A stretch of DNA of 34,297 nt from a virus, in the IMG/VR virus record IMGVR_UViG_3300047462_000691, positions 1 to 34,297 of that record; one strand, 5' to 3'. The translations under genes were made by a program, and so were the position numbers. Position 1 is the stretch's first letter. Each line of letters begins with the position of its first letter. The notes beneath the pieces are model-generated. The model did no database searches and was not told the origin of the DNA. It was given only the letters and a program-made list of their open reading frames with translations. This document shows, piece after piece, positions 1-34,297 of this stretch.

Positions 1-552
1 TCAGGGGCTCAGGTCACCCCACCAACTCAAGGGCTCCCCGGCGCAATCGACGCCAACCTGAAAGAAATGCTGCGTGTATAGCGGAGCGTTGACCGTGATT
101 TGATAGGCGACAGATTCCCCGTAAACCGGATCACCCGCACACATCACACCAACGTAGAACGGACTGAATGTTGTTATCGTGATGGCGTATCCAAGATTCG
201 CGGCATAATTCACAATTGATGGAATCGACAAAGACCCTTGCGGGAAACTCCCAGCAAATCTTGCAACCACCTGAGCCTGTCGAGCTTGGACGGTAGGGGA
301 CTCGCCTTGGCATGGGTCAGGAAGTCCTAATGACGCCTCCCAATCAGGCAGCAGATATTCAGTGCTTGCGGGATACGCATCGGCAATCAGACCCTCGGAA
401 CTCGCGCCAATCCGCTCATAGGTCGGAGCCAATGCGTTCACGGTCTGCACAAACACCGATTCCGGGTAGTCCTTTGGAAAGGCTATCCCATCCGGAAAGT
501 GATCGAGCAAGGCTTTCTGAAATGTGGCGAGGTCATAAGGATATACCGACAT
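1..552 (-). CDS. Mu gp48-like (YmfQ/DUF2313) baseplate/tail protein
   Basis: 183 residues. This is probably the YmfQ/DUF2313 tail protein that follows the gpJ-like baseplate protein in Mu-type tails and works at the baseplate, close to fibre attachment. Support is the family-like body (an N-terminal region ending near PDWEASLGLPDPC, then a QARQAQVVARF segment) and the late cysteine-containing segments near residues 138 and 169. Position also supports it: it starts 3 bases after the baseplate J gene ends and is last in the tail order. The start ATG is at 552; no Shine-Dalgarno sequence is visible and the upstream stop overlaps the leader. The stop codon is the first codon of the window, so whatever follows in the operon, usually a tail fibre, is not visible. 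Assignment rests on family resemblance and order. Confidence 0.8.
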   Translation of the reverse strand: MSVYPYDLATFQKALLDHFPDGIAFPKDYPESVFVQTVNALAPTYERIGASSEGLIADAYPASTEYLLPDWEASLGLPDPCQGESPTVQARQAQVVARFAGSFPQGSLSIPSIVNYAANLGYAITITTFSPFYVGVMCAGDPVYGESVAYQITVNAPLYTQHFFQVGVDCAGEPLSWWGDLSP

Positions 553-555
553 ATT

Positions 556-1683
556 TTATGACCACGTAACCGTGCCGACGGTAGGCAAGTAGCCAACTGG
601 AATCACAACATTGGTGGCTGGTGAGAGAAGCGTGTAATTGATTACCGAAGCTGTGCTTTCAATCGCTGAGGCAATGCCGCTTAGATAGAGCACCGAGCCT
701 AATGGCGACCCATTGACCACAAATAGCTCCGCAATAGAGGCAATTACCGCTGCTTGCAGTGCTGAGCTTGCAGGATTCAGACCTTGTATAGCGATGTTTA
801 TTGGCTGAGGTGTTGGAGCCGCTGAGAAAACCAACGTCGGCACCGGAGCCAATGGAAAAAGAAATGATGCAACAGCTTGTAGGTCGCCGGTTGCAAATGG
901 ATATGCCTGACGTGTCTCCGCATACGCAATTCCGCCGCTGCCAATTGGAAAGCCATTATTGGCGGCTTCTGAGATGTCAAACATGGTGTAGACCACGACG
1001 GTTCCCGGTCCAGCCCCTAAAGGGTTGACCCAACCGCGTGTGACTCCAGGAATTTGCAGTAGCCAATTACGAAAATCCGATGAATTTCCCCCCTGAGCAG
1101 GCGCGGCAAATTCGGCGAGCATCCGGCTTCGCAAGGAATCATCGGTTTCCTGATCAGCACCTCCGACAAGAGCGGTGACTAAAACACCTGTCGAACTCAC
1201 CCCGCCTATCGAGACCGTCAAGGTGAGCGTGGCACCTACAGGCGTATTGCCAGCACTGCCCGGCACAACAGCGTTGACGATAAGCGGTGTGGCGTCACCA
1301 ACCTGCCAGTCTGCGGCTGTGGTATATTGATAGCCATCAATGCGGCTAAGCAGGGTTCCAGCCGGGACATCAGTTCCGGCAACACCGGTGAGCATGACTT
1401 GACCCGTCGATGGCGTTGCATCTTCACGAAAGACCCTCTTAAAAGATGCCCAAGCGACAAGCCACTCTGAGGTGGCGGTTAGGGGCGTGGCTTGCAGAGA
1501 ATAATAGTCAATCAGCCCATACAGGTCATAGGACATGCCTGCGATAGCTTCGCTGGTATAACCAAGGTTTGAGATTGGCAAAAGAACACCACCGATTGGC
1601 AGATTGGCGGTGATGTCGGCTTTGGCTTGAGCCAATAAGGTGGTGAGGGTCGGTCGAGGATAAGGCACACGAAAACCAATCAA
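556..1683 (-). CDS. Baseplate J-like protein (Mu gp47 family)
   Basis: 375 residues, normal length for the baseplate J/Mu gp47 family, which forms the baseplate wedge of contractile tails. Visible family features: a central region with a GTDVPAGTLLSR-type strand, a VVPGSAGNTPVGA segment (about residues 137-149), and GGADQETDDSLRSRMLAEFA (about 194-213), the typical core of this family. The start is a TTG at 1683. A TAAATA box lies 12 bases upstream and there is no good Shine-Dalgarno sequence, so the exact start is less certain than the function. It sits between the gp46-like gene (21 bases upstream) and the gp48-like gene, the canonical Mu-type order. Confidence 0.93.
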   Translation of the reverse strand: MIGFRVPYPRPTLTTLLAQAKADITANLPIGGVLLPISNLGYTSEAIAGMSYDLYGLIDYYSLQATPLTATSEWLVAWASFKRVFREDATPSTGQVMLTGVAGTDVPAGTLLSRIDGYQYTTAADWQVGDATPLIVNAVVPGSAGNTPVGATLTLTVSIGGVSSTGVLVTALVGGADQETDDSLRSRMLAEFAAPAQGGNSSDFRNWLLQIPGVTRGWVNPLGAGPGTVVVYTMFDISEAANNGFPIGSGGIAYAETRQAYPFATGDLQAVASFLFPLAPVPTLVFSAAPTPQPINIAIQGLNPASSALQAAVIASIAELFVVNGSPLGSVLYLSGIASAIESTASVINYTLLSPATNVVIPVGYLPTVGTVTWS

Positions 1684-1704
1684 GAGATGATTGGTTATTT
1701 ATGG

Positions 1705-2154
1705 TTAGACGCCCGCCCAAGCTGTTTGGAACTGGAAGGTCTGCGCAGTCTGAATATTAGGTTGGAAAACTTGAACTGTGATGCCCATCGCATTTGCGCC
1801 AATGCGTGTGCAAACCACCGTGTAGCTCGACGCAATGCCATAGCTTGTGAGTGGCAATAGGGCTTCGTTGCAGTAGTCGGTTGCCTGTTTCAGCAAGGTT
1901 GAGGCGTTGGAAATGATCGAGTTATAGAGCATCCACAATCTTGAGCCAGCCGGCTGCGAATTGTAGCTGTCGCCCCAATATCCCCTTGGGTCATTCGTCA
2001 CATAATCTGGGGGTGCCCTGCGGTCTACAAACAGACACAGCATTACCATAGTCAGCAGGTCGGCACCTGATTGCAGGTCGCCGTTGCCAAACGTCCAATC
2101 TAAAGGCGGTAAGGTCGGATCATTGTCCGCGTTGATGACTGTCGAGATATCCAT
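1705..2154 (-). CDS. Mu gp46-like baseplate wedge protein
   Basis: 149 residues, the usual size of the GP46 family (baseplate wedge, related to T4 gp25). The pattern DWTFGNGDLQSGADLLTMVMLCLFVDRRA followed by a DPRGYWGDSY stretch is typical: an acidic start, a short helix, then a GxWGD loop. The start ATG at 2154 is preceded by a TAAATA box exactly 5 bases upstream. The first three bases of that box are the stop codon of the preceding spike gene. No Shine-Dalgarno sequence is present. It lies between the gp45-like spike and the baseplate J protein. Confidence 0.9.
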   Translation of the reverse strand: MDISTVINADNDPTLPPLDWTFGNGDLQSGADLLTMVMLCLFVDRRAPPDYVTNDPRGYWGDSYNSQPAGSRLWMLYNSIISNASTLLKQATDYCNEALLPLTSYGIASSYTVVCTRIGANAMGITVQVFQPNIQTAQTFQFQTAWAGV

Positions 2155-2159
2155 AGGCG

Positions 2160-2165
2160 TATTTA
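2160..2165 (-). promoter_or_regulatory. TAAATA box, 5 bases before the gp46-like start
   Basis: On the minus strand the box reads TAAATA and its TAA is also the stop of the spike gene. Five bases separate it from ATG 2154, and no Shine-Dalgarno sequence is present. It could be a late-promoter core or a translation signal; the sequence alone does not decide. Confidence 0.5.
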
Positions 2166-2759
2166 GGAACCATCATCGGGAGTGTTGTAGTCAGATACGG
2201 CGGTTCTGCCACCGCCCTCTTGAACACCCGTATGAGTATGATTGGCATCGAACTGTCTCATTTCTCTCAGGCTGTAGCTGGTGCCCGAGCTATGGTCGGT
2301 GATGTCACCAGTCACATCGAGATTGCCATTCACCTGCACAGTTGGAGCCGTGATATTCACGTTCCCAACTGAGGTGATATTGATCATCCCATTTGCGACA
2401 ATCTCGATATCCTGAGATGCAACCACCTTGATGAGTGTGCCGCCCTTGAAATAGAGCGAGTTGCCGGCATTGTCATAAAGTTGAACTTCGCCACTTGCCA
2501 TGCCGGTTGGGCGGAATCTTTGGTCATTCGACGCAATGAAGACACCATTGCTGTTGTCGCCTGCCAAGTTGACGGAGACATGATCACAGCCGACCAATGG
2601 CGAGCTTGCAAACCCATAGAGTTGCATGGAACTGGCGTCGCGTGTCTCGAATGGGCTGTGTTGCACCTGCACAAGCTGGACAAGCCCGCTTTCGTCAGCC
2701 GGGATGAGTGTCTTGCCGATTTTGACGGTGTGGATAGTGCGCAGGAAATCTTTGCTCAA
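2163..2759 (-). CDS. Baseplate spike / assembly protein V (Mu gp45 family)
   Basis: 198 residues. Mu gp45-type proteins form the trimeric membrane-piercing spike. The N-terminal OB-like part contains EVQLYDNAGNSLYFKGG (about residues 89-105). It is followed by short beta-repeats (ITSVGNVNITAPTVQVNGNL) and a DHSSGTSYSLREMRQFDANHTHTG tail, where the His-rich HTHTG is characteristic of these spikes. The start is TTG at 2759 in a TTGA overlap with the stop of the gp44-like gene, so translation is probably coupled to it. A protein starting at a later ATG would lose part of the N-terminal domain. Confidence 0.9.
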   Translation of the reverse strand: MSKDFLRTIHTVKIGKTLIPADESGLVQLVQVQHSPFETRDASSMQLYGFASSPLVGCDHVSVNLAGDNSNGVFIASNDQRFRPTGMASGEVQLYDNAGNSLYFKGGTLIKVVASQDIEIVANGMINITSVGNVNITAPTVQVNGNLDVTGDITDHSSGTSYSLREMRQFDANHTHTGVQEGGGRTAVSDYNTPDDGS

Positions 2760-3913
2760 GAGGCACCCCCATACGGGTTGATGGTGCCACCACCTGGATT
2801 CTGCGAATCACTAATCGCTTGCTGCAATGTCCAAGGGAACTGAGTAAGGTTTGTTGGTTCGATACTGAAGGCTGAGGGCGGCATACAGGTCAAGTCTGCC
2901 GTTGTCCCGTTGGTCAAATCACGTCGAAATGTAACCTCGGATATCAACCATTGGGCATTGACCAGCTTCAAGCTTGGGATGTTCAAGGTTATGAGTGCGT
3001 TGATTTCCCATAGCTTGCCTGTGTTATCCCGCCAGCTATCCACGGTAGCCCGCAAAATCTGTGATCTTCCAAAGCGGCGGTTCTTTTCGAAATCCGCGCG
3101 CGATTGGCTGAGGTCGGAGCCGTCATGATCACTTACGGTTTGTTCACTGACAATGCCGAGCGGGCGATAGCGTTTGACATCTGCGTCAGTGGCTTTGCCA
3201 TGAAAGAAAACGGATGCGCCCATCTCGGCAGCCTTGCCATCTGACAAGGTATAGACTGATTGCCAAACTACGTCATATTCCGAAAAGCGATCCGCCATGC
3301 TGTATGCACAGGAACCACGTTCCAGATTGATACCTTCGGTAATTCCGCTATTCATTTTGGAATTGCCAACTGTGTTCAAAACTAATGACCCGTCTGTGTC
3401 GTCATATACGAGCCAGCCCACGCCATTCCATCTTGCAATTCTGTCAACAATCTGAAATGGGGTCTCTCCAAAATTTGAGACAAACAGCGGAATGACTGGA
3501 CCATCTGAGCCGGTCAGATTTTTGACATTGATTTTGAACGGCGCTGCCAGTTGCTGCGCTATCGATGGCAGACTTACCCGATTCAATTGGTTGTAGTTTT
3601 GGATGAGGGCGGAGCAATCATGCAGGTCTTCGCATAGCGACCTACCAGTGATTGCGACTGTGTGATTGTTCTTGTCGATTTCCGGGATATAATCGTCAAT
3701 CCACCCGGTCAGCACCAAGTCATCACCAAGTTTGACCTGACAGGCAGCGCCCGGCGGAAGGATCACGGTTGACGGTGAACCATTCAGCTTCTCAGTCGCA
3801 CTGATAAAGAAATCCGATGGAAAATGCTCCAAGCCACGGGTGACGGATATATCCATCCAACCGGTGAAATCGACGCCTCCTACGGTGATTGTCAAAATAT
3901 CTGGACTGGTCAT
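2756..3913 (-). CDS. Baseplate hub protein (Mu gp44/P family)
   Basis: 385 residues, normal for the Mu gp44 family, a structural relative of T4 gp27 that forms the central hub carrying the spike. The N-terminus (TITVGGVDFTGWMDISVTRGLEHFPSDF) and the segment FQIVDRIARWNGVGWLVYDDTDGSLVLNTV (about residues 154-183) match the hub fold. The C-terminal half has the usual ITLNIPSLKLVNAQWLI strand pattern. The start ATG at 3913 overlaps the upstream stop by ATGA, and its own stop overlaps the TTG of the spike gene. Function is well supported by order and sequence. Confidence 0.9.
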   Translation of the reverse strand: MTSPDILTITVGGVDFTGWMDISVTRGLEHFPSDFFISATEKLNGSPSTVILPPGAACQVKLGDDLVLTGWIDDYIPEIDKNNHTVAITGRSLCEDLHDCSALIQNYNQLNRVSLPSIAQQLAAPFKINVKNLTGSDGPVIPLFVSNFGETPFQIVDRIARWNGVGWLVYDDTDGSLVLNTVGNSKMNSGITEGINLERGSCAYSMADRFSEYDVVWQSVYTLSDGKAAEMGASVFFHGKATDADVKRYRPLGIVSEQTVSDHDGSDLSQSRADFEKNRRFGRSQILRATVDSWRDNTGKLWEINALITLNIPSLKLVNAQWLISEVTFRRDLTNGTTADLTCMPPSAFSIEPTNLTQFPWTLQQAISDSQNPGGGTINPYGGAS

Positions 3914-4473
3914 TTGGACAGCACATTCACGACAAGCGGCATCTGACCCGGAAAGGGCGCATCCGGGTTGCGGGAGAGAATCTCATCCCCACGGGTGGCA
4001 TCGCCATAAAGCCTGTAGGCAATGACCTTGGCAGGTTTCCCGCCAAAGGTGGTTGTGGCGTCGGGCAGCATAGCGCCACGGGTCTGTAGGTCGCTTACAA
4101 CAGCCGCTCGGAGCACTCTTAGGGCTTGGTAGGTGCTGGTATCCCCGATATCGGCGGCATAGATGACTTCCGCGTCATAGAGCGGCGTCACCAACGCCAG
4201 CACCTGCGCGGCATCTTCTATGGATTGCGGGTTATAGGCGGCTGTGGCGTTCGCCAGGGCAGCCAAGGCACTCCGCCTTGCAAGGGCTGCTGTGGCGGCA
4301 GTCACGGTCTGCACATAGCCTCCTATGGTCGTAACCGAGGGGGGAGCCGATGCCGTGAAGCTCGCCATCCCGACCAACAGACGAATTTGGTCAGCGGGAT
4401 CATTTGCCGAACTCCGGTTAAGCTCATCGGCTGCCTGTAGGGCTGCCACGAAATTGTCGGTGATATTGGTCAT
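3910..4473 (-). CDS. C-terminal half of a split DNA circularisation protein (Mu gpN-like)
   Basis: 187 residues. The C-terminal motif VIAYRLYGDATRGDEILSRNPDAPFPGQMP (about residues 150-179) is the typical end of Mu gpN-type DNA circularisation/baseplate proteins. Here it is on its own ORF rather than fused to the N-terminal domain. The first half is helix-rich and Ala-rich. The gene starts with an ATGA overlap with the gene carrying the N-terminal domain. The two products together (277 + 187 residues) come close to the length expected for a single gpN. It may be an evolutionary fission or a sequencing frameshift; the clean ATGA overlap favours a real split. Confidence 0.75.
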   Translation of the reverse strand: MTNITDNFVAALQAADELNRSSANDPADQIRLLVGMASFTASAPPSVTTIGGYVQTVTAATAALARRSALAALANATAAYNPQSIEDAAQVLALVTPLYDAEVIYAADIGDTSTYQALRVLRAAVVSDLQTRGAMLPDATTTFGGKPAKVIAYRLYGDATRGDEILSRNPDAPFPGQMPLVVNVLSK

Positions 4474-5303
4474 AGCGAGGATGCGAAACTGGAAACTGAA
4501 TTATATGCGGAGATAACGTCGGTGCGCGTTGTGGTCGCCAACGCCATTGCCGAATTGACGCCAGATTCCAATGCTCGAACATCAGTTAATCCGGTCTTAA
4601 TCAGGTTCAAACCTTGTTGGGGTGCCGATAGGAAGCCATTACCATATCGACCAAATGACAATCTGCCTCCGGTTACGATATTGCCCACACCCTTGACCAA
4701 GTTCACGGCTCGGGTGGCATCATTTAGCAATCTCTGCGCTTGGTTCACATATTTGGAAACTGTGTCTACCACCGCGTTGACTGACCGTTCACCTGATTTA
4801 ATAGCGGCTCCAACCTCACTGAAAAAATCGTCAGAGGATGCATCTTTGAGAGATGCGGCTGCGCCTACCACGGTTGATTGCGTATTGGTGAGGGCAATTG
4901 GCGTGAGGTTTTGAATGTTTTGATTGGCTACAGCTATGAACTGCAAGTCCATAGATACGACTCGCCCTTCTCGCCAATCTTCGCTAAAGCCCGCGCCAAT
5001 CAGATTAGCGTCGAATGTGCCTAAGCTTGGATGGACAAGCTGCCCAGCGCCCTTGATGCGGCATTGTGCTTTGAAATAATCGCGCTGTTCATAGACATTA
5101 TCACCGATAAGAAAACCCCGAATGGTGATGATTTCAGTTTGCAACCCGAGGTCCTCGACGAAACAGGTGTCTCGATTTGGATACTCATGAGTCACCGTGC
5201 GCCGCCCAACGCCGCGCTCTGCGCCCTCTTCCATGGCGAAGCCCTGCCCACGCCAAGAGCCGTGTTGAAGGGTTTGTCCAAAAGGGGTGTCTACGAAAGG
5301 CAT
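4470..5303 (-). CDS. DNA circularisation protein, N-terminal domain (Mu gpN-like)
   Basis: 277 residues. The first 120 residues are a clear DNA_circ_N domain: MPFVDTPFG start, RRTVTHEYPNRDTCFVEDLG, IRGFLIGDNVYEQRD, and GAGQLVHPSLGTF. Family members were named for DNA circularisation but act as tail/baseplate components next to the tape measure protein. The C-terminal part is a low-complexity helical region with VNQAQRLLNDATRAVNLVKG. The start ATG at 5303 is preceded by a TAAATA box 5 bases upstream, overlapping the tape measure stop codon. The usual C-terminal domain is encoded by the next gene. Confidence 0.88.
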   Translation of the reverse strand: MPFVDTPFGQTLQHGSWRGQGFAMEEGAERGVGRRTVTHEYPNRDTCFVEDLGLQTEIITIRGFLIGDNVYEQRDYFKAQCRIKGAGQLVHPSLGTFDANLIGAGFSEDWREGRVVSMDLQFIAVANQNIQNLTPIALTNTQSTVVGAAASLKDASSDDFFSEVGAAIKSGERSVNAVVDTVSKYVNQAQRLLNDATRAVNLVKGVGNIVTGGRLSFGRYGNGFLSAPQQGLNLIKTGLTDVRALESGVNSAMALATTTRTDVISAYNSVSSFASSL

Positions 5304-5308
5304 GAGTA

Positions 5309-5314
5309 TATTTA
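5309..5314 (-). promoter_or_regulatory. TAAATA box, 5 bases before the gpN-like start
   Basis: Minus-strand TAAATA, sharing its TAA with the tape measure stop. Five bases (TACTC) separate it from ATG 5303. There is no Shine-Dalgarno sequence. Confidence 0.5.
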
Positions 5315-7375
5315 GGGACTTGGACCGAATGGCAGTGGCGCTGATACCCGAGGTGCGCCAGTGGTGACATTGCCTTTGCTCTTGACGTTCGCAGTGGTGC
5401 CCGGCGGAGCCCCATTAAGGTCAACCTGCACATGCACGGTGCTATCCGAACCGCCAGACACACCACCCGGCGTATTGGCTCCGGTGAATGGCAATGCTCC
5501 GGATGTGGGTGCCTTCCATGCGTCACCAGTTTGCGGGACAAGCTGATTCCTTGAGCCCGGCGGAGCAACCTTGCGCATGTAATCTCTGGTCTCCGTAATC
5601 GGAAACGAGTTCATGAAGTCAGCTTCGCTGATCTCGCCCTTACGCGGATCACCCAAGGCACCAAGCATTTCATCCATCTTGCCCGGTCCAGCATTGTAGG
5701 CACCTGCTGTGAGCATCGGCGTTTTATACTTCTGCGAGAGTTCTTGGTAATAAAGGTGTCCAAGGTTCTTGTTGTAATCAGCGTCCGTCTTGTACTTGTT
5801 TTCATCCCAAGCGATACCGTTCTTGAGGGCTGTCTCTCTCGCAGTTGCGGGCATAACCTGTGCAACGCCGATAGCGCCAGCGGATGAGGTCAATGGCTTA
5901 CCATCAGCACCAAATTGCTTACCGCCGCTTTCCTGATTGATCATCCGGTTCCACGTCTCATCAAAAGATGAGGTCGGAGCCATAGCTGCGGTATTGGCTC
6001 CGCTTGGTGCAGCGGTTGCAGAATCTGCGGATATGCGCCGTCGCTGATTGTAGTCTTCGAGCACTTTTCCGCTGCCATTCTCAGCAGCCTTGTTCCCGAG
6101 ATAAACCATGGTGGCTGCGGCTATAACCGGCACAAACGGCAAGATTGCTGAGACCGCGCCACCCAGCGCAGTGCCGCCAGCTACAGCTTCACCTGCACCA
6201 GAGGCAACACCCTCAGCCGCCGCAGCCCCCTTCCCAAGCAGGGAAAGCCCGCGTGTGGCTGCGACAATGCCGGCAATGTTGGCTCCAAAAGCAACCACAC
6301 TGGCGGCTGCACTAACACCTTTGCCGACCAACCACAGTTCGAATAGGTCTTTGCAGACATTCTCCAAGCCGCCAAATGTGTCTATCAGCTTGGATACCTT
6401 GTCTATCCAATGGTCGATGCCATCACCCACGGAATGCCAATTTATGCCTTCGATCCATTTGCTGAATCTGTCTATCCATTCGCCGAATTTAGAGGCTACA
6501 GCGTCGCGATTGGTCGCAATCAGGTCTGATAGGAAATCGAGTAATTTGGATGCGGCTGGGGCTGCCCTTTCAGATATGGACATGCCAAAGCCTTCAACAG
6601 CCAATGTCATCTTGGCTTGGCTGAATCGGAAGTCTTCGAGGTTCTTCGCACCTTCCGTATTGATCAGCCCATATTTCTCGGTGAGCTTGCGATTGCGGTC
6701 TAAGGCTTCGCTGCCCTGATTGATAATAGGCAGCATGCTTTCCGAGGCACCTTGGAAGATCATGGCTGCCAAGGCGGCTTGCTGCGTTGGATTCTTGATA
6801 GCGCGCAAGGCATCGATGGCTTGTGGCAGCGCGTCTTTGAGGTCAATTGCGCCAGAGGCAGTGCGTTTGATCTGAATGTGCAGCAGTTGGAAGGCTTGAG
6901 CGGCTTCTACATTCGAGCCGTTGATAGCTCCCTGCATGGTATCAGCCAAGGCTTTCAGCCCGGCTGTCATGTTATCCGACGATACTCCCGCGAGCTTGGC
7001 TGCGTTCTGGTAGCTCTGAAGCTGGGTGTTGGTCATGCCAAGGCGACGTGCGGTATTGGTTAGCTGATTGCTCCAATCCGCGAAACCTGCGGTAGCTCGA
7101 TAAAGCCCTGCGAGACTGGCAGCACCTGTCAAAGTACCCAATGGTGCTATGATTTTGCTGACTGCACTTGCGGTGTTGAGGGCTGTTCGTCCGAGGTTGC
7201 CTAAGCCATCTCTGACCTTGTTCAAGCCTGAGAGTTCGCCAAATCGCGACATTTCTTTTGCAAGTCTCTTGGCGGGTGCCTGAGCTTGCATCATGGATTT
7301 GTTTAAGTTTTTGAAAACCTTGGTGGCGTTGTCAGTCGCCTTGATATTGATCGAATATGCGCCATTTGCAGCCAT
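5312..7375 (-). CDS. Tail tape measure protein with C-terminal lytic transglycosylase domain
   Basis: 687 residues. The N-terminal 350 residues look like a Mu-type tape measure protein: a short start (SINIKATDNATKVFKNLNKS), then long helices with LSGLNKVRDGLGNLGRTALN. Hydrophobic, Ala/Gly-rich segments span about 355-430. Residues 470-605 form an SLT lytic transglycosylase domain: ESGG with the probable catalytic Glu482, GVAQVMPAT at about 503-511, and TAGAYNAGPG at 556-565. It sets tail length and probably opens peptidoglycan during DNA entry. The start ATG at 7375 has an AGGA at suitable spacing. It follows the frameshifted chaperone gene, as expected. No separate endolysin was found, so this is the only recognisable muralytic domain in the window. 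Confidence 0.93.
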   Translation of the reverse strand: MAANGAYSINIKATDNATKVFKNLNKSMMQAQAPAKRLAKEMSRFGELSGLNKVRDGLGNLGRTALNTASAVSKIIAPLGTLTGAASLAGLYRATAGFADWSNQLTNTARRLGMTNTQLQSYQNAAKLAGVSSDNMTAGLKALADTMQGAINGSNVEAAQAFQLLHIQIKRTASGAIDLKDALPQAIDALRAIKNPTQQAALAAMIFQGASESMLPIINQGSEALDRNRKLTEKYGLINTEGAKNLEDFRFSQAKMTLAVEGFGMSISERAAPAASKLLDFLSDLIATNRDAVASKFGEWIDRFSKWIEGINWHSVGDGIDHWIDKVSKLIDTFGGLENVCKDLFELWLVGKGVSAAASVVAFGANIAGIVAATRGLSLLGKGAAAAEGVASGAGEAVAGGTALGGAVSAILPFVPVIAAATMVYLGNKAAENGSGKVLEDYNQRRRISADSATAAPSGANTAAMAPTSSFDETWNRMINQESGGKQFGADGKPLTSSAGAIGVAQVMPATARETALKNGIAWDENKYKTDADYNKNLGHLYYQELSQKYKTPMLTAGAYNAGPGKMDEMLGALGDPRKGEISEADFMNSFPITETRDYMRKVAPPGSRNQLVPQTGDAWKAPTSGALPFTGANTPGGVSGGSDSTVHVQVDLNGAPPGTTANVKSKGNVTTGAPRVSAPLPFGPSP

Positions 7376-7381
7376 TGCAGA

Positions 7382-7830
7382 TTATCCTATTTTTGCTCTG
7401 GCTGGAACTTGCCTTTCGAACTGATGCTGAAACCACCATTGAAGTTGGGTAATTGTCAGCTTCCAGACTGACCCTTCACCGATGAGCGGAAGGTGATTAC
7501 GTTCGGTTATGTCGATGCAGATAGACTCCCAGTCTCCGGGGAGTCTTCCAGAAAACCCGAGACATATTCTGCCGCCTCTTTGAACTTCCTATGCGGTAAT
7601 GCCTTGATCACAATTTCTGCGGTGTTCGAGCAACGCGCTACCAGTGTGATACTCGCTTGGATGCTGCCATGAGCGGTGCCGTCAAAGTGTTTCGATTGAA
7701 CCAACACATCTTCGATGGTGGGCTCCCTCAAAGTGAGCTTGGAGTGATGCTTGCCAGCCACGGTGACATCAATGTCCATTTCATAGGACAGTGGCGCAAT
7801 TGGGCTGAGCTTCGCGTGTGGAAGGTTCAT
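7382..7830 (-). CDS. Tail assembly chaperone, long product made by -1 frameshift
   Basis: Reading the gp41-like gene from ATG 7830 for 93 codons to the GGGTTTT heptamer, then shifting -1, gives a 149-residue fusion ending at TAA 7384-7382. The 56 residues after the shift include DWESICIDITER, HLPLIGEGSVWKL and QLQWWF, a coherent tail-assembly sequence with no stop. This reading frame fills the gap between the short chaperone gene and the tape measure gene. It parallels the G/GT pair of lambda and the E/E' pair of P2. The frameshift is an inference from the open frame and the slippery site; efficiency cannot be judged. Confidence 0.8.
7507..7830 (-). CDS. Tail assembly chaperone, short product (Mu gp41/P2 gpE-like)
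   Basis: 107 residues from ATG 7830. The ORF is open further upstream to 7917, but GGAG lies 8 bases before 7830 and the upstream extension would overlap the tube gene. The body has EMDIDVTVAGKHHSKLTLREPTIEDVLV, typical of the E/gp41/gp14 chaperone family, which coats the tape measure protein during tail assembly. It ends at TAA 7509-7507, 14 codons past a slippery site that yields the long form. It lies between tube and tape measure genes, the invariant place for this gene. Confidence 0.85.
   Translation of the reverse strand: MNLPHAKLSPIAPLSYEMDIDVTVAGKHHSKLTLREPTIEDVLVQSKHFDGTAHGSIQASITLVARCSNTAEIVIKALPHRKFKEAAEYVSGFLEDSPETGSLSAST
7552..7558 (-). promoter_or_regulatory. Programmed -1 frameshift site G GGT TTT
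   Basis: The minus strand reads tcG GGT TTT ctg in the chaperone frame, a canonical X XXY YYZ heptamer. After a one-base slip the P-site codon becomes GGG and the A-site codon stays TTT. The -1 frame is then open for 56 codons. No clear downstream stem-loop was worked out by eye. Confidence 0.78.
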
Positions 7831-7832
7831 TT

Positions 7833-8204
7833 TCAGTTCTCCGTCACCGACGCAGACTCGAAGCGCACATCGAAGGTGGCTTCCGAGGAGTTGACTTCTT
7901 GCACAGCCACGCACCATGCGTTTGTCGCTGTAATTTGTTTGCCGTTTGCCTGATAGACAATCACGGTGCTGAAGGTCATCGAGTTGAAGTCTTTGACGGT
8001 CAAGGCTTGGTTATCCAAGAGCTTGGCACTGATAAAGCCTTCGGTTGGCATGTCGATATACCCAAAGACGCCTGACAGACCCTTCTTTGTTTCGCGAGAT
8101 ACCGAGCTTGGCGACCACACCACATCGGAAACCACGTCATACGGAGTTCCGTCGATGGTCAGGGTGGTAACGCCACCAACTAATCTTGTATTTGATCCAC
8201 TCAT
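7833..8204 (-). CDS. Tail tube protein (Mu gpM family)
   Basis: 123 residues, the normal size of Mu-type tail tube proteins, which stack into the inner tube inside the sheath. Family features: RLVGGVTTLTIDGTPYDVVSDVVWSPS at the N-terminus, ETKKGLSGVFGYIDMPTEGFISAKL in the middle, and a beta-rich C-terminus ending in ATFDVRFES. The start ATG at 8204 has GGA 8 bases upstream. It directly follows the sheath gene and precedes the chaperone gene with two bases between stop and start. Confidence 0.92.
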   Translation of the reverse strand: MSGSNTRLVGGVTTLTIDGTPYDVVSDVVWSPSSVSRETKKGLSGVFGYIDMPTEGFISAKLLDNQALTVKDFNSMTFSTVIVYQANGKQITATNAWCVAVQEVNSSEATFDVRFESASVTEN

Positions 8205-8226
8205 TTAATCATTCCATTTTAGGAAA

Positions 8227-8247
8227 CCGACGCAATCACTGCGTTGG
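8227..8247 (-). other. Small hairpin between sheath and tube genes
   Basis: Arms of 8 bases (CCGACGCA and TGCGTTGG on the plus strand) enclose a 5-base loop. There is one G-U pair in plus-strand RNA and one mismatch in minus-strand RNA. No T-run follows, so it is not a clear terminator; an mRNA-processing or stabilising role for the abundant sheath/tube messages is possible. A TAAATA box lies beside it at 8256-8261. Confidence 0.35.
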
Positions 8248-8266
8248 CTTTGGGTTATTTACGCGA

Positions 8267-9775
8267 TTAGGTTTTTTGGAAGGCGACCACAATCTTGATA
8301 ATGCGAAGCTGATTTGCGAGGTCGAGGGGCAGATACAAAGCTACTGTGCCATTCCCCTGATTTTCTGCACTGGCGGCTTTGGCGAAGACATCTGGATTTT
8401 GCATCATCTGCAAATCACAGAGCTTGCGATAATCGGCAATTGCCTCTGCGAGAACAATCTGGCTTGTGACCAGATTGCTGCCATATGGGATATTCGACCC
8501 GTCAGCCACCAAGATGCATCGAGCAAACTTGGTTTCCATATCTTGAGCGATAAACCGCTCTGCAAACATAAGCTGATAAGGCGTCTCGGAATCGAGGTAG
8601 CTGTTGTCAGGTGCGCCACCGGCATTCGTCTGATAATTGGTGACACAACGTTTGAGCCAAACTGTGTTGTCTTGTCTGGTCTCGAAAGTGCTGATTCCAG
8701 AATATAGCAACGTGTTATTGAGCGCAGGCGAGAAGCGGCTCTGCGGAGGTGGCGGCAACACATTCATCTGCATATTCTGCAAAGGCGTTGCCGGGTTTGA
8801 GCGCAGCGACGGGGCTACTGTAGCCACGAAGTCAGCCGCCCAAATATAAGCGGGCTCTGGCGTATCATAGAAACCGAGGGTGTTGACGTGTTGGCTATTG
8901 TTGCCGGTGCCATAGCTCTGCAACCCAGCGCCTGTGTTGCGGGTAGCTGTCCAGACCGCGCCATCAAGCTGATTGCCCGACCAACTCCAACGCCCGGAGG
9001 TATCGGAAAAGAAGTTCTGGAATGACAGTAGCTGTGTGGTGCCCGAGTAGGGCGACAGGAAGGTGTCATATTGCTGGGTGCCAAGGTTCATCAGGGCGGT
9101 GTCAAGGATCGGATCTCCAGTCCCTGCGACACCGGCAGTGATCGTGACTCCAATACCTGGCACTGCGAATTCGTTCGCCGCTGCACCACGGTAGTTGTAG
9201 TAAACCGGGATATCACCTGCACCTTGGAAGGTGCCATTGTGGCGAGAGGTAATCGTGACCACTGAGTTTGCCGTGACGTTGGCTGTTACCGGAAGTGGCT
9301 GACCCACTGAGTTGCCGGCATTGATGCCAATTGCAAGGTTGGTGGCTACAGTGTTGGAGGTATCACCAGAGTTGACCAAAATCTGTTGGTTATCACCCAG
9401 GACGTAAAGATTGAGCGTGCCTGCTTGCGTGGCAGTGCCGTTGATAGTCACCACCATACTGGCTTTGCTGCCACCGGGATTATCGACTACCGGGGTGATC
9501 CAAGTTTCAGCGAAATTGTCATACGTGCTGTAATGATTATAGACGTAACTCGCGAGTGAGCCGGCACCTGTCATCGTCGATACCTGAGTCTGAGATGTCG
9601 CTAAGAATGCAATGTTAGCAACTGCGTTTCCGGTTGACAGCATCTGAGCCACGATGTTTGTGCGTGGATTCGGCGTGCTGGTATTGGCGTTGCTATTATC
9701 GTTTTCGATATAGACGCCCGGATTGCGTAGGTTGCTCGGAATGCTCGGAGTTGCAATATTGGTGGTATTAACCAT
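8267..9775 (-). CDS. Contractile tail sheath protein (Mu gpL family)
   Basis: 502 residues, the usual length of Mu-type sheath proteins. The N-terminal SIPSNLRNPGVYIENDNSNAN matches the conserved NxRxPGvYvEfDn start. Further matches are SYVYNHYSTYDNFAETWITPV, FLSPYSGTTQLLSFQNFFSDTSGRWSW and PPPQSRFSPALNNTLLYSGISTFE. The C-terminal region, which forms the interlocking sheath arms, contains DNSYLDSETPYQLMFAERFI. AGGA is well spaced before ATG 9775. The presence of a sheath makes this a myovirus-type tail. Confidence 0.95.
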   Translation of the reverse strand: MVNTTNIATPSIPSNLRNPGVYIENDNSNANTSTPNPRTNIVAQMLSTGNAVANIAFLATSQTQVSTMTGAGSLASYVYNHYSTYDNFAETWITPVVDNPGGSKASMVVTINGTATQAGTLNLYVLGDNQQILVNSGDTSNTVATNLAIGINAGNSVGQPLPVTANVTANSVVTITSRHNGTFQGAGDIPVYYNYRGAAANEFAVPGIGVTITAGVAGTGDPILDTALMNLGTQQYDTFLSPYSGTTQLLSFQNFFSDTSGRWSWSGNQLDGAVWTATRNTGAGLQSYGTGNNSQHVNTLGFYDTPEPAYIWAADFVATVAPSLRSNPATPLQNMQMNVLPPPPQSRFSPALNNTLLYSGISTFETRQDNTVWLKRCVTNYQTNAGGAPDNSYLDSETPYQLMFAERFIAQDMETKFARCILVADGSNIPYGSNLVTSQIVLAEAIADYRKLCDLQMMQNPDVFAKAASAENQGNGTVALYLPLDLANQLRIIKIVVAFQKT

Positions 9776-9786
9776 CGTTGTGTCCT

Positions 9787-9993
9787 TTAATTAGATTCGA
9801 CGGGCACAACGGCATCCGCAGAGCCACTGGTTGTGGAATCAAGAGGTGAATCACTGATTGTGATGTCATTGTCTCGTTCCATGATTCGCCAGTAATACGA
9901 ATCTGGAACATACATGCCTTCTGCCGGAACTGGTCGGCAGGAAGGGGTTAAAATCTTTAGATTGCGGAGTGGGGTGATATATATTTGGGTCAT
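9787..9993 (-). CDS. DUF2635-like small tail protein (Mu gp38-like)
   Basis: 68 residues. The pattern NLKILTPSCRPVPAEGMYVPDSYYWRIMERDNDITI resembles DUF2635, a small protein of unknown role just upstream of the sheath gene in Mu-like tails. Two in-frame ATGs exist at 9999 and 9993. I prefer 9993 because the TAAATA box then sits 5 bases upstream, as in other genes here. The start region lies in the left arm of a 10-base inverted repeat. The ORF ends 11 bases before the sheath start codon. Confidence 0.75.
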   Translation of the reverse strand: MTQIYITPLRNLKILTPSCRPVPAEGMYVPDSYYWRIMERDNDITISDSPLDSTTSGSADAVVPVESN

Positions 9994-10018
9994 GCTCATA
10001 TTTAGCTAATGAGCATGA
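9990..10018. repeat. Perfect 10-base inverted repeat over a start codon
   Basis: Plus-strand arms TCATGCTCAT (9990-9999) and ATGAGCATGA (10009-10018) flank a 9-base spacer that contains most of a TAAATA box. In minus-strand mRNA this would fold into a hairpin covering both possible start codons of the DUF2635-like gene. It could be a translational switch, or a protein-binding operator. Confidence 0.6.
9999..10004 (-). promoter_or_regulatory. TAAATA box, 5 bases before the DUF2635-like start
   Basis: Minus-strand GCTAAATA followed by TGAGC and ATG 9993. It overlaps the spacer and one arm of the inverted repeat. No Shine-Dalgarno sequence is visible. Confidence 0.5.
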
Positions 10019-10026
10019 TTTGCCTG

Positions 10027-10557
10027 TCAGTCCGGTGGATTGGTGAATCCAAATGTGGTGCCACGCGGTTCTGTGGCAATGATACTCTTTATCGGTGTTC
10101 CTTGAAGTTGGAATCCGTCAGCATTTGTCAGGGTGATTGGACGCGAGAATCGCATTTCATACCACATGCGCCCTTGGTCGAGTCCGGTGATTTTTGAATC
10201 CACAAACGCCAAGCCAATATGTGAGAACTTTGGGTCATTGGTGTTTCGCCAATTCAGCACAGCAGCCAAGACGGCGTCTTCCAACGCCTCTAATTGCTGG
10301 GCAGCGGTTTGTCCTGTGCGCTCTGCGGTCATATCGACTTCAAAGATAATCTGCACAAACTCATCGACTGCCTGCCGGATGCCATTCATCATAAGATTTG
10401 GACCGGCTGTGCGTCCGTCTGGAATGACGTAGCAAGCTGGCAACGCCATGTTGGTCTGATTTCGCAAAGACTGTGCGAAGTCGGCAGCACCCGCTACCCT
10501 GCCTCCGAAGGCTGGGCAGGCTTGTCTAAGTTGGGTTATAACTGCGTTGATATCCAT
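10027..10557 (-). CDS. Tail terminator-like protein (Mu gp37 region)
   Basis: 176 residues. Position (just upstream of DUF2635 and sheath, just downstream of the neck proteins) and the sequence style fit the phage tail terminator group: DINAVITQLRQACPAFGGRVAGAADFA at the start, ALPACYVIPDG, a long strand FVQIIFEVDMTAERTGQTAAQQLEALEDAVLAAVLNW, and MWYEMRFSRPI. Such proteins cap the tail tube and join it to the head. The start ATG at 10557 is fused to the preceding stop as CCTAAATGG. No Shine-Dalgarno sequence is visible. Function is inferred from fold-like pattern and order. Confidence 0.7.
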   Translation of the reverse strand: MDINAVITQLRQACPAFGGRVAGAADFAQSLRNQTNMALPACYVIPDGRTAGPNLMMNGIRQAVDEFVQIIFEVDMTAERTGQTAAQQLEALEDAVLAAVLNWRNTNDPKFSHIGLAFVDSKITGLDQGRMWYEMRFSRPITLTNADGFQLQGTPIKSIIATEPRGTTFGFTNPPD

Positions 10558-11025
10558 TTAGGTCTTCTTGAAAAAATTGATGTCTTTGATAACCGAATCC
10601 TGAATGTCTTTCGTGATAGACTCGATGTTTTTGTCGAGGGCGGTAGACAGGTATGGTCTCGGTGCCATGACGCGGGTTGTGGATGGCATATCCCTTCTGT
10701 TGCGGTTTCCCTTCTTGCCGCCTCCTCCCCGACTTCCTGACTCCAAAGACAGCGCATACTTCGCGGTATCAACCACGGAAACTGAGGTGCCATCTCTGGC
10801 GACTTTGACCTTGAGGGACTTGGCGAGATTGCCCGTGAAATTGGCGGGAGCTTCATTAGGCGCGGAGGCTACGTGTCCGTTGCGCATGATGCCGCTGCCT
10901 GCACTGTCGCGGATCAACTCGACTGTTGTTTTTTTGACTCGATTGCCGGCACCACCCATGACCTGCTTTAGAAAACTTTTATCGTATTTTAGGGTGTATT
11001 CTGGGATGTCGATTTTCACCTTCAT
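10558..11025 (-). CDS. HK97 gp10-like neck/minor tail protein
   Basis: 155 residues. It is in the position of HK97 gp10-family proteins. The Lys-rich N-terminus (VKIDIPEYTLKYDKSFLKQV), the segment PANFTGNLAKSLKVKVARDGTSVSVVDTAKYALSLESGS, and RVMAPRPYLSTALDKN near residue 120 are typical of the family, where a PARPFL-like motif sits near the C-terminus. The start ATG at 11025 overlaps the upstream adaptor stop by ATGA, so translation is probably coupled. It probably acts at the head-tail joint. Confidence 0.78.
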   Translation of the reverse strand: MKVKIDIPEYTLKYDKSFLKQVMGGAGNRVKKTTVELIRDSAGSGIMRNGHVASAPNEAPANFTGNLAKSLKVKVARDGTSVSVVDTAKYALSLESGSRGGGGKKGNRNRRDMPSTTRVMAPRPYLSTALDKNIESITKDIQDSVIKDINFFKKT

Positions 11026-11411
11026 GGCAGCATCTCATGGCTATCTAACATGCAATCCATGATCAAAAACCGCTGCCGACCGCTCAAAGGCATGATCCGT
11101 CTTACCTGATAGGTATCTCGATAAATCGTGTTGTCGGGTTGAATCGAGTCATGCAGGACGAACCAAAAAATATTTGGAATCTGTGTGTATCGAACCGTAA
11201 TCCTGTGAGTCACCTGGTTTTCCGTGTTCACACTGGCGGTTAGGCTGCTGTAGAACGCAATTGTGCTAATTGGAACGATGTTGGCGGACACAGTTTGCTG
11301 CATCGAGAAATCGTCTACGGTATTGTTGTTTGTCAATGAGGGCACCTGTAGGCGTTGTGTCAGCACAACGCGGTATCTCAAGTCACCAATCTTTGGGATG
11401 TCATATTCCAT
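11022..11411 (-). CDS. Head-tail adaptor / head closure protein
   Basis: 129 residues, a usual size for phage head-tail adaptor proteins of the SPP1 gp16/HK97 closure type. The start IGDLRYRVVLTQRLQVPSLTNNNTVDDF is the family signature (G-x-L-R-x-R-V-x-L-x-x). It is followed by VTHRITVRYTQIPNIFWFVLHD and RDTYQVRRIMPLSGRQRFLIMDCML. It closes the capsid after packaging. The start ATG at 11411 has a TAAATA box 5 bases upstream and no Shine-Dalgarno sequence. Confidence 0.85.
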   Translation of the reverse strand: MEYDIPKIGDLRYRVVLTQRLQVPSLTNNNTVDDFSMQQTVSANIVPISTIAFYSSLTASVNTENQVTHRITVRYTQIPNIFWFVLHDSIQPDNTIYRDTYQVRRIMPLSGRQRFLIMDCMLDSHEMLP

Positions 11412-11416
11412 GACCG

Positions 11417-11422
11417 TATTTA
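11417..11422 (-). promoter_or_regulatory. TAAATA box, 5 bases before the head-tail adaptor start
   Basis: Minus-strand CTAAATA, then CGGTC, then ATG 11411. It lies 12 bases past the stop of the connector gene. Confidence 0.5.
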
Positions 11423-11434
11423 GCCGGGGAGTGC

Positions 11435-12082
11435 TTAGGCGAAGGTCATCAGCCTGTAGGGGTCAAGCAGGCTCCGCGCGGTAGCTGACATAATCTCACC
11501 GTCGCCATCGCCTCGGTGTTCAAAGGCTGCCCCGACCATGAGCATGATGGCGTGTATGATGGGCATTGGGATGCTTGCCGGGGTGTCGCCATAGCCAGCA
11601 GTGTAGTTGACCGTCAGGTGATCGGAATTGGTCTCATAGAAGGCTGAGCCATAAAGGCGGATACGAGCCGGGTCAGTGGTCAGATCAAGGTCATAGTCGG
11701 TGCCTTGGGTCAGAGCCACGTCATCGGCTCCCCAGAAGCCCTGTGAGACGGATGCAACAGCTTGGACGGGGCTCCGCAGTAGCTCGACGTGCCGGTGATT
11801 GGACAGGTTGAAGGCGTATTCCAAGCCCAATGGGAGAATTATCGGAACATAAACCATGGGCCACTGTTGAGGCTGTCCGGAGCGAGCGACAGTTAGAGAC
11901 AGTTGCCGGGTTATCAGGGCGCGGTCGAGGTAGCTCTCAGCAAGGCTGGTTGCCGTCTGGATATAGATCGCCAATAGAGGATCATAGTCCAAGGTGTCGA
12001 TGCGGCAATGGGGTCTAATCACTGACAGTGAGACAGGTGGCACCGCAGGGGCAACCGTCTGGCGGAGTTGCAGGAATCCCAT
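11435..12082 (-). CDS. Head-tail connector protein (HK97 gp6 / phiE125 gp8-like)
   Basis: 215 residues. The family hallmarks are a helical N-terminus with IDTLDYDPLLAIYIQTATSLAESYLDRALITRQLSLTV and the C-terminal HLTVNYTAGYGDTPASIPMPIIHAIMLMVGAAFEHRGD, where TAGYG and the final helix are highly typical. Family members form the 12-fold ring below the portal. The start ATG at 12082 overlaps the stop of the 58-residue gene upstream as TAATG, suggesting coupled translation. Confidence 0.88.
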   Translation of the reverse strand: MGFLQLRQTVAPAVPPVSLSVIRPHCRIDTLDYDPLLAIYIQTATSLAESYLDRALITRQLSLTVARSGQPQQWPMVYVPIILPLGLEYAFNLSNHRHVELLRSPVQAVASVSQGFWGADDVALTQGTDYDLDLTTDPARIRLYGSAFYETNSDHLTVNYTAGYGDTPASIPMPIIHAIMLMVGAAFEHRGDGDGEIMSATARSLLDPYRLMTFA

Positions 12083-12258
12083 TATTTCTTGATCATTTTC
12101 TGAGCCGCACTCGGTCTGGTAGGCATGACCTTGGGCTGTGGTGTGGCTGGCTCAGCTACGCCAACGGAGATGAGTTGTGCGGCGATGTTTGCGGGGAACC
12201 CAGCTATGTCGCCAACTTTGTAAACGCCATATTGGCGAGTGAATTTGATGCTTGTCAT
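12082..12258 (-). CDS. Small conserved phage protein between capsid and connector
   Basis: 58 residues (MTSIKFTRQYGVYKVGDIAGF then a Pro/Lys-rich tail ending MIKK). It resembles the short proteins with a F-x-x-x-Y-G-x-Y-x-x-G-D-x-A-G-F pattern that often sit right after the HK97 capsid gene; their role is not known to me. The ORF is open upstream to 12438, but that would cross the capsid terminator and the capsid gene in another frame. The start at 12258 is preferred because a TAAATA box lies 5 bases before it. It is translationally linked to the connector by a TAATG overlap. Confidence 0.7.
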   Translation of the reverse strand: MTSIKFTRQYGVYKVGDIAGFPANIAAQLISVGVAEPATPQPKVMPTRPSAAQKMIKK

Positions 12259-12263
12259 GCTGG

Positions 12264-12269
12264 TATTTA
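12264..12269 (-). promoter_or_regulatory. TAAATA box directly behind the capsid terminator
   Basis: Minus-strand CTAAATA, CCAGC, then ATG 12258. Only about ten bases separate the box from the terminator hairpin, which leaves no room for an ordinary -35/-10 promoter. That makes the box itself a promoter candidate for the connector genes. Confidence 0.55.
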
Positions 12270-12279
12270 GCGAGATGCA

Positions 12280-12309
12280 AAAAAGGCGAGGATTTCTCCC
12301 CGCCTTTTT
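12280..12309 (-). terminator. Rho-independent terminator after the capsid gene
   Basis: Plus-strand arms AAAAAGGCG (12280-12288) and CGCCTTTTT (12301-12309), extended inside by GGA/TCC after one mismatch. In minus-strand RNA the stem ends in a U-run. It lies 25 bases after the capsid stop, with a smaller stem GAGCG/CGCTC at 12315-12329 between. It is symmetric enough to act in both directions. Confidence 0.8.
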
Positions 12310-12334
12310 GTTGGTGAGCGTTTGTCGCTCGGGT

Positions 12335-13777
12335 TTAGACGATATTTGCGGACTCGGCTGCCGAGTTCGAAGTGTTGGCTGGCTGCGTAACATAAGGCGC
12401 ACCTGCACTGCCTGTGTAGCCTGCCGGGTCCCAACCATAGACAGTGGTGATTGCCGCTGCCTGTGGATGCATCATGTTGAGGTCAACCTCTTCAATCACG
12501 CGGAAAACTGTTTGATCTCGCGAGTAAGCCGAAACCACGTTGCCACCGGAAACGTAAGAGGCTTCCATGCTGGAATCAGCGAACATGTCGAGGGTATCAC
12601 CCAGCAACACATTATCCCACGCTACAAACATGATAGGTGTGCCGTTGGAGCTTCCACCAAGGTTGTTTGCAAGCTGTGTGGTTTCAGTGAATTTGTAGCC
12701 AAACAGCGTCCCTCTATCCAATTCTTCGCGAAAGAAATAGCGACCAACGGAATCGGTCAATGTGTTGAGGTAGGCACGCACAGACGGGTGGAACACCCAA
12801 CCTGCTGATTTGGTCGAGATGTTCGCGCCTTTAACAGCCAATTCCATGGTGCTGAGAACATTGTTTACAGCACTCAAGCCAACCGCGTTGGATGTGAATG
12901 TGTTGGTATTCGAAACCATAGCCGAAATGCCAGCGGGGGTATATTGGACACCAGCCGCTCCGGTCAGGAACGCGATGTCCTCGGCACGCGCCAACATCTT
13001 AATCATATTGGTGCGGACAATGGATTCCACTGCGAGCGGAGACCGGCGGATCAAGTCATTGGAAACTGGAACCATAGCGGTCAGCTTCTTGGCAAAAAGC
13101 TGCAAATCATCGAAGCTTGGCTGGCTGATAGTGATATCCTGATTCTCACCTTGCCAATATGCGGCGCTGCCTGTGCTGAGACGCGGCATGGTGATATTGC
13201 CCATAGGCATCGGAACCATCTGCGGGTTATTCGCACGAACTACGGTTTCTGCATAGAGTAAGTCAATGATTTCATTGCGAAAATCCTGTGGGATAAGTGC
13301 TCCACCTGTTGCACTGCTGATAGTAGCACCGAGGGCTTTACTGACTTCCAAATCTTCGAAGTCATCGCGGATATAGCGGGTGCCAGAGCCGGGAACGGCT
13401 TTGTTCAAGCCAGCGCCAAGAATGAAGCGGGCTGCGCGGGTTCCTTTTGCCTCATGGCTCGGACGCTTGGAGAAACCAACGCTGGCGGCTTTCTGTCCCT
13501 TGGGAAACTTGCCGGATTCTCTGGCATTGGCGGTCTTTTCGGCGTTTTCCATGTCGTCATCGGCTTCGTCGCCATCTTTGGCTGCCAGTTCGTTGACAGC
13601 TTCAATGCGCTCGATGCGTTCGTCATGGTCTTTGACCTGTGCTTCCAAGTCGTCAAAACGGCTTGAATCACCTTCCTCGGGTGCGTCTTTGGTTGAAATC
13701 GCCTTCATCTCGGCGACAAGAGTTGCGCGCTTGCGCTTTAAGTCGGCAATTGTAATAGCCATTCTGTTAAAATCCAT
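12335..13777 (-). CDS. HK97-fold major capsid protein
   Basis: 480 residues. Residues 1-75 form a charged coiled-coil scaffold region (IADLKRKRATLVAEMKAI then FDDLEAQVKDHDERIERIEAV). A basic linker follows near 105-118, where the prohead protease probably cuts. The mature part shows the HK97 fold pattern: SATGGALIPQDFRNEIIDLLYAETVV (about 157-182), FAKKLTAMVPVSNDLIRRS, GAAGVQYTPAGI, and VFRVIEEVDLNMMHPQA near the C-terminus. ATG 13777 is chosen; an in-frame ATG at 13762 is also possible. A strong terminator follows the gene. Confidence 0.95.
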   Translation of the reverse strand: MDFNRMAITIADLKRKRATLVAEMKAISTKDAPEEGDSSRFDDLEAQVKDHDERIERIEAVNELAAKDGDEADDDMENAEKTANARESGKFPKGQKAASVGFSKRPSHEAKGTRAARFILGAGLNKAVPGSGTRYIRDDFEDLEVSKALGATISSATGGALIPQDFRNEIIDLLYAETVVRANNPQMVPMPMGNITMPRLSTGSAAYWQGENQDITISQPSFDDLQLFAKKLTAMVPVSNDLIRRSPLAVESIVRTNMIKMLARAEDIAFLTGAAGVQYTPAGISAMVSNTNTFTSNAVGLSAVNNVLSTMELAVKGANISTKSAGWVFHPSVRAYLNTLTDSVGRYFFREELDRGTLFGYKFTETTQLANNLGGSSNGTPIMFVAWDNVLLGDTLDMFADSSMEASYVSGGNVVSAYSRDQTVFRVIEEVDLNMMHPQAAAITTVYGWDPAGYTGSAGAPYVTQPANTSNSAAESANIV

Positions 13778-13820
13778 TTTAAGGACTCGGCGTCATCACG
13801 ACGCTGATGTCAGGTTTAAT

Positions 13821-14483
13821 TTAGTCTCTGTTATTTAGTGCAATCACACGCAAACGCCGTGCAAACTGTTCCTTGGTAAACGCATCAGTTGCTTTAATTT
13901 GCTCGATGTCTGCTGATTTAGGCATGTCATCGGGTGTCTGAGTTGCCAGATTTGCAGTCTCAGTCTGTTCTTCTATCAAGGCATAGGGATTGGCTGGCAC
14001 ATTGACGATGCTGAACTCATACAAGTCGGCTTTCAGGATATCGATGCCGTTTGGTCGGTTGTCCAAGTCGTCTGAGAATTCCCATTCGCGAGCTTGGAAT
14101 CCGACACTGACTGCCGACAGATAGCCCGTTTTGCAAAGCTGATAAATGCACTCGGCTCTTTCACCAGCGCACGGCACAGACTGATCAATAAACTCGACGG
14201 TGCCTTTCAGCTTGCCATCTATCACCGCTATATCGACGCATTTTCCAACAGGGAACGAATCGGTGTCGTGCTGCCACATCACCAACGGGTTCTTTTTGTA
14301 ATTGGACAAATCCCAACCCGTCTGTTTGACGACATCTTGATCTCTGTCCACGTCCTCGGTTGACAGAGTGAAGGTCAGTTGCCTTGGCAAACCAGTTTCG
14401 CTTACGTCGCTGAGATATTGTTTCGCCAACTTGGCATTGTGGGACTTCTGTTTTTTGAATTGGTCGCTTGAGAGATATTTCAT
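13821..14483 (-). CDS. HK97-family prohead protease
   Basis: 220 residues. A U35/S78-type serine protease that cleaves the capsid scaffold region during maturation. LPRQLTFTLSTEDVDRDQDVV at 32-52 is the conserved start. WQHD carries the probable catalytic His72, and YLSAVSVGF the probable catalytic Ser126. It lies between portal and capsid, the standard HK97 order. The ATG at 14483 overlaps the portal stop by ATGA. The last coding bases contain CTAAATAAC, which encodes Leu-Asn-Asn, the only clear box inside a gene end. Confidence 0.93.
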   Translation of the reverse strand: MKYLSSDQFKKQKSHNAKLAKQYLSDVSETGLPRQLTFTLSTEDVDRDQDVVKQTGWDLSNYKKNPLVMWQHDTDSFPVGKCVDIAVIDGKLKGTVEFIDQSVPCAGERAECIYQLCKTGYLSAVSVGFQAREWEFSDDLDNRPNGIDILKADLYEFSIVNVPANPYALIEEQTETANLATQTPDDMPKSADIEQIKATDAFTKEQFARRLRVIALNNRD

Positions 14484-15832
14484 TCGTTATCATCCTGAGT
14501 GGCATCGTCATCAGCCGGTGTGTCTGCGGCTGGTGTGCCGGAATTCGGGCTTGTCGGTGTGGGTTTGGAATCGGGTGATTGATTGAGGGGAAACCTGTGC
14601 TCCGCGCCTTTGCCATCTGGCAGAGGCGGCAAGCCTTCGCGACCTCTGACCTCATCCACGTTGTATATGCCGTTGAGCAAGGCGACCTGATACGCGTCGA
14701 ATCGGGCTTTGGTGTCGCCTTTTAGCAGATTCATAAAGTCGAATTTGATCTTGTATCGCTTGCGTTCGTCCGAAAACAGCAAACGGCGTTCAAAGGCTTT
14801 TTCAATCTTGGTGGTAATTGGCGTCAATGAGCTATCGACGTAGGCTTGCTGTTGGGATTCCAAGCTCGAATAGCTAACCCGGTTCATGCCGCCAATTTTG
14901 TGCGGCGGGATGTTGAACATTCTGGCAATTTCTTCGACGGTGAAGCTTCTGGCTTCGAGAAGTTGCTGATCTTTTGGTGAGATATCGAACGGCTTGAACT
15001 CCATCCCTTCTTCGAGAACTGGTGTTTTACCGGCATTTTGCACTGAGCTATGGCGTTCCTGCCATTGCTGCGCGAGATTCTTTCTGGTTTCTGTGCTGAG
15101 CTTGCCGGGATATTGCAAAACACCCGATACCGTGGTGCCTTGGGCGAAGATACGGGCTGCATGGATTTGCGTTTGCAGAGATAGTGAAAACACGTCTTGA
15201 GATGCTGAGATGGGCGAAATACCCATGACGCCATCAGAAACGGATAAGTTCTTGATGTGGACGACATCCTCGGCGGGCACAGCCATTTTGCTGCCACCAA
15301 GCAATTTGTGTGTCAGGGTGTAGGTAATCACGCCATTGATACTTGAGACGTAGACTGACACCATATCTGGTGAGATTGGCAAAAGCATGTTGGGCTCGCC
15401 TTTGCCGTTTCTGCCGACATAGACAAAGGCGTTGCCTCTTAGAGACAGGCTCATCACGATGAAGCTGATAAAATCGAAGCTGGTTTGCCAGTCATTGGGT
15501 TCGTCAAACAGATCAACCAACGGGTGGCTCTCGGTGCTGACAAAGCCACCCGTTGCCAATTTCTTTTGCATGAGGATGGGCAGGCAAGCCACGTCTTCGG
15601 ATAAGGTTCGCACTGCGCAATAGACAGAGGCGGATGCCAAGCTCGAATAATGTGAGACTGGCAAGCCTGTGTGTGTTGGATTGAGCCCGTTGAGCAACAG
15701 GGAAGGGGATGGGTTGGTGGTTGACCAGCCGCCATCTTTTTGGATTGTGATTGCGCCAGCTTTGTTGAAATCCAGATTTAGGGCTGGAATGGTCGCAATA
15801 CTGGTTTCAGGTTTCTTGGATTTCTTGAACAT
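14480..15832 (-). CDS. HK97-family portal protein
   Basis: 450 residues, standard for the HK97 portal family. Recognisable parts: YCAVRTLSEDVACLPILMQKK (about 71-91), HPLVDLFDEPND, FISFIVMSLSLRGNAFVYVGRNGKG, VHIKNLSVSDGVMGISPI, and VEEIARMFNIPPHKIG followed by SYSSLESQQQAYVDSSLTPITTKIEKAFERRLL. The C-terminus is Pro/Thr/Asp-rich and ends DDDATQDDNE. It forms the dodecameric DNA gate of the capsid. The start at 15832 is preceded by CTAAATAATGG. Confidence 0.95.
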   Translation of the reverse strand: MFKKSKKPETSIATIPALNLDFNKAGAITIQKDGGWSTTNPSPSLLLNGLNPTHTGLPVSHYSSLASASVYCAVRTLSEDVACLPILMQKKLATGGFVSTESHPLVDLFDEPNDWQTSFDFISFIVMSLSLRGNAFVYVGRNGKGEPNMLLPISPDMVSVYVSSINGVITYTLTHKLLGGSKMAVPAEDVVHIKNLSVSDGVMGISPISASQDVFSLSLQTQIHAARIFAQGTTVSGVLQYPGKLSTETRKNLAQQWQERHSSVQNAGKTPVLEEGMEFKPFDISPKDQQLLEARSFTVEEIARMFNIPPHKIGGMNRVSYSSLESQQQAYVDSSLTPITTKIEKAFERRLLFSDERKRYKIKFDFMNLLKGDTKARFDAYQVALLNGIYNVDEVRGREGLPPLPDGKGAEHRFPLNQSPDSKPTPTSPNSGTPAADTPADDDATQDDNE

Positions 15833-15836
15833 CCAT

Positions 15837-15842
15837 TATTTA
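15837..15842 (-). promoter_or_regulatory. TAAATA box, 4 bases before the portal start
   Basis: The junction CTAAATAATGGATG is identical, base for base, to that before the plus-strand fibre gene at 25782. The spacing here is 4 rather than 5 bases. No Shine-Dalgarno sequence is present. Confidence 0.5.
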
Positions 15843-15846
15843 GCGG

Positions 15847-17559
15847 TTAGACGTAGAAAAGTCCGTCTGCAAATGGTTCGCCGGTTTCTTCTGGTGCCAA
15901 CATGCACCTCGCCAAAGCGAGAATGGTAGCTATGACACCATCAATCTTGTTTTCAGGTTTCGCTTTATTCGGCTTGATGTTATCGTTGGTATCCACTCGG
16001 ACAATCACGTTGCTCGCCATCCAGAGCAAGATTGGGCAGTCATAGTGAAAGCGATTTGACAAGGTGAGCGCGTCGAGTTCCTTGGTAGGCTCAGACAGGT
16101 TGCCAACCGATTGCCCGATTTCGACAATGGGTGCGCCTTTTTCCATGAGCCTTTGCACAAGCTGGCGGGCTTCGTATGGATCAATGCCAATCTCTATAAG
16201 ATCGAAATTTCTCATGTCGGATAGCATTTCATCTTCGATCACTTTGAAATCTAAGATGTTGCCTTCTGTGGTTTTGATTCTACCTTCGCGTTCCCACCCC
16301 TTATAACTGGCGTTTCTGCCATCGATGACTGCGGCTTCCGGGAGGTAATAGGTCGGATATGCGTAGTAGTGGGTTTTGCCGTTTTGCTGTCTCGGAAAAA
16401 GTAGAACTTTGCAGGCAATATCACTTTTGGTACTTAAATCTATCCCCATATAGCAACGCTCGCCTTGCAGGTCTTCCAAGGTCGGCATGTCTTGGTCTCG
16501 GCATCTCTGCCAAGCTTCCATGTTCGCCCAAGCCAGCGAATTGCTCACCCACACGTCGAGGTGTTTGGTCAGGAACCCAGCTTGTTTTGCTGGCATGGTC
16601 ATGGCTTCGCGCGCTAATCCGGTGATGTAGTCGGCATCCACAGAGATGCCCCAATTGGGATTTGCCTTCTGCCATGTGTTTGGGTCTTGCCAATCGTCGC
16701 CTTCGTCGATGCCCCATATGCAGCCGAACACCGATTCGTCATCGGCGGCTTTATTCAGGATTTTGGTCAGGTAGTCGTGTTGTTCATAGCCAACCCCGCT
16801 GAAATCGAATCCAGCCGTGGTGATTGCCCAAATGATGGATTGCGGGCGCTTTCCGGCACCTGTGATCAAGACATCCCACACGTCGCGTTGTTTATGGGCA
16901 TGCACCTCATCGACAATTGCGCAATGGATATTCAATCCGTCGAGGCTCGAACCCTCAGCGGACAAGGCGGAGAATTTGCTATTGGTGCGTTGCACGGTGA
17001 TGGCGTGAGCCATGCAATCCACACCCAAGGCTCGCATGAGCTTCTGAGTAGCTGGGGAGCGTACCATGCCTTGTGCGTCATTAAAGACGATGCCGGCTTG
17101 CTGGCGTGTGGTAGCGGCGGAATATATCTCGGCTCCCCCCTCGCTATCCCCAGCCAGCATGTAGAGGGCAACCCCGGAAGCCAGACAGGATTTCCCGTTG
17201 CCTCTGGGCACTTCGATATAGACGCGTCTAAAGCGGCGTTTGCCTTCCCTATGCCCGCCAGAACTCAACCAGCCATACGCCTCGGCTATGATGAAAACCT
17301 GCCACGGCTCCAAATGGATCAGTTGCCCGGCAAGCTCGCCCTTGAGGTGGGGGAGGCGTTCAATGAAGGCACAAGCTCGATTGGCTGCCTCTCGGTCATA
17401 GCGGAACCTAAAGCCTGGTGTAGAAGCCCTCTGCCGGTCAGAAATCGACCGCTGGCAGGCTTTAATCACCCATTGGCAGGCTGGTATCCGCCCGTAGACC
17501 ACATCCTCTGCGTAGCCCTCAGATATGCCCGTGTAGTTGCGTATCAGGGCTTGAGCCAT
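15847..17559 (-). CDS. terL: Terminase large subunit
   Basis: 570 residues. The packaging motor and nuclease of HK97/P27-type phages. The ATPase has a Walker A VPRGNGKS (about 117-124), a Walker B CAIVDE (213-218), and a coupling-type ITTAGFD. The nuclease domain has MGIDLSTKSD with the probable metal ligand Asp373-374, and IEIGIDPYEA with Asp460. The C-terminus NKIDGVIATILALARCM is the typical end of this family. The ATG at 17559 lies inside the small terminase gene with a 16-base overlap, so translation is probably coupled. Nothing is missing from the active sites. Confidence 0.96.
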   Translation of the reverse strand: MAQALIRNYTGISEGYAEDVVYGRIPACQWVIKACQRSISDRQRASTPGFRFRYDREAANRACAFIERLPHLKGELAGQLIHLEPWQVFIIAEAYGWLSSGGHREGKRRFRRVYIEVPRGNGKSCLASGVALYMLAGDSEGGAEIYSAATTRQQAGIVFNDAQGMVRSPATQKLMRALGVDCMAHAITVQRTNSKFSALSAEGSSLDGLNIHCAIVDEVHAHKQRDVWDVLITGAGKRPQSIIWAITTAGFDFSGVGYEQHDYLTKILNKAADDESVFGCIWGIDEGDDWQDPNTWQKANPNWGISVDADYITGLAREAMTMPAKQAGFLTKHLDVWVSNSLAWANMEAWQRCRDQDMPTLEDLQGERCYMGIDLSTKSDIACKVLLFPRQQNGKTHYYAYPTYYLPEAAVIDGRNASYKGWEREGRIKTTEGNILDFKVIEDEMLSDMRNFDLIEIGIDPYEARQLVQRLMEKGAPIVEIGQSVGNLSEPTKELDALTLSNRFHYDCPILLWMASNVIVRVDTNDNIKPNKAKPENKIDGVIATILALARCMLAPEETGEPFADGLFYV

Positions 17560-18014
17560 AGGCGGAATTCTTCGGGGTCTTCGGCTTTAGGCGGGGCACT
17601 GACCTTGGAGCGGTCAGCCGGGGTTAGCCCGCATTTCGCAAGCAGGGTCAGGTATTGCTTCCGCAGGTCGGAGATAATGGCGACCTCGGGGAATACGCGG
17701 ATGACAGGTGCGCCCCTGTCAGTCTTGGCGACCTCGAACAGAGATTTGCGGGCTTTCAGGCTGGCTTCGGCTTCGCGCAGATCGGCATAGGTGGAGGCGA
17801 CCAATTCGAGGATTGGTGCATCAACCACGGTGCAGAGGTTCATTTCGTCGAGTAGCTGCGCGGTAGTCGCAAAGGCTGCCTTGCCAACCGGGCTCAGGTG
17901 CTTGGGGGCTACCGGGATGCCACGGGTCGGTTGTGGTTCATTCGGATTTTCGCGGGAAGGTCTGAGGGTGCCCTGAAGCTGCTTAAGCGCGGTTGGCTTC
18001 TTAGGATTTGTCAT
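17544..18014 (-). CDS. terS: Terminase small subunit (P27 family)
   Basis: 156 residues. It has the P27-family start KPTALKQLQGTLRPSRENPNEPQPTRGIPVAPKHLSPVGKAAF, then a helical body and VFPEVAIISDLRKQYLTLLAKCGLTPADRSKV (about 107-138), the conserved end of this family. It recognises the packaging site and recruits the large subunit. It overlaps the large subunit gene, and its start at 18014 lies inside the end of a 37-residue Lys/Pro-rich ORF. Confidence 0.9.
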   Translation of the reverse strand: MTNPKKPTALKQLQGTLRPSRENPNEPQPTRGIPVAPKHLSPVGKAAFATTAQLLDEMNLCTVVDAPILELVASTYADLREAEASLKARKSLFEVAKTDRGAPVIRVFPEVAIISDLRKQYLTLLAKCGLTPADRSKVSAPPKAEDPEEFRLWLKP

Positions 18015-18114
18015 TTTTGATCACGCGAGCTTTCACCTTCGCTTTCGGCTTAGGTGCAGTTTTCGGTTTTGCCTTTGGTAAGGGCGGCAATCCTGTCTGA
18101 CTGAAATTATCCAA
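18001..18114 (-). CDS. Small Lys/Pro/Ala-rich protein overlapping terS
   Basis: 37 residues from a TTG start: MDNFSQTGLPPLPKAK followed by KPKTAPKPKAKVKARV and a short basic end. AGGA lies 8 bases upstream of the TTG. Its stop lies 11 codons into terS-overlapping sequence, at 18001-18003, so the two are likely to be co-translated. Composition suggests a nucleic-acid-binding or disordered peptide. It could be an unrecognised packaging accessory or a non-coding stretch; the Shine-Dalgarno sequence and overlap argue for translation. Confidence 0.45.
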   Translation of the reverse strand: MDNFSQTGLPPLPKAKPKTAPKPKAKVKARVIKNDKS

Positions 18115-18311
18115 GACGAAAATCCTAATTTGTTTTTGTTATTTAGGATTCGGCTTGGGGTATTGGGGTCAGGCAACTGGATTTACCGAAAATTCGTGTA
18201 GGTGCGATTGGTGGCAGTCCCAGACTCATACTTTTCGGACACCCCCATAGGTTGTAGTCTTGGTCTGCAACGGTTGGATGGTTGCAATTGGTTTTGTCTT
18301 GTTGAGTTATG
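18115..18311 (-). other. Gap between HNH gene and terminase genes, possible cos region
   Basis: About 197 bases without a convincing gene. Very short ORFs occur, for example 28 residues from ATG 18229 ending in a TAAATA box at 18140-18145. In HK97-like phages with an HNH gene next to P27 terminase, the cohesive-end site usually lies around here. I see no diagnostic symmetry other than a run of C's at 18241-18246. A second TAAATA box at 18313-18318 overlaps the HNH stop. Confidence 0.35.
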
Positions 18312-18653
18312 TTATTTATGCATAGCTCGACGCGTATGATTCTGTGCGAGCTTTCCCTCTTGCTGGCGTTTGATTGCATGGCATCTCACACACAATGATT
18401 GCACATTGGTTGTGTCATACATGCGTTCTGGTGCGTCTTTGACCGGCACAATATGATCAAGCTCTTTGGCTTCACATATGAAACCATCAGCCATGCACTG
18501 CACACACAATGGATTGTCTCGCATCCATAGATTGCGAAACTTCCGCCATTGGTGATTGTAAACACCATTGGTATAGGCGTTGTGTTGCTTGATGGCTCGC
18601 TGCTTACGCTCTTGCGTGCCCGGAGCCACATGGCGAGGTGGTGCAATCGGCAT
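18312..18653 (-). CDS. HNH endonuclease
   Basis: 113 residues. The HNH fold is plain: LCVQCMADG (first zinc knuckle), ELDHIVPVKD with the DH catalytic pair (His92 region), and NVQSLCVRCHAIKRQQEG (second knuckle plus catalytic/metal His). Such small HNH proteins beside P27 terminases are needed with the terminase for cos cleavage in HK97-type phages. The start ATG at 18653 overlaps the upstream stop as TGATG. Confidence 0.9.
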   Translation of the reverse strand: MPIAPPRHVAPGTQERKQRAIKQHNAYTNGVYNHQWRKFRNLWMRDNPLCVQCMADGFICEAKELDHIVPVKDAPERMYDTTNVQSLCVRCHAIKRQQEGKLAQNHTRRAMHK

Positions 18654-18967
18654 CAGAGTTCTTCGTCTTCAACCACATTCTCGACATCAAGCTTGTCGGA
18701 ACTCCAACTCCAGATTTCCTTTGATACAGGCAAAACGCTATTATCGACGCTATAAGAGCAATGGTCGGTGTCATATTTGCCAAACGTGATTTCTCGAAAA
18801 ACGAAAGAAAATATCCTACAAACCAGTTTTGCCCATGGATGACCGGCTGCACGGGCTCTGGCTATGCGGGCTGACAGGGTTTCGTCTGGATCACCGAGCA
18901 ACAGCGTATTGGCAGCGTGGTCGAGCATCACTGCGAGATTGATGAGAAACTGAGGTAATACGTTCAT
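18653..18967 (-). CDS. Small phage protein with LLGDPDETLSAR motif, role unknown
   Basis: 104 residues. The N-terminal half (FLINLAVMLDHAANTLLLGDPDETLSARIARARAAGHPWAKLVCRIF) resembles short proteins I have seen in many phages between lysis and packaging genes, where a DPDETLSxR motif is conserved. No function is established in my knowledge. The C-terminal half is acidic. It is first in the head-to-tail operon. The start ATG at 18967 has a TAAATA box 5 bases upstream and no Shine-Dalgarno sequence. It is divergent from the plus-strand gene at 18995. Confidence 0.72.
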   Translation of the reverse strand: MNVLPQFLINLAVMLDHAANTLLLGDPDETLSARIARARAAGHPWAKLVCRIFSFVFREITFGKYDTDHCSYSVDNSVLPVSKEIWSWSSDKLDVENVVEDEEL

Positions 18968-18972
18968 TTTCG

Positions 18973-18989
18973 TATTTATGGCTTAAATA
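18973..18989. promoter_or_regulatory. Back-to-back TAAATA boxes in a 27-base divergent gap
   Basis: TATTTA (18973-18978) serves the minus gene at 18967 and TAAATA (18984-18989) the plus gene at 18995. They form an inverted pair with a 5-base spacer. Each box is exactly 5 bases from its ATG. Two genes with their backs this close leave no room for ordinary promoters inside the gap. Confidence 0.6.
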
Positions 18990-18994
18990 ATTTT

Positions 18995-19261
18995 ATGAAA
19001 ATGCGCTGCCGAACATATTGGGATAGACCTTTGCCATCTCCATTTTTAGAACGTGAACAGCGTTTCGTTGTGATCGCCGCAGAATTTCAATCACATTTGC
19101 CTCTGGCGTTCGAGGTCGGCATCATCATCGAACGCTTAGGCATCGATTGCGTGGCTGCTATGATTGACCCGATATCAGAGGACATTCATCTTGTGGTCGA
19201 GACTGCGAAGGATGCAGTAGCTTTGAAACTCGCCTTTGGTCGATACTGCATCTATCATTAG
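18995..19261 (+). CDS. Plus-strand small protein of unknown function
   Basis: 88 residues (MKMRCRTYWDRPLPSPFLER, then a mixed alpha/beta-looking body VVIAAEFQSHLPLAFEVGII and HLVVETAKDAVALKLAFGRY). I do not recognise a family. It runs opposite to the head operon. The start at 18995 is supported by a TAAATA box 5 bases upstream; a second ATG lies two codons later. Together with 19335-19508 it forms a two-gene plus-strand island inside a minus-strand genome. Coding is supported by the box, the full use of the space and the absence of a minus-strand gene opposite. Confidence 0.55.
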   Translation: MKMRCRTYWDRPLPSPFLEREQRFVVIAAEFQSHLPLAFEVGIIIERLGIDCVAAMIDPISEDIHLVVETAKDAVALKLAFGRYCIYH

Positions 19262-19272
19262 TCAAATTGCTG

Positions 19273-19302
19273 TTGACGAATTGTAAATTGTGATTCTAAT
19301 AT
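19273..19302 (+). promoter_or_regulatory. Sigma70-like promoter for the 57-residue gene
   Basis: TTGACG (19273-19278), an 18-base spacer, then TAATAT (19297-19302), about 30 bases before ATG 19335. It is the best conventional promoter match noticed in the window. Confidence 0.55.
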
Positions 19303-19334
19303 GCTTTTAACGAAACGCAGCGGAGCTTAGTTAG

Positions 19335-19508
19335 ATGAACACTCGCACGCATGTCATTAACGGCATGAAGTTCCGCGAAACCTATTCGTCTCGCGGGCAA
19401 ATTATTCACTATGTCAACGGTAAGCGTGTCGCTTGGACGGCTTACATTAAAGCGATGGGCGAAGCCAAAGAGGCAAAGAAATCCGGCGAAAAAGAAAAGG
19501 GAGCTTAG
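19335..19508 (+). CDS. Small basic protein with own promoter and terminator (moron-like)
   Basis: 57 residues: MNTRTHVINGMKFRETYSSR, a short hydrophobic middle (IIHYVNGKRVAWTAYIKAMG), then a Lys/Glu-rich end. Unknown family. GGAG lies 10 bases before ATG 19335. The gene is framed by a sigma70-like promoter at 19273-19302 and a terminator at 19497-19522 that overlaps its stop. It is also flanked by a 10-base direct repeat GGAGCTTAGT (19322-19331 and 19500-19509). Independent transcription against the surrounding operon is the hallmark of a moron, possibly expressed from the prophage. Function cannot be guessed. Confidence 0.7.
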   Translation: MNTRTHVINGMKFRETYSSRGQIIHYVNGKRVAWTAYIKAMGEAKEAKKSGEKEKGA

Positions 19509-19522
19509 TGGCTCCCTTTTTT
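19497..19522. terminator. Bidirectional terminator between moron and fibre genes
   Basis: Perfect 8-base stem AAGGGAGC/GCTCCCTT with a 6-base loop, followed by T's on the plus strand and preceded by A's (T's on the minus strand). It ends the plus gene at 19508 and the minus fibre gene at 19525. Confidence 0.85.
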
Positions 19523-19524
19523 CA

Positions 19525-20718
19525 TTAGTATGATCCGCCATCCACAACACCCGACACTATGCCAAGAGAGCCTAAATCGGTCAGGGCTACGGAATTCGTG
19601 ATCAATCCTTTAGTGTTTACGGTGAGCCCGTAGAACGTTCCTGCTGTGGCTCCAGAGGTCGCAAGGCTGAGTGATACCGTGTTGCTGGTCGAGGTGCCTG
19701 ACACGTCCCCAGATACGACAAGGGGGCTCGCTATGGCGCCCGAAACGTCGGAAACTGAAAGCGTGATGGCTCCAGTTCTGCCGCTAACGCTAACCACCTC
19801 CGAACTGATGCCGTCCAGCTTTTGCCATGTGCTTGTCCCAAAGATAGCCCAGTCGCCAGCATTCCATGAGTTCAAGCCGTCGAGCGAGGTGCTTCCCGCT
19901 GTCGCAACCACGTAATAGTGCCCGGTTATCCCTGTGCCGCTCGCCAAGCTCGGTGAGTTCGTGCTGGCGTTCCATGTGCCTTGGTAGCTGACAGCACCAA
20001 CCAAGCTGGACGGAATTTGACCTGTAGTAAGGTGTCCGGTTCCGTCGAGGGTTGCCACGCCATTGGCTGCCCCAAGGGTGCTGGTGCTGATTGGCGTATA
20101 GCCCAAGGCGTTGCTGATGTCCGTGTTGGCAAGCACCACAGCGCCTGTCTTGCCTGCTACTGAGCTTACTGGATACACGATAGCTGTCGTGCTTACTGAG
20201 GTAATTCGTCCTTTTGCGTCCACCGTGATATTCGGCACAGCGGTGCCGGTTGAACCGTAGGTGCCAGGTGATGAATTTACCGTGGCAAGCGTAAGCACCA
20301 CACTATTGGCACTCTCAACTCCGCTCACATCGCCTGACGCTGTGAAGTTGCCGGAGCTACCGCCAACGTTCGAGCCCGCGACTACGCGCCCATATTGATC
20401 AACACTAACTGTATTGTAGGTGCCCGCTGTGACTCCGGAGTTTGCCAACACAGTCGATATGCTGATGCTGCTGTTGCCTTGAAAAGTTGAACTTCCGGTC
20501 AGGGCTCCGGACAGTGATATCGTGACGGGATTCGTCAGCGCGTTCGCCGTGGCAGGAATTCCACCTAAAATGACAATCGAGTTGGCGCCCGCCACCGACT
20601 TTTGAAAGCTCAACGTGCCATCGTAAACATTTAAATAAAGCAAGCCACTAACCGCGGAATTTGCGCTGGGATAATTGCCGGGGGTGGAAGTGCGGTGTTG
20701 GAGGACTGAAAATGACAT
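19525..20718 (-). CDS. Tail-fibre-like protein with repeated shaft motifs
   Basis: 397 residues. The first 95 residues (MSFSVLQHRTSTPGNYPSAN, then GIPATANALTNPVTISLSG) are related to the two plus-strand fibre proteins. Three shaft repeats follow in the form GTY..ttVd.kGRv (TAGTYNTVSVDQYGRVVAG, about 118-125 for VDQYGRVV; TVDAKGRITS; LTVNTKGLITN). A VSGRTGAITLSVSDVSG segment lies near the end. It ends abruptly in VVDGGSY without an obvious receptor-binding domain. It is probably a virion fibre or a fibre anchor. ATG 20718 is preceded by CCTAAATG and a hairpin. It lies away from the baseplate genes, which is unusual. Confidence 0.75.
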   Translation of the reverse strand: MSFSVLQHRTSTPGNYPSANSAVSGLLYLNVYDGTLSFQKSVAGANSIVILGGIPATANALTNPVTISLSGALTGSSTFQGNSSISISTVLANSGVTAGTYNTVSVDQYGRVVAGSNVGGSSGNFTASGDVSGVESANSVVLTLATVNSSPGTYGSTGTAVPNITVDAKGRITSVSTTAIVYPVSSVAGKTGAVVLANTDISNALGYTPISTSTLGAANGVATLDGTGHLTTGQIPSSLVGAVSYQGTWNASTNSPSLASGTGITGHYYVVATAGSTSLDGLNSWNAGDWAIFGTSTWQKLDGISSEVVSVSGRTGAITLSVSDVSGAIASPLVVSGDVSGTSTSNTVSLSLATSGATAGTFYGLTVNTKGLITNSVALTDLGSLGIVSGVVDGGSY

Positions 20719-20724
20719 TTAGGG

Positions 20725-20747
20725 ATACCAAACTGAGTGTTTGGTAT
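20725..20747. repeat. Perfect 9-base inverted repeat upstream of the fibre gene
   Basis: Arms ATACCAAAC (20725-20733) and GTTTGGTAT (20739-20747) with a 5-base loop, ending in a TAAATA box on the minus strand (20745-20750). It lies 7 bases before ATG 20718. It may be a leader hairpin, a weak terminator for the 113-residue gene, or an operator. Confidence 0.55.
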
Positions 20748-20766
20748 TTAGGCTACTGGGTCGGTT

Positions 20767-21108
20767 TTATAGCCATGTCATTTTGAACAAGGCGGCATCT
20801 TGTTTATTCGCGAAAGTGAACGTGATTGGGACGTGGTGTTCAGGAATGCCGAAATCCCAGCCCATCGAGAATGCGTTTAGCTTCCAGTCTGCGACCTCTT
20901 CGCAGGTCGGATGCTCGACAGGTGCGGATAAATTTTCGCATACCCATGTTTGCACTTCATCATTAAATCGCAAGAAATTTGGAGCACGATAAAATATTTT
21001 GTATGCGCCCGTGCGGTGGTTTCCATGTTTTTGCCAATCAAAATCCAAGTTTTCGGTGATTAGAAAGGCAGACTGAAGGAATGGTAAAAACGGTTCTATT
21101 TGTTTCAT
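20767..21108 (-). CDS. Unknown 113-residue protein
   Basis: The ORF is open to 21198. I prefer ATG 21108 because it overlaps the stop of the 43-residue membrane protein gene as TAATG. The product starts MKQIEPFLPFLQSAFLITEN and contains NHRTGAYKIFYRAPNFLRF, HPTCEEVADWKLNAF and a beta-looking C-terminus (HHVPITFTFANKQDAALF). I do not recognise the family. Context (last of a run of coupled small genes) suggests an accessory or lysis-related role, but nothing in the sequence proves it. Confidence 0.55.
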   Translation of the reverse strand: MKQIEPFLPFLQSAFLITENLDFDWQKHGNHRTGAYKIFYRAPNFLRFNDEVQTWVCENLSAPVEHPTCEEVADWKLNAFSMGWDFGIPEHHVPITFTFANKQDAALFKMTWL

Positions 21109-21239
21109 TAGAGGTGCGCCAATACGCGGGATGCCATATCTATAACCACAACCAATGCGGCGACTGGCACCACGATAGACACGACGCATGAAACGCACAT
21201 CGCGACACGTATGAGGGTATCGGTTAAATCTTTAATCAT
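21108..21239 (-). CDS. Small single-span membrane protein (holin-like candidate)
   Basis: 43 residues not obvious from longer ORFs: MIKDLTDTLIRVAMCVSCVV followed by SIVVPVAALVVVIDMASRV. Residues about 11-34 are a single hydrophobic segment. AGGAG lies 9 bases before ATG 21239, one of the better Shine-Dalgarno sequences in the window. The start overlaps the stop region of the 41-residue gene, and its own stop overlaps the next start as TAATG. It could be a holin, another lysis protein or an inner-membrane moron; size and one span are the only evidence. Confidence 0.6.
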   Translation of the reverse strand: MIKDLTDTLIRVAMCVSCVVSIVVPVAALVVVIDMASRVLAHL

Positions 21240-21357
21240 TTGGGTGGGCTCCTATGCGTTCGAGATATTCCCAAGCCAGAGCGTCCCGCGAATAGAGTTC
21301 GATCAAATCCATAGCCTCTGTGAAAACTGAATCTATTATTTGTTGAAGTTGGCTCAT
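21232..21357 (-). CDS. Small 41-residue protein, coupled to neighbours
   Basis: 41 residues: MSQLQQIIDSVFTEAMDLIE followed by an aromatic, charged helix (WEYLERIG). Its ATG at 21357 overlaps the upstream stop by ATGA. Its last codons contain the start of the membrane protein gene (AATGATTAA). Predicted to be helical. Family unknown. The tight overlaps on both sides are the main support for translation. Confidence 0.55.
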   Translation of the reverse strand: MSQLQQIIDSVFTEAMDLIELYSRDALAWEYLERIGAHPND

Positions 21358-21770
21358 CGCTCATCCCCTTGCGTCAAAGCGCAGGTCATCAGCAATTGCT
21401 CGACCAAGTTTCTAACAGTGGGATTGGTGGAGCGCGTTGCATTCAGGATGGTAAGGAGCTTCACCGGGTCTGGAATCTGCGAGGCGTGGCAATTTTCCAA
21501 CGCGAAACAGATCTGATATTCCCATTGCCTATTTGGCTCGTATGTCAATTGTCCGATTTGGAATTCTGGTGAGGTATGCGAGGGCGGCACACGCTGAGGC
21601 AATGGGATTTGTGCAGCCTGTTGCATGGGCGGTGGCAGAACCGCACCAGTCAGGAACGCGGCATATGAGTTCATGATTGTGTTATGCAGGTCGGCTGGGG
21701 TGATAGTTCCGTCAACCACGCCTTCCAACGTCGCATCTGAAAGCATAATCTGACTTGTTAGATTTGTCAT
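21354..21770 (-). CDS. Unknown 138-residue protein
   Basis: Starts MTNLTSQIMLSDATLEGVVD and has a Pro-rich middle (VLPPPMQQAAQIPLPQRVPP). A C-terminal helical part follows (IPDPVKLLTILNATRSTNPTVRNLVEQLLMTCALTQ). ATG 21770 has AGGA 11 bases upstream. The leader contains a TAAATA box (21805-21810) beside an inverted repeat, 34 bases before the start. Unrecognised. It heads a chain of four coupled small genes to 20767. Confidence 0.6.
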   Translation of the reverse strand: MTNLTSQIMLSDATLEGVVDGTITPADLHNTIMNSYAAFLTGAVLPPPMQQAAQIPLPQRVPPSHTSPEFQIGQLTYEPNRQWEYQICFALENCHASQIPDPVKLLTILNATRSTNPTVRNLVEQLLMTCALTQGDER

Positions 21771-21810
21771 AAAAGTGTTTCCTAAAATGTATATTGTATG
21801 TTAATATTTA

Positions 21811-21852
21811 GCATAATTTACAGAGTAAATCTATATATTTGTTAAATTATGC
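21811..21852. repeat. Perfect 10-base inverted repeat, AT-rich loop
   Basis: Arms GCATAATTTA (21811-21820) and TAAATTATGC (21843-21852) around a 22-base AT-rich loop. The distal arm covers the stop codon of the 193-residue gene. It is not GC-rich enough for a strong terminator, so operator or weak terminator are both possible. Confidence 0.5.
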
Positions 21853-22423
21853 CTTTAGATTTGCGATTGGCAATCATCCTATCGAGTTGAATTTGTGTCT
21901 GTCGTTCGTGTGGGTTCATCCGGCTATAGCGGGTGAAAGGCTCAGGTTCTTTACTTAACCAAATGTCGCCATGGGCGAGATGAAACACCATTTCGTCAGT
22001 TTCATTTAACATCCTAAGAAACAAGGCTGTTTGAACACGCTGGGCAGCGCCAATAACATATTTGTCGCTGGTTTCCTGCCAGCCTCTCGGAATGACATCC
22101 CGACACCATTTTTTCATTTCTGACATGCGGGCTTTTTCCAAATGAAAAAATTGCCGGTCTCGTCTCGACCACCCAGCAGCCGTTTTTAAGCTCGAATGAA
22201 ACGTGATATATGGCTTTACCTCGCCGTTTGGATCAAGATATCCAGCATCAGAGATAACCGTGTATGTGCCTGTGTAGCCGGCTTTATCAAGCAAATACGC
22301 TGGATAAAACTCAACGCGGCTATTTGTATCAATTTCATACTCGCAATTTGTCATCATACATTTGACACGTCCGAGTTGGTGTATCCGTGTTTCGGCGTCT
22401 ATGTTCATAATTTTGTCTTTCAA
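21842..22423 (-). CDS. Unknown 193-residue protein, replication-module neighbour
   Basis: The ORF starts with TTG 22423 in a TTGA overlap with the primase stop; an in-frame ATG at 22408 is the alternative. Notable parts: RVKCMMTNCEYEID (a possible small Cys pair), a mixed beta region (EFYPAYLLDKAGYTGTYTVI), and a charged helical C-terminus ending HERQTQIQLDRMIANRKSKG. I do not recognise the family. Downstream placement after the primase suggests a DNA-metabolism or regulatory role, but this is inference. Confidence 0.6.
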   Translation of the reverse strand: MKDKIMNIDAETRIHQLGRVKCMMTNCEYEIDTNSRVEFYPAYLLDKAGYTGTYTVISDAGYLDPNGEVKPYITFHSSLKTAAGWSRRDRQFFHLEKARMSEMKKWCRDVIPRGWQETSDKYVIGAAQRVQTALFLRMLNETDEMVFHLAHGDIWLSKEPEPFTRYSRMNPHERQTQIQLDRMIANRKSKGII

Positions 22424-23526
22424 ATAAGAGAAACTTGGGCTCTGAGACGGTTGATGCGTTGGCGATATTCCAAGTCGGGTTTCACCTCAGGTTTCACCTC
22501 GGGTCTAACCGATGGTGTCGGGGCAGCCTGCAACTTCAGGTTTCGCAAAGGTTGGTTCTGATTGAGACTTGCAAGGTCGGCATCACTCATCGCCTGCTTG
22601 ATCCGCTCTTGAAGCTGACGACCGGTGTATTTGTTTTGAAAGTAATTTGCGGCTTGGCTGTCAATCTCAGCCGCGACCACCTGCATATCGCCAAAGGTCA
22701 GCATGCCGCGTGAGCGATAAAACGCGGTTTTGAGCAGGCTATACATGGTCTGCCAATGACCGTTCGGCGGGTTGGCATAGCTTGCCAACTCATCCTTGCT
22801 CAGCCAGTCGGCAGGGTTGCTAGCCCTCAAGCTGGTGATAACTGCATTGGGATGCGGGTTAGAGGGCTTGGAAGGGCACTTAGCCCGGCTATAGCCGTAA
22901 TCCCGCAGGTATGTGTCGGTTGGGTCGGCAAGCTCTTGCCGTGCCTTCAAGGCGAGCGTGGCATCGACGCACATGGGCTTACCGGCTTGGAAATAGGTCG
23001 GGGCATGATGGGCAGGTGCAATGGCATAATGGGCGGCATCAGCCATGCTCATGTCGGCTTGGCGGTTGCAGGCTAACCAGCTTACCCATGCCGTCATGGG
23101 TCTGACTTCGGCTCTGGTCATAGGTCTATCGGTCTCGATGACCAGTCGATAACGCGGCTTAGCTGGTGTCGAGCTATAGCTGGTGTAGCCGAACAGTGAG
23201 ACACCGGGCAGCCGTGCGACCACATCATCCCATTGCACCGGCACCCCGACGAAATCATCAGCTACGTCGATGTCGATTACCAGACTGGTGATTTCATCAA
23301 TTTCGCCATCCTTGTGGCGTTTGTCTTGTAGGAACTTGGCAGGCACCCATCCCTTATGCGCGTCCTTTGGCAAGCCTTCCTCACCCTTGAGGTCTTGCAA
23401 CACGCATCCCATTAGGTCTGCAAAGCTGTCCAAGGTAGCAGAGAAATTGATTTTGCCACGGTGCAACAGAAAACTTCGCGTCTTTTGATCAAAAAATATC
23501 TCGGTCATAATTGAAATGTGTTGCAT
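22420..23526 (-). CDS. AEP-type primase-like replication protein
   Basis: 368 residues. SLVIDIDVADD places an Asp-x-Asp pair at about 85-87. GYTSYSSTPAKPRYRLVIE (about 113-131) matches the second AEP/primase-polymerase motif, the S/T-rich turn followed by pRyRlv. These residues would form the nucleotidyl-transfer site of a RepB'/prim-pol-like enzyme. The C-terminal part has YANPPNGHWQTMYSLLKTAFYRSRGM and a PTPSVRPEVKPEVKP linker before a basic end. It works with the helicase two genes upstream. ATG 23526 is 1 base after the preceding stop. Confidence 0.72.
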   Translation of the reverse strand: MQHISIMTEIFFDQKTRSFLLHRGKINFSATLDSFADLMGCVLQDLKGEEGLPKDAHKGWVPAKFLQDKRHKDGEIDEITSLVIDIDVADDFVGVPVQWDDVVARLPGVSLFGYTSYSSTPAKPRYRLVIETDRPMTRAEVRPMTAWVSWLACNRQADMSMADAAHYAIAPAHHAPTYFQAGKPMCVDATLALKARQELADPTDTYLRDYGYSRAKCPSKPSNPHPNAVITSLRASNPADWLSKDELASYANPPNGHWQTMYSLLKTAFYRSRGMLTFGDMQVVAAEIDSQAANYFQNKYTGRQLQERIKQAMSDADLASLNQNQPLRNLKLQAAPTPSVRPEVKPEVKPDLEYRQRINRLRAQVSLI

Positions 23527-23527
23527 A

Positions 23528-24016
23528 TCAGTATGTTTTCAAAATTGTAAAATTGGGATTGGTCGAGTTGAATGACGTAAGAACTGCTTTTAATTTTTCG
23601 TGTTTCACGCATAGCTCTTTGATTATCTCAAACAGGTCGACATCATCAATTTTAATTTTGCTTGGTATGCTCAAAGCGTCATCAACACGCACATTGGCAT
23701 ATGCGACCTTGTGCCACATCGCGGGTGTGCCATTCTTGCGTGTTCCGGGGCACGTAGCTGGCGGATCGGGAAATGGGTGTGTGTGGTTTACGAGATGGCA
23801 TACCTCACCGGCGCCTGCCACAAATGCGTGCCAGCCCCATGTCAGTATGTCCGGCTCCATCTCGAACAAAAATCGTCGGTCGGTTATATCAGTTTTTGTC
23901 CCATCTCGGTTATTTCGTATGAACTTGGCTGGCTCATCAATGAGCAACAAAGATGGGTCGTAGGTGATGACGACGCGGTTGTGATTTGATGAATGAGTCT
24001 TGAACGGCGAATACAT
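23528..24016 (-). CDS. Unknown 162-residue protein between helicase and primase
   Basis: Starts MYSPFKTHSSNHNRVVITYD. Contains TKTDITDRRFLFEMEPDILTWGWHAFVAGAGEVCHLVNH, a Pro/Cys-containing turn (PFPDPPATCPGTRK), and an Ile/Lys-rich C-terminus. No family recognised. The position between helicase and primase suggests single-strand binding or a helicase loader, but this is a guess from context. AAGGAA lies well spaced before ATG 24016. Confidence 0.65.
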   Translation of the reverse strand: MYSPFKTHSSNHNRVVITYDPSLLLIDEPAKFIRNNRDGTKTDITDRRFLFEMEPDILTWGWHAFVAGAGEVCHLVNHTHPFPDPPATCPGTRKNGTPAMWHKVAYANVRVDDALSIPSKIKIDDVDLFEIIKELCVKHEKLKAVLTSFNSTNPNFTILKTY

Positions 24017-24231
24017 GTTATTTCCTTTAAATTTTTCTTTATTCGTAAATTTGTCTTCTTTGCAACAATAAATTTTTGACCCAACTCCTTATAGAGAAAG
24101 AAAACGCGACAGCGTTTTCTCTCTATAGGGGGTATTGCGTATTGCGTTTTCTTTTACTCAATTAAATCAATGACTTACAGAAACGCAACTGACCTAAAAA
24201 ACTCGATGTTGCGGTATCAAAAGTTGCGTTT
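24017..24231. other. Intergenic repeat region in the replication module, origin-like
   Basis: 215 AT-rich bases between helicase and the 162-residue gene. GCGTTTTC occurs as TTGCGTTTTC at 24142-24151 and 24224-24233, as GCGTTTTC in the hairpin arm at 24112-24119, and reversed as GAAAACGC at 24100-24107. A TTGCGT at 24135-24140 and a reversed AAACGCAA at 24181-24188 are added. Such iterated words next to helicase and primase genes are typical of a replication origin or an iteron control region. No ORF of note. Confidence 0.5.
24090..24127. terminator. Long hairpin with U-rich arm, terminator or origin structure
   Basis: Arms ATAGAGAAAGAAAACGC (24091-24107) and GCGTTTTCTCTCTAT (24112-24126) pair over about 15 bases with a 2-base bulge, plus T24090-A24127. 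The loop is GACA. It lies about 100 bases past the helicase stop and before the next gene, so it may end or attenuate the helicase transcript. Its arm words also match the surrounding repeats. Confidence 0.5.
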
Positions 24232-25395
24232 TCAGCCTAATTTCAGCCTTGGGTCTCCCATAATTTTGCATGAGAACTTGGTTCCCATACGTGAGACTCG
24301 TTTAACGACATTATCGTATGTCGTCGTGATATCCACATATCCCGTGTCATCACCCATGTTAGCTGGAATGGCGTTTTTTAATCTGTTGCTGCCTTCTGTG
24401 TTATCACTGATTTGAAGTTGCGTTGCTCGCATACCGGCAATCAGTTTTTTCTGCGACAAGGTTTGTCCGTCCTGCATCACGGATGCGATGGCTTGCTGGT
24501 CGCCATGAATACGAGCTTGCGACTGCATTTGCGACTTGCTGGGCTCATTGGTGTCATGCACCACAACCAAGCTATGCCGTGGATCGCCCATGTGGTCGGG
24601 GTATTTGATGTCGATTTCCTTGACGGAAATTCCTTCGATCCAATACCCGTCTTCGTCGTCTTTTTGCTTAGAGACAAACAGACGCAATTTATTTTTGTCG
24701 TCTTTATCGCGTTCAAGAAAAAGTTCAGTTTCCAGCGAACATTTGAGGTTGTAGCTGCCACGAGCCCCACGAGACACATCCTTGCCTGTGTGGTGAATAA
24801 GCATCACGGCACACTCGAAATTTTCTTTGATTCGGTCGGCTGAGGCAACAGCAACACCCATAGCAGCCGCTGAGTTTTCATCTCCCCCAACCATGCTGCG
24901 AGCTAAGGTATCAATCACCACGAACGCAAATTTGTGAGGTAGGTTCTCGATAAAATAAATCAGATCATCAACCTCGGTTTTGTCCAAGAGATTGACCGGT
25001 GCGGTGATGGTTTTTAGCCTCGTATTTTTGATTTTTTCATCGATGAAACCGTGTTCGATACGCCAAGCCCGGACACGTTTGCGCATGCCGTGTGCGCCCT
25101 CAGCGGCAATATACAGGACATCTACGGCATCCATTTCCTTGCCTCGCCAATCCATGCCGTAGGCGAGTCTTAAGCATATATCGAGGGCAAGAAAGCTTTT
25201 GCAGTGCCCTGATGGCGCATACAAAACCGACAGGCTTTGTTTTTGGATCAGCTTGGGAATCAAATAATCATTTTCGGGAATGATTTCCATGTCCTCGATG
25301 GACAGGATTGGAAATTGTTTTCTCTCGCGAGGCTGCGAGGCTAATTTTTGGCTGGCAATAAACTTGTCGATGTCTGTGAAATCTTGGTTATCCAT
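24232..25395 (-). CDS. RepA-like replicative helicase (RecA-fold ATPase)
   Basis: 387 residues. RecA/AAA_25-type ATPase: Walker A APSGHCKS (60-67), Walker B FVVIDTLARS (158-167), LIHHTGKDVSRGARGSYNLKCS (199-220) with the sensor and arginine-type residues, and a C-terminal winged-helix-like segment after 290. The invariant Gly of GK(S/T) is replaced by Cys65; Lys66 and Ser67 remain. It probably unwinds DNA at the nearby repeat region for the AEP-type primase. ATG 25395 has only a weak GGA upstream. Upstream lies a terminator and a TATAAATA region, hinting at attenuation. Confidence 0.85.
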   Translation of the reverse strand: MDNQDFTDIDKFIASQKLASQPRERKQFPILSIEDMEIIPENDYLIPKLIQKQSLSVLYAPSGHCKSFLALDICLRLAYGMDWRGKEMDAVDVLYIAAEGAHGMRKRVRAWRIEHGFIDEKIKNTRLKTITAPVNLLDKTEVDDLIYFIENLPHKFAFVVIDTLARSMVGGDENSAAAMGVAVASADRIKENFECAVMLIHHTGKDVSRGARGSYNLKCSLETELFLERDKDDKNKLRLFVSKQKDDEDGYWIEGISVKEIDIKYPDHMGDPRHSLVVVHDTNEPSKSQMQSQARIHGDQQAIASVMQDGQTLSQKKLIAGMRATQLQISDNTEGSNRLKNAIPANMGDDTGYVDITTTYDNVVKRVSRMGTKFSCKIMGDPRLKLG

Positions 25396-25420
25396 TGTGA
25401 AATCCGTGGGTTAAAATGTT

Positions 25421-25457
25421 AAAAAGCCGGGTAGTTGCTGCCACAACCACCCGGCTT
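25421..25457 (-). terminator. Terminator upstream of the helicase gene
   Basis: Arms AAGCCGGGT (25424-25432) and ACCCGGCTT (25449-25457), plus an inner GTTG/CAAC. On the minus strand T's follow the stem. It stands 26 bases before ATG 25395, so it can either attenuate helicase expression or stop transcripts from the right. Confidence 0.8.
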
Positions 25458-25636
25458 CTTATTTTTAACCTTTACGACTTTTCACATTTTAGACCCATGT
25501 ATTTATACCAAATGGGGTAGGGAAAAGCAATAACGAAATAAAATAATGCAGATAATGATGTGGCAGCACCAACTAATATTATTTATAAATCAATTTAATT
25601 TGACAAAGCAATATATAACTTAAAAATAAGTTAGCC

Positions 25637-25660
25637 CCAGACGGGCTTCAATCCGTCTGG
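25637..25660. repeat. Perfect 8-base hairpin in the regulatory gap
   Basis: CCAGACGG (25637-25644) and CCGTCTGG (25653-25660) around an 8-base loop. There is no immediate T-run on either strand, so termination is uncertain; an operator or leader hairpin is equally possible. Confidence 0.5.
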
Positions 25661-25771
25661 AGTTTGAGAAAAATTATTTTGTTTTGATCTAACCGGTATT
25701 TTACGTGAGCGAGTAATTTTGCTCACCCTGTATTTATACGCGGCTCGAATGCCTATTGCAATTTCTAAATC

Positions 25772-25777
25772 TAAATA
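25772..25777 (+). promoter_or_regulatory. TAAATA box, 4 bases before the plus-strand fibre start
   Basis: CTAAATAATGGATG, the same 14-base junction as before the portal gene on the other strand. ATG is at 25782. No Shine-Dalgarno sequence is present. Confidence 0.5.
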
Positions 25778-25781
25778 ATGG

Positions 25782-26342
25782 ATGTCATTCACAATCCAAC
25801 TCAAAAGATCATCCGTCGCCGGACACAGCCCGTCGCTCACCGGCAACTCAAGTTTGGTGTTTGGGGAACTTTCAATCAATACGACTGATCAATTACTTTA
25901 TTTTGTCAGCAACGCGACCGGCTCAAACGCCATCGTCTGCATAGGTGCCCAACCGGCATCAGCCAACGCATTAACCACACCGCGCACAATTACGCTCACT
26001 GGCGATATCACCGGCTCTGTTTCGTTTTCCGGTAATTCCAATGTTTCAATATCCACAACATTAGCGACAGCCCCATTCAGCACCGGCACGAGTGGCTACC
26101 AGAAGATGCCATCAGGCATCATCACTCAATTTGGACAGGGCACACTGGTTAGCGGATCAAACGTCGTCAGTTTCCCGGTCAGTTTTCCCACAGCTTGCAC
26201 CGCCTTTACCTGTTCTGCGCGAGGCACTGCGGTAGCCACACAGAGCCCGCTTTTTTCGAACACAGCCGGCACATCAGCAGCCACGGTCTATTCCGCCACA
26301 GGCACGACATACACCTTCACATGGTTTGCCGTGGGTTATTAG
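25782..26342 (+). CDS. Short tail-fibre-like protein, plus strand
   Basis: 186 residues. The N-terminal 95 residues (MSFTIQLKRSSVAGHSPSLT, then LVFGELSINTTDQLLYFVSNATGSN) follow the common fibre pattern k.s...G..P....l..GElaiNt.D..ly..n..G. The middle (QPASANALTTPRTITLTGDITGSVSF) is related to the other two fibre genes. The C-terminal GIITQFGQGTLVSGSNVVSFPVSFPTACTAF ... YTFTWFAVGY is like the gp53-type fibre C-terminal domain, which binds the receptor. It runs opposite to the tail operon and is followed 3 bases later by a second fibre gene. Confidence 0.78.
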   Translation: MSFTIQLKRSSVAGHSPSLTGNSSLVFGELSINTTDQLLYFVSNATGSNAIVCIGAQPASANALTTPRTITLTGDITGSVSFSGNSNVSISTTLATAPFSTGTSGYQKMPSGIITQFGQGTLVSGSNVVSFPVSFPTACTAFTCSARGTAVATQSPLFSNTAGTSAATVYSATGTTYTFTWFAVGY

Positions 26343-26345
26343 CCG

Positions 26346-27884
26346 ATGACCACAATCACGGTCATCCTCGCCAATGCGTCGAATTCGCTGCAATCTTTTA
26401 CGATTCCGAGTGATTGCCAGTCAGCCCAAATAGAATGCTATAGCGGCGGCGCTGGCGGACAAAACGGGTGCCTCGGGGGAGGTGGGTCAGACCGTGGCTC
26501 TGGCGGCTCTGGCGGGTATACCGTTGCCACGGGAATCGCCCTCACACCAGGCACCACGGTCTACTATCAGGTCGGATTAGGCGGGCAGGGCGATGCCGCG
26601 CAGTCGTCCATTACTTACGGCTCGACGGGCGGTGATGGGCAGCCTACTTGGTTCAATGGCACCAGTGTCGCCAATAGCTCATGCTCAGCCAATGGCGCGC
26701 GCGGACCAAACGGGGGCGGTAATGGCTCGGGTGGCTCGACCTCGGGCATTGTTGGCACAGGCACAGCCGGCAAGCCCGGTCAGTATGGCAACACGTATGG
26801 CTCAGCCGGTGGCACCTCGGCACCCGGACCAAGTATCTCTGCGAACTATGGCGGACCTGCCTCTGGCACCTCTGGTGATGTCGGTGGCGGTGGTGGTGCA
26901 GGTGTCGGCACAGCAGGTTTTGGTGTTAGCTCAGCCTCGGGCGCGAATGGCGGGAATGGCAACGCCAACTCGGGTGGCACGGGCTCGTTTTCACCAACCG
27001 TAAATGGTGGCGATGCCACTGTAGGTGATGGCGGTGGTGGTGGAGGTGGTGCGGGAGCTTCATCGGGCTCGATCACCAGTAATGGCGGCAATGGCACATC
27101 CTATTATATCTATACCGACACTTATTCAGGCTTTCAGGCAGGACCGGGTGGCGGGGGTGGTGGTGCAGGTGGGTCAGGCAACGCAGGTGCCGGCACAGGC
27201 ATGCCCCAAGGCGGCAACGCGGGCTTTGGGGCAGGTGGTGGTGCGGGCGGTCTAACCGGCTCTGGCGGTGGTGCAGGCGGCAATGGCGGACAAGGCTTTA
27301 TCGTTATCACCTACATCTCGACACCACCTATTATTGTCAATAACTCAAACAAGTTTTTGGTCAAATTAAAGCACTCAGGCGTTGCCGGGCATATCCCAAG
27401 CACATTGGCTCCCGGTGAGATTGCCATCAATTACGTGGATAATTTGATTTATGCAGCCAATACCGGGAACGTTGTCAGCGTGATTGCGGCTGTGGTTCCG
27501 GCAACAGCGAATAGCTTCTCGACCAATTCGACCATCAGCTTGAGCAATGCTGCAACTGGCTCGGTGAGCTTCAACGGATCAAGCAATGTGTCGATTGCGA
27601 CCACAGCGAATTTCTCAGCCACGAATTCCGCACAGGGAAGTTTTAAGTATCCGACAGGAATTATGTGTTGCTTTGGCTCAAGCACGCTTAGCTCGGGCAC
27701 AAAAAATATCACATTTGCAACACCATTTCCGACAGCTTGCATCTCGATCCAAGCGACCTCACGCGGTACGGCTGTTGCAACTCAGTTGCCAATTTTTTGC
27801 AAGACACCGACCACAACCACAGCGACATTTTATGCAAATACGAGTTCAACATATGCGTTTTACTACGTTGCTTTTGGATATTGA
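26346..27884 (+). CDS. Gly-rich tail-fibre-like protein, plus strand
   Basis: 512 residues. Residues about 25-325 are an extreme Gly-rich domain (runs such as GGGGGGGAGAS), of the kind found at fibre tips. It is followed by a second copy of the fibre N-terminal pattern (KLKHSGVAGHIPSTLAPGEI) and then a gp53-like C-terminal domain (YPTGIMCCFGSSTLSSG ... AFYYVAFGY). The last 180 residues parallel the whole of the preceding gene. It starts 3 bases after that gene's stop, so the two are co-transcribed. A terminator follows at 28018-28054. Probably an adhesion protein; attachment to the virion is inferred. Confidence 0.78.
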   Translation: MTTITVILANASNSLQSFTIPSDCQSAQIECYSGGAGGQNGCLGGGGSDRGSGGSGGYTVATGIALTPGTTVYYQVGLGGQGDAAQSSITYGSTGGDGQPTWFNGTSVANSSCSANGARGPNGGGNGSGGSTSGIVGTGTAGKPGQYGNTYGSAGGTSAPGPSISANYGGPASGTSGDVGGGGGAGVGTAGFGVSSASGANGGNGNANSGGTGSFSPTVNGGDATVGDGGGGGGGAGASSGSITSNGGNGTSYYIYTDTYSGFQAGPGGGGGGAGGSGNAGAGTGMPQGGNAGFGAGGGAGGLTGSGGGAGGNGGQGFIVITYISTPPIIVNNSNKFLVKLKHSGVAGHIPSTLAPGEIAINYVDNLIYAANTGNVVSVIAAVVPATANSFSTNSTISLSNAATGSVSFNGSSNVSIATTANFSATNSAQGSFKYPTGIMCCFGSSTLSSGTKNITFATPFPTACISIQATSRGTAVATQLPIFCKTPTTTTATFYANTSSTYAFYYVAFGY

Positions 27885-27998
27885 CGTGATGTATACATAA
27901 TTTCGCCGAAAGAGACTTAATGCCAGCAGGCAAAGCAACGAAAATTGGCGATGCATTTTCTAACAATAGTCTAAACGGCAGCAAAGAACGGTAAAGCC

Positions 27999-28154
27999 TC
28001 ATATATTCATAAAAGTGGAAACCCCCGGCAAGAGATTGCTGGGGGTTTCTTTTTGTGTATAGCCATCGAAAGGACCGCCATATATGCAGGTTTCCTTGTT
28101 TGAATCTGTGAAGCGACATACCTCGCAGCATGCACAGCTTGTATTCTCGCTCAT
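27999..28154 (-). CDS. Small Cys-rich 51-residue protein
   Basis: 51 residues: MSENTSCACCEVCRFTDSNK, with a CxCCxxC cluster, then CIYGGPFDGYTQKET. It starts in an ATGA overlap with the 58-residue gene. The fibre terminator hairpin lies inside its 3' part, so the two transcripts overlap tail to tail. The cluster could bind zinc. Family unknown. Confidence 0.5.
   Translation of the reverse strand: MSENTSCACCEVCRFTDSNKETCIYGGPFDGYTQKETPSNLLPGVSTFMNI
28018..28054 (+). terminator. Terminator of the plus-strand fibre genes
   Basis: GAAACCCCC (28018-28026) pairs with GGGGGTTTC (28041-28049), followed by five T's. Inner pairs GCA/TGC extend the stem to about 14 with one G-U. It lies 134 bases after the fibre stop and inside the minus-strand 51-residue ORF. 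Confidence 0.88.
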
Positions 28155-28327
28155 TTTACTCCCCGCTTAATTTCACAATCATCCGCAAATTTGCAATAGC
28201 ATCCTGCACGGCTGGGTTTTGCGATATTGATGCTGTCCATAGCTCCGCTGCAATTTTCTATAGCCTCGCTAAAAAGCCAGTGGCGGAATGCCAATGACCA
28301 CGCGAAGGCGGCGCAAACGCACTTCAA
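28151..28327 (-). CDS. Small 58-residue protein from a TTG start
   Basis: 58 residues: MKCVCAAFAWSLAFRHWLFS followed by EAIENCSGAMDSINIAKPSR and a CYCKFADDC cluster. The TTG at 28327 overlaps a preceding stop as TTGA, and its own stop overlaps the next ATG as ATGA. This double overlap is the main support. Family unknown. Confidence 0.48.
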   Translation of the reverse strand: MKCVCAAFAWSLAFRHWLFSEAIENCSGAMDSINIAKPSRAGCYCKFADDCEIKRGVK

Positions 28328-28374
28328 AAATAGTTATCTGCATTGCTGTCTTTCTCTTTTTCATGTCCAAGCAC
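28324..28374 (-). CDS. Very short leader ORF after the glycosidase gene
   Basis: A 16-codon ORF from GTG 28374 (MLGHEKEKDSNADNYF) ending in a TTGA overlap with the 58-residue gene. AAGGAA lies about 12 bases upstream. In the same frame it could start earlier at an ATC. It may be a small protein or simply a coupling leader. Confidence 0.25.
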   Translation of the reverse strand: MLGHEKEKDSNADNYF

Positions 28375-28391
28375 GGTGATGATGATTTCCT

Positions 28392-31300
28392 TTAAGGCAC
28401 CGTGAACGGCACCGAGATAAACCCGCCCGACACGATGGCTGCGTATCCCGAGTATTTCACTACTGAATCCAAGAATAACGCTTCAAGATAGAGATTTCTG
28501 GATGTGGCTGCGTAGTTGCAACTCACGTTGGGGTTGGTGCAGCCATCATCGAAATTGATGGTCAGCACATGGCGACCAGATGCCAAGTTGGCAGGAATGG
28601 TCAGCCTTTGAACCTGACCCAAAGACCTAAGCGCATTGATGCGCGGAGATGCACCAGCGGTTGCGTTTATCGCATTGCCATCCAATGTGAAGCTCACCGA
28701 AGGCTGCCCGTTATAGCTATCACCGCCGAACAACACATACAGGTTGTGAGCCGTGCTGACACCGGCTGTTGCCGTGTAGTTGATGGCTGCACTGGTGATA
28801 GTCAGTCCCTGATTCGTGGTGATTTGAATGGGGAATGTCCCTGCCGAGGCTGGCGTGTATGTAAAGCCGGTAGCTGACGAGCTACCTGCGTTGATTGTGA
28901 TCGAGCTTGGCGAGAAGGTGCCACCATTGCCGCCATCAGACGGGGTTATGATTGTGGTGGCAACCAAGGCTGCCGATGGCTGAATTACGAAATTGCCCGA
29001 GGTCGCTGAGACTGCCCCTGAAGTTGGACCGGTCAATGCGAGTGAAACATTGCTGGCAACCACATAGCTGATGGGTGTGCCGGAATTCGTCAAGCTCGCA
29101 TTATTAGTGATCGAGATAGATTTCGTGCCACTCGATGCAGGCGTATATTTGAACGTGGCTGGCGTCGAGCTACCTGCGTTGATTGTAATCGAGCTTGGCG
29201 AGAAAGTGCCACCCGCGCCTGAATCCGAAGGCGTGATTACCACGGTAGACCCAAGCATGCCATTTGGAGTCACTGTGAAGTTGGAACTTTGCGCACCTTG
29301 CATTCCGGATGTCGGACCAGATAACACAAGCTGGGTAGCAGCGGCTGCCGATACCGTTAGGGTATGCGGGCTACCTGTCTCAGCCAAGCTGGCATTGTTG
29401 GTGAAGCTGATTGCCTTAGACCCACTCGACGCAGGCGTATAAGTCAGGGTTTTAGCCGACGCAGAGCCCGCTACAATGGTGATTGAAACCGGATTGAACG
29501 CGCCGCCCCCTCCGCCATCGGAAGGCGTCAGGGTGGTATTGCTGGCGACAGCGCCATTAGGTGTGAAAGTAAGCGTGGTAGCTTGCCCTACAATGCCTGT
29601 AGAGCTTCCTGACAGGGCTACGCTGGTAGCTGTGGCTGCTGTGGCAATGTAGCTGATGGGCGAGCCGGCAACGGTCAGGCTTTGGTTATTGGTGATCGAG
29701 ATAGATTTGGTGCCAGAGGTCGCAGCGGTGTAAGTGAAGTTGACCGAGGCGGATGAGCCGGCTGCAATGGTGAACGTGGTTGGCGTGAAAACACCGCCAT
29801 TCCCTCCGTCAGATGGGGTTATGAGCGTGGCACTTGCCGCAGACCCATTCGGGTGGACCGTGAAATTCGACGAAGCAACGCCTGTGGTTCCGGCAGAAGG
29901 TCCAGCCAATGTCAAACTTGTGGCTGCGCCTGAGGTAGTGGAAGCCATGACTTTGATCAGAACAACGCCATTAAAGCTGGCAGGCACCGAGCTAACATTT
30001 GTGTAGGTGCCCAAGGTCGAGCCGGATACCGGGTCATAAACGATGACTTGCGGGTAGGTCGCCCCAAGCTGAATGGTTGATGACACATTGCTTGGCGTGA
30101 TGTCGGTATGGCTGGTGTAGTTATAAAAATAGGCATCCGTCCAAGCCGCCACGACAAAGCCATAGCTCGCGGTGAACACCTGCGACAGCACGCCCCCAGA
30201 GGCTGACACAGTGCCAGTTGGACTGACCATGACACCGGTAGGATTTGGGTCTGCTACGAAGGTAGAGAAATTATGCCATGCTGTGGCTATGGGTTTCGGG
30301 TTGCCCGAGCTATCGAACATACCGAAATGCTGTTCGTGGTCGGCGCAGCCCGAATCTGCGTTTTCGTCGAGCAGTTCGTATTTGGTGATTCTGAGCGGCT
30401 TGCCATGCACAATGTATTGGAAGGCATCCAAGCTCGCAGACAGGCTATACGGGGCTGATGCTGTTCTCGAAATGTAATACGGATAATTTTCTTCGGCACA
30501 ATCTGTCCAACCACTCTCAGTCAATATCAGTGGCTTAGTGGTTGCGAGATTGAGAAAGCCCGGCACGTTATTATCAAAAGCCACGTAGGCTGGAAGTGCT
30601 GCGAAATACAGATGGGTATTTCCGACATCGGCATAGGCAGACTGGTCAGGCGTGTTCGCAATCTGACTTGATCCTAATGTCTGAGAAAACATGTAGACAT
30701 AGGGGATAGAGCTAAGATTGGAGTCGCCTTTTACGGCAGAATAAAGGGCTTGCTGATAAACCAAACAACCCTGAAAGCCTGTCAAGCCTTCGAAGTTGTA
30801 GGTTGCAAGTGAGTTTGGATTGCCATCACACTCATTCTGACCTTCGATGGCTTCCACGGCTCCCGCACCGAGATACGCAACTGCATTTTCAGCAGCGGAA
30901 ATATCCTGTGATATGCTTGGGTCTTGCCAAAAATAGGTGAAGCTGGTTTTGACACCTGAGTCGGTGATGCCTTTGAGACGTGCGAGTTGCGCGGACGATG
31001 CGTTGATCGGATTTTCACCGCGCATGTGTTTGAAACCAATGTAGCTCATGGCACTTGGCAAATTCACCGAGCCGTAGCTTGTGGAATCATACGTCCAATG
31101 GATGTTAACTGACTGTTGATTCATAAAGTCTGTAATTGAGCCTGTGGCGTAGGTCGGGCTTGTGGTGCCAGAGCTACCGCCCGAAGACCCACCAGAGCTA
31201 CCCCCTGAGCTTGTGCCGGATACGTCGATAACGATGATGCCGGGGAAACTGACCGAGACCTGACTGACATTGGTATAGGTTGCCAACACAGTGCCAGAGA

Positions 31301-32576
31301 CCGGGTCTTCTACCTTCACATTGGCGTAGGTGGCACCAAGCTGGACAATGGCTGAAAGATTCGGCGGGGTGATATCATAGAAAGCTCCGTTGCCACCCAT
31401 ACCATCAGACCCGGTATTTGAGTGGTTCCAGTAGCTTTGATCAGTCCACAACACGTAGTCCCAACCATTCGATTTTGTGAACACCTGAGACTTGATGGCT
31501 GAGTTGGATACTGAGGTGCCGGTTGGCGTAATTTGCGTGCCAGTTGGGTTGGGGTCTGCAAATAGCAGGGACAGGTTATGCCAAGCCACAGCCGATGGTT
31601 TTGGGGTTCCATCATATTTGAACATCCCGAAATTATTTTCGTGATTGGAACATTCACCATTGACGGGCGGGTCATTTTGCTCATCGAAAAGCTCGTATTT
31701 GTAGAGCCGAAGCGGTGTTCCGTTTTTCACAATTTGGAAGGCATCGAGGCTGGCAGGAATGGTGTATTGCGCTTCTGCTTGGTAATCGACCCACTCATTG
31801 AAGGGGCTACCATAGGCAAGGTCGCCGCAAGAGGTATAACCACTTTCTGTTAATACAGTTGGATGCGTGGTTCCGGCTGGCACGAATAATGACGATGGCA
31901 GAGTGCCCAAAACGTCGATGCCGGGGTCATAGGCGAAATAGGCGTGGATGTTGTTGAAGTCTATGTAAGGGATAATGCTTGAATCAAATGTGTAGGTTGG
32001 CGTGGGCTGCGTTAAACTTGGTCCGAATATCTCAATACCAGCCAAGTTGGAATCGCCTTTGACGGCTGTATAAAGAGCTTGTGTGAAAGCCTCGCAGGCT
32101 TGAATGGCTGATTCCGTGCCCCCGCCTGAGTTGGTGATTCCGCCATAGGATGTGCCGGTCGATGAGCATTCATTCCAAGACTCAAACGCTTCAACTTTGC
32201 CGGCACCGAGCCAGCTATTGATGTCCTCTGCGGCTGATATATTCTGCGACATGTTGGTGTCTTCAAAGCCATAGACCAGATCAACGGTTATACCTCCCAA
32301 ATCCGTAACGGATTTCATGACATTTTTGGCGTTGCCGGATTCGTTAATTGAGTTGTAATCGCGCAAATGGTGGAAGCCGAGGTACTGAATATCGGCACCA
32401 ATTTGATTTCTGTAGATGTCATATGCGTTTGTGCTTGAACCACAGTTCCCATCCGGGCAGGAAGCCCCAAGGATTTTCGTATTCAAACCCTGAGAATCCA
32501 TGAATTGTGTGGTGCTGGTAGCGTGAGCTTGTGAGATACCTGCAAACAGGCAAAGTGCGATTAAAAAACGACGCAT
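28392..32576 (-). CDS. Secreted two-headed glycoside hydrolase with Ig-like repeats and CBM
   Basis: 1394 residues. A Sec signal peptide (RRFLIALCLFAGISQAHA, cut after Ala19) is followed by a clan GH-A-like TIM barrel (about 20-345) with Asn135-Glu136 as probable acid/base and Glu244 in LTESGYT as probable nucleophile. Next come a beta-domain and a Gly/Ser linker (456-471). A second barrel (about 477-780) has Asn581-Glu582 and Glu687 in LTESGW. Four Ig-like repeats (about 890-1265) with TPSDGG-x-GG follow. A C-terminal CBM60-like module contains LFGGDSYNGQPSVSFTLDG and RNLYLEALF. The substrate is unknown; a host polysaccharide, exopolysaccharide or plant glycan is plausible. Export through Sec argues for a lysogenic-conversion product rather than a virion part. 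Confidence 0.8.
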   Translation of the reverse strand: MRRFLIALCLFAGISQAHATSTTQFMDSQGLNTKILGASCPDGNCGSSTNAYDIYRNQIGADIQYLGFHHLRDYNSINESGNAKNVMKSVTDLGGITVDLVYGFEDTNMSQNISAAEDINSWLGAGKVEAFESWNECSSTGTSYGGITNSGGGTESAIQACEAFTQALYTAVKGDSNLAGIEIFGPSLTQPTPTYTFDSSIIPYIDFNNIHAYFAYDPGIDVLGTLPSSLFVPAGTTHPTVLTESGYTSCGDLAYGSPFNEWVDYQAEAQYTIPASLDAFQIVKNGTPLRLYKYELFDEQNDPPVNGECSNHENNFGMFKYDGTPKPSAVAWHNLSLLFADPNPTGTQITPTGTSVSNSAIKSQVFTKSNGWDYVLWTDQSYWNHSNTGSDGMGGNGAFYDITPPNLSAIVQLGATYANVKVEDPVSGTVLATYTNVSQVSVSFPGIIVIDVSGTSSGGSSGGSSGGSSGTTSPTYATGSITDFMNQQSVNIHWTYDSTSYGSVNLPSAMSYIGFKHMRGENPINASSAQLARLKGITDSGVKTSFTYFWQDPSISQDISAAENAVAYLGAGAVEAIEGQNECDGNPNSLATYNFEGLTGFQGCLVYQQALYSAVKGDSNLSSIPYVYMFSQTLGSSQIANTPDQSAYADVGNTHLYFAALPAYVAFDNNVPGFLNLATTKPLILTESGWTDCAEENYPYYISRTASAPYSLSASLDAFQYIVHGKPLRITKYELLDENADSGCADHEQHFGMFDSSGNPKPIATAWHNFSTFVADPNPTGVMVSPTGTVSASGGVLSQVFTASYGFVVAAWTDAYFYNYTSHTDITPSNVSSTIQLGATYPQVIVYDPVSGSTLGTYTNVSSVPASFNGVVLIKVMASTTSGAATSLTLAGPSAGTTGVASSNFTVHPNGSAASATLITPSDGGNGGVFTPTTFTIAAGSSASVNFTYTAATSGTKSISITNNQSLTVAGSPISYIATAATATSVALSGSSTGIVGQATTLTFTPNGAVASNTTLTPSDGGGGGAFNPVSITIVAGSASAKTLTYTPASSGSKAISFTNNASLAETGSPHTLTVSAAAATQLVLSGPTSGMQGAQSSNFTVTPNGMLGSTVVITPSDSGAGGTFSPSSITINAGSSTPATFKYTPASSGTKSISITNNASLTNSGTPISYVVASNVSLALTGPTSGAVSATSGNFVIQPSAALVATTIITPSDGGNGGTFSPSSITINAGSSSATGFTYTPASAGTFPIQITTNQGLTITSAAINYTATAGVSTAHNLYVLFGGDSYNGQPSVSFTLDGNAINATAGASPRINALRSLGQVQRLTIPANLASGRHVLTINFDDGCTNPNVSCNYAATSRNLYLEALFLDSVVKYSGYAAIVSGGFISVPFTVP

Positions 32577-32580
32577 GAGA

Positions 32581-32612
32581 AGACCTAAAAGACATATCGT
32601 CTATTTAGGTCT
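32581..32612. repeat. Inverted repeat enclosing the glycosidase RBS
   Basis: Arms AGACCTAAA (32581-32589) and TTTAGGTCT (32604-32612), perfect over 9 bases, with GAC/GTC pairing inside. The arm nearer the gene contains the TAGG Shine-Dalgarno of the glycosidase gene, and the other contains a TAAATA box (32602-32607). It could mask translation start, or be an operator. Confidence 0.55.
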
Positions 32613-32635
32613 GGCGGGGTTTTAGCCTTTCAGTT

Positions 32636-34297
32636 TCACCCAACTCGACGAATCAAAGCCTCCATTTTCGAGCCTTTGGCTTGTGTGCGTAGTTGCATGA
32701 CGGTATCCCGCCTGAGATATTTGACCGAGTAGTCATCTTCGATGTCGATACGGAAGCCTGCTGTGTGGTTTCCCGCAATGACAATGATTGAGCGGGCTTC
32801 GTCATCGAATACAATTTCGTCAATAATGTTGCGCAAAGCCTGTGATATGCGGGCTCTGGCTTCATAGCGTCCGGGGTGGTCTTCGCCAGTGGCATCGGCA
32901 ATCAGGGCTTGCACAGCTTGTATATGGTCGAGCGGGCTGCCTTTGCCTCTGACTTGCACAAGCTCTTGTTTCAGCATGTCGAGCTTGTGCATGTCATCAA
33001 CCTTGCGACCTCGCAGCAATTTCGCCGCTTGCATGTCGGGCTCGGCATCGAGGTCGCTAAGAATGAGGGTCAAGCGGGTATCAATTTTCGCAATCCGGTC
33101 ATTTAGCTGCGCGATTTCAGATTCGATTGCTTGTGTCTTTGCGTCGGGTTGGAATTCGGAATCATCGAACAAGGCGGCTTTCATTGCCGACAAGATTGCG
33201 GATTCGATCTCCGGATAGCGAAATGGTGTGGAATGGGTGCAGCCCGCTTTACGGAACGCATTTTCACAACGCAAGCGAATCTGTCTGGTGCGTCGCTTTC
33301 TGTTCCTACTATCAATAGTCGCCTTAATCACAATTCTTGATCCACAAAACCAGCACGTCCCCAAACCTGAAAACAGATTCATGATTTGGTTTGTTTTTGG
33401 ACCGCCTGTGTTTGTCCTGCTGCGGCGTGCTGCGAATGACCTATCCCAAAGGTCATAGTCTACAATCTGGGGATAGAAATTCGGCACCGGGTCGCCTTCC
33501 GGCTTTGGCTTTTTTTCGGTATCCCAATTTTTATGATGGGACTGAAATTCGCCTAAGACCGCCCGGTTGTCTAAGAGTTTCTGGATATAACCATGATACC
33601 AGCCTTTGATTTTTTGCCGTGGTCGAATGAAATGGGGGGTAAACGGCGGTATTTTGTCATCGTTCAATCGCTGGGCAATTTTTATTTTGCCGTGCATGGT
33701 CGCGGTTTCTTCAAAGATTCGGCGCACAATAGCGGCGCGTTCTTCGATTACCTCATACTTGCCATCGACAATGCGCAGCCATGCCGGGCAGTGCATGGTG
33801 AGGGCTTTATGCTCGGCGCTGGCGCGGAGCTTGGCACCCTTCCAGCCTTCGCGGACACGCTTGCTTTTCTTGTCCGTCTCTTCTTTGGCGAGGGCGTGTT
33901 TGATGTGGGAAATCAAATCCCGTTGCCACCCATCCCCAGCCTGCATGACTACACCGTCAGCCGTGGTCGCTATCAGCAGCCCATGACCGATGATTTCATT
34001 GGTCAGCGTTAGGGCTGCGAGTGCGTCGCCTCTGGAAAAGCGGTCTTGATTCTCATAAATGAGATAGCTGCCCTTCTCGATTTTGCCGGCTCGGACAAGG
34101 GCAATGAAATCGCCAATTTTGCCATTGGTCAGGTTGTTCCCGTTCGCGGCGCTGACCCCTTCGTCCAAGATCGGCGGTTGCATATCGAGCTTGTGGTAAG
34201 CGCAAAACCGTTGGGCGAGTTCGAGTTGGCGACGTTTGGAGTCGCCCTCTGACTGCTGATCGCTGGAAAACCGGACGTAGGGGTAAGCCTTGGGCAT
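32636..34297 (-). CDS. Large serine recombinase (integrase)
   Basis: 553 residues. The resolvase-type catalytic domain starts MPKAYPYVRFSSDQQSEGDS, with Ser11 or Ser12 as nucleophile and Arg9 beside it. YENQDRFSRGDA holds the Asp85-Arg86-Ser88-Arg89 set. A recombinase domain follows at about 150-300, then a zinc ribbon (CWFCGSRI, then CENAFRKAGC) and a coiled-coil around 385-450. This is the layout of phage-type serine integrases. The start ATG is the last codon of the window. The attP site normally lies next to such genes; none could be identified. Confidence 0.92.
   Translation of the reverse strand: MPKAYPYVRFSSDQQSEGDSKRRQLELAQRFCAYHKLDMQPPILDEGVSAANGNNLTNGKIGDFIALVRAGKIEKGSYLIYENQDRFSRGDALAALTLTNEIIGHGLLIATTADGVVMQAGDGWQRDLISHIKHALAKEETDKKSKRVREGWKGAKLRASAEHKALTMHCPAWLRIVDGKYEVIEERAAIVRRIFEETATMHGKIKIAQRLNDDKIPPFTPHFIRPRQKIKGWYHGYIQKLLDNRAVLGEFQSHHKNWDTEKKPKPEGDPVPNFYPQIVDYDLWDRSFAARRSRTNTGGPKTNQIMNLFSGLGTCWFCGSRIVIKATIDSRNRKRRTRQIRLRCENAFRKAGCTHSTPFRYPEIESAILSAMKAALFDDSEFQPDAKTQAIESEIAQLNDRIAKIDTRLTLILSDLDAEPDMQAAKLLRGRKVDDMHKLDMLKQELVQVRGKGSPLDHIQAVQALIADATGEDHPGRYEARARISQALRNIIDEIVFDDEARSIIVIAGNHTAGFRIDIEDDYSVKYLRRDTVMQLRTQAKGSKMEALIRRVG

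Follow-up and report, generated by a model that had tools for sequence, protein, structure and literature searches.

The TAAATA box and the genes it precedes

The stretch of DNA analysed here (34,297 nucleotides, positions 1 to 34,297 of the IMG/VR virus record IMGVR_UViG_3300047462_000691; hereafter the window) raises the question of why a TAAATA box, often CTAAATA, stands at an almost fixed distance before nine genes that have no Shine-Dalgarno (SD) sequence. All nine positions given in a preliminary description were borne out, the spacer being 5 nt at the ATGs 2154, 5303, 9993, 11411, 12258, 18967 and 18995 (+), and 4 nt at the ATGs 15832 and 25782 (+). On the minus strand, which carries the late genes and to which window coordinates refer unless marked (+), the box precedes the gp46-like baseplate gene (box 2160..2165, gene 1705-2154), the DNA-circularisation N-like gene (5309..5314, gene 4470-5303), a DUF2635-like gene starting at 9993 (9999..10004), the head-tail joining gene (11417..11422, gene 11022-11411), the ATG 12258 (12264..12269), the portal gene (15837..15842, gene 14480-15832) and the ATG 18967 (18973..18978). 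The latter start diverges from that at 18995 (+), which has its own box (18984..18989 (+)), and the two are separated by 27 bp; another plus-strand box (25772..25777 (+)) precedes the tail-fibre gene starting at 25782 (+). Since box 9999..10004 itself overlaps another ATG (TAAATATG), the start at 9993 is likely the right one. An intrinsic terminator following the major capsid gene (12280..12309; fold -20.2 kcal/mol, z -4.2, then a T run) lies directly upstream of box 12264..12269.

The window contains 21 TAAATA on both strands together, against 8.7 in dinucleotide shuffles (sd 3.1, largest 17), so that the excess over shuffled sequence, a count proposed beforehand, is present. The minus strand holds 18 of them, as had been estimated by eye for one orientation, and the plus strand 3, for an expectation of 4.7 per strand. 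Genes with ATGA or TTGA overlaps (hub, g4473, gpV) indeed have no box. Rfam and tRNA scans of the window gave no matches.

Conservation of the box in related prophages

The same box, on the same strand, is found in three prophages (G029, IMG/VR UViG_2914497741_000003; G143; and G275) from Acetobacteraceae genomes, whose virion module is syntenic with that of the window at about 35-50% protein identity. The search of relatives suggested earlier thus recovered the box at orthologous junctions: those of DUF2635 and of the baseplate J-like gene (gpJ) in all four phages, and those of portal (G029 and G143 too), N-circularisation and gp46 in two or three. In G029 the box is 5 nt from the N-circularisation start and 4 nt from the gp46 ATG, as compared with 5 nt for both in the window; at these same two junctions, G143 and G275 have an SD instead, box and SD thus replacing each other between orthologues.

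Over the four phages, TAAATA ranks first of 4,055 hexamers by over-representation (order-4 Markov), with 52 occurrences on the coding strand versus 22.6 expected, and 11 on the opposite strand. All 25 exact boxes of the virion modules lie at most 75 nt upstream of a start, a zone making up 8.6% of the module (p ~2e-27). Chance or AT-richness is ruled out by the shuffles, the strand split and the hexamer ranking. The TAA of the box can be the stop codon of the upstream gene, as at 2163 and 5312, but such an artefact accounts for a minority of boxes only. Mere co-conservation with the tail module is ruled out as well, because most relatives of the hub, gpJ or sheath show no enrichment.

The system is clear in four phages only. 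Their early regions have almost no genes in common, though the box is common to them, and a blastp comparison gave no non-virion gene common to them all. Boxes are absent from sister phages of the same host family, and scans of the viral collection with the hub and sheath of the window alone gave no matches. A tree of the hub places the four box phages, together with the doubtful L051, outside a cluster of 66 rows that lack the box (support 91/79); as the branches are long, this separation is only suggestive.

Adjacent and far boxes

At starts with an adjacent box, the SD is weak or absent (median duplex energy -1.7; n=18 in four phages, 7 of them in the window), as opposed to a median of -5.4 at far boxes (p 1.5e-5), and all 18 use ATG. 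In the four phages, the spacing between box and ATG peaks at 4 nt (7 cases) and 5 nt (10 cases), every other spacing from 0 to 15 nt occurring at most twice. C is the commonest base before TAAATA (43%). At the sixth position after the box, a modest preference for purine is seen among boxes without an ATG there (24/31, 77%), the gpJ and 28392 boxes of the window having a T. No upstream position exceeds 0.25 bit over 51 boxes, that is, no -35 element is found, and sigma-70-like promoters are rarer than in shuffles (8 vs 16.3).

The boxes noted earlier at a greater distance from genes do exist. They are not leftovers, as for most of them the stretch leading to the start contains an SD or a hairpin, and a second class had been overlooked, in which the box stands in the 5' arm of a hairpin hiding the RBS. 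Box 1696..1701, 27 nt before the GTG 1668 of gpJ, is followed by a 9-bp hairpin (1674..1696; fold -10.8 kcal/mol, z -4.8) whose 5' arm starts at the last base of the box. The tail tube gene (start 8204) is preceded by box 8256..8261 and then by a hairpin (8227-8247), and the fibre gene 19525-20718 by box 20745..20750 with a stem 20747-20739 / 20733-20725. Box 13832..13837, 54 nt before the major capsid start (13777), has an orthologous far box in G143; box 21805..21810 lies 34 nt before the ATG 21770, with an SD-like AGGAA; and box 18140..18145, upstream of the small terminase region, has a possible stem, AATCCTAA/TTAGGATT, recognised by eye. Before gene 28392-32576, box 32602..32607 is within the 5' arm of a hairpin, AGACCUAAA..UUUAGGUCU (32581..32612), which hides the AGG of the SD; the RBS has an unpaired probability of 0.34 in readthrough RNA, which becomes 0.85 when the RNA is cut at the predicted +1.

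More generally, far boxes (24-60 nt) are more often accompanied by an SD, and this SD is frequently inside a hairpin, the 5' arm of which coincides with the predicted +1 or lies upstream of it. The 5' arm is upstream of or over the box, with a hidden SD, at 32602-32607 in the window, 13721 in L126, 2259 and 13500 in L095 and 2682 in L183. The 5' segment predicted to be left untranscribed is complementary to the RBS over the far-box genes taken together (Fisher p 8e-8), although individually 7 of 17 fall below 0.05 and 10 do not; controls give p 0.32. Trimming at the predicted +1 raises the unpaired probability of the RBS from 0.42 to 0.57 (p 3e-4). No pairing with the RBS is seen for the far boxes at 51-60 nt (capsid, tube). 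The stems of the DUF2635 junctions of G143 and G275 are unrelated in sequence despite orthology.

A proposed promoter core and its alternatives

It is probable that TAAATA is a T4-late-like promoter core, used in unrelated temperate phages to give leaderless or hairpin-freed mRNAs. The box would be a -12 to -6 element acting without a -35, transcription starting 5-6 nt past it. With the box 4-5 nt before ATG, the 5' end of the mRNA would fall at or beside the ATG and translation would be leaderless; at a distance of 24-40 nt, the mRNA would carry an SD within a short leader. For many far-box genes, a hairpin in the upstream readthrough RNA would cover the SD or start, and initiation at the far box would drop the 5' arm and free them. 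In both classes, translation would require RNA begun at the box, and virion genes would therefore be silent on prophage or early readthrough and jointly on late. The leaderless promoters envisaged in the preliminary description gain strong comparative support from the boxes at orthologous junctions, the replacement of box by SD, the purine at the predicted +1, the terminator before one box and the core known from phage Aeh1 (see below); from these data we infer promoter function and the +1 position, as well as translation gating and a phage-encoded or phage-modified initiation factor. The paucity of sigma-70-like promoters and the host-genome counts given below also speak for this reading. Weighing against it are the searches described below, in which no sigma-like protein was recognised, the lack of a non-virion gene common to the four phages by blastp, the ten far-box genes without individual significance, the missing RBS pairing at 51-60 nt, the modest purine preference with its two exceptions in the window, and the small number of phages in which the system is clear.

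The box could alternatively work at the RNA level, docking the ribosome or enhancing translation in place of the SD, with hairpins folding the spacer away and bringing the box near the start. The fixed spacing of 4-5 nt, the missing SD at adjacent boxes and the box/SD interchange would suit such an element, as would the gpJ hairpins, which leave few bases between stem and start; the Start-Associated Sequences discussed below may be compared. Many boxes, however, are 24-60 nt off and beside a normal SD, and in several cases the hairpin, with its 5' arm over the box or upstream of it, hides the SD instead of exposing it; the terminator directly before one box and the identity with a known promoter core also argue against this reading, which we consider unlikely. 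UAAAUA is also not known to be complementary to the 16S rRNA 3' end, which counts against this reading too. An endonuclease cutting at UAAAUA, thus producing processed leaderless or hairpin-freed mRNAs, appears equally improbable: it would also account for 5' arms upstream of the box and for leaderless ends, and AU-rich sites suit RNase E-like enzymes, but the hexamer is very strict, its offset of 4-5 nt is preferred, the 12258 box directly follows a terminator, the sequence is that of the Aeh1 late promoter, and related phages of the same host family have no boxed sites even though a host enzyme would be common to them.

Slightly less probable still is that a host sigma factor reads the boxes as -10 elements of leaderless promoters, without any phage factor. 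No T4-type sigma factor had been seen in the window at first sight, and searches for a gp55-like protein or one with sigma-70 region 2 recognised none there or in the examined prophage regions, including those of G029 and G143. A PF04542 search of three host genomes gave no match inside prophage regions, and Pfam and PHROGs assigned no sigma family to the non-virion proteins that were tested from the window and from relatives, the window being a fragment and gp55 highly divergent. An HTH/zinc-ribbon protein of G143 is itself behind a box, but is not common to the other box phages. These searches are compatible with a host factor, as is a box shared by phages whose early regions share almost no genes. 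Yet across 397 genomes of the host family, CTAAATA-N5-ATG is no more frequent than its reversed control, a result on which a host element was rejected; the sister phages lack boxes, no -35-like conservation is seen upstream and the box is without the T that closes a -10 element.

Comparison with known systems

Returning to the promoter core, its presence at the virion genes of temperate phages that are small and in which no gp55 is recognised would suggest either that a late sigma factor has gone unnoticed or that the core arose by convergence. We regard as tentative, and slightly less than evenly probable, the wider proposal that a temperate lineage unrelated to T4 has its own late initiation factor, which reads a T4-like box, and makes virion translation dependent on the mRNA start, through leaderless starts and promoters in hairpins that are interchangeable. 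Two interchangeable translation gates would explain why capsid and tail genes are silent in the prophage despite readthrough transcripts, and the same gates allow leaderless translation to be tested cleanly in Alphaproteobacteria.

The Start-Associated Sequences (SAS/ESAS) of cluster K mycobacteriophages are similar to the box as short repeats in one orientation that are absent from the host and stand 3-7 nt ahead of ATG, in some cases accompanied by inverted repeats (PMC3203893). SAS are nevertheless 13 bp long (GGGATAGGAGCCC), hold the SD core AGGAG and stand at non-structural genes, whereas the box differs from this sequence, has no SD and precedes mainly virion genes.

The phages in which T4-type late promoters have been described are large and lytic, and have gp55, gp33 and gp45. 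The core of these promoters is TATAAATA or a variant, with transcription beginning 6 nt past it, and all boxes here contain TAAATA; CTAAATA is the reported late-promoter consensus of the T4-like phage Aeh1, at -12 (PMC1524935). A literature search on TAAATA as a phage late promoter gave no match. The two systems are alike in core, predicted distance (-12 to -6), lack of a -35 and position at virion genes. They differ in their carrier, which here is a temperate myophage of ~43 kb, unrelated to the T4 type; it has a serine integrase, its head module is of the HK97 type and its tail module is SfV/Mu-like. No gp55 is recognised in it, none of the family matches obtained was to a gp33 or gp45, and transcripts are predicted to start on the ATG itself.

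The far boxes also resemble the late promoters of T4 e, soc, 49, I-TevI and segB and of Aeh1 mobE, each of which is placed in the 5' arm of a hairpin that hides the RBS (PMC3014915, PMC2988022). As in gene e, hairpins are found here whose 5' arm is upstream of the predicted +1 and whose 3' arm covers the SD or start, the box being in or next to the 5' arm. This layout makes only box-started RNA translatable in the T4 and Aeh1 genes and would do so here. In contrast to the T4 e class, it recurs here at several virion junctions of one module, where it alternates with leaderless starts in relatives.

Distribution of the box in the window and its relatives

The TAAATA boxes (often CTAAATA) named in the preliminary description are all present in the window, the adjacent ones 5 or 4 nt before ATG. 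When the window's own proteins were used as direct queries, only distant virion relatives were found, mostly without boxes. A search for the baseplate hub in 299 genomes of the family of Novacetimonas maltaceti (Acetobacteraceae) yielded three prophages, G029, G143 and G275, whose virion module is syntenic with that of the window (about 35-50% identity) and whose coding strand bears the same boxes. TAAATA is found 18 times on the late, coding strand of the window and 3 times on the other, and 12/3, 13/5 and 8/0 times in G029, G143 and G275, for 4.7, 1.4, 1.8 and 0.5 occurrences expected per strand, respectively; in the four phages pooled, it shows the largest order-4 Markov excess among 4,055 hexamers. 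Each of the 25 virion-module boxes precedes an annotated start by at most 75 nt, and the box-to-ATG spacing is 4 nt (n=7) or 5 nt (n=10), any other distance up to 15 nt being found at most twice. In 397 host-family genomes, CTAAATA-N5-ATG is rare and about as frequent as its reversed control; the arrangement is therefore not a host habit.

Several boxes occur in particular settings. The divergent starts at 18967 and 18995 of the window, each preceded by a separate box at 5 nt from the ATG, are separated by only 27 bp, an interval too short for two leaders. A small protein starting with MDV, common to G275 (L074 4393-4719) and G143 (L126 3690-4061; 38%), has TAAATA upstream of its gene in both. 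The IMG/VR fragments L051 and L116, possible further members of the group, carry TAAATA on the coding strand only (7/0 and 4/0), with some of the occurrences in junctions. Two soil-type viral contigs, L100 (16260) and L110 (16220), have a long inverted repeat downstream of their tail genes (GGCTCAAAGATCCTA..TAGGATCTTTGAGCC in L100), and one TAAATA stands at the 5' arm of each repeat.

The phages

The window record is an incomplete genome of 34,297 bases, whose minus strand carries the late genes (small and large terminase, portal, protease, capsid, connectors, sheath, tube, tape and baseplate). The head module is of the HK97 type and the tail SfV/Mu-like; as the record also encodes a serine integrase together with a replication helicase, the phage is a temperate myophage. 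We infer its host from the relatives only. The sheath of G029 is 100% identical to that of IMG/VR UViG_2914497741_000003, and the two records represent one prophage. The large terminase (L126 14714-16446) and gpJ (L095 11231-12339) of G143 are each split between two reading frames, a possible sign that this prophage is decaying.

Three fibre-like genes of the window, at 19525-20718 (-), 25782-26342 (+) and 26346-27884 (+), the latter two on the opposite strand, contain similar short segments, and the string TAAATAATGGATG is common to the 25782 gene and the portal. The gene at 28392-32576 (-) encodes a secreted-looking protein of 1,394 aa with a signal peptide, repeats and two domain copies weakly like glycosyl hydrolase family 17, for which phage records gave no match. 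Lying behind a box-in-hairpin, it looks like late-expressed phage cargo.

Two classes of boxed starts

Boxes recur at the same junctions at different distances. The gpJ junction has a box in all four phages, as does that of DUF2635 (5 nt in the window and G029, 27 nt in G143, 30 nt in G275); at the portal junction, the distance is 4 nt in the window, 8 nt in G029 and 30 nt, with a hairpin, in G143. The capsid junction has a far box in the window and G143, and the first fibre gene is boxed in G029, G143 and G275. At the N-circularisation and gp46 junctions, the window and G029 have a box, whereas G143 and G275 have a Shine-Dalgarno (SD) sequence instead. Among 22 shared genes, the boxed ones overlap the window's 9 in 5 of 6 cases in G029 and 4 of 4 in G143 (hypergeometric, about 0.02 each), which is indicative only, because the comparison favours junctions that have space for a box.

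Adjacent (4-5 nt) and far (24-60 nt) boxes were classed on gene starts taken from ORFs and orthologues. Adjacent-box starts have little SD potential and are ATG without exception, whereas far-box starts have more SD potential. Far boxes are often associated with a hairpin in which the SD or the start is covered by the 3' arm, the 5' arm being located within the box or further upstream. The clearest cases are found at 32581-32612 of the window, in G143 at L126 13708-13742 (CCUUUGUUGA/UCAACAAAGG, SD AAAGGAG), DUF2635 (UCCUCGA/UCGAGGA) and the fibre gene (CCUCGCCAG/CUGGCGAGG), and at DUF2635 of G275 (GCGCUACCCC/GGGGCAGCGC); the window capsid and tube and the G143 capsid do not follow this rule. 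The two DUF2635 stems are unrelated in sequence but identical in layout, an indication that the layout is under selection. The segment preceding the predicted +1 (post-box position 6) is more complementary to the ribosome-binding site (RBS) than its shuffles are (Fisher p 8e-8, small test set), whereas box-free genes of the same phages show no such excess (p 0.32, small control set). When the RNA is cut in silico at post-box position 6, the RBS becomes more accessible (0.57, up from 0.42; p 3e-4), and the gain is larger than in controls (p 0.009, small sets).

A candidate late promoter

The preliminary description had proposed the boxes as possible T4-late-like promoters giving leaderless mRNAs, with translation enhancement as the alternative. 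The simplest reading of our analysis is that the phage group would use such a promoter and gate translation by transcript start, either through a leaderless start or through a promoter-in-hairpin. The terminator just upstream of the box of the 12258 gene of the window and the scarcity of sigma-70-like sites fit this reading. No sigma-like protein was recognised among the incompletely covered early genes, and a divergent gp55 could have escaped the searches. In G143, a small protein with a cysteine pair and a helix-turn-helix is encoded 5 nt behind a box (L126 7876-8090) and weakly matches sigma-70 region 4 and late transcriptional activators.

Comparison with T4 and Aeh1 late promoters

We do not assign the box to the T4-type late promoters, because gp55 was not found, the starts are predicted only and gp33 and gp45 were outside the search. 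The late promoter reported for the T4-like phage Aeh1, with CTAAATA from -12 (PMC1524935), nevertheless has the same core and geometry as the boxes of the window phage group, which, with starts predicted from sequence, would work like the T4/Aeh1 late promoter. Where the box has no ATG next to it, the predicted +1 is preferentially a purine. In e, soc, I-TevI, segB and mobE of T4 and Aeh1, the late promoter likewise forms part of the 5' strand of a hairpin that hides the RBS, and translation is thereby restricted to the late RNA (PMC3014915, PMC2988022).
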